Below are positions 1 to 64,000 of a stretch of 64,000 bases of DNA, piece by piece (position 1 is the first letter of the stretch; the number at the start of each line of letters is the position of its first letter). The stretch spans positions 966,501 through 1,030,500 of the forward strand of contig CAJNDT010006002.1 of assembly GCA_905221615.1 (NCBI GenBank), written 5' to 3'. Source of the stretch: Symbiodinium sp. CCMP2592 (lineage: Eukaryota; Sar; Dinophyceae; Suessiales; Symbiodiniaceae). Made by a program: the position numbers and the translations under genes. A model generated the notes under the pieces. The model did no database searches, was not told the origin of the DNA, and was given only the letters and a program-made list of their open reading frames with translations.

Positions 1-404
1 GTCTAAAGTTCCCTTCAAAGGTCTAAAGTCTAAAGTTCACTGAAAGAGTCTTAAGTTCCTGTAACTGTTCATGAAAGTTTCAATAAACGGGGTTTCATAT
101 AGAAGCTTCAACACTACGAATACTTTGCCATGGGGCTCCTGCCAAGAAACTGTACTAAAATACCGCCCAGAGTCCCTCTTCGAGTTATCAAGGCCAGGAA
201 GTTCGAGTTTAGGGCAGTTTTCAGGCTTTGGGGTTTTGGGTTGCATGGTGCTGCCTGTTGTAGGGATCGTCATTACTACGGTCGACTGTCTTGGGTCTGT
301 GTCCCTCTGTTCGGAAACTCCGATATCAAGGTTCTTTCCATTACAAGTAGGCTCAGGAGCAATGCCAGCCACGAGACGATCATGGTGATGGTAGCGATGA
401 CAAT

Positions 405-428
405 GGTGATGATGATGATGATGATGAT
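405..428. repeat. (ATG)n microsatellite
   Basis: Run of GATGAT units. Confidence 0.9.
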
Positions 429-3400
429 CCTTTTTTAGACTCAGAAGGGTTCAGGGCTTCTCTTTCCAAACCGACCGCGCGTTTCAGCTGCATCTTCTTG
501 ACTGGCGGACGGAATTTGCGAAAGTGGATCATGAGTCCATGCTTGCAGTGCTGGGAGCATTTCGGAGTCGGAGTATACCACCAACACAGTGCCACCAACA
601 AAGACTGTATATGTGATTTATACACTCAGCCGGCATGATTTCATACCACAGGACGTCACGCAGAAGTATCCAAGTGCTTAGGACCTACCAAGACGGCCAT
701 CGAAGATGGAAAACAAAAAGCCCAAGCTGCGCATATGAAGCTGCAAACACTGTGGCACTGTAGGCTGAGCACTAGAAGCAATATAAAAACATCCACTCGA
801 CCTTACACTGCTATGTAGCCTTGACACACAGTGGAAATGGGCACTTTAAGACCACAGGCGCGTGGTACCAGAGTTAAAGCGTGTTGTTATTCACACGTCT
901 GCAACCGCAAAGTTTGAGCATCTGTTGCACGCCCCATACTACCATCACAAATCTTTTGGCTACACCGCCTTCAGATCCCAAATGCCATGTAGTCTTCTCA
1001 CCGGGATTCCGAACCGCAAGCCCGTAGCCTTTAAATCCTTAAACCGTACAGCTGACCTCGGACAGCCCCTAAACCCTAAGATCCAAAACAGCCGGCAACG
1101 GCTCTCAGGTGGTTCTGATCTTCCCCACTCTGCAGGAGGAGTCGCTCGGCACGAAGCGAGTTCGGTTTAGGGTTTAGGGTTTGATAATTTTTGTCTGGGA
1201 CTGGTTTCATGATGCAGTACCAAACATACCATGGGCAGGAATCATAACTATGCCGCAACAACCTCACGAAGGTCAGGTTTCGCATCAGGATTGAATCCCT
1301 TGATGAGCCTGTTCACAGCCCCGACTCTAAATCCCACGAATAAACCGCTACCAAGCCCCCCTGAAACCCTCACAAGCATAACCCCGGACCTGAGACCCTG
1401 TAGCCTAAAGCCTATCACCTAACCTGAACCCTAAACCCTAGACCCCTGAATCCCAAAGCCTATGAGCCCTAAACCTGAACCCTAAACCCTCCACCTCAGG
1501 CCTTTTCGTTAGATCCTTAACCCGAAACCCAAAAGCCGAAACTTTGCACCTTGATAACACCCTTGTAAGACCACCATGAACCTTTAAAACCTTAGAGGCC
1601 AAACCACCAGTTACGTGCGTAAAACCCGTGTACATATAAACTCGTGTGAAACTTAAGGTAAGCCATCAAGCCCGTCTAAACCGTTGTAAGACCACGTAAA
1701 GCCCTTGCTGGCACCAAAGACCCTAAACCATACAAACCCCAAGCCTCAATAAACATAAGATACATCCTAAGCCTTATAAAGCTTAAACCCTAAGCCCTAA
1801 GCCCATGTTGGTGGCAAAGGCTCCAGAACAATCCGGACACCTCCGACGAGCCGGCTCAGCGCGGCGGCGCTGCAACGAAGGCCGTTACAGCATGCTTCGC
1901 TTGGGACTGCAGAGTCCGGCCTTGGGGCTTTAAGACGACCCCCAAACCCTAAAGCCCAAACCTAAAACCCACCCCCAAAAAAGAGCAGCACCCCCAGGGT
2001 TTTAAAACCTTAGGGTTTTAGGTTGGGGTGGGGGGGTGGGTGTAAGGTTGATGCCCCAAACCGGCCACACGTTCCCAGACTCTAAAGCCAGGCCCCTACG
2101 CCTTGAACAGAAACCTTGCAACCGGTACCCAAAAGCCTAAACCATTGCAATAGACACTAAATTAATTTTGAAAGCACTACTCCACAGTTCTAGCCTAAAC
2201 CCCCAAACTGCTCACCCCCTGAATCCTAAGCCCCAACGCCGCGAACCCTAAGCACGCCTGGGGTCAGGGACCTGAGGTCGCAGTGAAGAACGAGGAGGCC
2301 AGCTCAGTCTTGTTTTTTGCTTGTTTTTTTTTTTTTTGAGGGGGGGGAGGGGTGTGGGGTGGGGGGGCAGGAAGGGGAGTTAGGGTTTGGGGTCTGGATT
2401 CAAGGTTTGGGGTCTGGGGTTGTGGTACTTGCTGCATCTTGCTGAAGAGGCTTGAACCCCAAACCCCAAACCCTAAGCACATGAACCCTAAGACTTAAAC
2501 CCTGTTGTAGGCTTTTTGATTTTGGACCTGGTCCTCCATATCGAACTTGGGATGAGCTCGCGGCATTCGAAAGAAGCCAGACATACCCAACACCAAGCCT
2601 TAAACATTAAAACCTAGATCCTTATAACTTATAGAACATTGCAGCATGTAGAGGTTTGATGAGGGATGAATCATTGTTCTGCGCAAGATGTGAGTACATA
2701 ACGCTTTTACATACATCTCCCCAAGATTTGAGTACATAACTTTGCCTATCACATGCCACACTTTTTGATACGATACACGTCGTAATATTAAGACCCAAGC
2801 TTGAAAGCCCAGTCCATGAAGTTGAGACCCAGAGCCCCACCGTGGCTTTTGGCTTCATAAGCCAGAGTCTCAAAGCCTTGACTGTTGCAAACCGACGTGG
2901 GTGTGGTTTTCTGTTTTGATGTTATAGGGCTTCCCGGCCTGTTTTGGGCTGGGGTTTATAGCGTTTAGGGTGTTGTTGAAGCAGGCGCCCCAGAAGAAGC
3001 CGCATCAGTGGGTACCCGGAAAGACTGCTCAACACCCTAAACTCTCATCTGCCTCTCGATCCGAAGCCCTGAACCCCTTCGGATGCGAAAAGGCTCTCCG
3101 CCCACTACTGACACTCCAACCCGGACCCAGCCAAGCTTCGGACAGGATGAGCGCGAGAAGCTGAAGGAAGACTGGCTCAAGCTGCTCTTCACCGCCCTCT
3201 GGCCTCAGGGTCCAGGGTGTAGGGCCAATCTCTTATTCTGGACACAGCAAAAGAGAGGTGCTGCTGAAACTGTGTTTTAGGATTGAGGTCAGTGTCGGAG
3301 GCATAGAAGCGCCCTTTCGTACTTCTTGTCCTGAAACCAGCGCTGGATCAGGCGCCGAAATCCTAAGCCCTTAAACCGGCCGGTTTCGGGCATGATACCA

Positions 3401-3782
3401 GCCAGTGTACGAAAGGCTTGCAGCTGTCACTTTACTGAGTTTAGGATACTTGACGATGCCTTGCTTGCCCTGAACCCTAAACCCCCTAAATCAGCAACCC
3501 ACTCAATGCCAAGACGTTGGACCCACCAATCCGTTCCCAAAGGCCAGCGCATGGAAGCTACGCCTTCTTGTTCATCAGGGTTGAGGGTTTAGATATTATT
3601 CTTCCTTTCGTTAAATTATGATTATGATTATGGTACTTACGGGTCTACATCGCCCCAAGCCTTGGTTCCCGGCTCCCGAAGAGTAAACGCCGGGACTTTC
3701 TCAGCTGAGGTCTGTATCCCGATCTCGGAACCCACAAAGCTCAATCCCAGAACGAAACCGCCTAAAGCCTTTAAAGCCGACT

Positions 3783-3880
3783 AAGGGGCCTTAGAGTAAT
3801 CATTACCAACGGGGGTTCCTTTGTTATAGTTATGGTAAAATGGGCCCCAAAGCCCTGTTCTTACTATTCAGGCCCCTACA
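3783..3880. repeat. Family A foldback element
   Basis: Ends AAGGGGCCTTA and AGGCCCCTACA are inverted repeats; centre has GGGGGTTCC and GGGCCCCAAAGCCC as in other copies. Confidence 0.8.
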
Positions 3881-3984
3881 TTAACGCCTCGACTCTGCTC
3901 CCAAAGCCCCGAACACACCCTCATCCATAGGCCCTCCTAAACCGCTAAGCCGCTCAAAACCTAAAGCCACCCTAGGAGGGCAGC

Positions 3985-6900
3985 ATGGCGGCCACCACCC
4001 CCGAAGGGCCACTGCCCTCCACCATGGAGCTGGGTGAGAGGCGCGCAAGGGCTGGTGTGTTTCAGGGTGCCAGGCAGGCAGGAATACTTGGCAATAGTCT
4101 CGCGTTATAGACCCTACATAACTATACTACAATGACCCCAATACCCAAAACTACTGATTAAGTGTTGTTTTGAGGGTATTTCTACTAAGTGATATCCGAT
4201 ATACCCTCAGAGACGCCCCAAAAGATACTACAACATACCGCATACCCCACACCCCTTCTCTGAGGAATGCTTACGGGCTCTGAATGAGAGGGCTGAGGGC
4301 TCTCAGGGAACCTGTACACCCTAAACCACTAAATCCCTAAACGGTTTAGGGTTTTGGGTTTAGGGTCTAAATCCCTTAACCCCAACCAAAACTCAGAAAG
4401 TGTGGCTGGTGTCGACATTCTTTGACGTGGGCTGTCTTGCGGAACTCGCAACCCTCATTGCACATGGTAAAGGCCCATACGCCCATGAGGGCCACGTCTG
4501 AGTCCAGTTTGGGGTTCAGCGTTTAAATGTGTTTGAATGGGGGTTAGACGGTGTAGAGGGTTTAGAGGGTCTAGATTTTAGATAGAATTGAGGGTTCGGG
4601 TTAAGAATTCGGAATATGTCTCAAACTGTGAGCCCTGGAACCCCTCCGACACAGAATAAGTCATAGCATTTTTGCCCAGGGTGCCTTCATGTAACGAGAT
4701 AGAGTGCTACAGTCCTAGACCCTGTTCTAGTCATACGGCCCCGGTATAACGAGGTGAGGGCTTCTTGAACCCTTCTACCTCATATCAAAGGGGAAAAGTT
4801 GGGACCCTTAATGGGGACCCCTGGGTGCCTGTACTGGGCTATATAATGGGTATATAATAGCTATATTAAGGGTATATACCTAGGGGTCCTTATTAAGGGT
4901 CCGTCCTTTTGCCCTTGGATTATAGAACGCCCTGCAAGAACCCTTGCAAAAGCGCCTATGGAACCCTTGTAACGAAGCGAAGGCCAATCTCGGTAGAACC
5001 CCTTTTTTAATGTTTTCAAAGCCCCCCCCACCAACAAAAGGTCGTCCGAACCCCCAAACACCAAAGCATGAAAAATCCTGAAGCCCTGACACTAGAAACT
5101 CCAAAACCAACCCTCAACAACTCGCACCAACAGCGTCCACACTTATACGACCGCGACAGAACAGGAGCCTTAAAAAAAATTGCCGTCGCCTAAAAGCAAA
5201 CTGCAGCCTCAACCTCCGACCCCACGGCCCTAACCCTAGGCCCTAAAGCCCCGCACCACAAAGCCTTAAGCACTAATCCCTAAAAGCAAAACCCTAAACC
5301 CTAAACCCCAAAACCCTAAACCCTAAACCCTAAACCCTAAACCCCAAAACCCTTAACCCTGTGAGCCCTGAGTCCCAAAAAGTGGCCGCCCCAAAAAGAG
5401 CCATCCCTTTCGAGGAAGCCAGAGACCCTTGTCCTCTGGGTGGGAGACAACCCCAAGTCCGAGGGAGTGGCGCTGAAGGAGGGCTCTTTAGGGTTTAGGG
5501 TTTGGGGCCTAGGGTTCAGGGTTTCAGGGTTTAGGGTTCAGGGTTTCAGAGTTTAGGGTTTCAGGGTTTAGGGTTTCAGGGTTTAGGGTTTCAGGGTTTA
5601 GGGTTTAGGGTTTAGGGTTTCAGGGTTTAGGGTTTAGGGTTTAGGGTTTCAGGGTTAAGGGTTTAGGGTTTCAGGGTTAAGGGTTTCAGGGTTTAGAGTT
5701 TCAGTCAGGGTTTAGGGTTTATGGTTTGGGGTTTTAGGGGCTTGAGTGGCGTTGAAGGAGGGCTACAGCGCTTGTTTAGGGGCTTGGGTTTCAGGGTTTA
5801 GGTCTTAGGGTTCTCAGGTTTAGGGCGTTGGGTTTCGGGGTTTGGGGGCTTGGGTTTCAGGGTTTTAGGGTTTAGGGTCAGTGCTTGGGGGCTTAGAGTC
5901 TAGTTTGCAGTTTCGGTTCGTTCAGGGCCAGGGCTAATGCAGGCTTAGGGGTTTCTTGTTGTTTAGGGTTTAGGGTTTAGGGTTTAGGGTTTAGGGGTTT
6001 CTTGTTGTTTAGGAAATACTAAGCATTCTATTCAGTTTTTAGTTTTCATGCCTGGCTGAGAGTTCATGTAGGGCTGACTTAAGCTATACTTACCGCTTGT
6101 TCAGGGCATATTCAGGGTCTATTGAGGTCTGAATTTTGTTAGGTTTATTTTGGCTTAGGTTTCGTTTCGGCTTCCGGACTTAAGGTGTAGATGTGCATGT
6201 TTCAGGGTATAGGACCTGAAGAAAGCAGATCCTTTGGCCTTTTGCCAATCCTTTGTTGGAGCCTGGACCTTGTCTGCCGCGGCAAAGCGAGGGACCAGCT
6301 TGGTCGTTGGGAGAAGACGGTCGTGTGCAGAACTTGTGGCTGGGACACGGGGTGCAGAATGTTTTCCGCAAGGCTTCCACGGCGGCCGAAACCGCTGGTG
6401 GGCGTGCGCGGCGTGGAAGCATGCGTTCGGGCGAAGAGGAAGCGTACGGCTAGTGTGCCGAAGCCAGCCTTGACGCTGGCCAACGCTGGTGGCGCCTGAA
6501 ACAGTCGAGGCTGCGGATTGGCTGTTGAAGCCACCCTCAAGCCTAAGCCGCGGGCACCGTGGCTATGTCTATCCATAAGCCAGCAGCCGTCCCAGTCGCC
6601 ATCCCTGAAGCTGCAATGTCGGGGAGTCCAAAACTCAACAGCCTTTCCCTTCAGATCCCGACCTATACCATGACTAGTAAGGTGTTTTTACCGGCGTGAT
6701 GAGAGTACCCTACTTTGTACATAAACACTGACTCCAACACTCCTTCGTCGCTCCATGTACAGGTCTCAGAATCCACACCAAGACTCGCAGCGCTTGCAAA
6801 GAATCGAACTGGAAAGGTCCAAAAGCGAAAAGAGCAGCACGTTACGATGAGCAGCCCCACGACCAAAGCCACTATAGTTTAGTCCATGCCAACCCGCGGG

Positions 6901-9900
6901 AGCCTTGCTTATTCCCGAGCCTCGACATCAGAACCACACCTACCCGAACCCTAAACCCTAAACCCTAAAACACTTCAGTTGCAGGAGAAAAGGAGCGACA
7001 AAAAAAAAAAAAAAAAACCTAAAACAATCTAAACCCTAAATTCGAAGCCCTAAACCCTAGACCTTCTAAACCTCTGTGTGCCAGGACGTGGCCAACGTGC
7101 TGGGCCGCGCCGGGCTCTCTTCCCTCTCCTGGTCCCAGCACCCTGCGGGCTCCTTGCCCTCCTATGTATTTCGGTTTAGGGTTTTTAGGGTTTTGGGTTT
7201 AGGGGGTTTAGGGGGTTTAGGGGTTTTAGGGGTTTAGGGGTTTGGGGGGTTTAGGGCTTAGGGGGTTTAGGGTTTAGCATTTAGAGGTTAAGGGGTTTAG
7301 GGGTTTAGGGTTAAGGGCTGTTCTGACTCTGAAGATTTGGCTGTGGGGTTAGGATTTGGCGAGTTTTAGGGCTTCTGGTCCAGCTCAATCAGTCATCGGT
7401 ATGGAACATCATCGCAGGACGGGGTTCGAGCGGAGATGGAGGTTGAAAAGAAGGCCCTGGCAGATGGGAGGACTTTAAACTTTCTTGCCTTTAGTTTGAT
7501 CTGTTGTGGGCCCGGTGTTTTGAAAAAGAGAGAGATCAGGAGCGACACTAATCGTAGTAATATTCATAGTCAGGGCATGCACAGTCGCCCACATCGTAAA
7601 CCATACACCCAACCTTGCCCCTAAACCCAAAACCCCTAAATCCTAAACCCTAAACCCCTAAACCCTAAACCCTGAACCCTAAGCCCCTAAACCTGAACAA
7701 ACCCCGAACTTCCCCCGAACCCCTAACCCCTTAACCCTTAACCCCTAAACCCTAAACCCCTGAACCCTGAACCCGAAGCATTTAACCCAAAGCCTGGTAC
7801 ACGGAACACTAAACCCAAGCCCGAAACCTTGGACCCCTTGTAGGGCCTGCTCGAATACCGGAAAGAGCGCCGCACTATAAAGGGGCCTTAATACTTAGAA
7901 TGGGGTTTTGGGGCCCATATACTATACTTATAATACCACCAAAATTGTACAGGTACTTGCTCGGGCCCCTATACCAACTCCTTAGACTAGCCCTTATAAA
8001 CCCCTTTAAAGGAACCCCCAAAATAGAATAGGTAATTATAGGGCTCTTTTCGTAAACCCCCACCCAACCCTTAACCGTAAACCCCTAAACCCTATAAACC
8101 CCCTGAGCCCTAAACCCCGAAACCCTAAACCCCAAAACCCTAAAACCCCAAACCCTACACCCCCAAACCCTAACACCCTAAACCCTAAACCCCAAAACCC
8201 TAAACCCCAAAACCCTAAACGCCAAAACCCTAAAACCCCAAACCCTAAACCCCAAAACCTAAACCCCAAAACCCTAAACCCCAAAACCCTGAGCCGACAG
8301 CAACATGAGGTGAGGGCCTCTTGGAGTTCGAGGCGGCTCTGGGTCTTTAAGGGGACGTGGGGTTCAGGGTTTTAGGGTGGTAGGGTTTGGGGCATAGGGG
8401 TTTAGGGTTTGGGATTCGGGGTTTTAGGGTTTGGGGATTTTGAGGGAACATATCATGATACGGATCCGAAAGTATGCCAGTATTTTGGGCTTTAGGGCAT
8501 CGGGGTTGTTGGGGACGCAGTCAGCACTTTGCTTGGCATTTGCAGCTGCAAGAAGCTGTAGCGAAGTTGCACGGAAAGACAGCTGCAGCGCCCCTGAACC
8601 CTAAACCCTAAACCCCTGAAACTCTAAACTCTGAAACCCTTAACCCTGAAACCCTAAACCCCTAAAAGCTGAAACCCTAAACCCCTGAAGCCCTAAACCC
8701 TAAACCCCTTAACCCTGAAACCCTAAACCCTAAACCCTAAACCCCTGAAGCTCTAAACCCTGAAACCCTAAACCCCTAAAAGCTGAAACCCTAAACCCTA
8801 AACCCCTGAACCCAAAAGCTTCCTGAACAAGCCCAGGTGGAGACACCCGAAACCTAGAGCCCTCGAGGCCTGCACCCCGCGCGCGACCGACACCGCAACA
8901 CTACGAACCTTGAACGGTCCTAAACCCATGCTCCCATAACCACTGGTCCTCTAAACCCGCAGTTCCCAAAGCCATTATTACTATAGGTTACTGTAGAGTT
9001 TAGGGTTTGGGGTTTAGGGCCTATAAGCCCTAAACTCTATAGTAAGTTTAGGGCTCCTAAACCCACAGCTCCCAAAGCCATTACTGTGGCAGGTGAACAC
9101 CCCGGAAGTCACCGACGGTACCTGGTACATGCGCAGCAGGAAGACCTTCCAGAACGAGGCCGGGAAGAGGCTGACCAAGAGGCTCCATGCTGTAGGGGTC
9201 CAAATAGTTACCAATATTTCCCTAGGGTTCCCTGTAAAGGGATCCTTAAAGGGATAATAGGGTACTATGATATAGGGGCCTAAACCCTAAGTACCCTAGA
9301 CACCCCTTAAAGGAGCCCTGAAAGGAACCCGTAAGGGAACCTTGAAAGGAACCCTAATGTAGGGGCCGAAATAGTTACCGATACGATTTTCGGGGGGGTT
9401 CCTTATTTTATTTATAGTATATTTTCCCCCCAAAACACTATTCTAGCCATAAAGGCCCCTTTATGAAGCCTTCAACCGGAATATCCTAAACCCTTTGGCA
9501 GTCCCTCAGCCCTAAACCCGAGAATCCCTTAACCCGCACACCCCCCCGTCTGAACCACTAAGCCGCTTAAATCTTGAACACACCCTAAACCATAAACCCT
9601 AAAACCCTAAAAGCCTAAATCCTAAACCCTAAAACCCTAAACCTCTAAACCCTAAACCCTCAAAACAGGATCTGGATATGCTGCACGACATCGAGGTGCT
9701 GGCACGATCCCTGGTCGAGGCCCGGAGGATACATGGTCTCTGATTTCGGGCTTTAGGGCTTTACACCAAACCCAAAACCCAAACAGTTAACTTTGGGTTG
9801 GGTGGGGGGGCTCTAGGGTGTAGGGGTTCAAGTATGAGGGGCAGAGGTTTCAATACCCCAAACGGCCCGAAAAAGAGAGACTGAATAGGAGGATCATCGT

Positions 9901-12900
9901 TTTGTAGAGACCCGTGGAAAAGGGCATAGGACCTTTGAGAGACTCGCGCATGTCCTGGGAGTTTGTAGTTGTTAGGGTTCTACTAGGGGCAATGGGGGGT
10001 TGCTTATAGGGTTGGGAGCTTAGGATTTATGGTTTGCGATTCAAGTTCATCAGGTTATGAGCCTCGGGAGTTGCCAGCTGTGAGGGGCAAGCATCCCGGC
10101 TTGGAATGGCAACCCGCCGCAATAAGTCTAGACCCCAAAACCCTAAACCCCAATCTAAGGTGGTTCACTTTGCTAAGCCTTGAACCTGAAACCCTCAAAC
10201 CCGACTGCTGTGAACAAAACTAACAGCCTTCCAGATAGGGGCCTTAATAATTAGAATAGGGTTTTGGGCCTTACACTATAATTGTATTAAGGAACCCCCA
10301 AAATAGTACAGGTCAATTATTTAGGCCCCTATATCATAGTACCCTACTATAGATCCCTTATAGACCCCTTTAAGGATCTCTTTAAAGGGAACCCTAGGTA
10401 ATAGAAATTAGGCCCCTATAGTATCCCTACAAGGATTCCTTACAAGAGCAAAGTAGGGAACCCTTGTCCTTGCAAGAACCCGTCTAGATCCCTGAAATTA
10501 GCCCTGAAGAGATACCTTTAAGGAACCCTCTCCAAGGCCCTTAACCCTAAACCCCTAACCGGGGACCTAATATAGGGGCCTTAATAATTGGAACAGGGTT
10601 TTGGGGCCCATTGTATTATGATTATAGTAAGGCTCCAATAGGTAGTTATTAAGGCCCCTAAACCCTGAACCCTATATTAGGGCCCCTTGAATTGCTTTGG
10701 CAGGCTGCGGAGCCTAAGCTGAAGGCAGCTGGCGCCTTGCCGGCAGTCTTATGCATTTTTTTGGGGTTTTGCGCTCTATACTGGTTTAGGGTTTAGGGTT
10801 TAGCGTTCTATACCTTGTTGTGTTTGTAAGATCTTAATAGGGCATTTCTAGGGTTAGAGAATTGTTGTAGGGTTCAAGTCGAGAGTTAGGTAGTGTTGCC
10901 CCGGAAGGCACTTACACAGGCACCTGAATGATAGCCAATACTACTGTCGGGGTCCCTTATTAACATTATAATATAATATGCTCCAAAACCCTGTTCTAAT
11001 TATTGTTAAGGCCCCTATAGTAACAGACAGCCGATCAATGCGTTTCGCGGGTTTCGGGACGCTTCACTTTGCGTGTTCGGAGTCGGAGTTCATCTATTTC
11101 GCAAGGATCTCTAGAGATCGTTTTCCGACAAGGCCGAAGATGAAGGAGCACATTTAGGCTTTGCTAAGTACTTTCCTCTCATAGTCCCTGATGTGAAAAC
11201 AGTAACATGTACTCGGGAACCCTACTTTATAATTTTCCTGGCTATATATTAGAAGGGCTCCGCCCCTGTAAAAGTGGTATATTAGGAATAGAATCGGGCC
11301 CTAATATAATCCTTATAGTCACTATTACAGGGTGGTGGCAGCTTCTAAGCTATATATGTATTAGGGCGATGGAGGCCCCAGAGAGACTCCGAGGTCTGGG
11401 ATGGAAGAACGTCATCCTCTGCGGCTTCGGCAAGGGTGCCGGCATTGCCCTCTATGCCTCCCTGATGAAGATCATCCCGCAGCAGGCATGAGGGTTTAGG
11501 TTTTAAGGTTAAGCTTTAGCGAAGCAACTTAGCGATGGCAAGATCATCCCACAACATGCATGGCTTCTGAAGACGTCTCGAGGTTTAGTGGTGAACAGCA
11601 ACCCGGAACTGGCATAGCTTTCAGCTGGGTTTCGGGGGGAGTTTTAGCTTCAGGCTGAGGGTTCTAGTGCTCCTGGTTTTAGGCTGTAGGTTGCAGGGGG
11701 ATTGGGGTTCGGGGATGCGTGTGGGTGGGGTTCTCCTGATGGGGTGGCTTGGTGTAATATAGGGCCTGAATGACTACCGATACTATTTGAGGGGTTCCTT
11801 GTTGTAGCTATAGCGTACTATACTCCCTTTTTGTTCAGGCCCCTATAGCAAGGGCATTCGGGTGCGTGGTTTTCCCAGTGCGTACTTCCAGGTGGGTTGG
11901 GCCTTCCTCTGAAAACCCTAAACCCTAAACCCAAAACCTAAACCCTTTCAGAGTTCGAACATCGAATTTAAAAGTTTGGCGCTCATGCACCATTTTCGGC
12001 AGGAAGTTTCTGAGGATCGGAGATTTTGGGGCTGAACGGTTTAGGGTTGATTGTTGGGGCTTCGAGTCAGGGGTTTAGGGCTTTGGGTTCGGGGTTTAGG
12101 GTTTTGGGGCTTAGGGCTTAGATTAGGGTCAGAGTCTCTACATCTGACAGAGGAACAGCAAGCTGAGTGGCAAGTCAATCTATGACAATGCTGACGATGA
12201 TATTGCTACTGACGGAATTGCAAGCAGTTCCGATGTGGTCTAGTCACATGTAAAGCAAACATACCAATGATGGAAGCAGTAACAGCGTTGCACTTGCATT
12301 CGTGGTGGTAGTCGTGCTGGTGCAACCTCAACCCTCTAAACCTCAACTCTCAACGATGTACAGCACATGGACTACAGCAACAAAACCCCGAACCCTAAAC
12401 CCTAAACTCTGGAACCCACAATCTGAAGCCCTAAGCCCCTAAACAAAAACCTACACCGTACGCCCTTATCCGCCTATCTCTCACTGTGTTCGACAGGTCT
12501 CAGCCATGATCTTCTTCAGCCCGATTGCCGCCCGGATCAAGCACCCCTATGCGGGATTTGTGGCTTGGGGTCTTGGCGGTCTTGGGTGCGCTTTCCACGC
12601 CGCAAGCTCAACACTCTAGACTCTAGACCACAAGCCCCTACCCCGCCAAACCCTGGGCCCTAAACCCCAAACCCGAAACCCTAACTAGAGGCCGACATAA
12701 TTACCAACACTATTGTGGGGGTTCCTTATTATAGTTTTAGTAGAATGGGCTCAAAACCCTATTCTGACTATTAAAGCCCCTTTTGTACCCTGTCTAGGGT
12801 TCAGGGTTTAGGGTTTCATCCGAAAGCCCTCTGCCCGAAGCCCTGACACCGCACTCTGCCATCCCAAAACCCGAAACCCTGCCATCCCGAACCCAGAGAC

Positions 12901-15900
12901 TCCAATATCCCTTAATTAAGGCATATACCTTAAGTTATAGTAGGATCCTTAATATGATTTAAGGAATATTCCTTAATTAAGGGATATTGGAGTCTCTGGG
13001 AAGTCTTTCCAAGGTGGCCTTCCCCTCCTTCCTCGCTGAGCGATTGGGCGCCATGCCCCGCGACACCACGCCGGTGGCGCGGCAGTAACGAAGCAGTCAG
13101 GGTCGATGTTGCAGAGCTAGGGTGTACATGGAGTGGTAGTCAGCTGTTTCAACAGCACCTGAAGGCTTAAGGTTTGAGGAAGGTGTAAGGGGTAATGTCT
13201 GAGGCCCGTGATTTGTTTCGGGGTGAGTGTCAGGGCTTTAGGTTGCGATGGTTAGGGATCATGGTGTAGTGCAGCCCAAGGGCCCTTCAATAGAGTCCTT
13301 ATGGCCTGTTATATTTAGGAGTTTCCGAAATTAGGGGACCCTTATATAATACACTAAATAGTAGGATCCTTATTATAAGGACCCCAAAATAAGGTGCCCA
13401 GAATTTTCGGAAATTCCAATTTGGTGGTCTAGGTTAGGATCCTTAGGATAGTCCTGCTCCGGATAGGGAGGTTCATGAAGGAGAGGGCGACCCTAAGGCC
13501 GTAAGCCGGGAGACTCCAATATCCTTTACTTCAGGATTACACCTTAAATCATAGTAGGATCCCTAGCATGGCTTAAGGAATATTTCCTAATCAAGGGATA
13601 TTGGAGTCCCCTTATAGATGGGGGGATAGGGGCCTTAATAATCAGAGTAGGACCTTGGGGTATCGTATAGTTATACTACGGAACCCTAACAATATTATTG
13701 GTAATTACTTAGGCTGTTGGAGTAGGGTTTGGGGCCTGAGGCTTCCGAAGTAGGGTGCTTCTGAAATTTAAGTTACAGTCTTGAAAATTACGCTGAGGAT
13801 CCGCTTCAAGCATGATACTATAGGGGCCTTAATAGTCACCTTTTCTATTTTGGGATGTGATAACTGCAGTGTAATGGGCCCCAAAGCCCCCAAATCATTG
13901 CAGTAATTAGTTAAGACGCCTAGCTCAAAGACAGCTAGCTTATTCAGCGATGCAACACGCATCTTTCGAAGTACTCGCCTCAGACTTCTGTCCGATCCGC
14001 CCCAAAGCCCCATTCTAAGTATTAAGGCCCTATAGTAGGTGGCTTTCTTAGGTAAGATGCTTCGTGTTGTGCTGGGGTATCAGCATTGCAACGGTGCTTT
14101 CGCTGGTTCCAGGAAGGTGCGCTTCACTGTCAGAGGAAGGTGTTAAAGAGCAGCAGCCCTGGGCCCTAAGTTTAATGCCTACTGTGCTTTTCCACCCCCA
14201 GCCATGGGTAGGGTTCAGAGGTACAGGATTTAATTTGGGGTTTAGGGGTTTAGGGGTTTGGCGGTTGAGGGGTTGAGGGGTTGAGGGGTTTAGGGGTTTA
14301 GGGTTCGGGGTTTAGGGTTTAGGGGTTCAGGGGCTTAGGGTTTAGGGGCTTGGGGTTTAGGGGTTCAGGGGTTTAGTAGGATTTAGTGGGTTAGGGTTTA
14401 GGGGCTTCGGGTTTTTGGGTTTTAGGGTTTAGCCCCCATATCCAGAAGCTTCGAGGTGAAGATGTTCCTCGTCTGGGGCAACCGCAACAAGTCCACCCCA
14501 GGCCTGCGCGTAGGGGACGCTGAAAGGTTGAGGCTTTAGGGGTTTAGGGGTTTAGGGTGTGGGGGTGATGGGGGCTTGAAGAACTCGTGACCGAAGCCCA
14601 CTTCTATGATGGCGAGGCATTGAGTGTGAGTGGAGCTCATGGATGGTTTCGGCTGAGTAGGTTTGGGCACCCTCCAGCATAAACTCTCGGAGTCTGATCC
14701 CTTCAGTTTCATGGCGGCGGCCTCCCTGAAAGGGGGGGTTTCGTCTTGCTACAAAGTGTCCATTCTTGCATATATTTGTTGGCGCAGAAACTTGCAATGA
14801 TTGCTAGCGCTGCTAGGGTCATTAGTGTTAACACCACTAGCACCTCTAATTGCTTTCGTTGCCGTGGTCATTATTGCCATCTGTTGCTGTTATTTTCCGA
14901 CTCCTTTAGTTTTGGGTATTAGCATCTGTCCTGCAACTCTAAACCCTAAGCCGTCCCCCCCCCCCCCCAAAAGCGCACGTACAAGGCCGAGGCCAACAAA
15001 TTCCGAAGCCCGCAACTCTGAACTCTTAACCCAGAACCCCTCAATGCCCCCGAGCCTATAGTTCAAAGCAGGAACTTCGATGTAATTCAGAGGCCTTCAT
15101 GAATAGAAAAGGGTTTTGGGATACAGTATGGTACAAATTTATTAAACCCGAAGGGATAGTCTTGGCAAGCATTTAGGCTTCTGCAGTATGCCGTCCATTC
15201 GGCACTTCTTCGAGAAGTGCTACTGCTACAACCCTAAACAGCACGGCTTAAGGCCTGTAGCCACTTCCTTCGCGCCTAAACTAAGCAGCGAGCTCAGTAC
15301 CCCTTGCTTGACGCATGCACCGCAAGCTCAGAACAGGATTCCAAAGCTCTCAGAAGGTAGATTCTACACCTTGCCTTAACCCCACGTAACCTACCTTTTT
15401 AAGGACTTATATAAAGAAATCATATTAGGGAACCCTAAAAAGGCAGGTTCCTTAGGGTCCAGGTGTAAGCGCTAATTTAGCTCCACAAGCAAAGACTTCC
15501 GGAAAACCCACCTTTTTATTCAAGAAGCGGAATTTGGCTTCCTAAACCCCAAACCCTCAACCCCAACACCCTAAACCCTAAACCCCAAACCCCAAACCCT
15601 AAACCCCAAACCTTCGTAATGACGGCTGAGCCTCTGCAGAAAAGGCCCATTGCACATAAAACAAAACCAAACCTTCAACCCCAAACCATAAACTCTAAAC
15701 CCTACACCCTAAAAACCCTAAACCCTAAACCCTCAACCCCAAATCCCAAACCCTAAACCCTAAATTTTGTTCGGGCTCTCCAGGCTCCTACCGGCAGCTT
15801 TTGGCCCAGGCCCTCCGCAAGGCTCCCGAGGCCCCCCACGGCTTGGGAGTTTTGGGTAGTTGTCAAAATTATGGTCTCTCTTTGGGCACCCTAAATATTA

Positions 15901-16954
15901 GGTGCCGTAGTTATGATAATGAGCCCAAAGAGGGAGCTTAATTTTGACAACCACCCATGTCTTTGTAGTTTGATTTCTTTACATGGGGAGTTAAAGCAGT
16001 TGAAGATAAGAGCGGTTCTTTCAACCTGCGGGTTGAGGCTTTAGGGTTTACGTCGTTGTTGTTTGTTGCAGAACGGGGGTTGCTAGAATAAGGGCTTCCT
16101 GAAAGCTCTCTATAGGGTTGATGAAGCGTTTAAGGATGTGTAGGATTGAGGTTTCGGGTTGAGGATGTTGGGTTTATGGGTTGGGGTTCAGAGATGTTCA
16201 GAGATTTGGCAGATGACGGCTGCAAAGCCTTGAGTGGGAGCAACCCCACCAGCACGTTTGAATGCAATTGAACTGCAACGTGTGGAGTCATGCTTGTGTA
16301 GTAGTTCAATGCAGTCGAATGCCGCGTCCTTATAGAGCCCTCTACAGGAACCCTTATAGATCCCTTTGAAGCCTACCGAGTGCATGCAGTAGCAGAGGGG
16401 AGTCCACGGCAGTTGTATATGTAGGTCACATGATGCGAGTGTTAAAGTAGGCTGAATTCGGCATTGCAGCGGCGGCAGGCGAAACTAGTTCAGGGTAAGT
16501 TAAAATCATGTATGGCTCCACATGGTGAGGTGGTTCGCCCACGCATCACGAGGAACCCGAAGCTGTCATAAGCATATTGCGCACAAAGACCGAGGGCTTC
16601 AGCGATTGGACAGTCGGCCAGCTCACTTTATCGAACCACACTGGCTGTGACTTGCAAGTGTATCTTGTCCAGGTGCACCTGACGCCAGACACACTCCCGG
16701 ACGGCGATCACACCTTCGATGCCCCTCGTCTGAAGTCTCTGCTAGAAGCAGTCCGGCCGCAGGGGTTGTCAAAGGCTCGTGCGTGTGTATTTCCTGGTAC
16801 TTCAGCCCAGACAGTCCGCACACTTCGACTTATGGTACACCAGCACTGCCACCGTAGTCTGCAAACCAAACGTCTTCAAGAAACCCGTCTAACATTGCGG
16901 CTTAACTCATGGTCAATACCATTTCTGAGGTTCCTTCTTATTAATGTCGTATAA
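3985..16954 (+). CDS. Split gene: alpha/beta-hydrolase-like protein, 13-14 exons
   Basis: Proposed exons: 3985-4033, 5423-5478, 5758-5769 (tentative micro-exon), 7085-7165, 8546-8584, 9093-9191, 9669-9719, 10704-10745, 11384-11485, 12497-12585, 13004-13084, 14446-14501, 15784-15830 and 16673 onward (open to TAA at 16952-16954). Phases agree at every join, giving about 270 residues before the last exon. The protein starts MAATTPEGPLPSTMEL, then LVLWVGDNPKSEG (likely strand beta3 and oxyanion loop), VILCGFGKGAGIALYASL (nucleophile elbow), MFLVWGNRNKSTPGSYRQLL and DGDHTFD (catalytic His region). This order matches the phospholipase/carboxylesterase (acyl-protein thioesterase-like) branch. The elbow has Gly where Ser is expected and the acid loop has Asn where Asp is expected, so it may not be an active esterase. 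Donors are GT, GC and probably GA. The C-terminal limit is uncertain. Confidence 0.72.
4787..4918. repeat. Family J element, orientation 1
   Basis: Contains GGGCTATATAATGGGTATAT and AATAGCTATATTAAGGGTAT; its reverse complement matches 28963-29062 closely. Confidence 0.8.
5285..5352. repeat. Telomere-like CCCTAAA block
   Basis: Mixed CCCTAAA and CCCCAAAA units inside the first intron of the hydrolase gene. Confidence 0.9.
5486..5743. repeat. Telomere-like TTTAGGG/TTTCAGGG block
   Basis: TTTAGGG units alternate with TTTCAGGG. The block is bounded by two 21-bp direct repeats of coding sequence (5465-5485 and 5744-5764). Confidence 0.9.
7000..7017 (+). other. A18 run joined to telomere-like repeats
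   Basis: Eighteen A residues followed by CCTAAAAC; a 30-base unique segment separates it from CCCTAAA on its left. Confidence 0.6.
7168..7320. repeat. Telomere-like TTTAGGG(G) block
   Basis: TTTAGGG with one to three extra G per unit; begins directly after the exon ending at 7165. Confidence 0.9.
7622..7790. repeat. Telomere-like CCCTAAA block
   Basis: CCCTAAA and CCCCTAAA units in the opposite orientation to the block at 7168, within the same intron. Confidence 0.9.
7876..7974. repeat. Family A foldback element, inverted orientation
   Basis: Begins TAAAGGGGCCTTAATACTTA with GGGGTTTTGGGGCCC inside and ends CGGGCCCCTATACC. Confidence 0.85.
8060..8292. repeat. CCCTAAACCCCAAAA dimeric block
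   Basis: CCCTAAA alternates with CCCCAAAA, a 15-bp higher-order unit repeated about ten times. Confidence 0.9.
8590..8815. repeat. Telomere-like CCCTAAA/CCCTGAAA block
   Basis: CCCTAAA, CCCTGAA and CCCCTGAAA units after the exon ending at 8584. Confidence 0.9.
9192..9235. repeat. Family A left end at an exon donor site
   Basis: GTAGGGGTCCAAATAGTTAC starts at the first base after the exon ending 9191, so the element supplies the GT donor. The right half is not clearly preserved. Confidence 0.6.
9359..9464. repeat. Family A foldback element
   Basis: GTAGGGGCCGAAATAGTTAC to AAAGGCCCCTTTATG; centre GGGGGGGTTCC. Confidence 0.8.
10234..10335. repeat. Family A foldback element, inverted orientation
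   Basis: GATAGGGGCCTTAATAATTA to ATTTAGGCCCCTATATC; centre TAGGGTTTTGGGCC and GGAACCCCCAAAATAG. Confidence 0.9.
10570..10661. repeat. Family A foldback element, inverted orientation
   Basis: ATATAGGGGCCTTAATAATT to TATTAAGGCCCCTA. Confidence 0.9.
10919..11020. repeat. Family A foldback element
   Basis: Left end decayed; right end TTAAGGCCCCTATAG intact, with CTCCAAAACCCTGTTCTAAT inside. Confidence 0.75.
11758..11848. repeat. Family A foldback element
   Basis: TATAGGGCCTGAATGACTAC to TTCAGGCCCCTATAG. Confidence 0.8.
12686..12784. repeat. Family A foldback element
   Basis: AGAGGCCGACATAATTACC to TATTAAAGCCCC; centre GGGGGTTCCTTATTATAG. Confidence 0.8.
12892..13000. repeat. Family B foldback element next to an exon acceptor
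   Basis: Long inverted repeat: CCCAGAGACTCCAATATCCC with TTAATTAAGG inside, mirrored by GGGATATTGGAGTCTCTGGG. The hydrolase exon begins at 13004, three bases beyond the element. Confidence 0.9.
13317..13418. repeat. Family D foldback element
   Basis: GAGTTTCCGAAATTAGGGG to AATTTTCGGAAATTCC, centre with GTAGGATCCTTATTATAAGG. Confidence 0.85.
13508..13610. repeat. Family B foldback element
   Basis: GGGAGACTCCAATATCC to GGATATTGGAGTCCC, internal arms diverged. Confidence 0.85.
13625..13713. repeat. Family A foldback element, inverted orientation
   Basis: GATAGGGGCCTTAATAATCA to GGTAATTACTTAGG; right end decayed. Confidence 0.75.
13818..13923. repeat. Family A foldback element
   Basis: CTATAGGGGCCTTAATAGTC to TTAGTTAAGACGCCTAG; centre TGGGCCCCAAAGCCCCCAA. 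Confidence 0.75.
14225..14435. repeat. Telomere-like TTTAGGGG block
   Basis: TTTAGGG(G) with TTGAGGGG variants just before the exon at 14446. Confidence 0.9.
15384..15456. repeat. Family F foldback element
   Basis: GTAACCTACCTTTTTAAGG mirrored by CCTAAAAAGGCAGGTTCCTT. Confidence 0.8.
15854..15957. repeat. Foldback element H
   Basis: GGGTAGTTGTCAAAATTATG mirrored by TTAATTTTGACAACCACCC; lies 23 bases after the hydrolase exon ending at 15830. Confidence 0.85.
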
Positions 16955-17334
16955 CGCACCGCCGAAACTCTTTTCTACGTAGTCAAACCCCTATACTACC
17001 CCGTAGAAAGCCTTGAAGATTCCATAGCCTTGCGAAACCCTGAATCCTAGTCAGGTCTTCCTTCATAGCCTCGGAACCTGGACAGGGCTTCTAGCTCTAC
17101 TGCCCTACAAGCCTGTTCTAGTTAGGAAGGCGCCTCCGGGACATGTTTTCCAAGGGGCCCACGAAGCCTGGTTTAGGGTTTTGGGTAAACCCTCCCCGAA
17201 CCCCCAACCCGTCAGGTCAAGGCTTTCGGTGTGCTCAGCTCGCTGCTGCCGCTGTGCTTGCCGCGATGAGCCCCAGGAAGCTGTGGCCACGCAGAGGATT
17301 AGGGGTTATTGCAAAGGTGTTACTGTTTACAGCA

Positions 17335-17830
17335 AGTGTATATATATATGTATATATATATATGTATGTATAGATAGATATATATGTAGATTTGTGAATA
17401 CAACATGTACATATACATATATATGTGTATGCACATGTATGTGTGTATGTACGTATGTACGTATGTATGTATGTCGGTAGGTAGGTAGTCAGGCTTGTGT
17501 GTATGTAGGTGTGTGCATGTAGGTGTATGTATGTAGGTGTATGTATGTATGTATGTATGTATGTATGTGTTTCATGTACATATGTATCAAGACCCATGTA
17601 TATGGTTATGTATATATGTATATGTATTCGTATATGTATACGTATACGGATAGGTATGTGTATAGGTGACGTTTTATGTAAGTATATCAAAATATGTGTG
17701 TATATACATATGCATGTACATCTGTTTACACACATATATAGATATACACTCAAATCTATATGCACACATATACTTACAGACGTGTGTAAATATGCACCTT
17801 TAGCCATGCACGTATACATTAAGTACAATA
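17335..17830. repeat. TATG/TATA-rich microsatellite
   Basis: GTATGTATGTATG and TATATGTATA runs. Long frames here translate to Tyr/Ile/His/Cys repeats on both strands and are not genes. Confidence 0.95.
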
Positions 17831-18007
17831 TGCATAATCTGTATCATATGGGTTGTGCATACGCACGCATAACATTCGCAAGATATTCATTGCCCAAGCC
17901 CTGTTGGAATTCTTCACTGCCCTGCATTGGTGGCCCCTTCTCCCGACCCAGATCCATTGGGTTTAGGAGGTTTCTGGAGTGTGGGGTGTCGATCTTAAGG
18001 TTATACA

Positions 18008-18096
18008 CTATAGGGGCCTGAATAATGGGGGGTTCCTTACTCTGATATAGTATAATGGGCCCCAAAGCCCTATTCTAATTATTAAGGCCCCTATAT
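18008..18096. repeat. Family A foldback element
   Basis: CTATAGGGGCCTGAATAATG to AATTATTAAGGCCCCTATAT. Confidence 0.9.
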
Positions 18097-19418
18097 TATT
18101 TCGGGTCTTCGCACCACCTGTTTTCAGTTATCACACAGATCATAGCACACCTTCGTGTGCATTAGGATACCGGACATCATGCTATCATGCCATGCCATGT
18201 TGCATTTTCGGGCTTGTGCTCGCCGCGATGCCTCTGCAACGGCCACAACGGGGCATGCAAGAGAGAAAGCAGTTTTGTATTTGACGGGCCATCGAGTTTC
18301 CGTGCGCTCATGCCGCGATTTTGTCCTGCACCCAGACAGCTTCTGCAAGCACACATAGGAATGAGCACGTTCTGCAGCGGCACTTTGGGAAACATATGTG
18401 CAGAGGCTGTTCGGTATATGGGTGCTGGCAGTGGCAACAGGGCAACAACCTCAGCATCTTATGCCATGACATTGTATACATACTGATAGTTGTTTCTTGG
18501 TATCTTGTTGCAATGCGTGAAACGCTGCGGGCTGGAAGCGATCCCTGTGTTTGTCTCTTCCCTGGGAGCACGCTCGCGCCGTAGCCTCTTTTGAGCCGTA
18601 GCCCTTATTACTGCAGTGGATACGCCCTCACAGGTATGAAAGCGTCGGAACGCAACCATTTCAATGTGATGTCGGCCATGAAAAAGCTGATTCCGCAGGT
18701 TTCGGGGTCTTTGCCCAAGGATCAAACGACCTGAAGGAAGTACGGCCCCTCTCCATCCTTTGTGAATAAACCTACTTTGGGATTGAAGCACACACACACA
18801 CACCAAAACAGTATTCTGATTATAAGGACACCACCCTAACCCAAAACCCTAGAACCCTTGTAAGAATCCGTTTTGCGACCCTCATGGTACTGTCATCAAG
18901 CCCTTGCGCGCACACCCCCTTCTAGCCAGACAGCGCAATACCCTTATGTGAGACAAAACCCTAAATCTTAAAATGAAGCCCATCATGTCTGGCATGCACC
19001 ACATAAGCTCTACACAGACCTTGTAAAACCTGGAAAAACTCTTTCTCTTTCGGCATAATTAGTTAACTTTGTATACATATGCATGTATACGAACAGATGC
19101 ACACACATACCTGGAGGCCTTTGTCATGTCGTATTAGGCTCTTGGTTTTGGATCCTTCTGCCTTTTGTACTCACCCGAACCCCTCTCCCACTCGGTCTCC
19201 AGGGAGGGGTCCGGCAAGCTTGGCAGCCCCAATTCCTAAACTCAAGATGTAACATAGGGGCTCCTATTGTTCGGGTTTAGGCTTTAGGGTTTAGGGTTTA
19301 GGCTTTAGGGTTTAGGCTTTAGGTTTTAGGTTTTAGGGTTTAGGGGTTTAGGGGATTGGAATAAGGTTTCTGGGCATATTTGCGGTACAAGAAACCCTAA
19401 AACCCTGCACCCTATCCC

Positions 19419-19541
19419 TACTTGGCAGGGCAGGGGACTTAGTAAGTAGGTTATAAGTAGAGTTATAAGTACCCTGAATGGAGTTATTCCAATTATAACT
19501 CACTTATAACCTACTTACTAAGTCCCCTGCCCTTCCAAGTA
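19419..19541. repeat. Family C foldback element
   Basis: TACTTGGCAGGGCAGGGGAC and CTTAGTAAGTAGGTTATAAG are mirrored at the right end, ending CCCTTCCAAGTA. Confidence 0.9.
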
Positions 19542-19612
19542 AGGAAGGGCACGTTACCGTTGCGGGCCTCTCAGATGCTAGGCTAGGCTCGCCGTTCCTC
19601 AGCCCAAATCCG

Positions 19613-19810
19613 AATCCCTCAATTAAGGAATATACCCTTAAGTTGTACTAGGATGCCCAGTAGTACCCTTATTCCCGTTTTGTAGTCCTAGGTTCCTTAT
19701 AAAGTTACCCAATACCAAAAAGAGAGGCCTTTTTATTGTTAGGTTACTGGGTACCCTAGTGTAGTAGGATCCCCAATGTGATTTAAGGAATGTTCCTGAA
19801 GTAAGGGATG
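19613..19810. repeat. Family B element interrupted by a second foldback
   Basis: Left half ends ACTAGGAT at 19654; right half resumes at about 19761 with GTAGTAGGATCC and a B-type 3' arm. The outermost TIR bases are lost. Confidence 0.65.
19655..19760. mobile_element. Foldback element nested in family B (family L-like)
   Basis: Starts GCCCAGTAGTACCC and ends ACTGGGTACCCTAG, resembling the element at 29131. It is flanked by a near-identical 10-bp duplication (GTACTAGGAT / GTAGTAGGAT), consistent with a target-site duplication on insertion. Confidence 0.6.
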
Positions 19811-20399
19811 AGGGTTTAGGAAGCTCCATTTTGACGGAGATTTCTCGAAAGGCATAGTGAGCCACAGATTGAGTTTACCCTAGATTCACCATCATAAATC
19901 CTAATCATAAAACCCAAACCCCCAACCTTAACCAGAAGTCTTGGAAAGAAGTATAAGGCACACAGCTGCGGGAGAAGACTTCGGAACAGCTCAAGCTGAT
20001 CGACCTGGAGGTAGGGCCCAACATCCTAAGGGTCCTGGGTTTAGGGTTTAGGATTCAGGGTTTAGGGATTAGGGTTTAGGGTTTAGGGGTTAGGGTTTAG
20101 GATGTAGGATTTGGGGTTAAGGGTTTAGGGTTTCGGATTTCGGGTGGAGGGTTCAGGGTTTAGGGGCTTAAAGGGTCAGGGCATGCAATGGTAGGTTCTC
20201 ACGTCGGCGATATGTTCTCGAAGCAGGTGTTGTCCTATGCATAGACCTTGCTTCGAGGCAATTTCTGGCAGTGTTAGGCCTTGCAACAGCCGTGCATTCA
20301 GGTTCTGACTTGTTTTACCACTACTGGCGACTATAAGTTAAATGCATAGACACCACTGCTGGACGGGAAGTCCACATCATCTTGGCAAACACTCAGGTC

Positions 20400-20830
20400 A
20401 TCCCATGCGCAGACACAGACGCGCACACACACACACAGATCTACACCTACACCTGCATCTACATGTACATGTACATTTTACATGTACATGTACTTGTACA
20501 GTACGCATAGATATAGATATACATTTACATACTTATACATGAGCATATAGATATAATGTACGCATGTGCATGTGCACATATAGACATATATGTACACACA
20601 CACAAAGCATATCAGTATTTACAAATGCATGCATGCCTTCATACGTATGTATGTACAGACATACTTGTCTGCAGATGTGCGAGGGTAGATACATACATAC
20701 ATGCATGCATGAGTACATGCATGAGTACATGCATGCATACATACCAACATAAAACACATACAAAGCATGTACATGCATTCGAAGGCAAGACACTTACACA
20801 TATACACATACGAATTTGTCTGTGTGTTCG
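20400..20830. repeat. CACA/TACATG microsatellite
   Basis: CACACACACA, TACATGTACATG and ATGCATGC runs. Confidence 0.9.
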
Positions 20831-21079
20831 ATGCACATGTGCTGTTTGCTGGTGTTGGCATGCGGCATTGTCCCATGGTGACAGCCCATTGTATCATATT
20901 ACCGTGTATCATGTCACAGTATTTTATGCCACTCAACGTCTACGGATTCTTTTCGTCTGGTTTCGCTATGTTACGCTCATGTTATTGCCTCACATGACAG
21001 TCTCCACCAGGAAGACACCTCATATACCACATATACATACTCACATGTATACGCGCGGGTATAGGCATAAATGGTGTAC

Positions 21080-21248
21080 AGGTCATGTGTATACACCGTA
21101 GACATTCATATACATATACATATACATGTACATATACACATACATATACATATGCATATGCATATGCATATACATATGCATTGACATATGCATATACATA
21201 TACATGCATGTACACATATGTATACATATATACATATATACATATGTA

Positions 21249-21288
<40 letters not shown>

Positions 21289-21295
21289 CATTTGT
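21080..21295. repeat. TACATA/TATATA microsatellite
   Basis: CATATACATATACATATGCA type units grading into TA dinucleotides. Confidence 0.95.
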
Positions 21296-21313
21296 GCAGT
21301 GTCTCCCTGCTAG

Positions 21314-22075
21314 TGCCCCGGAAAAGACGGCCCCGAGGTGGAGCGGACACGCCGAAGCTTCCGTCCTCGAGAGGCTCACGTGGGCCCCGAGATGCTCCAG
21401 GCGGCTCCGTAAGGGAGAAAGAGGATCGATTTCAAAAAGGGGTTCATGGTTTAGGGGTTTAGGGGTTTAGGGTTTAGGGTCAAGGGTTTGAGGGTTTGAG
21501 GGTTTAGGGTTCGGGCTTGAGGGTTTAGGGTTTAGGGTTTCGAGGGTTTGGGCTGGGGGTTAGGTCGGTTAGGTGTCTGCAAGCATCATGGGCTATCACG
21601 ACTGCTTCATCTCAACAGTCCTCGCGTGCGACCACTGCCCAGCCTACAACATGCGGACGGGCAAATTCCGGCAAGGAACAAAGTACGCCAACTGGACCCT
21701 AAACCCTAAACCCTAAACCCGTAAACCCTAAACTGGCCATGAGCCTGGGCGACTTCAGCACCCTGGATGCAAACACAAAGCTCATCTTCGCAACCCTGAG
21801 CCCACAAGCACTAAACCTCGAGCCGCGATGAGGCGCACCTCCATGGAGAGGCAGAAGATAAAACAGCATGTGCGTTGCTGGGCCAGGTCAACCTTTGTTC
21901 GCGAAGTGGCTCGCGCTACACCCTAAACCCCTAAACTCCTAACCCCAAAAAGAGCGGCGGGCTCGTGAGTCGTCTGGGCGGGCGAGTATTTGGTGCATTT
22001 CAGGTCCGCATGGAACGCCGTCATGAAAGGGCTTCGAGGGCCCAAGCAATCCTGCGGAACAGCAAACCGAAGCCA
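21314..22075 (+). CDS. Exons of an unrecognised plus-strand gene (partial)
   Basis: Several short coding-like blocks are separated by telomere-like DNA. Exon 21314-21400 reads [18 protein letters not shown] to GPEMLQ and ends CAG before GC; exon 21573 to about 21695 reads [20 protein letters not shown] and then [20 protein letters not shown] in the same phase. A third block, about 21744-21800, reads [19 protein letters not shown] fourth, about 21825-21925, reads [21 protein letters not shown] fifth, from 22003, reads either [19 protein letters not shown] or [14 protein letters not shown]. Only the first join is phase-checked; the others are tentative. Two Cys and a His cluster (CDHCPAY) could bind metal, but I cannot name a family. 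The first exon abuts a TA-rich microsatellite, so 5' exons are not visible. Confidence 0.45.
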
Positions 22076-22116
22076 CTATGGGGTTCCTTTGAGGGATCGT
22101 TTTAGCGCTACTATGA

Positions 22117-22209
22117 TAAGGGTTTAATAGATACTACTTTGGGGGTTCCTTTCTATAACTAATCGTTTTATGGGCTCCAAAGCCATATTCTAATGACTAA
22201 GGCCCCTAA
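22117..22209. repeat. Family A foldback element
   Basis: Left end decayed; GGGGGTTCCTTTCTATAAC and ATTCTAATGACTAAGGCCCC preserved. Confidence 0.7.
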
Positions 22210-23734
22210 ATTAAGAATCTGAAGCTTGAATCGAGCAGCCTTGTTTATTCGAAGGAGTTTGGGTATGTTGTAGTGTAATTGTATTTATGGAAGCAAAGAG
22301 TATGTACATCCTAGACCTTGGCGCTAAGTCCCCAAACCGTCCACACCCCTCCCTACGCCCTGAAACCCCTTAAACGCCCGTGCCCCCAAACCCCAAACCC
22401 CATAAATCCTAGTGTAGAAGTCGGAATAGTTACCAAGACGATTTCAAAGCGCTCCTTATGACACTGATCTTATACCTAGACCGCGAAACCCTGTACCAAA
22501 TTTTGAGTCCCTTATACCTTACCCCACTATAGAACTCTCAAGCAAACCCTTGTACACCCATTTTAAGAGCCCTTATAGCTCCTGTACTGTATGTCTCCTA
22601 CAGAACCCTTGCAAGAAACAGAACCCTTGCATTTTTTGCTGCACTGTGTGTCTAAGGCCGCGACCTGTCGACGATACTAAAGTAAAGCCCGATTCGGCGA
22701 ATTATCGAAAAGGATAATCATTGATAGCACGGAATATTGCGGAACTGCGCAAGGTCAGGCACCCACTTTGTGCTCAGCTTGGAACCGTCAGGAGTAAACT
22801 GATTGCAGAACAAGCCAGCTTGTAACAAGAAACAGAACCCTTGCAAGAAACCCATCTTTCCCCTGTTTAATCATCCTTACAGTTCCTATATGTCCCTTAT
22901 AGAACCTTTAAGCGATATCCTTATATGTACCCTGCTTAAGATCCCTTATAGCTCCTAAGCTCATGAGCCTCTCTCTGGAGGCCCTGTCGGTGAGAGAGCT
23001 GCCCGGCGACGGACGAGACCAAAGGCTGGGAACAGTTGCACCAGAGAGGGCGCAGGGCTTTGGGTTTTGGATAAGGTTTCGGGTTGAGGGTTCAGGATCT
23101 AGGCGATCTGGGTTCAGTGTGCTGGTTTTTTTGTAGTTGAAGCCTCCCTTTGAGGCACATTGCAGTCCGAATAGTAGTTAAGCTACTGGAATGAAGGATC
23201 TAGGACCCTGAGCCCAGAACCTTCTGTCTGGTAAACCCAAATAAGAAACGTACATGGCAGCTGCCAGAGATCGTGCTCCGCAGGTGAGGATCGTATACCC
23301 GCAGTATCCCAGCGTCTCAAGCCCGTTTGGGCGTGTCAAGAAGTGCGTTTTTTGAAGATGTTCAAGCTTGCTTATAAGGCAGGCAATATTGAACTCCACC
23401 GGCGTGTGCTGCCCCAAGACAGCACATGAGATAATCGGGTTCAAAGGACATAGATAGCAGTATACAGGTTGGGTCGAAACAGCACGTGTACCAATGTGTG
23501 TTAGTTCCCATAAACAGACTCTAAACCCTAAGCCCCAACCCTAAACCCTCACCCCCCAATCATACTCTAAGCCCCAGGCGAAGCATCAAACCTCAAACCC
23601 ACAGCCCTAAAGCTTAAACCGGAAGCCACAAACCCTAAACCGTAAGCCCACTACGCTAAGCCCTCAGCCCACAACCCCCCCAAACCCTAAGCCCCCAACC
23701 CTGTATCTGAAGCAATTGAACTGCAATCCGCACC

Positions 23735-26700
23735 ATGTCCATGCGGATCCGAGTGACCTTGCTCAGCGGCCGGGGCGTAACGGTGGAGTTGGTGGCGAGC
23801 AGCCAGGCAGGAGTTTCACGGGTTTAGGGTTTAGGGTTCGGGGTATAATAAGGACTCGCGGGGGAATTTCATTCAACAAATGGGGTCAGGCTTGTTATCA
23901 ACGTTCCCGTAGAACTAAGGAGAAATAAGGGGCCCCGAATACTACGGTGCCGACATGTCCATGTAAAAAATCCAACAGAGCCCTTACAAAAAACAGATAA
24001 CTGTTGGTTTTTAGACCTTAACCCTCAACCCTAATTCCTAAATCATCCCTACACAAAGAACAGCCGTTTGTTTTTGTATGCCATAAACCCTAAACTCTAA
24101 ACCCACCAGAGACTCCAATATCCCTTAATTAAGGAATGTACCTATGATCATACGCGAATCCTTCATATGGTTTAAGGAATATTCCTTAATTACGGGATGT
24201 TGGAGGCTCTGGGAACCTTCAACCCCATAGATCCCTTGAAGGAACCTATAGATCCTTTAAAGGGACCCTAGTTATCCCTTAATGGATTTGGGAGTCTCCC
24301 CTAAACCCCAAACCCCAAACCCTAAATTCCCACCCAGGCCTGCTGAGGCCGTGCCCACCCCTTTTCTTAGGGTGCCTGGACCCAGAAGGACATCCGGCAG
24401 TGATTGACACCAACTCTGGATGGACAATGGGTGGAGCCATTGGAGAGTGGTCGAATTCAGCCCCTAGGGCTGACTAGGGGCTGAACCAAGCCATTAGGCC
24501 CCTTGCGTGGCGCCCAAAATGGCAGAGAGAATTCTCTCGAATGTCGGGTTGTGTTTTCCATTTGGCTCCCTTCAGAAAAGGCCCCAGAGGCCTCTCAGCT
24601 GGCAGATTCCAGGGACCCGAAGGCCCCTGGCGGGTCCCTGTTTTTGTCGGTTTGTGGGACCCCGGCCCTTCCTGGCCCCCCCTGGCCCCCCTGGCCCTTC
24701 CTGGCCCCCCCTGCCCCATCTCGGGTGGGAAAAGGTTAGGAACCAATGTGTAATTGTTTGGTGGTGGAATCGCATTTGAACGCTAGACGTAGATATGCCG
24801 CCCCCCCACACCCCTGGGAGTGTTGGGGGCGCCATCCTACATAGAAAAAACTGCCGCTGCGCGGCGAGACGCCCTAAACCCTAAAACGCCAGCCAGGTCG
24901 GAGAGCTAAAGCAAAGAGCCCAGGAGCTGCTGGAGGTGGCGGGGGGGGGGGGGGGGTTCGTTCCCAGAGTCTCCAAAACCCCTTAATTAAGGAATATACC
25001 TTAAAGCATATAAGGGGTCCTATTATAATTTAAGGTATATTCCTTAATTAAGGGGTTTTGGAGGCTTTGGGTTGGGGCAGTGTGGGTTGAATTAGGGTTT
25101 CGGGCTTTAGGGTGTTTAGGGTTCAGGGTTTCTGGGTTTGTGGTTGGGGGGGGGGGGGTTATGGTAATACAGCAAAACAAATTGGTTGTCAGGGTTCCTA
25201 CCGTGTGCTGTAGCTACACGATGGCATTCGTCATCAGGGTTCCTTTGTATAGTTAGCATAGTCTTATCGAAAAATACTTCAATTTCCTGCTCTAGTTGTT
25301 ATTGCCTGTATCTTCGCTTGCAAGTTATAGTTTCGTATTTTCGAACGCGTAAGGCTCTTCGAAACGAGCCCATCAGCACCGACCTATGGTTCCGTATAAG
25401 GGTGGATACCGCTCTACGTGGGCTAGGGTCTTGTAGGCTCTGTTTGCAAGGGTCTTGAAAGCAACCCTTTACAGGGCTTTTTTGTAAGGTGCAAGCTCTA
25501 AGCCCTAAAGTCTAAACCGTTGGAGTGTCGTAGTGAACCATTTTGTTTGACACGGTTTTATAGTGGAAGTATGGGTCCGTTTTGGAGGGTCTAGGGTTTT
25601 AGGGCTCAGGGCTTAGAGGGTCCGTATGAGCCATCTGTTTGAGCCCCTCACCTGCAAAATTCGCATGCCACACGCGCAAGATTCTTGAGGCAGACCGCTT
25701 TGCCGCATTTCATATGGAGCATGACATAATATTATATTGCATAATTAGATGCACTATAATATGGTATTATAGAGTTAAAATGTAGTATGATATAGTTTAG
25801 TAGAGTCTGCTGCCATATAATGCGCGATAATACAATCTAGCACAACCATAAAATACATACTGTATCATCTCATACAGCAAAACAAAACATAGTATACATG
25901 CGACATCAGGTAGTATGATGAACATACTGTATTATAACACGCCTCAACCCAGGCCGAAAGCCCCACAGCCAGGCCTTAGCTTCACATATTCTAAGAAGCT
26001 TCGCAAGGTCTGCATTTTCGAACTCGTTGACACTCATGAACCGCATCGCCGCCTCCTTCCGCAGCTGACACTGCTGGAGGCTTTGGACTGAGGGCTTGGG
26101 TTGTTCAACCCTTGAAACCCCTGAGACATGAATTTGCAAAGGCTTCTGGGGGGGTTTAGAGTTATGCTCGCTTGGGGTTCAAGCAGTTCCGGTTTTTCAG
26201 GATCCGGGTTCGTTAAGATCCTATGTTATGAGAGACTCCGCAGCCCGTGAAGGAAGGAATCTACTTGATAGTGTCGGGGGATCGATTCTTCTGATTTAAG
26301 GCATGTTCCCCAATTCAAGCCCTAAACCTCAAAAGCCCAACAACCCTCAACCCTTTAACCCTAAACCCTAGAAGCTCCAAAATAAAAACCCTAGAAGCTC
26401 AAGGATTTGGAGATTTTGTGCTGGGAGTTAACTCAAGCCGAACCTGGGAAGCGTTTGGCGAATTGGCTGAGAGAAGGGGCTTAGGCGTTCGAAGGCAGGG
26501 GTTTCGGGTTTAGGGTTTGGTGTTTAGGATTCAGGTTGGGATGTAGGGTTTAGGGTTTGGGTCCGTTCTTTAGGCGAGGGCTTCGGGTATAGAGTTCAGG
26601 GTTTGAGGTGCAAAATGGTATCCCGAGGCCAGTTTGAACCTTGAGCGCCAAGTTCTACATGCTTGACCTTAACCCGAATCTCCCGAGCACTGAGCCATTC

Positions 26701-29700
26701 TAACTCCGGAGCCTTCATTTCATCTCTGAGGCTGAAACAAGAGATTTGGGTTTCATGTTTAGGCTTAGGGTACGTAGTCGCAAGTCTTGCAGCACATGAT
26801 GGGCTGTACTACTCGTGCCTATAGCGGAATCACAACCATCCGAAGAACAAGAAGCACCCCCGAACCTTGAACCATGGGCCCTAGACAGTAGCCCTCAAAA
26901 CCCACCCTAAACCCCTTACTCTCATCCCCATCCCTTATCCTTAGAATCTTCACCCTGTAGAGTAGGCAAGCTTTAGCCCTGTGGGCCCCAGGGCCACAAG
27001 GCTTAAGGGTTTAGGGTTTAGGGTTCGATACAGGGCAATGACAACTAAGAAGGCAAAGCTAAGGATCCCTTCCCCTAAACCTCAAACCACAAAGGCCTGA
27101 GCTCTTAAACTCTCAACCCAAAAATCCCAAACCACAAGCCCTAGACCCAAAGCCCTGAAGCCTAAACGCTATCAAAGCACTGAATCCTAAACCCTAGATG
27201 GGTGGTTCTCTAGATTAGGGTCCCTTTCTGGGTCCTGTTGATAAAGAGTGCCGTACTCTATTTGGGACTTAAGAATGGACCCTCAATCTGAAGAACCACC
27301 AATATAGGAGCCTCAATCATTACCCATTGATTCCTTCGGGTTCCTTTTTGTAGTTTTACTATGATGTACCCTAATAACCGGCCGGTTCCAGTCATTAAGG
27401 CCCCTAACTCCTAAACCCTAAACCCCATTCCCTTAAACCCTAAACCCTAAACCCCTAAACCCCAAAACCCCCTAAACCCCTAAACCCCAAAACCCCCTAA
27501 ACCCCCAAACCCCAAAAACCCGAAAACCCCAAACCCTGAAACCCCTAAACCCCAAAACCCCAAAAACCAGAAAACCCCAAAAACCCGAAAACCCCAAAAA
27601 CCCTGAATACCCTGCGAGGCCGGGCTGGACCTCAACCCGGAAGTCTGCGCTCTCGTGCGAAGCGCCGAGATCGCCTCGAACCTCGCCGCCTTTAGCCCGA
27701 CAGTTTGGGGTTTTGGGGGCTTCTCAAGGGGTCTATAAGGGTTACTATAAAGGATCTATAAGAGACTCGAATAATGTAGGAACTTGATTAAGAAACCTTG
27801 GGCCTTTATTAGGGTTCCTTATATGAATCCTACTACTTTGGGGTTGTAGGCCCAGGATTTCTTAATCAGGTTCCTACTTTATAGGGTTTGGGGTATGGGA
27901 ATTTAGGGTTTAGGGTTGTTTAGGGACTTGGGGTTAGGGGCTTGGGGTTTAGACCGTCAAGGGTTTGGGATTTGGGGTTTGGGGGGTTACGGGTTTGGGA
28001 TTTTGGGTTTAGGGTTTGGGGTCTCGGTTCGGCTTATTAGTGTTTGGGATCTTTCCCTTGTAAAGCCTAAAGGCCCTAAACCCATGTAGTCGCCAAGTGT
28101 CTCGCTTCGTGACAGTCCGCACGCCCAACTGCATAAATCGTGCAGAGAAATGGACTTCGCATTTTAGAAAACCTTGAGCTGGCCCTAAAACCTGAGTACC
28201 CTAAACACCCCTTAAAGGAGCCCTGAAAGGTTCCACAACATTACCAATACTATCTTAGGGGTTCCTTGCTATAAATATAGTATACTGCCTCCCAAAAACC
28301 CTATTCTAATTATGAAGGCCCTTATAATACGCCCCAGACTGTACCCTAAACCCTAAAACCCTACACCCTAAAACCTTAAAACCCAGAAAAACCTAAAACC
28401 CTAAAAACCCTAAAAACCTGAAACACTGAAAACCCTAAACGCCCTAAGCCCTAAACCATAAACACACCCAAGATAGGAACCGGCGCTCGATAGCCTTCGC
28501 GCTGCGCCGTGGAGACGGCGACTTGGGAGGAAGAACTTCTGGTCATCGTCATGGTTTAGAGTTTACCTGGACTCTAAGGAACCTGCCTTTTTAGGGTTCC
28601 GTAATATGATTTCTTTTTATAAATCCTTAAAAAGGTAGGTTACTTGGGGTGAAGGTAGGGTTTAGGGGAAAGGTTGAGGGTTTGGGGTTAATGAGTAGGG
28701 TGTAGGTTTAGGATTGAGGATTCAAGGTTTTAGGACTCAGCTAGGTGTTGTGTAGGGCTACTGGTTTCGTTAAGGGGTTTCTACGAGGTCTCTATACGGT
28801 CCTGTAAGGATTTTCTAGAAGGCATGTTTCACTAGAAGCTTTTATGGACTTTCCATAAAATGTTTCTGTAAAGTTAAAGAAGTCTAGGCTTCTATGACAC
28901 TTCCCTAAAGTATTTCTCTAGGGGCTGCGCTTCTGGCACTCTTGGGGTTTCTTGCCAAGGACCCCTAGGTATATACCCTTAATATAGCTATTATATACCC
29001 ATTATATAGCCCATTATAGTGTAGGGGTCCCCATTAAGGCTTCATTAAGGGTCCCTCTTTTGGATGAGCTTGAGGCTCTGTGGTCACCTGGGGAGATTCG
29101 CGATTCGGAGGGCAGACCACTCTGATCCAGGACGCTAGGTTTCCCAGTAGTACCCTTTCTTTTGTTTTGCTTTGGGGTTCCAGAACCAAAAAGTAGGGAA
29201 GAAGGGTGTCCTTATCACTAGGGTGCTACAGTAGTAATAATTAGTAGGGAAAAAGGCTGCCCTTATTATTAGGGTGCTACTGGGGAACCTAGGACAGGTT
29301 GAGGGATGTGCAACAGATTTGCCCCTCTTCGGGGGCGTTTGCAGCCCTACGGGCAGATGGCTCCGTCGTGACCTGGGGCCACGCAGAATGCGGCGGGATC
29401 AGTGCCGGTGTGCACGAGCAGCTGCATGAGGTTCAGCAGATCGAAGCCAACGGCCGCGCCTTTGCGGCAATCCGTACAAATGGCACAGTCGTGACGTGGG
29501 GCTCTGCGGAAGAGGGCGGTGATTCCAGGAAGGTCCAGGAGAAGCTTCGTGGAGTGATCAGGATACGGAGTACCTCGAGTGCTTTCGCGGCAATTCGAGG
29601 AGATGGGACGGTAGTTACTTGGGGAAATCCATGCTTTGGTGGAGATAGCTCTGCCGTTCAGCACCAGCTGGCAGATGTCGTAGATATCAGTGCCACTGCC

Positions 29701-30335
29701 GGTGCTTTTGCAGCGGTCTCTGCTCATCAGAGGCTGGTCATGTGACCCGAAACGCTCACTAAACTCTCAACACTAAACCGCATACAATAATTTCTTAAAC
29801 CCCTGCACCAGGTTGATTATGTGGGGAAGCCCAGACTACGGCTGCGACGCATCTGCAGCAGACAAGTTGAACCATGTCAGGGAAGTTGTGGCTTCTGCTG
29901 GGGCATTTGCCGTGGTGCGGACGGATGGCACAGTGGCTACCATAGGACGTTCGGACTGTGGGGGTATGGCTGTGGATATTGGCGACATCGAGCGGATCTT
30001 TGCATCTGGAAGTGCTTTTGCAGCCATCCAAAGCGATGGTCATGTGGCGACCTGGGGAGATTCAGAGTACGGAGGAGCTGTAAACCCTACGCTACACCCA
30101 CAACTTACACCTTACCTAAGCCCTAAACCCTGCACCCTATGGAGGAGACAGCTCCGCGGTACAAGATCAGTTGACCGGCATCCAGCAGATCGCATGCACG
30201 GCGGGTGCATTCGCAGCCTTGCGCGGGGATGGCCGTGTGCTGACCTGGGGTCAGGCTGACTGTGGCGGCCAGAGACATGTCTGTCATGGCAGTCTTTCAT
30301 TTCCAGGTTTGTTATTGATTAGCATCGGGCCATAA
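23735..30335 (+). CDS. Split gene: ubiquitin-like domain plus RCC1-like repeats
   Basis: Proposed exons: 23735-23806, 24897-24938, (probably one unfound exon), about 27619-27677, 28477-28517, 29075-29130, 29293-29732, 29812-30074 and 30145-30335 (TAA). The first two join as MRIRVTLLSGRGVTVELVASSQ followed by VGELKQRAQELLEV, the first strands and helix of a ubiquitin-like fold; AGLDLNPEVCALVRSAEI fits the end of that fold. Eight RCC1-like units follow, each with an AFAAI..DG.VVTWG core and a GG...VQ.QL..V.QI tail. RCC1-type blades normally make beta-propellers that bind proteins or chromatin; the partner here is unknown. Such UBL-RCC1 proteins are very common in dinoflagellate annotations, often labelled HERC or UVR8-like. 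The last unit is incomplete and the true 3' end may lie in a further exon. Start is ATG 23735, with a second in-frame ATG at 23741. Confidence 0.75.
24106..24213. repeat. Family B foldback element
   Basis: CCAGAGACTCCAATATCCCT to GATGTTGGAGGCTCTGGG, inside the first intron of the UBL-RCC1 gene. Confidence 0.9.
24963..25071. repeat. Family B foldback element just after a UBL exon
   Basis: CCCAGAGTCTCCAAAACCCC to GGGGTTTTGGAGGCTTTGGG; lies 25 bases past the exon ending at 24938. The change ATATCCC to AAACCCC is matched in both arms, so pairing is preserved. Confidence 0.9.
25970..26100 (-). CDS. Minus-strand coding-like exon
   Basis: Reads SLQQCQLRKEAAMRFMSVNE then FENADLAKLLRICEAKAW on the minus strand. 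It sits inside the presumed large intron of the UBL-RCC1 gene on the other strand. Unrecognised, helical. Confidence 0.4.
27201..27300. repeat. Foldback element K
   Basis: GGTGGTTCTCTAGATTAGGG mirrored by CCTCAATCTGAAGAACCACC. Confidence 0.85.
27301..27408. repeat. Family A foldback element
   Basis: AATATAGGAGCCTCAATCAT to CATTAAGGCCCCTAA; directly abuts the family K foldback ending at 27300. Confidence 0.75.
27409..27610. repeat. Telomere-like CCCTAAA/CCCCAAAA block
   Basis: CCCTAAA drifting into CCCCAAAAACC units directly before the exon near 27619. Confidence 0.9.
27776..27872. repeat. Foldback element G
   Basis: GTAGGAACTTGATTAAGAAA mirrored by TTTCTTAATCAGGTTCCTAC. Confidence 0.85.
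28229..28327. repeat. Family A foldback element
   Basis: Centre ATTACCAATACTATCTTAGG and right end ATTATGAAGGCCCTTATAAT match the family. Confidence 0.75.
28571..28652. repeat. Family F foldback element, inverted
   Basis: CTAAGGAACCTGCCTTTTTA to AAAAAGGTAGGTTACTTGG; reverse complement of the copy at 15384. Confidence 0.85.
28963..29062. repeat. Family J element next to an exon acceptor
   Basis: Contains ATACCCTTAATATAGCTATT and ATATACCCATTATATAGCCC; the RCC1 exon begins 13 bases beyond it. Confidence 0.8.
29131..29292 (+). mobile_element. Foldback element forming a whole RCC1-gene intron (family L)
   Basis: Arms CTAGGTTTCCCAGTAG and CTACTGGGGAACCTAG are inverted repeats. The flanks share AG|GAC, and removal of element plus one copy restores IQD-RLRDVQQI in frame. 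The intron reads GA...AG. Confidence 0.75.
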
Positions 30336-30555
30336 ATCATTGCGACTTTTTGATCCAGTTGGGCCATTATCTTACGAAAAGTTATCCCCTAAACCCAGTT
30401 CCGATCATAAAGACATGCCCCATATATTGCTTGCTCCTGGGTCTCAGAGAGCAGGTAGTCGACTAATAAGACGAACGCTCAAAAAAACCTTTCGATACAT
30501 CCCAGCACCCTGATCCCCTAACCCCTAAACCCCTAAACCCCTAAACCCGAAACCC

Positions 30556-30565
30556 TTGGCTCAAG
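30556..30565 (+). other. Relict spliced-leader 3' end (TTGGCTCAAG)
   Basis: The ten bases equal the last ten of the conserved dinoflagellate spliced leader, which ends TTTTGGCTCAAG. It lies 18 bases upstream of the ATG of the 604-aa ORF and directly downstream of telomere-like repeats. Genomic spliced-leader remnants in front of coding regions are known in dinoflagellates and mark genes that passed through a trans-spliced mRNA. Confidence 0.6.
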
Positions 30566-30583
30566 AGCACTCGTCTGATTTCC

Positions 30584-32398
30584 ATGAGTAGCTCTTCACC
30601 TCTACATCCAGGATTGTTACCGACTAGAAGAAGGCCTGTTGCTAGGCAGCAGAATGTGATGTCAGGAGCTTCTCCACCAGGTGTAAGATTGATGACAAGA
30701 GATGGGAAGCAAAGAATCCTGGACCCTCACTCTTCAGAAGGTTCACGTACCAAAGGCAAGACACCCGCTAAGGAAGCAATGCCAGCAGCAGCAACACCAC
30801 CAACATCGAAAGCACCAGCAACAGCTACCAGATCATCTCCAGCTGAGAAGCAAGCAGCAACTGAAATTGGGGCAGAAAATCAAGAAGCAATGGCAGAAGA
30901 AGGCCCAATTGAAATGTCGGACGAGGATTACCAAAAATCGTTGGCCCAAGCAGCTGCAGGACTGGTAGAAATCGGAGAAAAGCAAAACCTGTCCGATCAA
31001 CAGAGATGCCGAGACTTATTGGAATACTTGGGGTTCAAAACTTACCCTGAATTCATTCAAGCCGCCGGTGAAGACTTCCTAGGCCAGGCTGCCAACTACA
31101 CTCAGGGGAAATACGGCTCATCCAGGTTTTTGACATGGGGCGGGTTTTTGGCATCGGGTGATACGGATAATGAATCTGAGATTCCTGTGGGCACTACACG
31201 ACTTTTCTTGCAGCAACCAAAGCCTAACACAGAGTTATCTGGCTTTGCTGACACAGGAACAGCTCAAGCTCTGGATCCGAACAACCCAAATGCTACCGAG
31301 ACCCGTCCTAGGCAACTTTTTGAAGACAACGATTACCCGCCAGTTGTTGGCGGGGGACCAGGTGAGGTTTCAGGTTGGCAGAAAGTCAAGACTCCTGATG
31401 AAGCTGCGCTACAAGCTGAGATTGAGGCTGACGTGAAAGCTGAAGCAGCAGAGTTCTCAGAGAGTGCTCAAACTTCGGCTAAAACTGGTGACTTTGATTT
31501 CAATCAGTTCCTGACCTCTGCCAAGAAATTCACTGGAAATGATCAACCAACACCAGGGAAGGTTGAAGCAAGAGGCACAGGCAGTTCAGGATCACAGGCT
31601 GCCCCTTCTTTGCAAATGCCAGCTGCTTCTGCGGCGGTAGAGTTTGCAGCATTTGGGAGTCAGCCAAAAGGATCACAAGAATCTGCTGTGCCTAGTATGG
31701 GACCTTTCGGTGGCTTTGAACCCCTCTCAGCTGGGCCACAAAGGACAGGACCGTTTGCTGAAGAAGATCGAGACAGAAGGCTTACCTTCAATGATCTCCC
31801 GCATGGATCAGAGATTACTGGCGTCCAGAATGAGTTGATCGCCAACAGAATGACAACCACATTGCAGTATAAGACTGCAGAAGGTGACTTCTCATTCACC
31901 TGCAATGTTTCTACAGACCGCTTGTGGCGAAGCAAAGAAAAGGACGATCAGGGCCAAGACTCCTATACGTGGGAAACAGAGCAGGAATCCCGTCCAGCTA
32001 CGGCACCCATGTCCTGGCACGAAACGGAAGCCGGTCGTGGATCTGGACAGTTGCTAGAGAAACTAGGCCGTCGCAAGTGCTTAGCCCTTGCACTATACCT
32101 TTCAGAAAGACAAGTCTCTTGGCCTACAAGTTTCGGGAACCGGTTGGAAATCAGGCTGGACGGAGAAAGGATGGTCTTCCAAGATTCATCAGAACTGAAA
32201 GGACTTTACCCCTTGGCAGATGCTGGTACTGCCTTGACAAATGGTACTGAAGACCAGACTGCGTACTACTTGCCAGACAAACCAGCAAATTTCAAAGACA
32301 GCCAAAATGAAGAGTGGTCAGCAAGCCGGATCAGAAACCACAATGCGAGGAATCGAGAAGGTAGGGAATGGTGGCTCAGTAAGTTGCTGGCAACATGA
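30584..32398 (+). CDS. Unrecognised 604-aa protein, intronless retrogene candidate
   Basis: One uninterrupted ORF with ATG 18 bases after a TTGGCTCAAG sequence that matches the 3' end of the dinoflagellate spliced leader. Residues 1-110 are low-complexity (Ala, Pro, Thr, Ser, Gln) and probably disordered. A folded-looking block (about 110-210) contains QRCRDLLEYLGFKTYPEFI and SSRFLTWGGFLASGDT. Another (about 400-604) contains GEITGVQ-like EITGVQNELIANRMTTTLQY and WPTSFGNRLEIRLDGERMVF. I do not recognise the family. Base composition is visibly more AT-rich than the 1275-aa ORF downstream. No intron, no foldback element and no telomere-like heptamer interrupts it, unlike the split genes. It could be a retroposed host gene, or the gag-like ORF of a retroelement whose RT remnant follows at 32522. 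Confidence 0.7.
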   Translation: MSSSSPLHPGLLPTRRRPVARQQNVMSGASPPGVRLMTRDGKQRILDPHSSEGSRTKGKTPAKEAMPAAATPPTSKAPATATRSSPAEKQAATEIGAENQEAMAEEGPIEMSDEDYQKSLAQAAAGLVEIGEKQNLSDQQRCRDLLEYLGFKTYPEFIQAAGEDFLGQAANYTQGKYGSSRFLTWGGFLASGDTDNESEIPVGTTRLFLQQPKPNTELSGFADTGTAQALDPNNPNATETRPRQLFEDNDYPPVVGGGPGEVSGWQKVKTPDEAALQAEIEADVKAEAAEFSESAQTSAKTGDFDFNQFLTSAKKFTGNDQPTPGKVEARGTGSSGSQAAPSLQMPAASAAVEFAAFGSQPKGSQESAVPSMGPFGGFEPLSAGPQRTGPFAEEDRDRRLTFNDLPHGSEITGVQNELIANRMTTTLQYKTAEGDFSFTCNVSTDRLWRSKEKDDQGQDSYTWETEQESRPATAPMSWHETEAGRGSGQLLEKLGRRKCLALALYLSERQVSWPTSFGNRLEIRLDGERMVFQDSSELKGLYPLADAGTALTNGTEDQTAYYLPDKPANFKDSQNEEWSASRIRNHNARNREGREWWLSKLLAT

Positions 32399-32521
32399 AC
32401 CATCAGTGCACTGATGGATCTCCATACTCCTTGCATCGGTTACAGCATGTAACAGTACTGAAGGAACAGAACTTCCTGATCCAAGCTTAAACAAAAGCAT
32501 TAAACAAAAATCAGCAGTCGC

Positions 32522-33412
32522 TTGGTGAAGTCAAAGTTGCTGTTGAAAAAAAAATCCTCTCAGGAAGCAATGATCCAGAAGTACAACCTTCTCCGCCATG
32601 AGCTTGCGAAATGGGGGTTGACAGTCAACCCGGAGAAGACAGCATACTACTGCTCGCCACACTCGACGACCAAAGGGCCCATCCGGTTGGAAGACAAAGT
32701 CATCCACCCGAGCGACGACATGGTTGTCTTTGGCATACCCCTCAGTGTGCCTTTCAGACCGACTGCTATCATGGACACAGCCATGTCTAAGGCAACTAGA
32801 AAGTTCTACGCGAACAAGCATGTTTTCCTAGCAGAAGCGCCCCTCAAGAGCAAACTCAAGATGTTTCGTTCTGTGGTTGGTGGAAGCCTGTTATGGTACA
32901 GCTCTGCTGTCTCCCCGAATGCTCAGGCCATGAGCAGCATCAATGCACTACAATGCGAACTAGTAGCCAAAATGGCAGGATTCCGCAGAAGAACTGAGGA
33001 GACCTGGCTCGATTGGCGACTAAGGTCACTGAGGGCGGCACGCAACATCCTTCACACACACGGCATAGAGAGATGGTCAACCTGTTGGCTCAAACGATTC
33101 TGGGCCTACAAAGGCCACATTGCACGAGCCCTCAGGCGAGATGCACCGCCGGCAAGTTCATATTTGGACTCCTATAGGACCCTAACATGGTGGAGGGAGC
33201 AACAACGACTCACAGACGGCATCTCCCACAAGGGCAGTTTCTACCCATACCACACCAAGGAAGAAGAGTCCCTCAACCACAGCTGCAACTCGACAGACTG
33301 GAGACTAGTGGCTCAAGACCCTACAACATGGAAACAGCACGAGGCTACATGGATCGCCCGAATGGACGTCCAATGGGCCTCAGGTAGACAGCAAGCATTA
33401 CCCTCCCAGTAA
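32522..33412 (+). pseudogene. 5'-truncated non-LTR reverse transcriptase fragment
   Basis: Open frame of 296 codons with no convincing start. The first recognisable block, LRHELAKWGLTVNPEKTAYY, is the region just after the RT catalytic YADD box (motif D, small-block GL.VN..KT), and DDMVVFGIPL corresponds to the following FLG-type motif. The rest (AKMAGFRRRTEETWLDWRLR, ERWSTCWLKRFWAYKGHIAR) is the C-terminal extension typical of LINE-like elements in Symbiodinium annotations. The endonuclease, palm motifs and YADD are missing, so this is a 5'-truncated copy, the usual outcome of target-primed reverse transcription. It follows the 604-aa ORF by 123 bases and is followed by about 190 bases of possible 3' UTR before a telomere-like array. 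It cannot encode an active polymerase. Confidence 0.75.
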
Positions 33413-33597
33413 TTGTACAGCACGCCGTTTCATTTCCGTTCGACCCTCTGGTCGCCGAGGTGAAGCCACGGCTGAGCGACGACCCGAGTCAGGTAATGTT
33501 GAGAGGCCCTTACACCCTATCCCACATGTTGTTCACTCCTTGCTTGCGTCCGCAGTATTTCCGTACCTGAGTTGGAACACGCAGGCCCCTATAAGCC

Positions 33598-33714
33598 CTG
33601 CCCTAAACCCTAAACCCTAAACCCTAAACCCTAAACCCTAAACCCTAAACCCAAAACCCTAAACCCTAAACCCTAAACCCTAAACCCTAAACCCTAAACC
33701 CTAAACCGGGGCCC
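33598..33714 (+). repeat. Near-perfect CCCTAAA array
   Basis: About sixteen heptamers, only one of them altered. It is among the most regular telomere-like arrays in the window and lies between the reverse-transcriptase fragment and the 1275-aa ORF. Confidence 0.95.
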
Positions 33715-33724
33715 TGCCCTTTTC

Positions 33725-36700
33725 ATGACCATGGGCATCGACCCCATCGCGACGATTCTGTTCCTCGCCTACACCACCGCTGCCAGCTTGGACCCGGAGC
33801 CCATCGGCCCCTACGATGTGAAGAGAGGCAGCATCCGCCCTGACGGACACAAATTCGATGCCGCTGGTGAGCGGCCACGTGAGCAGAACATGCACTGGCC
33901 AACAGTCCGCAAAAAGCCACACGAAGTCAGGCCCGCGCACGGTGATCAACTACAACCGGGACTACCTGTACATTCGGTGCAAGAACGCCGTCCGGAACCT
34001 CCAGGAGCCCCTGCACACCTGCATCGGCACGTCCCTGCACATCTCCAACCACCAGAACAAGAACAGGCACCTGGACCAAAGACATCCCGACGCGCCACAC
34101 AACGCTCCCATGCCATGGACGACTACGACTCCATCGAACTTGAGGCAAACAATCACAAGATGGACGAGACTGACGGACCAGACGGAGACTCAGACTCCCG
34201 CGCCCGCCCACATAGTGATCCTCGCCACCTCAGCACAGATGTGGTCACGGAAGGACCTGAAACAGAACGGGACGCAGACACAGACAACGATCCGGAACTA
34301 CGAGTACATTCACCGCAAGATCCGGGCCAACGCCGAGCCCGAGCACCTGTGCATCAACCCCGGCACGACCATGCCCGCCTCCTACTACATGATCATAAAC
34401 CCCGACGAGCCTCAGAGCTACCACCACAAGACAACCCCGGTCGAAACGGGGGAAGGCCAGACCTGCTGCCCAAAGACTACGACACCACCGAAACCGAGGT
34501 TTACAACAACGAGATAGACCAAGGAGCCGGACCTCACTACGCCCCAGAACTACCTGCACATTCGCCCGAACATCCAGACCAACTCCGAGTTCGAGCCCCT
34601 GCACATCGCCTCTCGCACGACCCTGCTCAGCCTCTACCGCATCCTCGACGATTCCAACCAAGCTCAGAGCCCCTAAACGGGCCGAGGCAGGACCTATTGC
34701 CCGAGGACTACGGCACCACCGGAACCGAGGTTTTGGACTACAACACAGACGAGAGAGTCGGATCGGACTACGAACCAGAACTACCTGTACATTCACCTCA
34801 AGATCCAGGCCAGCTCCGAGCTCATGCCCCTGCACATCGCCTTTGGAACGACCCTGCTCAGCCTCTACAGCATTCTCAACGACTCCAACCCAGCTCCGAG
34901 CCCACGCCAGATAACAAGGCGGACCCAACCCGCGAAACGGTCCCACAGCAAGCCACCACTCCCGAGACGCTGCCACAAGAACACATGGACGCGGTTAGCT
35001 TGCTCAAGCTACCCGCACTAGCCATCGTTTCCGTGACGGCCGCCTGGGACGAGCCCTTCCTCGCCCACGACGCGCCCCAATGGTTCTGGACAACCTTCGA
35101 CAAAGGCGCGGAGGGGGGAGCATGCTGGAAAGCTATGGCACGGATGCTGGAGACCGCCTTCCAACAACAGGGAGACGAGGAAGAACAAAGCGACTCCTTC
35201 TGGACAGACACAGAGTTGATTCGGAACCACTATGCCACCAGATGGTGGAGACATGCCCAGCGGCGAGATCAACGCGGGGATCCCCTACCAGGCACTCCTC
35301 CCACGGAAGACGAGCTTCAAACACTGATCAACAAGATCGCCGACCTGGTCTTCAGAGCATGGTGGAGAGAGCGCACTACCCTCCTCACGGGAGGCGGCCG
35401 CCTAAGACCGTGCGGATGCATTGACATGACGGACGCGGAGACCTCCTCGGATGAGGCGAGCTGCAGTTCCACACCAACGCCCCGGGCCGCGACAAGATCC
35501 AGATCCCCTAAAGACAGGCGCCCCTTTACCCAACCCTTAAAGATGAACAACGACCCTGACGTGACCATCGACATCGAAGACCAGAGCGAGACCGACGATG
35601 ACAACGATATTCACTCACTCATGGAACACAGACACAAAGAGGTGCCTATGAACAAAAGAAGCCCGGCCAGGTTATGGAAGGAGTTGCCACCCGAGAGAAA
35701 GTCAAGCTCGGTCCGACGCCTACTACCGCCATGGAAAAAGGGAGGAAATCCTGCGCTTCGACCCCGTCCTCCGAGTCGCTCACCGCCACGAACACCGAAA
35801 GCAAAAGCAAGACCTCAAGTACCACCAAAATGTCAGGAAGAGGTCCCTGCGCCGACTACCCCTACAGCCCCGGCTACATCCTCCACAGACCTCCCGGACA
35901 CCGCAACCAATGCCGAGATGACCCCAGAGGACGCAGTGGCAGTATGGCAATCTATCTTCGAATGGGAGGCACAGGAATCCCTGGACCCCACATTGGTCCC
36001 ATTGCTGCCGACTCACATCTCAGACAGCATCGTCGAGACCCTCGCAGACAAGACGGAAGCAGAGCACAACCTCATGACCGATGTGCTGCCACAGTTCCTC
36101 GCGAGGATCCAAACAGACCTGGCTGAAGCACTACTCCGTGCCCGCGACCTGAGGAACAGGCTCAACCCGGACGACCCGAAGAAGTCCCCTGCTGGCAAGA
36201 AAAGGCCCGCAGAAGCATATGAGACAGAGGAAGATGAAGAGAACGACGAGTCCATGTACATGCAGACCACGCATATCTCCAGCTCCACTTCCTCGACGCC
36301 ACCGCAGCAGCCCAACGACGTCCTCTGTGCCCTACACGAAGCACTTGGCCGCCTCCAGCCCGCCAGGGCGACAAGCCGGGCACTCCGGCTCATGCAACGA
36401 CTTCAGGAACATGATGGACGTCTTTTGGTCGACCGAGAGGCGCTTGAAAGTTTGCTGATTGCAGCTTCCGGCGACGTTCCCCCGGAACCGGAAGGCGACG
36501 CCCTGATCTTGGAAATGGGCTGGGTCGGCACATGGTGGAGGAGGATTACCGGCACAGAACCACTAGGGCCCCAGCCGATCGACCTCGATCTCGAGTTCAT
36601 GGAGAAGCACGCCGGCGACGACACAATCCGCAATGCAGAGGAGGCCGACCAGGCTGCCCGGGAAGAAGCCTACCAACGATGGGCGGACGAAGCAGGAGCG

Positions 36701-37552
36701 AAACACATGGAAGAAACGGAGGCAGCAAAGGCCAAAACCGAGGACGAAGACACGCTCAAGGAGGCCATGGGACTCTCGTGGGAACCACCCACAAAACGGC
36801 TGTGCATAGGAATATGCATAGACGATGGCCGACGAGCGAAAGCTTGGGAGTGGGAGTTGGATAAAGGCGCAACCATCCAAGTACACATCAAGGCGGAGAA
36901 GAAGGAGTTCAGTGGAAGATGGTTAAGAGGAGGGCGACCTATCCGTGATGATGAAGTCCCGAAGTCCTTCCAGAAGAACCCGGACAAGAAAGCACCCGCC
37001 ACTGCCAAGCCACTTGCGACCGTCGACCTCACCAAACCAGCGACACGGGAACTATACTCCCGATGGAGCCAACCGAAGGTGTCGGACCAAGCTGTGGTCC
37101 AGATCGGGGGAATAGCCATGCTGATGGCATTCAAGGAAGAACTATTTCCACATGAATGCCAACAAGACCTGGACATGAGGGATACCTACAACGTCAGCAA
37201 GTATGATGACAACCACGACGACACAAAGGACCAAAGCACCCCAGGCTTACCTTCAGGCCACAACGAACCGGCTTCCCTACCAGCTCCTCACCGCGGACCA
37301 GCTCGAGGCAACGGACTACCTGAAGAAGCAGCAGAAACGGTGCTCAGCGAAGAAACCACGGTCGCCGTACACCAAGAAGATGCCCACCTCCCGCCCGACC
37401 CCACGGACACCACGCATGGCGACCAACGTGAGCCCGAGGACGACGTAGAAGCGACCAGCAACCCCGACCCCTACTACAATGGCCGAGTCTTCTTCGAACG
37501 CTATGGACGGGATGGTGACGAACAGTCTGAGAGAGGCAGTGGTAGCAGTTGA
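33725..37552 (+). CDS. Unrecognised 1275-aa ORF, retroelement ORF1/gag-like candidate
   Basis: ATG 33725 lies 11 bases past a 110-bp CCCTAAA array. Residues about 70-400 are Pro/His/Arg-rich and contain four degenerate units (PELPVHSPQDPGQLRAHAP type) spaced about 240-330 nt. From about 430 the protein looks globular, then alternates with charged linkers; recognisable patches are AWDEPFLAHDAPQWFWTTF, WWRHAQRRD, VWQSIFEWEAQESLDPTLVP, MGWVGTWWRRITG and KRLCIGICIDDGRRAKAWEW. No RT, zinc knuckle or protease motif was seen. No family recognised. The insert ends with a 3' UTR and a 15-base A run followed by telomere-like repeats, so retroposition is likely. In the repeat zone the +1 frame is also open and looks protein-like, which leaves either a frameshift or overlapping coding. 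Confidence 0.6.
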   Translation: MTMGIDPIATILFLAYTTAASLDPEPIGPYDVKRGSIRPDGHKFDAAGERPREQNMHWPTVRKKPHEVRPAHGDQLQPGLPVHSVQERRPEPPGAPAHLHRHVPAHLQPPEQEQAPGPKTSRRATQRSHAMDDYDSIELEANNHKMDETDGPDGDSDSRARPHSDPRHLSTDVVTEGPETERDADTDNDPELRVHSPQDPGQRRARAPVHQPRHDHARLLLHDHKPRRASELPPQDNPGRNGGRPDLLPKDYDTTETEVYNNEIDQGAGPHYAPELPAHSPEHPDQLRVRAPAHRLSHDPAQPLPHPRRFQPSSEPLNGPRQDLLPEDYGTTGTEVLDYNTDERVGSDYEPELPVHSPQDPGQLRAHAPAHRLWNDPAQPLQHSQRLQPSSEPTPDNKADPTRETVPQQATTPETLPQEHMDAVSLLKLPALAIVSVTAAWDEPFLAHDAPQWFWTTFDKGAEGGACWKAMARMLETAFQQQGDEEEQSDSFWTDTELIRNHYATRWWRHAQRRDQRGDPLPGTPPTEDELQTLINKIADLVFRAWWRERTTLLTGGGRLRPCGCIDMTDAETSSDEASCSSTPTPRAATRSRSPKDRRPFTQPLKMNNDPDVTIDIEDQSETDDDNDIHSLMEHRHKEVPMNKRSPARLWKELPPERKSSSVRRLLPPWKKGGNPALRPRPPSRSPPRTPKAKARPQVPPKCQEEVPAPTTPTAPATSSTDLPDTATNAEMTPEDAVAVWQSIFEWEAQESLDPTLVPLLPTHISDSIVETLADKTEAEHNLMTDVLPQFLARIQTDLAEALLRARDLRNRLNPDDPKKSPAGKKRPAEAYETEEDEENDESMYMQTTHISSSTSSTPPQQPNDVLCALHEALGRLQPARATSRALRLMQRLQEHDGRLLVDREALESLLIAASGDVPPEPEGDALILEMGWVGTWWRRITGTEPLGPQPIDLDLEFMEKHAGDDTIRNAEEADQAAREEAYQRWADEAGAKHMEETEAAKAKTEDEDTLKEAMGLSWEPPTKRLCIGICIDDGRRAKAWEWELDKGATIQVHIKAEKKEFSGRWLRGGRPIRDDEVPKSFQKNPDKKAPATAKPLATVDLTKPATRELYSRWSQPKVSDQAVVQIGGIAMLMAFKEELFPHECQQDLDMRDTYNVSKYDDNHDDTKDQSTPGLPSGHNEPASLPAPHRGPARGNGLPEEAAETVLSEETTVAVHQEDAHLPPDPTDTTHGDQREPEDDVEATSNPDPYYNGRVFFERYGRDGDEQSERGSGSS

Positions 37553-38004
37553 ACCAGGGCCTTCGGCTAATATCCTCGGGGAGTCATCTTAGCTTGTTTC
37601 GAGTGTAATGTTTTCGCTTGCTGCCAGGAGGTCTCGGCCCTGCCTTTGTTCGTACGAGGTACATTCTTGGCCCGGGGATGCGAGGGGTCACGTCGCGAGA
37701 ACTGACAGTGACAGCTGCATGGAGAAAGCTCATGTGACAAACTCTGCTTCTGAAAGGTCCATGATGTCCGATGTACTTGTTGGTAATTGCTACTGATGTT
37801 ACGGGTGGTAATTTCTTCTGTTTGAACAGGGACAGCCAGAGGACAGACAGAGTTCGGTGCACGTACAGCCGCGCCAAACACGCAAAAGGGACCTGGTGTC
37901 AACTCCTTCGTCTAAGGGAATATCTGCCTTTCGACACTAGGTCCCTCCCATAGGCTCCACCTGGTAAGGTATTCCGCTGGTAATGCAGATGGAAAAGGGC
38001 CCGC
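37553..38004 (+). other. Probable 3' UTR of the 1275-aa ORF
   Basis: About 450 bases of unique sequence with no telomere-like repeats, ending in the A run at 38005. No ORF of interest. Confidence 0.45.
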
Positions 38005-38019
38005 AAAAAAAAAAAAAAA
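38005..38019 (+). other. Poly(A) tract joined directly to CCCTAAA repeats
   Basis: Fifteen consecutive A residues close the sequence downstream of the 1275-aa ORF and pass straight into CCCTAAACCCCTAAACC. This is the expected 3' junction of a polyadenylated retrocopy inserted in telomere-like DNA. Confidence 0.6.
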
Positions 38020-38072
38020 CCCTAAACCCCTAAACCCTAAACCCCTAAACCCTAAACCCTAAACCCTGATAC
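38020..38072. repeat. CCCTAAA block after the poly(A) run
   Basis: Heptamer and octamer units beginning at the last A of the 15-base A tract. Confidence 0.9.
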
Positions 38073-38152
38073 CCATAAGGGTCGATTCCGCTAAACCCTT
38101 CAGCTCCAGGAGCCAGGATGTACGTGACCAGCTGTCCGACGCACCTTCGTCA

Positions 38153-38206
38153 TAGTTGGGTAACAGTTTACATGTGTATGCGGACTTAAACCCAATCAGG
38201 AATAGA
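38153..38206. repeat. Second copy of the helicase-intron repeat
   Basis: TAGTTGGGTAACAGTTTACA through CCCAATCAGGAATAGAAAT; not obviously within a gene. Confidence 0.7.
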
Positions 38207-38311
38207 AATTTAAAGGAGCCCTAAACCCTAAACCATCGATGCCTCGCAGAAAAAGCGTTCAGAAAAACAAGAAGCACCCTAAACCATGAACTGTAGGTGC
38301 GTGGTCTTGGT

Positions 38312-38395
38312 GCTTCTTTCCGTGCTTTTGCTGCGATCCGGATCGATGGCCGGGTGGTGACCTGGGGCGATCCCCACTACGGAGACTCGCTCTGA
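38312..38395 (+). pseudogene. Isolated RCC1-like repeat fragment
   Basis: Reads ASFRAFAAIRIDGRVVTWGD, then PHYGDSL and a stop. This is one RCC1-like blade of the same type as those in the gene ending at 30335. Neighbouring sequence is telomere-like and no further blades were found within several hundred bases, so it is a lone exon or a fragment left by duplication. Confidence 0.6.
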
Positions 38396-39090
38396 TCGTT
38401 GTCATTCTGTTTCTTTTTATATAGTATGATTACTAAACATATTTTTGAATACTTGCTAGTATTTTTGATATTTTTTGTTAATCACACATTTCCAGAAGAG
38501 CTAATAGTCTGACTACGAGTGTCAATTTGGTGTTGCTACTATGGTCAGAACTGTTATTTCCATCATGATACTTATGAGGGTGCTGCCGGCGGAAACCCAC
38601 AGCATTCCTTAAACAACCGGCTTGCTTATGATACTTCTGATTGCTAGTGCTAGGCTGCTTAGATAGTTTTGTTGTAGAGCCGGCCCCGAACCCTAAACCC
38701 TAAACCCTGCTCAAAAAAGCCCTAAACCCTAAACCCTAATCCGTAAACCCTAAACCCTAATCCCTAAACCCGAAACTCTAATCCCTAAACCCTAAACCCC
38801 GAACCCTTGTCGTTTCTGTTTGTATCACTGCGGATTCCCACTCATTCACCAAGGGCTTTAATGAAAAGAACTTCGGGTGAAGGCTGATCTTTGTACCAGG
38901 GTTTAGGGTCTAGGGTTTAGGGTTTAGGCATGTTTAACCCTAAACCCTAAACCGAACCCTAAACCCCAATAGACCCTAAACCCTAAACCGTAGGCCTTGC
39001 CTTAAACTGTGAGGGGCTTCATAATGGGGGTTTTCCGAAACTCACCTTTTCTGAGAGCCAGGAGGGGATGGCTCCACTGTCTGCCCGCAG

Positions 39091-39310
39091 CTTCAAAACG
39101 TGGATGACTTCCGCCCCCCCAGAGACTCCAATATCCCGTAATTAAGGAATACTGTGATGTAAGGGATATTCCTTAATTGAGGGATACTGGATCCTACTGT
39201 GATTTAAGGGATATTCCTAAATCAGGGGATATTGGAGTCTCTGGGCCCACGGCGCCGGGCATTGTCGTCGAAAAGCTGCGCGTTCAACCTTGCAAGCCGA
39301 CTCGCTGAAG
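39091..39310 (+). CDS. Two candidate exons flanking a family B element
   Basis: Left exon (after CCCGCAG) reads LQNVDDFRPP and runs into the element starting at 39118; right exon after 39244 reads PTAPGIVVEKLRVQPCKPTR and a stop. The exact splice points are ambiguous because the element ends overlap possible GA donor and AG acceptor sites. Confidence 0.35.
39118..39244. repeat. Family B foldback element between candidate exons
   Basis: CCCAGAGACTCCAATATCCC to GGATATTGGAGTCTCTGGG with an internal duplication of the right arm. Confidence 0.9.
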
Positions 39311-39456
39311 CCAAAGCCCCGATAGCGCAGCCCTAAATCGTGCACGATGAGCCCTAAACTCTAAACCCTAAACCTTAAATCTCTAAACTAGAGCCAAGCG
39401 GTAAGCTCTCCGTTTGAGAAGCGAGGCTAGCGCTGTGCTGGGTTTGCACAGGGGCG

Positions 39457-39632
39457 TCTTGGAGTTGAGTTGGCAGAAGGTCTCGTTGATGACATCCCAG
39501 AGACTCCAATATCCCTAAAATAAAGGAATACTCCGTAAATCACATTAGGGATCCCTACTATGGTTTAAGGGATAATCCTTAGTGAAGGGATATTGGAGTC
39601 TGTGGGATCCTGTACAGCACGGTTTACAGTTT
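39457..39632 (+). CDS. Candidate exons flanking a second family B element
   Basis: Left block after GCACAG reads GRLGVELAEGLVDDIP and meets the element at 39496; right block after 39606 reads GILYSTVYS or a neighbouring frame. Same arrangement as 39118-39244. Unrecognised. Confidence 0.3.
39496..39606. repeat. Family B foldback element between candidate exons
   Basis: CCCAGAGACTCCAATATCCC to GGGATATTGGAGTCTGTGGG. Confidence 0.9.
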
Positions 39633-40196
39633 AGGGGTTTAGGGGTTTAGGGTCTGATGACTTTGGCCGAACTTATTCATCATTTGCAGAGATACAGCAC
39701 CTAAATACACACAGCGCGGCTTCGCACTTTACCTTAACCGAGCTTGTTTGCACTTTACGTAGACTTTCGGAAACCCTGCACCCTAAACCCTAAACCCCAA
39801 ACCCTGAACCCTAAACCCTAAACCCCAAAACCCAAACCCTAAACCCTAAACCAAAACCCGTAAACATCCCTAAACCCTAAACCCTAGACTTTCGGAATCA
39901 GGGCTTAGAGTTTGGTACGCTTTAGAAGTTTAGAGCGTGAGCCCGGGAGCTTCGACTTGAGACCCCCGGAGCCTTCATTGCCGAAGTGGGGGAAGCGTTC
40001 AGGGCCCATAGACTTCTATAGATGGAGACTCCAAAAGCACATAAACACAAGAACTTTTCGGGATATCCCTACCGTATTGGGCTGTCTCATAAGGGGGTTT
40101 ATATGGGATATGCCTATCCTTATTTTTGCTTATCTGCTTTTTGGGGGCCCCAGAATATCCCAGAGACTCCAATATCCCCTACTTTACGGAGATTTT

Positions 40197-40432
40197 ATGG
40201 GAGTTTCCGAAAACAAGGGGCACCTTGCTTAGGGTTCCTTGAAAGGGTTACTTTCAGGGTACTATAAGGGTTGCTTAACCCAAAACAAAGGGGTACCGTA
40301 TATTGGGGTCCTTATAATGGAGATGCTACTAGTTAAGGTACTAAATAAGGGGTGCCGTATTTTGGGGTCCTTATAATAGAGATCCTAGTGTTTAGGGTAC
40401 TAAATAAGGAGTCCCGATTATCGGAAACACCT
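40197..40432. repeat. Expanded family D foldback element joined to a family B end
   Basis: ATGGGAGTTTCCGAAAACAA to ATTATCGGAAACACC with two internal copies of the GGGGTCCTTATAAT segment. A family B left end (40159-40186) immediately precedes it, so the locus is a chimera. Confidence 0.75.
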
Positions 40433-40599
40433 AAGTTCTGCCAGGCCACAGCCCGCTTTTGTCGAAGCAGTCCGGACCCAGGCCAGCGGCCATACCATGT
40501 TTGTAGTAGGTTCAGTGCATGGCCTTAGCTGCTTGCATTGTTACACCTTGAGAAGACAGGGATCCGAGAGCATGAAGGTAACAGCGTCGGCATATCATC

Positions 40600-40760
40600 C
40601 TACTGGCCTGTTACGATCAGTTGCTGCTGCTGCATCTACGGCAACTGCGACGACCACTAGGACTACTACTACTGCTCCCGATCTTGCTCCTGCCCCTGCT
40701 GCCACTGCTACCGTGACCACCACTGCTACCGCGACCGCTCCTGCTTCTTGCAGTCGTGGT
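40600..40760. repeat. Degenerate ACN/GCN trinucleotide repeat
   Basis: ACTACTACTGCT and GCTACCGTGACC units; the open frame through it encodes Ala/Thr runs. Confidence 0.75.
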
Positions 40761-40936
40761 CATCTCCAGTCTTCAGGTGCGACCCAAGCCCAACACGCTC
40801 CTCCTTCAGCCCGAAGAACTCTAGAATCTATACCCTCCGCAGCTCGAAACACTAATCCCCCACACACAACCCAAGATATCCCCAAGGTTCTAAACCCTAT
40901 ATCCCAAATCGCAAACCCTCAACTCTAAGCTGCCGG

Positions 40937-41045
40937 AATATGGGACTTTCCGAAAATAGGGGCACCTTATTTTGGAGTCCTTATACTAAGGATCCTATTA
41001 TTTAGGGTACTATATTAGGGTCCCCTAGTTTCGGAAACTCCCATA
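40937..41045. repeat. Family D foldback element before a terminal exon
   Basis: ATATGGGACTTTCCGAAAAT to GTTTCGGAAACTCCCATAT. Confidence 0.9.
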
Positions 41046-41152
41046 TGCAGCTCTACCGACACGGAAGGCTCCAGCACATCGACCGCAGCTCATTTCGGCG
41101 ACCAGAGGTTGGGCTGTTCGGGCTGACTCTCTATCTCTTGGTGGCTGAGTAG
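41045..41152 (+). CDS. Terminal exon of an unrecognised gene
   Basis: Reads [20 protein letters not shown], then [15 protein letters not shown] and a stop. It starts where a family D foldback element ends (41045), and the element's end supplies a possible acceptor (ATGCAG). Upstream coding exons were not identified. Function unknown. Confidence 0.4.
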
Positions 41153-41179
41153 TTGAACGTTTACCCTTTTGTGGACATG

Positions 41180-41665
41180 CTGGAACATATCTATGCAGAT
41201 GTGTACAGATGTACATGTCTAATCGGTTGTACATGTATACATGTACATGTATACACACAGATTTTTGTGCAGTACAGAAATATGCACGTATGTGTATATA
41301 TATATATATATATATGTGCATATATATATATATATATGCATATGTATATGCATATGTATATGTACATGTATACACACATGTATACACATGCATACGAACG
41401 TACTTCCCTCCCCTCCTCCCCTCCCTCCCACCCTCCCTCCCTCCGTCCATCCATACATCCATCTATCCATCAATGCATCCATCCATCAATCCATCCATCC
41501 ATCCATCCATCCAAGCAGATATATGCATACAGACATGCATACCCACATATACATACACTGACAAAGGCATACGTACATACGTATGTACTTACCTCATGTG
41601 TATATGTGTACATGCGCATATACATATGCGCATGCATATACATGTGCATGTACATAATGTACACG
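41180..41665. repeat. Compound microsatellite
   Basis: TACATGTATA, TATATATA, CCTCCCTCC and CATCCATCCATC blocks in succession. Confidence 0.95.
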
Positions 41666-41984
41666 TACACGCACATCTGTTTCTCGGGGCCAGAAACAGC
41701 AACTGCACATAAACAAAACGCTGCGATTCAGGTCATGGTTCCCCTATGCTCAACTTCATAATAGGCTAGAGTTTCGGATTCACAGTTGTTGGAGTTTGAT
41801 GGTGTAAGGTCAACCCAACCAAAAAGCCCCAACTGCCTCCACCCAAAACCCTACCCTCAAGCCTTTAGCCCTCATGGTGTAAGACTTCTTTTGAACCCTT
41901 ATAGATCCCTCATAAAGCTTTCAAAAACCAGCGACTGTCACACTAAACCCTAAACCCGGGCCAATGTTTACACGACCCTAACCC

Positions 41985-42075
41985 TAAACCCCTGAACCCT
42001 AAAACCCTAAACCCTAAACCCTAAAACCCTAAAACCCTAAAACCCTAAAACCCTAAAACCCTAAACCCTAACCGT
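41985..42075. repeat. CCCTAAAA block
   Basis: Eight-base variant CCCTAAAA repeated about seven times among heptamers. Confidence 0.9.
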
Positions 42076-42233
42076 AACCCACTCCTGGCACCTCTAATCG
42101 GGCCTCTGAGGCCCTCTCCCCTCTACCTCTCCTGGCTCCTTGTGGCCTTCATGATTACAAGAGGGTTCCTTTAAAGGGATGTCTAGGGTTTCCTTAGCAG
42201 GGCTAAAGTTTCGTGTTCTATAAGATAGGGGCC

Positions 42234-42332
42234 TTAATACGTAGAGTAGGGTTTTGGGGCTCATTATACTATAGTCATAATAAGGACCCCCCAAAAAATA
42301 GTGGGGGGGGGTGTTATTTTGGCCCCTATAGT
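42234..42332. repeat. Family A foldback element, inverted orientation
   Basis: GATAGGGGCCTTAATACGTA to TATTTTGGCCCCTATAG; an inserted G run in the right arm. Confidence 0.85.
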
Positions 42333-42992
42333 AGGTATCAAGATGAAGAAGTCATCTAGATCCTTATTGTTGTAGCTCAAGTTAAATTCCTAAACCCCAA
42401 GAGCTAAACCCTAAATCCGAAAGCCTAAACCACTACTCTGGCAGCCAGGTCCTGTGGAAGCCACCATTACATCACGAGAAAGGCATCATGTCGGCAAGGG
42501 AGTTAGGTTAGGCCACCGGGGAGCCTATATACCCCTTTTGCGATAACTATTCCCCTGTATTGCATTCTTTGAGGATTTCCATAGGGATTCGGACAATGGG
42601 GGACCCTACCTACGTCCCTTACTGGGGAGTGTTGCGTCGCTTCAAGACGTTGCCTGGCCAACTGCGCCATATAGCAAGCTGAGCGGGAGTGTGTAATATA
42701 GACGCCCTGATAAATCAAGCTGTGATCGTTTCGGATGAAAGGAAGTGGTTGCGCCCTTCTACTTTCTCCATTCTATACATTTCTTCGGGACCATGCGCTG
42801 TCGTAGCTGGCTTCTGCCCAGAACCGTATTTCCTGAAGTCAGCCATCGATATTGGAAACAGCTGGGTTTAGTGTAGGGTTTAGGGCTTATGATTTAGGGT
42901 TCAGAAGCCCTAAACCCCAAACCCCAGGGTTCAGGACGGGATTACCCTGAAGCCTAGGCCCATGAGGAACCCTGAGACCTGGCTCTTGAAAG

Positions 42993-43070
42993 GTTGTTTC
43001 AGCAGCTCGACGAAGCCCTTGCCGATGTGGAGGACGATGATCCCACCCCAAGCTACGGCCTACACCTCAG
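42993..43070 (+). CDS. Single coding-like exon
   Basis: After an AG at 42991-42992 the frame reads LFQQLDEALADVEDDDPTPS then YGLHLS. It is acidic and helical. A family C foldback element follows after about 20 bases. Possibly part of the same gene as the exon at 43511. Confidence 0.4.
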
Positions 43071-43088
43071 CCCTGAAACCCTACACCC

Positions 43089-43223
43089 TACTTGGAGGGG
43101 CAGGGGACTTAATAAGTAGGTCATAAGTAGGGTTATAATTGGGGTAACTCCATTTAGGGTACTTATAACTCTACTTATAATCTACTTATAATCTACTTAC
43201 TAAGTCCCTTGCCCTTCCAAGTA
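43089..43223. repeat. Family C foldback element
   Basis: Same termini as the copy at 19419; the ATAACCTACTTATAA motif is duplicated in the right arm. Confidence 0.9.
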
Positions 43224-43510
43224 AACCCTAAACCTGAAACCAAATCCAGGCCCTTGGAACCCCTGTAGTTGCGGTGCAGAGCTCCCCAAGCTCGGCAAGC
43301 ATTTGAGGCCAAGGGAGCGCAAATTCTTGCCATATTACACCTTAATACGAGCGGAGTGGACTATAAAGCCCTAACTGAACCTTAAACCTAAAACCCTAAA
43401 CCCTCAAAATCCTATACCCTGAACCTTAAACCTTCAACCCTAAACCCTGAACCTTATACCCTCAGCCCTATACCCTAAACCCTATACCCCGAAGCGACCC
43501 TAACTCCCAG

Positions 43511-43612
43511 AAGCTCCAGGACGTCGAAGTTCCAACGAGGCAGACGACTCCCTCCGGCGCTGTGGTGGGGGCCCTGGCGGACACAGCAGGGCGGAGAGGA
43601 GCTGGGCTTCAG
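43511..43612 (+). CDS. Single coding-like exon
   Basis: After CCCAG the frame reads KLQDVEVPTRQTTPSGAVVG then ALADTAGRRGAGLQ. No family recognised. A 48-bp tandem repeat begins just downstream. Confidence 0.4.
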
Positions 43613-43636
43613 AGTGCCGTACTTTCTTACGTTTTT

Positions 43637-43820
43637 CTTAAAGGAACCATTTTGAAACACAAGTTCATACTTTCCGTACTTTTTCTTAAAGGAACCCTTA
43701 TGAAAGAAACGTTTATACTTTCGTACTTTTTCAAAAAGGAACCGTTATGAAGCAACCCTTCATACTTTCATACTTTTTCTTAAAGGAACCATTATGACAT
43801 AGAAGTTTATACTTTTTCTC
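43637..43820. repeat. Tandem repeat, about 48-bp unit, four copies
   Basis: Each unit contains CTTAAAGGAACC, then an AT-rich stretch, then TTCATACTTTCGTACTTTTT. Copies differ by substitutions. Confidence 0.8.
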
Positions 43821-44731
43821 CCTGGTTACTGAAAAGCCGAGGGAGGGACTCGTCGGGCTGCGTGTTGTAGTATTTCTACGGTACCTGTTTATGTAGTTGA
43901 AGCATTCATGTCTGTTTTTCTCTTTCTCTATTAGGGTTTAGGGTTTAGGGTTTAGGGTTTAAGGGTATGATATATCTAGATGTACATATGTATACCAACG
44001 CGTACATGAGTAGACAGACGGAGAGGCAGGCAGACAGACAGACAAATGCACGGACAGACACAACAAACAGATAGACCGACACGTAACATGCTCGCTGCTC
44101 GTCAATCGGATTATTTGTTACTTTTGTGAAGGGCTCGTTTGTTTTGTGACTATGGGATTTGGGGTTCAGGTGTTTCAGCAGGTTGCGGTTCAGAGTGTAG
44201 GGGTTTAGCGATTTGAGATTGAATACTTCTTGGGGTGTCGGGTGTCTAGATGTTGTCATGGACGTTTCACGGCCTTGAGTCCTTGGTGTTTTGGGGTTCT
44301 GAGACTTAGGATTGCAGTGCTTTTTAGTGTTGCTCAAGGCGTCAGCATGATTGTGATGATGCAGAGAAGATAAAGATGACGGTGATAATCATTTAAAGCA
44401 TCAGTAGCAATAACGGTACTACTATGATCATGCTGATGATGACGATGATGATGGCGTTGATGACTTCGACGCTGATTCGACACACCTACGTTGCATTCAC
44501 CTGTGGCTATTCGTGATGTAGGGTGTGGGGAAGCTATCGGCGGCGCTATTACTCAGTTTTACTCGTTGAATTCCCCAACATCCCCAAATCCTAAACCCTA
44601 AGCCCTAGACGGGTGGCAGAGACGTCAGCAGTCGCAAAAAGGTGTTAAAAAAAAAACCCTAAGCCCTAAACATCCCAAACCCTAAACCCTAAGCGACACC
44701 CCTCGACTTCAGGCCTAGGGACCCATAGCAG

Positions 44732-44809
44732 CGAGATCGGGAATTCTACCTCGACTCCCCCGTGGCCCGAGAATCCCCGGCCTCGAAGCGATACGCACAG
44801 CTCAGCTAG
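44732..44809 (+). CDS. Possible terminal exon
   Basis: After AGCAG the frame reads RDREFYLDSPVARESPASKR then YAQLS and a stop. A second frame is open through most of it (SEIGNSTSTPPWPENPRP), so the frame choice is tentative. Confidence 0.35.
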   Translation, partial: RDREFYLDSPVARESPASKRYAQLS

Positions 44810-44837
44810 TGCAGGATCGGTTTAGGGTTTAGGGTTA

Positions 44838-44934
44838 CTATAGGGGCCATTAATAATTACCAATGCTGTTTTGGAGGTTCCTTGTGGTAGCATGGGTCCC
44901 CAAACCCTATTCTAATTAGTTAGGCTCCTATACC
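44838..44934. repeat. Family A foldback element
   Basis: CTATAGGGGCCATTAATAAT to TTAGTTAGGCTCCTATACC. Confidence 0.85.
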
Positions 44935-45082
44935 AGTGCTCAGGATCAGGAGGCTTAGTGAGCAAGGTTATAAGCACCCTAGAGTTGGGCTTAAGTAGTT
45001 ATAGCTCTGGTTTTCCTATCTATAACCGTTTAACCCGAGTTTCCAAGCCCCATGATCCTCTAAATAGTGGAGGGGTCTCCAG

Positions 45083-45130
45083 CTCAAGTTGACCATCACG
45101 TTCCAAGCGGAGCAGAGTCACGCAGCCTAG
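45083..45130 (+). CDS. Short terminal exon
   Basis: After CTCCAG the frame reads LKLTITFQAEQSHAA and a stop. A degenerate palindromic element (about 44950-45060) precedes it. Confidence 0.35.
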   Translation, partial: LKLTITFQAEQSHAA

Positions 45131-45515
45131 GTTGCATCTCGCATCAGCAATGCCGTGCCGCTGGCACCAGAGGCAGAGACACTCATTTTGTCAAAGGGTT
45201 CATCTCTCACCCCTGATTCCTGGAAAATGCATCTCCAAACGCGGAGGTTGCCAAAGCAGTGACGAACTGTAAGAACTCGCAGCGACGAGACCTTGTCACG
45301 AGTTTGGGGATGTAATGCACAGATTCGGGGCTTACAAGGTTGAGCATCAAGACAGACCTGGATGCACTCCTGTTTGAAAGGGAAGTTCTCGCTTTGAGAC
45401 GCTTCTGTTGAGCACAGACCCGTGGGAACCTCATATGATTCTGCGCAAATTATGCAGCCAGTCGAGCCCTAAACCCTAAACCCTAAGCCCTAACCCCAAA
45501 TCCTAAAATTGCCAG

Positions 45516-45596
45516 GCGCTGCCCGTGGCTTTACCCGCCGAGCCTGCTGTGCCGGTCGCCTCGGTCTCCCGGCGCAAAGCTGAAGCAGACAAACGG
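45516..45596 (+). CDS. Single coding-like exon
   Basis: After GCCAG the frame reads ALPVALPAEPAVPVASVSRR then KAEADKR, an Ala/Pro/Val-rich linker-like sequence. Telomere-like DNA lies on its left and a family A element about 80 bases to the right. Confidence 0.45.
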
Positions 45597-45672
45597 CCCT
45601 AAACTCTCAGCCCTAATCCCTTTCAAGGGATCTATAAGGCTTACTTTGAGGGGTCTACAGTAGGGTTCTAGA

Positions 45673-45776
45673 ATAAAGGGGTCTGAATAATTAGAATAGG
45701 GTCTTGGGGCCCAATTATACTATAACTGTAATAAGGAACCCACAAAACCCCATTTTATTTATTAAGGCCCCTACAG
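45673..45776. repeat. Family A foldback element, inverted orientation
   Basis: TAAAGGGGTCTGAATAATTA to TTATTAAGGCCCCTACAG. Confidence 0.85.
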
Positions 45777-45886
45777 TATCGGAGCTCATGATTCCAGGCA
45801 GGCGATCAGTTTGGGAGTGGATCTGGTTGAAGAAACATGTCATGCTCCGTCAAACCTTGCAGCGATTCGCTTCCAACAGGTCTTGA

Positions 45887-45978
45887 TCTTACCTTTGGTT
45901 AATAGGGAAGGGAAGATTGGTAGTAATAGCAGTTATAATTGTACCCCATTCCTCCATTCCCTACTAACCAAAGGTAAG
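45887..45978. repeat. Foldback element I
   Basis: CTTACCTTTGGTTAATAGGG mirrored by CCCTACTAACCAAAGGTAAG; the right end carries a GTAAGTG donor-like sequence. Confidence 0.85.
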
Positions 45979-46382
45979 TGATTGCCTTTCAGGTTCATTG
46001 AGTTTCTCAGTCCCGGGAAGTCCCACTCAGCTGAGACCCTAAAGCTCAAGCCCTAAACCCTAGCTCGTGCTTTCCTACGGTTGATGATACAAATCCTGCA
46101 TTACTTTAAGGACCCTAAACTATGGGAATTATGTTATATTCCTCATTATGATCACCAACCGTATGACTTTTTCTTGGACTTAATCATATGCGAAGACTGC
46201 ACATTCATTCGTGCGAGATAGCGAAGGACAGCATTTGGTTTTCTGGCATGTGCTTGTGGGCATCATCGTGCCGTAGACCTGCAGAATTCAGCCTCGCCTC
46301 ATATTCAAAGCCCTGGACCTCTACAGGCCGTGAAGTCTCGAGTCCGAAGCCCAAAAGTCTAAACACCCCATAGCAATTCCTT

Positions 46383-46490
46383 TATGGGAGTTTCCGAAAA
46401 TGAGGAGTACCTTATTTGGGGTCCTTATAATAAGGGTCCTATCATTTAGGGTACTACATTAGGGTCCCCCATTTTTGGAAACCCCCTTAT
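46383..46490. repeat. Family D foldback element
   Basis: TATGGGAGTTTCCGAAAATG to TTTTTGGAAACCCCCTTAT. Confidence 0.9.
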
Positions 46491-46531
46491 CCCAAATTCA
46501 AAGAAAGCCCATTCGATCGAAGCCCGCAGCC

Positions 46532-46606
46532 CTGAGCACTCTCTTCTCGTGGCTGAGGGCAGTAACACCACGCTGGCGGGGGGCGACGAGAGCGACGTGA
46601 CAGAGG
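46532..46606 (+). CDS. Single coding-like exon
   Basis: Reads EHSLLVAEGSNTTLAGGDES then DVTE. A family D foldback element ends about 40 bases upstream. No family recognised. Confidence 0.4.
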
Positions 46607-46627
46607 TTTGAGAAGGTTTCGGGTCAT

Positions 46628-46712
46628 TAGGGTTTAGGGTTTAGGGTTTAGGGGTTTAGGGTTTAGGGTTTAGGGTTTAGGGTTTAGGGTTTAGGGTTTA
46701 GGGTTTAGGAAT
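46628..46712. repeat. Near-perfect TTTAGGG array
   Basis: About eleven heptamers with a single extra G; among the most regular arrays in this orientation. Confidence 0.95.
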
Positions 46713-46873
46713 CAAGGGTTGAGGGCACCCGCCCAAACCCAGAGCATAACCCCAAACCCGAAACCTTAAACCCTGGAGCCTGTAAGTTCGGGGTTCAGAT
46801 GTTCAGCGTCAAGTTGGCAGTTGGAGTCTCAAGCACTGTCGAGTCTGAAGTCCATCCCTGGTTTAGGGTTTAG

Positions 46874-46954
46874 GAACCTTCCTCCCTGAGCTCGCTGCTC
46901 GCACGTACCGGGAGGCTTCATCGCTTCGGTTCGTAGTCTTGGAGCCCTCATATG
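46874..46954 (+). CDS. Single coding-like exon
   Basis: Between an AG at 46872-46873 and a GTTTAGGG donor at 46955 the frame reads TFLPELAARTYREASSLRFV then VLEPSY. Here the donor dinucleotide is itself the start of a telomere-like run. Confidence 0.45.
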
Positions 46955-47055
46955 GTTTAGGGTTTAGGGTTTTGGGCCTTAAACCCCGAACCCTAAACCA
47001 TAAAACAAGACCCTAAAACCACGAGTCGCCGAGTCCCGGTCTTCTGAACTTTCAG

Positions 47056-47179
47056 GGCTTGAAGCGATCCCTGAGTGCGGCGGGCACAACCTCGCAGACG
47101 AGATCTCAGTCCCGACAAGTTGCCGACAAGACTCTGACAAGCCCCAAAAGTTGCAACACCAGGGACATAAAGAGTTCGG
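47056..47179 (+). CDS. Single coding-like exon
   Basis: Follows TTTCAG. Two frames are open: LKRSLSAAGTTSQTRSQSRQ with VADKTLTSPKS, and GLEAIPECGGHNLADEISVP. A GTAGGGG donor candidate follows TTCG. Frame undecided. Confidence 0.35.
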
Positions 47180-47298
47180 TAGGGGTTTTTTACATGGGTT
47201 CTATGAGGGTTTCTATTAAAGCGTTTAGAAGGGTTGGAGTGTATTGGTCTGATATGTACCCCTGAAGCCTGTGCGAAAGTTTCAGTCCCCTATACAAG

Positions 47299-47393
47299 AT
47301 GTGAGGATGGATCGGTTTCCAAAGCACAGTTTTGCTCGGGACGCGGCGGTTGCTGTTTCGGCCTGTGAGGTATTTTTCCAGCACATTGTAGAA
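47299..47393 (+). CDS. Exon with possible histone-fold segment (CBF/NF-Y type)
   Basis: Reads VRMDRFPKHSFARDAAVAVS then ACEVFFQHIVE and stops at a strong GTAAGT donor (47394). The pattern of a basic stretch, R/K-D-A, then A..A.E.F.Q.I resembles the second helix region of CBF/NF-Y or Dpb3/POLE4-type histone-fold proteins. That is a resemblance only; too little is visible to name a gene. Flanking exons are not identified. Confidence 0.4.
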
Positions 47394-47399
47394 GTAAGT

Positions 47400-49015
47400 C
47401 GCGTTTGGCCTGTCGGCGAAATGCGGACTAAGATCCTAAACCCGAACCGTAAACTCTAAACTCTAGTTATGCACAGACGGGTTCTTTTCCCTTAGAAGCG
47501 CTGATATTGCTCCTCACGAGACGATGCCAAGACATCGAGACAGTACAGGGGCCTCAGTAATGAGCAAAGAGCACTATTCCTGAGGGCTCTCATAAAATCA
47601 GAGTGTAGACATCCCTCGAACCCCCGGTCTAACATCAAACCCTAAACCCAAAACCCTTACACTTCAGGCCTTTCTAGAAGTCGCGGCTTGCAGCCTCTGG
47701 GAAACATGAGTCCAACAAAGAAACCTTACACTACATGTGTCAGTTCTGGAAACTTGCCCTTGTGCAGATCGAAACATGGTCCATTGGTGACTTTCGAAGG
47801 CCGCGACACCGTGGGATGAGTCTAGGGGTTTGGGTTTAGGTTTTAGGGTTTAGGGTTTAGGGGTTTGGGGTTTAGGGTTTAGGGGTTTGGGTTTGAGGGT
47901 TTGGGGTTTAGGGTTTGAGGGCTTAGGGGTTCAGTATTTCGGGTTCACCATCAGGGCTGGCAACAAACAGTTGGAATTGGGTTCTGAGTATGGTTCAGAA
48001 TGTGGGCAGGCTTCGCAGTTTTGGGATCTTTTTTGAGCCGGGCTTCTCGGTTCGAGGCTGCAGATGTCCGGCGACTTTGTTGCAAGAAGTTTCCGGTTGC
48101 GAGAGAGGTGGGGTCAGGTTTTAGGGGCCAACGTTTGGGCTTTAGGTTTCGGGTTCTGGACTCAAGGTTTGGGGTTCAGGGTTCATTGCTGCAATCTCGC
48201 ACCTTTCTGCCAGGGTGCACTTCCCGCCATCCATGGAGGCACGCGGTGGTGTCTCTTGGGATTATTGGGATACCTTGTAAGAAATCAAGAAGTATCAGAA
48301 CATGGTTTAGTTTAGATGTTGCAGGATTTCAGTGTGTATATTGGTGCAGTCGAGTTCTCATCTGGACTTGATGGTGAGGCGAAAGGGAGGTCTCATCATC
48401 ATCATCATCATCATCATCTTCATCATGATCGTGACCATCATCCTCGTGGCCATCGTCGTGGTCATCACCATCATCATCGTCATCGTCATTGTCATCATCA
48501 TCATCATCGTCATCACCATCCTCATCATGATCATGTTCATGATGATGACCATCACCGTTGTCATCATTGCCATCGTCGTCATCGTCATCACCTTCATCAT
48601 CGTCATCATCACATCAACATCGTCGTCGTCCTCATCGTCGCCATCATAAGCACTTTCTAAGAGCAACTGCAAGAATCATAATCGTCAGACTAGTCCATAT
48701 CATACATGCTCAACCCTAAACCCTCCATGGGTGTGGCATCCCTGAATTCGAGGCCCAAGAGCCAGAACTGAGACCCTGCAAAGTTCAAACCGGAACCCGA
48801 AAGCCAGACCTCGGTGGCCCAAAGCCTTTCAGATCTAGGGTTTAGGGTTTAAGGCAAAGTCTAGGGATTGGGTTTTGAGTTTAGGGTTTAGGGTGGATTG
48901 GGGTTTGAGTTTAGGGTTCAGGGTTGAGGGCTTCGGGCTTTGATCTTGGGCGAGTTTTGGGGTACTCGGGGTTCAAGTTAGAAGGAACGCACAAGGTGAT
49001 GCGGTTGTCGGGATC
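47400..49015. other. Repeat-rich stretch without a clear gene
   Basis: Telomere-like blocks (47820-47930, 48836-48915), a CAT/ATC microsatellite (48390-48655), and a possible family A fragment near 47545. No convincing exon. Confidence 0.5.
48390..48655. repeat. (CAT)n/(CGT)n trinucleotide repeat
   Basis: CATCATCATCATCAT with CGT interruptions; open in all frames, not a gene. Confidence 0.95.
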
Positions 49016-49290
49016 TTAGAATGGTTCGATCCGGGCTGCTCTCATTGTTGGGCATCCAGGCGAGTCGCGCGTTGTCGGGGCCTCAGAGAGCTGTTTCATT
49101 TTGCTCTCTTCGACTTGCTTGAGGCTTGCAGTTTGCGCATTCGGGATGACCGGCTTCTCCGCAAGGGTTCGTTCGGAGAGGGCGCTAAGCAAGCTTTCCT
49201 GTGCTTCCTTCTCCAAGCGACGGAATATGGAACGAAGTTTCGATTCGCCTTGCTTGGCTCGGACGGCAGCTCATTCTGATTGTGGGCAAT
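49016..49290 (-). CDS. Minus-strand terminal exon, charged helical protein
   Basis: On the minus strand the frame reads AAVRAKQGESKLRSIFRRLE, KEAQESLLSALSERTLAEKP, VIPNAQTASLKQVEESKMKQ and ends in a stop at 49016. It is open after an AG in the minus-strand sequence but has no ATG, so it looks like a last exon. Likely coiled-coil. The plus strand is also partly open here, so strand choice is not certain. Unrecognised. Confidence 0.45.
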
Positions 49291-49504
49291 ACCTCCAGGT
49301 TTTCGAGAAGAGACGGCAGAAGACGCATGGAGAGTCAAGTGGTAAGAGGATTCCGCACTGCCATGTCGGAGGCAACGCATCATAGACGACGGTAGTTAGA
49401 CGGGTTGAAGGACCAGTGGCTTTTGTAAGTGGGGCTGTAGGCTTCAAGCAAGGCTTGAAGTACTAGATTGTGTGAGGCCCGGCGAAGCTCCCAAAGTCTT
49501 CCAT

Positions 49505-49736
49505 CCGTTTACCGAAGAAGACCCGTCCCGTGGACCGATCCGATGGGATTTTTTGGTACTTTCGCTCAGCCAAAAGGATAATCGAGCAAGGTCTGGATGA
49601 TCTAAGCCTCAAACTCGTGACTGCGTTGATGCTATCTGAAGCCACCTGCACTTTTGCATGCGTGCATACGTCCATCTATGCATCCCTCCCTCCATCCATC
49701 CGACCAGAGCTACGTGCATCTAGACACTCAAACTGA
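49505..49736 (+). CDS. Possible exon
   Basis: Reads IRLPKKTRPVDRSDGIFWYF, RSAKRIIEQGLDDLSLKLVT, ALMLSEATCTF before running into Ser/Pro/His-rich microsatellite-like sequence. Coding is plausible for the first two thirds only. Unrecognised. Confidence 0.3.
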
Positions 49737-50141
49737 TAGGCAGAGGGACACCTAGGCCGTTCTTGTATAGATGAGTCCAGGGTCTCAGACTATGGTCTGC
49801 TCAAGATCAGGCAGGGCCGGACGAGTGAAGATTAGATGCAGAGCAGTCGGGAACCTCACTGCATACGTCTATAGTCTAAAGCCAAAGCTTAAATTGGCCT
49901 CTTGTGCTCCGATGATGCGAGCTCGCCTCACGTTGCCTCTCGCGCTGTGCCACCGGCGTATAGCGGAAGGCGGTTGCAGAAGCACTGCTGATCCTGTACG
50001 TGTAGCATTGACATTGAGACACTCTGCTCGACTATTCACTTCTGTGGCCTCAGCATTCAAACCGAGTGAAGGCAGACACCCTGTCCCTGTGCTTGGGTTT
50101 GCAATTCTAATTGAGTTCACTCGCCAATAGTCTGGAGTTGC

Positions 50142-52395
50142 ATGGGTTTTGAAGGTTCTCTCTCCTTCCCAGCCTCTCCTGTCTGTGCCATGCCACCAGA
50201 TGCGACGCTTCAGCCGGGCCGCTACATGTATCAAGAGGGGCCTGCCCAGAGTACCTTCGAGATAGTGTGGCAGGAATCCCAGTCACAATATCTGTTCTCA
50301 CAGGCTCTGGACGGCCAGGGGCCACGGACCGGTGTACTCGAATGCCTTGAGAGGGGGCGATGGAAAGCATCTCTATGCAGCACTTCCAGCACGCCGTTGT
50401 TGGTCTTGAAGCTGGAACCGTTGTGTTCGACTCCCTGTGTGCTACAAATGGATCGTTCTGATGGCCTTTGCTGCCGGGCACAGCGACTGGAAGAGTCCGA
50501 AGAATGGAAGGAGATCCTGGCGCAGCCAGTGGACACCGGAAAAGCGATGCTCATCACGGCGGCACCGGGCAGTGGCAAGACCACCCTGCTGAGAGAATGG
50601 TGTCGAGGGAGGCCGAACAACAACATTCTCGTGCTGGCCTTCAACCGGGCAGTGTCTGAGCAGATGAGGGAAAACTTCAGAGAGCTCGGCAACGTGACGG
50701 TGAAGACCATCCATGCAGTGGCTCACGGAGCCACACGGCATCTCCACAATGACAGGGTGGGTGAAGTATCGGGAACAGATCTCAAAACTTTTCTCGAGTG
50801 CCGGACTTGGGACGAAGTGGACAGCCAAAGGAAGAGGCTCACGGAGTTTCTTGGTCGTAGTTGGGTGACGTTTTACATGCTTATGGGTACTTAATCCCAA
50901 TGAGGAATAAACAACTGAATGATCAATCCTGTCCCAACCATGATCTAGGTTTTGTGCGTCTTCTTCTGATCGGCTGCTTGGCCATCCGGATCCTCGAACG
51001 CGACAACGGCACAAGGTCCTGTGGGAGCACTTTGGATCGGGAAGGCGAGGGTGAGTTGGTCAAAGAGGTTCGCCTTCTTTTCGGGTGTTGGGGGATTTAC
51101 TTGCATGGCAGGTAAGCCTTTATGTAAAGTTCAAGGGCCACAGGTCGCGCCTTCGCGTCTGCAGAACCCGAAATCAATGCCCTGCCTGTGCCTGAAGGTG
51201 CTCCTTCAGAATGCCTCACGATGTGTACTTGAAGTTCTTCCAGCTGGACAAATCTCTTCGAAGCAAGGCCTTTGCCGACTACGACACGATTGTCCTAGAC
51301 GAGGCGCAGGATTGCACAGACTGCATGTTGGATGCGGTCAAAATCCACCAGGCAGCATGTGTGATGGCATGTGACCCTCGACAGAACATCTATCAGTTCA
51401 GGCACGTCACTGGAGAGTGTCTTCGCGGCATGCAGGTCGATCATCGGATGAGTTTATCACAGAGCTTCAGGTTCGGGGAAGCGATTGCAGCCTTTCTGAC
51501 GAAAATTGCCCGGAAAAGCCCGCCACCGGTAGATTTGGGCTTCACGGTACGCGGACTGCCCGGCATTGAGTCTCGTCTCTGCTTGGACGCCGATCCTCAT
51601 GACGCGATTCTCCAGCTCCTGCGCGACGGCAAGAATGCGGTCGTGCTCGCTAGAAAAAACAGTACTCTCTGGTTGGAGGCAATGAAACTGCTAGCAGACA
51701 TGGATGATGACAAGGCAGCTGCTTTCGTCGGCGGTTTCCATGAATTCGCAACGTCGCAGCTCATACCTGTCCTAGACCTCTTCTTCTTGAAGGAGGGCCG
51801 CATATCCGACATCCGGTCACCTTATGTCAACAAGTTCAGGAGTCTGGACTCATTTCGAGGCCTTTGTGAAGATAAGCAGGACATGGACTGGCTACCCAAG
51901 TTTAGCCTCTTGGATTCACTGAGCAGCAAAATGGGGTCCACACAGTTTGCGGAGTACCTCGACGAGGTCGCGGGCAAGCTCTCGGCCCAGAGTCATGAGG
52001 CGGATGTGGTCTTTGCTACGGTTCATCAGTTCAAAGGCCTCGGTTTCGAGAATGTGGTACTGCTTGAGGACTTCTTGGAGTCCTACACCGAAGAGGAGTA
52101 CAACATCTTCTACGTGGCGTGCTCTCGGGTGTCCACTGGCACACTTTTCGTAAGACCGGGGACCGTGCGCCTCTTAGAATCCGGAGGCAATCGCAGGAAG
52201 AGGCCTCGTTCGGCTCAAGATTTCGATGACTACTTCGATGATTGCTTCGAGCCCATGTTTGATGAAGAGCCGTATCCACTCAGCGACGAGGACGAGGAAG
52301 AGTTTTGGGCTCCCTCGGATGGGGGGGAGAGTGCATACGAGGACGAGGATCCAGAAGAGGCAGACGAGGAAGAGGAAGACACCCAGGAGCCGTGA
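50142..52395 (+). CDS. FBH1/UvrD-like superfamily 1 DNA helicase, three exons
   Basis: Exons 50142-50845, 50949-51050 and 51210-52395 join in frame (GT-AG introns) to 663 residues. Visible helicase motifs: Walker A APGSGKTTLL near residue 140, motif Ia LAFNRAVSEQM near 168, TIHAVAH near 190, Walker B DEAQD near 299, motif III-like CDPRQNIYQFR near 323, motif V HQFKGLGFENVVLLEDF near 538, motif VI NIFYVACSRV near 566. The stretch LPHDVYLK-type MPHDVYLKFFQL before motif II is characteristic of FBH1 (FBXO18), which unwinds DNA 3' to 5' and restrains Rad51 recombination. I see no F-box in the N-terminal 130 residues, and the C-terminus is a strongly acidic tail (from about residue 600). Nuclear recombination/repair role is inferred from family. 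Middle exon encodes FCASSSDRLLGHPD then KVLWEHFGSG, which closes the gap in the family alignment. Confidence 0.85.
50857..50912. repeat. Dispersed repeat inside a helicase intron
   Basis: The segment TAGTTGGGTGACGTTTTACA through CCCAATGAGGAATAA is closely matched at 38153-38206. It makes up over half of the 103-bp first intron of the helicase. Confidence 0.7.
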
Positions 52396-53342
52396 GGCAA
52401 TCGGACCGGAAACAGCTGGCACGGGGTGTCGCTTTCAGCGGTATGATTTTTACCTCGCAAATGTACCCGCGGGATGAACGATGATATGGCTTGTACAGAG
52501 CATTCAGGCGAAGGGCAGCGTACTTTGAGTGTACAGTCCTGATACCAGTGCCGTGGGTGTGTGCCTGCAGGCACGCCTGAGTTTGTGCAGGACTTGCATC
52601 TCCAACTGTCACGATACTTGAACCATAAACCCAAACCCTCAACCCAGAAGAACTTTCTAACAAGCGCGTTGAGTTCTGCTGGCCCCAAACACAAGTGCCA
52701 GCAACGACGATGGGCTGCGGGCCCTCATAGATATCTAGGTGCACAGGTTCTCCCATGATTCCGCTGAGATCGCAAGTCACTAGCATGACGCTGCCTGGGC
52801 ACACCGTGCCATTGATGATGCCTTGAAGCTAAGCAAAAACAAGTGCGGGCTTGCTTCCAATTGCCGCCAGTAGTATGACTGATGTTGTGAGACACTGGTC
52901 ATCTTGCTATTGCTGTTTTAGGTTTCTTCGTGGTTGCGCTATCGTAAATGTTCAGCATCGTCGCATTGCCATACCTTATAAAGGATCTATTTCAGGCTCG
53001 CTTCGTTGGTGACATCCGTAGCATTCTTGTCATTGTCATCATCACGACAAATGTCTGGATTGTCAGCATTGCTGCATCACCTGATTTGTTTGATCGCTTG
53101 TGCGCCGCACACTGAATAGCTGAATAACTACATGTCCTGTGGTGGCCATAGGGTTCTTTGCAAACCTGTTTGTCCTTATGGCTTCTTATCAGTCTAATCG
53201 GAACCACAGTTTTCCCTCGACATGTTCACCTCTAACATCGCCAACATCATCTCTTTTGTTGGGACAACCATAGTGGCATCCCTTCCAAACCCGAAACCCC
53301 TAAATACTGAACCACAGACCTTTGTTTACGCGCCTGAACCAG

Positions 53343-53406
53343 GCGTCCGCCGCTTCGCAGCCTATGCCACTGCTCGGGAGCTCCGAGAAGCGCACCGTGA
53401 CTTCAA
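53343..53406 (+). CDS. Single coding-like exon
   Basis: After CCAG the frame reads VRRFAAYATARELREAHRDF. It ends at a telomere-like run beginning GGGTTTAGG. Unrecognised. Confidence 0.35.
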
Positions 53407-53728
53407 TGGGTTTAGGGGTTGGGGCTTCAGGTCTACGGTTTAAGTTTTATGGCATAGGCCCTTCTCGGATTTAAATTTTAGGGCGTAAGGTCCAGCATTT
53501 CGGGTTTGGGGCTTGAGGTTTTGGGTTTAGGGTTCGGGTCATGCTTTCCTCACGAATGTGCTGACGCCGCGGGATAGGGTTTGGGAAGCAGATGCCGGAC
53601 GAACCAATGGCAACCCAAGAGGCAGGTGACCACGAGTTTTGCGACAGATTCGCCTGTTTCGTCGGACGACTGCTTCATGGACCATCCGTGAACCCATCCT
53701 TCTAGGCATCGGAAGTGCTTGGGAAAAG

Positions 53729-54351
53729 TCAAGATGTCAACAGTGATCGGCATACAGCGGGAAAAGAAACACATGTCGTAATTTCGTAGAAGGCCCCAAT
53801 ATGAACAACAGCTGCATTGCTATCAACCGAATGGCAATGTGACTTCAACATACCAGACCGTAAAACCACAACAACCAGACTGCAAAATTCCATGCAAAGT
53901 GTCTCCATCGAGCACGAATGATCACAACGAAGGGCGACAGCAGCGACACACAGCAGGCTAAACAAGGTCCCCAACAGCGAGAATGCGACCGCGACGTTTG
54001 TTTGAAGATGGGCAATACCGGCAGTCCTACCAGCTGCGCAAATAGTACTTGGAGCAGTGGTCAAGGCCGAGACAATTGCACCAGCAACGGCAGCAAGAAG
54101 GACGTCAACCGGGAGCCACGGTTCCGACGTGAGTAACAAGAACGGAAACAAGGTAAAACAGGTACAGGAGAGCTCACACTTGTCACAGTCATGGCCGGTA
54201 GCGCAACAGCCACAGCAATAGCACGAATGGCAACGTCAATCCCGATCCCAAAAATCCAAAGTACGGAGGCTGAGACGCAACGCTCAATTGGGCTTCGCTC
54301 TAATTCTGTGTAAGGTAGACTCGAAACCCTAAACCAAGGTATCTGCTTCAA
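53729..54351 (-). CDS. Possible minus-strand membrane protein
   Basis: On the minus strand one open frame (53729-54151) contains LPVDVLLAAVAGAIVSALTT and VAFSLLGTLFSLLCVAAVAL, and the adjacent frame (54061-54351) contains VLWIFGIGIDVAIRAIAVAV, together two to four hydrophobic segments. A splice or frameshift between them would be required. The region lacks telomere-like repeats, in contrast to its flanks. The plus strand encodes nothing convincing. Low confidence, family unknown. Confidence 0.3.
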
Positions 54352-54486
54352 CGGCAGTTCATTCTAGCCAGGACCCTCAAAGGCTTCATCCTGGAAACCC
54401 GAAACCCAAAACCTAAATCCTAAACTCCGAAAAAAACCTACATAAACCCTAGACCTCTCTACCTATAGCAATTTAAACCTTAAACA

Positions 54487-54716
54487 ACTCGTGGGAGTTG
54501 ATCAAGTCCTGGTGGGAGTTGATCAATAACTCGTGGGAGTTGATCACATTCGTGGGAACTCGTGGGAGCTGATCAATAACTCGTGGGAGTTGATCAATAG
54601 CTCGTGGGAGTTGATCAATAACTCGTGGGAGTTGATCAGCATTCGTCGGAACTCGTGGGAGTTGACCAATAACTCGTGGGAGTTGATCAATAACTCGTGG
54701 GAGTTGATCAAAGTCA
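54487..54716. repeat. Tandem repeat, 21-22-bp palindromic unit
   Basis: About ten copies of AACTCGTGGGAGTTGATCAAT. Within each junction GAGTTGATCAATAACTC is an imperfect palindrome. Confidence 0.9.
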
Positions 54717-54729
54717 GTGTTTGGTTCAA

Positions 54730-54956
54730 GGGTGGGGTGGGGTAGAGCAGGGCAGGACAGGGCAGAGCAGGCAAGTGAGGGCAGGGCAGGGTGGAGGCCA
54801 GTGCAGGGCAGAGCAAGGGTTAGGGCAGGGCAGGTAGGGCGGGGCAGGGCACAGGGCGGGGCAGGGCAGGGCTGGGCAGGGAGGCGGAGGCAGGGCAGGA
54901 GACAGGACAGAGCAGAGCCGGCAGACGAGGGCAGGGCAGGGCGGGGGCTAGGGCAG
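54730..54956. repeat. Purine-rich GGGCAGG(A/G) repeat
   Basis: Strand-asymmetric G/A-rich tract built on GGGCAG and GAGCAGG; follows the palindromic tandem repeat directly. Confidence 0.9.
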
Positions 54957-54989
54957 TAGTTTCAAGGTTTAACCTTAAACCGAGTTGGG

Positions 54990-55112
54990 TTCATGTACTG
55001 ATTCTGTTGCTACACAATATAATTTGTGGTAACTTTGTTGACTTGATGTGGCTGATACGTAAGCTCATGTACCGGTTCTATAGCTACACAATATAATTCG
55101 TAGCAACCTTGG
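54990..55112. repeat. Direct duplication, about 45 bp, two copies
   Basis: GCTACACAATATAATTTGTG and GCTACACAATATAATTCGTA with matching flanks, about 77 bp apart, directly upstream of the 55172 ORF. Confidence 0.8.
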
Positions 55113-55171
55113 CTGCTGGAGTATGCTTTCTTAGATTGCTTGAACCATATGTGGAGAGCGCGCTAGATGAC

Positions 55172-55795
55172 ATGAGCCTCTCCCAGATATGGAAGGGAAC
55201 CTCCAAGGGTAACAAACGCTCAGCATACCATTCTTACCTGGCCGCTCCTCAAGAGACGGACCCTTGGCACGTGGGTGCCGGAATCAGCATGACCGCCGCG
55301 GCACTGCTGGCAGCGATCCGGAACTTTAAGACGGAGGAGATGAGGAAGCTCATCGTTCCCCAGCTCTACGAGAAGATTTTGGAGGAGATTACTCTCTTGG
55401 AGCCAATTTTGAACGCACTCAACTTCGGGAAGGGCTCTGCGACCCAAAAGGATACCGGCTCTTGTAGGGAGGCTAAGAAAGCCAAGATCACAGCTTCGGT
55501 GGGTGTTGATTCGCCGGCCAAGACTGAGCAAGATCCTTTGAAGGCGGCTGCGGATTTCCGGAAGTGGCTGGCCAAGGACAAGAGTGCTTTCCGCAGCTTC
55601 CTGTTTAGTATGTCGGCGAAGAACACCTTCTATAGTGGTCATACCGCTGAGTTGGTTGCCCGTGCCGCGGTGGCCTATAAGCCTATGACCGAGAAGGACT
55701 TCGTGGAGGCTGTCAAAGCTCGCATGCAGAAGCCAGACGAGAATCCCCGGAGCAAGGTGGCGTCTTCTGATGGGACCGGCGACCGGCTTTTTTGA
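55172..55795 (+). CDS. Unrecognised alpha-helical protein, 207 aa
   Basis: The open frame begins at 55109 without an ATG; the first ATG is 55172 (MSLSQIWKGTSKGNKRSAYH). The middle is helical and leucine-rich (EEMRKLIVPQLYEKILEEIT, LLEPILNALNFGKG), then a charged linker, then a second helical block (AADFRKWLAKDKSAFRSFLF, AELVARAAVAYKPMTEKDFV). No catalytic motif, membrane segment or signal peptide was seen. There is no telomere-like sequence within it. A 5' exon may exist, because coding-like residues (FLRLLEPYVESALDD) precede the ATG and a 40-bp direct duplication lies immediately upstream. I do not recognise the family. Confidence 0.55.
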   Translation: MSLSQIWKGTSKGNKRSAYHSYLAAPQETDPWHVGAGISMTAAALLAAIRNFKTEEMRKLIVPQLYEKILEEITLLEPILNALNFGKGSATQKDTGSCREAKKAKITASVGVDSPAKTEQDPLKAAADFRKWLAKDKSAFRSFLFSMSAKNTFYSGHTAELVARAAVAYKPMTEKDFVEAVKARMQKPDENPRSKVASSDGTGDRLF

Positions 55796-55878
55796 TTCGT
55801 AAGCTAAGCTTCTACTGGAAGCTTAATCGGCCTGCGTAAGTCGGGTCGGAGCTCGAAGCCCTGCATTCCTTTTGAGAC

Positions 55879-56199
55879 GTGCTGAAAGTGCGTCGAACCG
55901 ACTGGCGACCTGTCAATGGCCACGGGGATCCAGACGAGCAGAACGAGCTGTCGGTTCTCAGTGAGGTCACTGGAAGTAGTGAAGCGGATGATCCGGATTC
56001 GGAGCCGTACTCAGATGACATGTCCACGGAAGAGATCACTCAGTCTGAGCGAAGCTCGAGTTCGGAGTGTGTCCAATCCTCTGACGTGTCGTCGCATCCG
56101 TTGGGCGAGGCAGCTCGTACGGAGGAGGGAGCAGTAGCTAAATGCTTATCGTTTGACCGACAGCGCCAGCGAAAAGCTGTTACCTGCTTGCTAGTCTGA
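55879..56199 (+). CDS. Unrecognised acidic, Ser-rich ORF
   Basis: Open frame of 106 codons, 80 bases after the stop of the preceding ORF, in another frame and starting at a non-ATG codon. It begins KVRRTDWRPVNGHGDPDEQN and continues as an acidic Ser/Glu/Asp-rich stretch (SEVTGSSEADDPDSEPYSDD) likely to be disordered. It may be a terminal exon of the same gene as 55172-55795 or a separate short gene. No family recognised. Confidence 0.35.
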   Translation: MLKVRRTDWRPVNGHGDPDEQNELSVLSEVTGSSEADDPDSEPYSDDMSTEEITQSERSSSSECVQSSDVSSHPLGEAARTEEGAVAKCLSFDRQRQRKAVTCLLV

Positions 56200-58583
56200 G
56201 ACTGAGCTCTTGAGCATTCGAGCAAAATAGCACCTGTTTAATCACTGCAGTGCGAATGCTAATTCAATGGAATCAATAATCACTTGCCTATGCTGGACAT
56301 GGATTCGCTGGACACGTCTTTGACTCGAAGGGCAGGCTGGCTGTGCATTATAGGCGAAATAACGCAATGATATTGAAGTGTTTGTCTGTTGGAAGATGTA
56401 TGTGTCTGTTGTGTAGTTTCTGTTCGAAATATGCGATATGGTCTGCCAAGCATCAGCGTCTATATGTAGGAACAATCGTGTAATACTTACTCCAAACTAA
56501 TGGTTGAGACAGTAGCAAAGTTTTTTTGGTAGTATGTAAAAGGTTTATTAACTTTAAACTGAAAGAAAAATATTGTGTTTTCTTAATGTGGGGGGAACCT
56601 TTGGGCGGGTGGGGTGTTGACTTGAGAATAGCATGACTTGAAATTTTCAAAGTCAGAGCTGCTGAACCGTGAACCCTAAACCCTAAACCCCGAAAAAACT
56701 TAAACCCCAAAGCTGCAGCCACGACACCCGGGTCGCCACCTTCTGTCATACCGAAGCAGGAATAAATATACATATTTTAAAGTGATAGTAGAGTATACCA
56801 CAAAACCCTCTACATATTAAGGCGTCTATATCCTGAAGCCCCATAGAAACCCTTATCGACGCCTGTTTTCAGGAACCCTTGTAGAAACCCTAAACTGATT
56901 GTTAAGGCCAACCCAAGCCCCGAACCCAAAACCCCAAATCCAAAACCCCAACCTAAACCCCTCAACCCCGAAACCCTCCTCGAAACCCCTCCCCGGAAAT
57001 CCGCAACCCCCAAACCCCTAAACCCCCAAACCCCTAACCCCTATATACACACCTTTAAATCCCAAACCCCCAAACCCCTAAACCCCCGAGCCCCGAAGCC
57101 CGTAAAGCCCCTAAACCCCCCAAACCCCCAAAGCCCTCAACCTTAAAGCCCCTAAACCCACCAAACCCCTAAAGCCCTCAACCCTAAATCCCCAACCCCC
57201 ACAGCTAAAGCCCTATATCCTTGACCTTAAACCCCTATATAACAACGCAAAGGAGCCCTTAACAAAAAACACAAAACCGATATTAGGTGTCGGCGGGGAA
57301 GCTTCGCGGCCCACACCACCGGGGAGGCCCCTGGGTTCGCCACTCGGAGCTTCAAGGCCCCTAGTCTTCGGCGGTGGGTGGGTTTAGGGTTTGAGGTTTG
57401 GGGTTTAGGGGTTAGGGTTTAGTGTTTAGGGATTAGGGTTTAGTTCCAGGCTGTTGAACACGGCGCAATAACGGTGCAGTTGGATAAGTTTGAGTCCTTG
57501 GTGGCTGAGGATTTAGAGTGTCATGATGCGCGCATTTGAGGCTGTAGGGGTTTGAGTGAGGACAGTGTGGAAGTGCTTCCTTGGCATGTCTCTCGCTGTT
57601 GTCTAGAACCTAGACTTAGACCAAAACCGTTAATCAAATTCCAAGCCCTGAAGTAATTCTATTCTCCCACCGGCTTCGGCCGGGAATCAGCCGCCTAAAC
57701 CCGAAACCTTAAACCCTAAACCCTTAACGCGACTCCATGCTTGCACAAGGTTTCGATCGGAATCTGGCATGGCAACAGGGTTTGTGGGTTGAGGGTTTAG
57801 GGTGTAGGGTTTAGGGTTTAGGTTTAGGGTTTAGGGTTTAGGGCTTAGGGTAGTGTTTTGTCGTAGCAAAAACCCGAATAAAGAGACGTAGCAAAGCCGA
57901 GACGACGGATTTGCCACACTGGATCTGAGGTCCAGGCAAATTTGGTGATTCTTCCCGGCCAGTATGCTGATGACTTTCACCAGTTCTGCCCCGCAGCTGC
58001 ACGCTTTTCGCATTCAGGCTTCACGCATCCTCGGGCTTATGGATCAGAATTCGGATCCCCTATATCCTTAAGCCCCTATAGAAATCCTGAGTGTGGACGC
58101 CTTGTTCAAGGAACCCGTATAGAATCCCTTTATAAAAGTATTAAGGCCAACCCTAAACCCTTCACCCTCAACAGATACTACGAACACCAGCTCCGGAGTT
58201 CTTCGGGTACACCCAGGTCATGGGACCCCTTCCAGTCTCGACAGGGGTGTGCTTACATAAGATCAACCTAAGATCCCAGGGCTTGACTGTATCCCTTGCC
58301 GCTTGCCCCTACACCCAGCTTGAATATTTCACTCTCAACACCACCCCTGAAAGAATTCAAGCTCTTACTAAAAAAAATCATAGCTCTGAAATTAGAGTAG
58401 CCCGGCAGTCAGAATCCGGCTCTTTGGCTTTGTCGTTTCCCGATGATGGAACATAGGACTCGGGTTGAGTTTCTTCGGATTCAAGGCTTTGGGATTTCGG
58501 ATTTGTGAGAAGTTATTAGGCGCTGGCCGAGGCTCTCGAGGATCCAGATTCTGAGATTTTGGGATGTAAGGATGACATAGGGT
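56200..58583. other. Repeat-rich stretch without a gene
   Basis: 56200-56640 is AT-rich and unique. 56880-57250 is a long degenerate CCCTAAA/CCCCAAA block, with further patches at 57380-57430, 57690-57725 and 57780-57850. A partial family A end lies near 56785-56830. Confidence 0.5.
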
Positions 58584-59027
58584 GTGGGAGGGCAAGGAGC
58601 CTCACCAAAATCTCCGCATCTTCATTCAACAGAGGAAGTACCGAGGAATCATTTGACATGTGTTTGTGTCTTGAGTACCGAAAGCCCCTCAATTTCCGAA
58701 TCACTGACTTCTTTTCTCGACAGCTCCCAGGGTCAGACCTCACATTCGTGCCACAACTCAGGCACGAATCGGCATCAGAGACTCATGGAGCCTGCGCCCG
58801 AAGTTTTGACTCAGCCACGACCCCTCAAAACTCAGCTGAAAGCTCTAAACGTGGAAACCAAATGCGAAATCCCAACAAACCCTGAAAGCTCTGACGAGGT
58901 GCTTCTAATGCTGCCCCGTGCCCACTCCTGGAGTGCACTGACCCGGGCGATTGGGAGCCGCAACGCTTGGCGCCAGGGGCAGATGTCAGACGCCTGGGCA
59001 GATGAATGCTTCTGCAAGGGACAATGA
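58584..59027 (+). CDS. Possible terminal exon
   Basis: The 3' two thirds of this open frame look coding: LMEPAPEVLTQPRPLKTQLK, ALNVETKCEIPTNPESSDEV, SWSALTRAIGSRNAWRQGQM, ending DECFCKGQ and a stop. A trinucleotide microsatellite begins about 110 bases downstream. No family recognised. Confidence 0.35.
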   Translation: MGGQGASPKSPHLHSTEEVPRNHLTCVCVLSTESPSISESLTSFLDSSQGQTSHSCHNSGTNRHQRLMEPAPEVLTQPRPLKTQLKALNVETKCEIPTNPESSDEVLLMLPRAHSWSALTRAIGSRNAWRQGQMSDAWADECFCKGQ

Positions 59028-59136
59028 TGACGTTGCTGCTGCTGTTGGCTCTAACTCCAGTGCTGCCGCTGCTACGCCGAGGATGGCGACCTCGCACGGT
59101 TAAAGATGGTGACTCATGACATCACTAATCGCCGTG

Positions 59137-59233
<97 letters not shown>

Positions 59234-59480
59234 CTACTCCTACTCCTACTCCTACTCCTACTCCCACTCCTACTCCTACTCCTACTCCTACTCCTCCTAC
59301 TCCTACTCCTACTCCTACTCCTACTCCTACTCCTACTCCTACTGCTGCTGCTCCTGCTGCTCCTGCTGCTCCTCCTGCTGCTGCTGCTGCTGCTGCTGCC
59401 ATTGCTAGTGCTGTACTCCTGCTACTGCTGCTGCTACTGCTGCCATTGCTAATGCTACTGCTACTACGACTACTACTCCT
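59137..59480. repeat. Compound CTA, CTCCTA and CTG trinucleotide repeat
   Basis: About thirty CTA units, then CTCCTA hexamers, then GCTGCTCCT and CTGCTA units. The three zones have sharp borders. Confidence 0.95.
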
Positions 59481-59996
59481 TGGTTCCCAAACTATGCGGC
59501 ACAAGGAACTGACCTGCCCAAGTATCACATCTGGCGAGAAGGCCGTAGACATCCGTCTGGATTGAGGGCTCTGAATCCCAATGTCCCCGGTATATGCCAT
59601 GAAGCATTCGACTGCGAAGCATGTGTTGCAGGTTCTCGTACAAATACGACCGACAAAATTGTGAGCTGGTAGCGTCCCATACTTTGCTCCCCCTACATAA
59701 AAGAGGCCCTGCGCGAGACTAGGTCGCTACTGTTTATAGTTAGGACCTCTCAAGGCCTTGGCGTTTTCAAGAAGCCCCCAAGAGCCAGAGCCCAGAGTCC
59801 AAACCCCACAAACCCAACCGCAAGAGGGCACGTACGGCTGTGTTCCGTTCTATCGGAAGTTGTAAGTTTTGCTTTCCAGGAGCTATTTACACAAACTCTA
59901 TATAAGCCCGAAGACCAGAACCCCAAACGAGAAGCCCTAAACCTGCAGCAGCCGAAAGGCCCGGAGGTGCCCCGACTTCCGTCGAAAGCAGCAGTG

Positions 59997-61007
59997 ATGT
60001 CCCCTCACGTCAAGCCCGGATTCTGGGGGAAAATCCTCGCCCTCCTTGTGTTGCTGGGCTATGGTGGCAGCCTTGCAGTGCAGCCGGTTGTCTTCAGCCA
60101 ACCCAAACCGCAGCCGCGCAAGGGATTGCCAAATGACTTGCGCACATCGGCTATGAGCCAAGACCCGGGTGACTTTGTTTTGACAGCATCCGAAAGAGCT
60201 TTGTTGAGGGAACTCGGCCAGGCTGCCAAACGGAGACAGTGGCGAAAGGTCAAGGAGTTGCAAGGTGCGGTGAGAATCCCAAAGACACCATTTTTCAATG
60301 CTGAACTCGATGCAGCTCTCAAGTGCCGCGAGTACCAGGCTGGCGCAGAAGTATATGACGAGCTATGCGCATTATCGCTTCCGCAGGCGATCGTCAGCTA
60401 CAACCTCGGCATGAAATTGTTCGCTAAGTTGGGTGATGGAGCCCGCGTCCGCAGCATATGGGCAGAGGCCCGCAAGGCTTATAAAATGGATGTGACAATG
60501 GCAGCTGCCAGGCTTGTGGCAGCGGCCGATGAGGCAGACATGGAGACGGCGCTATCTCTTCTGGATGAAATGAAGGATCAGAAAGTTCAGGCAGATGCTG
60601 GCCACTTCACTTCCGTAGTGCGTGCATGTCAACATGCACCTGGTGGAGGTCATCAAGAAGTTATGCGCGCTTATCGTCTGATGGTGGACATGGATGTGAC
60701 TCCTCATCTTCGGTTCTATACAATCCTGTCAACAGCATTTGCAGGAAAACCTGTCGAGGACCTCCAGGAGATTCTTGCAGATATGGAGCGTCGTGGCCTG
60801 GAGTACGACACTGTCTTTGCAGACAAACACTTGCAAGCTTTGCTTTCAGAAAGGAAGGTTCGGGTTGACAAGATCGGCGAGATACCCAGAAACAGACTGA
60901 TGGCGGCAGCAGCTGCCCTGGCGAAATTCAAGACAGCCCGCAAGGCATCCTCCAAGTTTTGTAAGAAGTTGGAGGAAGCGTTGCAGGGCGAAGGCTTTGG
61001 TGTTTAA
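59997..61007 (+). CDS. Pentatricopeptide-repeat (PPR) protein, intronless
   Basis: 336 residues from ATG 59997 (the frame is open upstream to 59967 but has no earlier ATG). Residues about 8-25 are hydrophobic (ILALLVLLGYGGSLAV), followed by a basic, Pro-rich stretch: a possible signal or organelle-targeting sequence. The body contains degenerate 35-residue helical hairpins, for example ETALSLLDEMKDQKVQAD, HFTSVVRACQHAPGGG, VMRAYRLMVDMDVTPHLRFY and LQEILADMERRGLEYD, as in PPR proteins that bind organellar RNA. About four to six repeats are recognisable. A Lys-rich tail (KASSKFCKKLEEAL) closes the protein. It contains no intron, in contrast to the split genes to the left, so it may be a retrocopy or simply intron-poor. 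Role in plastid or mitochondrial RNA processing is inference from the family. Confidence 0.85.
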   Translation: MSPHVKPGFWGKILALLVLLGYGGSLAVQPVVFSQPKPQPRKGLPNDLRTSAMSQDPGDFVLTASERALLRELGQAAKRRQWRKVKELQGAVRIPKTPFFNAELDAALKCREYQAGAEVYDELCALSLPQAIVSYNLGMKLFAKLGDGARVRSIWAEARKAYKMDVTMAAARLVAAADEADMETALSLLDEMKDQKVQADAGHFTSVVRACQHAPGGGHQEVMRAYRLMVDMDVTPHLRFYTILSTAFAGKPVEDLQEILADMERRGLEYDTVFADKHLQALLSERKVRVDKIGEIPRNRLMAAAAALAKFKTARKASSKFCKKLEEALQGEGFGV

Positions 61008-61442
61008 ACTCGAAAGCAGCCAGTGCCTTTTGCGATGCAGCGATGCGTCAGAGGTTTTTAATTCGTGCAGCATCATTTCAGCCAGTTGGGTTTGACACCC
61101 GCCCATCCACTGTGCTTTTTGCACAGGAGTCAGCACAGTGCTATATCAGAGCTGCACGGCTTGGCCCCTCGTGCAGGCACTGTTGAGTGGGGGTGTGGCG
61201 TCGGGGAACCAAATCGCAAGCTGCGCGGAGAAAACTTGTATTCTGTGATCTGTGAATTCTCGTCACAACAGATGTGGTAGCCGTCGAAGATTTAGGGTTC
61301 AGGGGTTCAGAGTTTATGGTAGGGGACCTTGTTTGTTTAATCAAGCCTCGAGGTGGGAGTATCTCGTTCCACATCTATAGAACCAGTCGGTTCGATAAAA
61401 CTTATTTGGAGGCCATGTCGCTAGGTTTCTGCTTCAGAGGCA

Positions 61443-61628
61443 ATGTTCGGTCGGCTAAGTTCGATGCTCAGGCCGTTGCGCTCTTCATTTAGTCCGCAGC
61501 GTAGATTCAGAAAGCTTGCCTTTCGGTCTGGGCAGTCTCTTTTAGAGACCGTGCCTTTTCGAGCCATCAGGCAAGGCATCCCAGCAGCTCAGACATTGAA
61601 AAACCGTCTGGCCGAGTCTAAGTCTTGA
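61443..61628 (+). CDS. Small basic ORF, 61 aa
   Basis: ATG-initiated MFGRLSSMLRPLRSSFSPQR, then RFRKLAFRSGQSLLETVPFR and AIRQGIPAAQTLKNRLAESK. Arg/Ser-rich and nearly free of acidic residues at the start, like an organelle presequence; it could be a first exon or a short gene. No telomere-like repeat interrupts it. Confidence 0.35.
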   Translation: MFGRLSSMLRPLRSSFSPQRRFRKLAFRSGQSLLETVPFRAIRQGIPAAQTLKNRLAESKS

Positions 61629-61886
61629 CCGGCCCCGAGAACTTCCCTTTTTCGTAGGATCAGTCGAGGGTGGCGACCAAAATGATGGTGGAGCCAGTGC
61701 AGTAAATATTTACGTCTTGACGTGTTGCCATGAACATATGAATTTCTCCAGACTCCAGCCCCGAAATCCTTGACCGTGACCCTGAAGCTTTCACTCTAAA
61801 CCACGGCCTACACCCAAGATGCCTATTTTCAAGCTGCGATTGGATTTATGGTTGAAGTTTAGCCTACCGGAGCTTGGTCAGGCGCC

Positions 61887-62000
61887 ATGGTGGAGGAGTG
61901 CCAGGACGTTCGCCACCTCTGGGATGACCAGATGCCCCTTGCCCGGAGACCTCTAATCCTCCATGTAGATATTGGGCTATCTGCCCCAGAAGGCACATAA
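61887..62000 (+). CDS. Small ORF or exon, 37 aa
   Basis: ATG in GCGCCATGG context; reads MVEECQDVRHLWDDQMPLAR, RPLILHVDIGLSAPEGT and a stop. Looks coding by composition. It may be spliced to the exon at 62085. Confidence 0.35.
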   Translation: MVEECQDVRHLWDDQMPLARRPLILHVDIGLSAPEGT

Positions 62001-62084
62001 ACGCCATTTCGCCCCTTCGCACAACCCGTTTGACTAACCCTAAACTACCTTAAAACCCTCAGTCCGAAACCAGAACTTCTACAG

Positions 62085-62172
62085 ATCCTGGCCTCTACGA
62101 CGTCCTGCGATCAGCCGAAGCCATTCGCAGCAAGCCGGAGCCCCAAAGCGCAAGCCCCGAAGCCCGGCAACC
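62085..62172 (+). CDS. Single coding-like exon
   Basis: After CTACAG the frame reads PGLYDVLRSAEAIRSKPEPQ then SASPEARQP before a telomere-like run starts. Unrecognised. Confidence 0.4.
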
Positions 62173-62174
62173 TT

Positions 62175-62830
62175 TTAGGGTTTGGGGTTTGAGGGTTTGA
62201 GGGTTTAGGGGTTTAGGGGTTTAGGGGTTGAGGGTTTAGGGTTTAGGGTTTAGGGTTTAGGAGTTTAGGAGTTTAGAGGTTTAGGGGTTTAGGAGTTTAT
62301 GGTTTAGGGTTTGTGCTGTGAAGGTCTCTTGTCTGAGCCATGGCTATTCTGTGCTTGATGAACCTTCGGCCCTAACCCCGAAGCCCTTAATCTCCTAAAT
62401 ACTAAACCCGAGACAAAACACCCCAAAAACCCCTAACCCCAAACCCCAAACCCTAAGCCCTAAACCCCAAACCCGAAAGCCCCAAAGCCCAAACCCCAAA
62501 CCCTAAACCCCAAACTAAACCCCAAACCCTAAACCCCAAACCCCAAACCCGAAAGCCCGAAAGCCCGAAAGCCCAAAGCGCCCAAAACCCGGGAGCTTCG
62601 AGGAGAGCCTTTCTCTTGGGCTGCTCCTTCACCTGGGAGGCAGGTGGTTTTGGGTTTGGGGTCAAAGGGTTTGGGGTTTAGGGTTTGGGGTTTAGGGTTT
62701 AGGGCTTAGGGTTTGGGGTCAAAGGGTTTAGGGTTTAGGGTAATTATAGGGCTTAGGGTTTGGGGATTCGGGTTTGGGGTTTAGTTTGTGGTTTAGGGTG
62801 TAGGGTTGGGGGTTTTGGGTTTAGGGTTTT
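62175..62830. repeat. Composite telomere-like block, both orientations
   Basis: TTTAGGG units (62175-62310), CCCTAAA/CCCCAAA and CCCGAAAG units (62395-62585), then TTTAGGG/TTTGGGG units (62645-62830) separated by short unique sequences. Confidence 0.9.
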
Positions 62831-63062
62831 GGGTTGACGGTGTCACGAATTCCCGCTGGCGTCTTCAGGAGATTAAGCTGAGTAAGTTGAGGATGTCTGG
62901 TTTAGGGCAGGGGTTTCTGATTCAGCGATCTTGGTGTGGAGGGGGCTGACTTGGGGTTCAGGGTGTAGGTGTGCAGGAGTCAGGGTTTAGGGGCTTCAAG
63001 ATTTAGGGGTTTCGTTATGGGCGCCAGGAAGTAGTGGTCTCCGGATTGGATTAGTTGTGCAG

Positions 63063-63287
63063 TGGGGTTGCGTGAAGTCCCGAAGTTGGCACTAGGGAAT
63101 GAGTTGGTAGGCACTTGGAGGTTCATGGGTAGTTATAAGTGGGGTTATATATGTCCCCTAATATGGGTTATAAGTATAGTCGCCCTACGTATAACTACCC
63201 ATGAACCTCCAGGTATCGAAGATATCCACAACCCAGGTGGAACATCTCAGTCTTCAACGAGCCAACCAGAACCTAGATGAGGGTTAG
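63063..63287 (+). CDS. Two 3' exons split by a foldback intron
   Basis: Exon 63063-63106 reads GLREVPKLALGNEL; exon 63213-63287 reads VSKISTTQVEHLSLQRANQN then LDEG and a stop. The 106-bp GT-AG intron between them is a near-perfect 27-bp inverted repeat with a short loop. Phase 0 on both sides. Protein family not recognised; earlier exons probably lie to the left. Confidence 0.5.
63107..63212 (+). mobile_element. Foldback element forming a whole intron (family E)
   Basis: Arms GGAGGTTCATGGGTAGTTAT and ATAACTACCCATGAACCTCC (25 of 27 terminal bases pair). The intron starts GTAGGC and ends CTCCAG, so intron and element nearly coincide. Confidence 0.75.
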
Positions 63288-63384
63288 GGCTGAGGGTTTT
63301 GGGTTTAGGGCATGACAGTACGAGTAATGATAACAATTCCACTAGTAGTACTAGTAGTGTTAAGAATGCTGTCAATTAGAATAG

Positions 63385-63458
63385 TACCTGGACCCCCAAA
63401 ACATGTAGAATAATAGCCTTTTACAGGTTTTGGACCATTACTTTGGGGGGTTCAGGTG
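63385..63458. repeat. Foldback element M
   Basis: ACCTGGACCCCCAAA mirrored by TTTGGGGGGTTCAGGT. Confidence 0.7.
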
Positions 63459-63574
63459 GTAATAGTAATAAGAAGGAAACAAATTGAATTCCTCAACCTT
63501 TTACTGAAAGTGGAAATAGTAGTAATAGTACCAAAAACGAAATAAGTCTCATTCCTCAACCCTTTTACCCTCTT

Positions 63575-63692
63575 CTTGGAAGGGCAGGGGACTTAGTAAG
63601 TAGGTTATAAGTAGAGTTGTAAGTACCCTGGATGGAGTTACCCCAATTATAACCCTACTTATGACCTACTTACTAAGTGCTCTGCCCTTCCA
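63575..63692. repeat. Family C foldback element upstream of an exon
   Basis: CTTGGAAGGGCAGGGGACTT to GTGCTCTGCCCTTCCA; exon begins 17 bases later. Confidence 0.9.
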
Positions 63693-63709
63693 ACATCCCT
63701 GTTCCGCAG

Positions 63710-63781
63710 GACGTGCTTGCGGCAGCGCAGCTCCGGCCCCGGCACATTGAGGCAGGCTGCGTTCGGACTGGGCTCGAGGGC
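63710..63781 (+). CDS. Single coding-like exon
   Basis: After CCGCAG the frame reads DVLAAAQLRPRHIEAGCVRT then GLEG, followed by GC or GT donor options and telomere-like DNA. A family C foldback element ends 17 bases before it. Unrecognised. Confidence 0.45.
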
Positions 63782-64000
63782 GTTAGGGGGGTAGGGGGGA
63801 GGGTTTAGGGTTTAGGGTTAGGGGGCCTTAATACCTATAATAAGGACGTAAGGGTTCCGGGTTTCGGGCAATTCTAGGGTAGAGTTTAGGGTTTAGGGTT
63901 TTTGACGGTTTGGGGACTCTATCTGCGGTTTTGATTAAAGTTTTGGGTTCAAGGGGTTGTGGATTAGGTCTGCCTGAAATGGGGGTGGGAGGGCGAGGAC

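Follow-up and report, generated by a model that had tools for sequence, protein, structure and literature searches.

Genes and foldback elements in the window

The window, by which we mean the whole 64-kb stretch of DNA analysed, is a piece of a 1.098-Gb assembly of 5,383 contigs that probably comes from a dinoflagellate, perhaps of the Symbiodiniaceae. It contains a gene with RCC1-like repeats (Pfam RCC1_2, E = 1.7e-14, above the cut-off) whose product, compared with solved structures, matches beta-lactamase inhibitory protein II (E = 2.7e-11). The RCC1-like genes form a very large paralog family (4,691 first-look candidates, with at least 194 matches from 150 scored), and many of the paralogs listed have open frames of about 400-600 codons, one of them reaching 2,060. 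Long open frames at 50115-52392 resemble superfamily-1 UvrD-like helicases (Viral_helicase1 above the cut-off, UvrD models just below it) and are apparently intron-poor. One frame of the window gave PPR matches below the Pfam cut-off and one a weak reverse-transcriptase match; Pfam searches with two short open frames on the minus strand, close to 39 kb, returned no family. Degenerate TTTAGGG/CCCTAAA telomere-type repeats are dispersed in the non-coding DNA of the window (e.g. at 5260-5740, 8100-8800 and 62170-62840), and at some places opposed arrays of them form long inverted repeats.

We scanned the window with a gapped inverted-repeat search (telomere-type runs masked, score threshold of 60) and took five local dinucleotide-preserving shuffles of the window as the null model. 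Seventeen inverted repeats scored at least 60, compared with none in each of the five shuffles; three of them (at 17538, 21093 and 41330) are TATG-type microsatellites, which leaves 14 foldback elements. Profile searches of the window added weaker members of the families (Table 1; the family letters are those of this analysis and were not matched to the letters of the preliminary description). At 45674-46010, an open frame (approximately 45776-45873) lies between an element A, whose end CCCCTACAG is a candidate acceptor, and element H, which lies by eye about 8 bp past a possible donor.

Table 1. Foldback elements and RCC1-like exons, with positions counted from the first base of the window
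Feature	Position	Strand	Basis or remark
Element J, putative introner-type MITE, TIR CTAGGTTYCCC, ends ...CCTAG	29134..29292	+	longer than usual 112 bp
Putative GA-AG intron, 162 nt (GAC of one target copy plus J)	29131..29292	+	gapless paralog alignment
RCC1-like exon 5' of J	29075..29130	+	Pfam, paralog alignment
RCC1-like exon 3' of J	29293..29744	+	Pfam, paralog alignment
Putative preceding RCC1-like exon, GC donor	28481..28517	+	reading frame
Element B, degraded, inside putative intron near acceptor	28951..29070	+	right end by eye
Element B	4784..4920	-	inverted-repeat scan, profile
Element D, 2-bp duplication AA	12892..13000	+	inverted-repeat scan, profile
Element D	13507..13610	+	profile
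Element D	24106..24213	+	inverted-repeat scan, profile
Element D, duplication TT	24963..25071	+	inverted-repeat scan, profile
Element D, longer copy, in putative minus-strand exon	39118..39245	-	profile
Element D, duplication AT, 3 bp inside putative minus-strand exon start	39496..39606	-	profile
Element C, TA duplication, with flanking bases	19410..19549	+	inverted-repeat scan, profile
Element C with flanking bases	43085..43224	+	inverted-repeat scan, profile
Element C with flanking bases	63570..63693	+	inverted-repeat scan, profile
Element G	13316..13419	-	profile
Element G, 4-bp duplication ATAT	40942..41042	+	inverted-repeat scan
Element G, 4-bp duplication TTAT	46383..46489	+	profile
Element E	15853..15957	+	inverted-repeat scan
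Element E-like	27200..27300	+	profile
Element F	27772..27881	+	inverted-repeat scan
Element H, 4-bp duplication TGAT, AG end	45888..45978	+	inverted-repeat scan
Element I	63113..63214	+	inverted-repeat scan
Element A	3782..3880	-	profile
Element A	7878..7975	+	profile
Element A-like, degraded	9192..9330	.	boundaries by eye
Element A	9358..9463	-	profile
Element A	10235..10334	+	profile
Element A	10571..10668	+	profile
Element A	10917..11019	-	profile
Element A	11759..11843	-	profile
Element A	12686..12782	-	profile
Element A	13626..13714	+	profile
Element A, partial	13819..13890	-	profile
Element A	18009..18095	-	profile
Element A	22123..22210	-	profile
Element A, weak match	22406..22516	-	profile
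Element A	27302..27406	-	profile
Element A	28240..28325	-	profile
Element A	42225..42329	+	profile
Element A	44839..44932	-	profile
Element A, end abuts open frame, candidate acceptor	45674..45775	+	profile

Genome-wide copy counts, which cover families D, G, C and J, gave 1,582, 4,208, 1,116 and 1,113 first-look candidates, respectively (40 scored per family), and the best-scored D, G and C copies elsewhere in the genome are 92-97% identical. Family D has at least six copies within the window; E, F and H, single or nearly so in the window, recur at other loci, and the matches to family I elsewhere are partial and C-like only. A 50-kb sample of ten contigs, cut at fixed coordinates, contained another 12 foldbacks that are not microsatellites, and some of these differ from the strong ones of the window. 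The preliminary description, which had proposed at least a dozen families, was correct in seeing many foldback families and understated them. The richness of the window in TTTAGGG/CCCTAAA and the three microsatellite matches would fit the idea that the inverted repeats are artefacts of chance, microsatellites or telomere repeats, but the empty shuffles, the high identity of distant copies and the target duplications specific to each family (see below) refute this for the named families, and we give it practically no weight. A further foldback family (T, CCTATAGTCTCCATTGTAGTT), present at two other loci (L051, 4014-4129; L055, 2155-2254), lies outside the 17 strong matches of the window.

Target duplications and the nature of the elements

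Target duplications were read with the element ends fixed by pattern (L001-L008 and L029 were excluded as overlapping, and one C pair is counted twice). Duplications of 2 bp flank family D in 28 of 33 end pairs (3 bp in three only), family C in 12 of 15 (nine of these 12 being TA) and family T in all four. Duplications of 4 bp flank family G in 23 of 31 end pairs, mostly as ATAT, family E in eight of 12 and family H in three of five (from five copies only). For J, 49 loci were collected, seven without a paired end were dropped, and among the 42 used an exact 4-bp duplication was present in 22 and a match at three of the four bases in six more. Since the length of the duplication is constant within a family and falls into two classes, at least two insertion chemistries coexist, one of 2 bp (D and C) and one of 4 bp (G, E, H and J). 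For family A, which has the most copies in the window, the set of copies was mixed with members of families C and J and showed no clear duplication.

MITEs are short, non-coding elements with terminal inverted repeats, fixed-length target duplications and high copy number. The foldbacks share these traits, being short and non-coding with terminal inverted repeats and, in D, C, G, E, T, J and H, a fixed duplication length, and the families searched genome-wide (D, G, C and J) are each of similar length and number about a thousand or more candidates. These features support the mixed community of MITEs suggested in the preliminary description, and the foldbacks are best explained as several families of such non-autonomous cut-and-paste DNA transposons, which would be moved by a transposase.

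The conversion of transposons into introns is already known from such algae and the mechanism itself has been published, introner elements in dinoflagellates being reported in PMC7789003, PMC11114475, PMC10522408, PMC10666404 and PMC11453091. As in the genome studied here, many families are found together in the single dinoflagellate genome of Polarella glacialis, with 15 introner families of at least 100 introns each, as summarised in PMC11453091. The introner elements of Amoebophrya likewise have inverted repeats, direct repeats of 3-5 nt at their borders, non-canonical splice sites and a dinoflagellate host (PMC7789003, 2021); the passages on these elements in that paper report no family-specific inverted repeats, whereas the foldbacks here have ends specific to each family and duplications of constant length. 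In the same account, putative MITE families take in only 10% and 31% of the Amoebophrya introners (PMC7789003).

Element J in two coding exons

The J copy of the window splits the RCC1-like gene, and a straight-through reading meets stops inside the element. The motif AGGAC stands on both sides of J, and several cuts therefore lead to the same product; the cut that ends in AG (CAG/GACG...CCTAG/GACA, slashes marking the cuts) would correspond to a GA-AG intron. The reading without J gives LIQ-DRLRDVQQI at the junction, and retention of both GAC copies adds one residue. All ten RCC1-like paralogs that were fetched (59-63% identity) are uninterrupted and align without a gap over 136 residues that include the J site. 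A second J copy, at another locus (L059), splits a frame that spans 348 codons once the element is taken out along with one copy of the target and that is still open at the locus edge. The protein of L059 matched no Pfam family, and two paralogs (L120 and L121, 49% and 48% identity) have no gap at the J junction. Thus, J has inserted into two coding exons whose paralogs are uninterrupted. Repair of the frame demonstrates insertion into an exon and not splicing, because the earlier frame necessarily returns whenever an insertion is excised with one of its target copies, but from the frames and paralogs J probably acts as an intron at both sites.

Several features of J bear on how it might be spliced. 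Its end is AG in 79 of 84 cases, which would provide a 3' splice site in either orientation, and the target duplications of the two exonic copies start with GA, such that the boundaries G/GA ... AG/G fall exactly where they are needed, with the two target copies matching at only three of four bases in each case. Donor-like starts (GA, GC or GT) account for four of the 44 strand-instances given by the 22 further J copies whose duplication is exact, compared with 8.25 expected by chance, whereas both exonic copies have one. We see in this a weak indication that insertions persist in exons only when they can be spliced, drawn from two cases and from exons that are richer in G. The locus with the 348-codon frame is the only clearly exonic one among the 42 paired genome copies, the other exonic copy being the window's own, and J therefore has no evident taste for exons. 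Another J locus (L082) gave no clear case of an exonic copy: only its 3' flank looks coding. The preliminary description had also noted that many element ends carry an AG; this holds nearly always for J, H and C, and almost never for the 3' ends of D, G and E.

The arrangement of J recalls that of the introners of Symbiodinium microadriaticum, for which PMC9860276 (PNAS 2022) describes GC and GA 5' splice sites in introner families: those introners use their own 3' AG and a donor from the duplicated target, as J would. GA is also listed among dinoflagellate donors in a 2024 review (PMC11453091). J is known here from frames and paralogs and was likened to the introners of PMC9860276 by arrangement, not by sequence identity.

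Exon borders and competing explanations

As a proxy for exons we used a codon-usage model trained on 1,684 codons from six long open stretches in the window, which on 200 kb of Markov sequence called six segments at a score of at least 8. The model is coarse, in that it misses short exons, gives rough edges and treats intron and intergenic DNA alike, and the tests accordingly concern coding edges rather than whole genes. It was also applied to its own six training stretches, and 30300-37700 was excluded from the window test. Shifted element sets at the same loci served as controls; many of these loci were chosen because they carry elements, and long genes are present in the window. For the 40 elements of the window, seven edges lay within 25 bp of a coding-segment edge (threshold 6), compared with 10.2 ± 3.3 for shifted sets, and 12 lay within 50 bp, compared with 18.1 ± 4.6. 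For 146 elements at other loci, the number within 25 bp was 18 versus 26.3 ± 5.2, and whichever of the ten combinations of threshold and distance was used, fewer element edges lay at coding edges than in the controls. Avoidance does not follow from this deficit: the interior of an element will hardly yield a coding segment, and the shifted sets gain from this. When elements were excised, a coding segment (score of at least 3) ran across the site for nine of 131 full-length elements versus 9.9% of 1,520 random excisions. A frame of at least 100 codons ran across the empty site for 11 of 81 elements with clean duplications versus 23.9% of 2,222 controls, in a set in which six of the 12 J rows had wrong ends (CTAG read as the duplication) and hence misplaced excisions.

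As far as the codon model can test, the element families together are thus enriched neither at exon edges nor in coding DNA. The preliminary description had placed many elements at exon borders and had itself named enrichment at splice junctions as the deciding test, which, as measured with the codon model, came out against the general claim. Among the ten border sites that it listed, 29131 is supported as an exact exon/intron border. At 29062, element B lies in a putative GC-AG intron (28518-29074), whose acceptor, as suggested by the repeat pattern of the RCC1-like protein, is some 8 bases away as judged by eye. The site at 39118 is ambiguous, and the other seven came from an impression of the reading frames. 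Open frames on the minus strand border the D copies at 39118 and 39496 but yield no unique splice reading; at 39118 no exact reading was obtained, since frame 0 and frame 1 both stay open across the excised site. An H copy at L065 could not be read as an exonic insertion either, its frames not fitting exact excision.

We favour, with a probability of about 0.8, the explanation that the elements are MITE families of at least two insertion chemistries without preference, in the copies tested, for exon borders or coding DNA, and that J is tolerated as an intron by way of its AG and the GA of its target. A MITE copy landing in an exon would be tolerated in this manner if the insertion supplied the splice sites: the terminal inverted repeat of J, ending in AG, would become the 3' splice site, the duplicated target would give the GA 5' splice site, and removal of J with one target copy would restore the original coding sequence. 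It is unlikely, in our view, that the elements are plain MITEs without any role in introns and that the J copies in the two exons are disruptive insertions into pseudogenes. This would accord with the lack of enrichment at coding edges or in coding DNA, with the fact that exact excision restores any frame by construction, and with the size of the RCC1-like family, in which dead copies are to be expected. Against it stands that both exonic copies have the splice boundaries at the required positions, that the flanking exons are still open (348 codons at L059, about 150 codons 3' of J in the window) although the target copies have diverged, and that donor-compatible duplications, scarce in the other J copies, occur in both exonic ones, a comparison that involves two cases and G-richer exons.

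The claim of the preliminary description that the elements seed introns survives for the J type, with its two exonic insertions, and not as a general statement by the codon-model tests. Its broader form, in which every family consists of introners with a preference for exons and most introns stem from them, could draw on the two J cases, on the nearly invariable AG of J, H and C and on the D copies that adjoin open frames. We consider it very unlikely given the proximity to coding edges below the shifted controls, the low share of frames through the junctions, the ends of D, G and E, and the several D and G copies fetched that lie, by eye, in telomere-like repeat or non-coding-looking DNA. The mixed element set without enrichment at coding edges differs from the introners of PMC9860276, for which enrichment in genes is given for 161 of 175 genomes. 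We regard as rather doubtful a reading in which the families are unrelated in chemistry and the introner fate is set by an AG-ending terminal inverted repeat (J, H and C) together with a GT, GC or GA donor from the duplication. The 4-bp duplications of J and H might then give a donor and those of C, mostly TA, could not, and D, lacking a terminal AG, could be spliced at 39118 through an internal GGAG acceptor and a GC donor. If true, such a rule would be a simple sequence rule that predicts which transposons seed introns.

On the favoured explanation, one dinoflagellate-like genome holds many MITE families with differing target duplications and two exonic insertions with intact paralogs, a set well suited to asking which transposon insertions turn into introns. 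The results also set right the idea of such elements crowding exon borders, which those sampled here do not do.

Finally, a search of the window for the spliced-leader motif, allowing up to three mismatches, gave no match. At another locus (L014, minus strand near position 745, the same copy as L007) 20 of 21 positions match the motif, which we take to be a dinoflagellate spliced-leader relic; a relic of this kind in genomic DNA is of the type left by retroposed messages.
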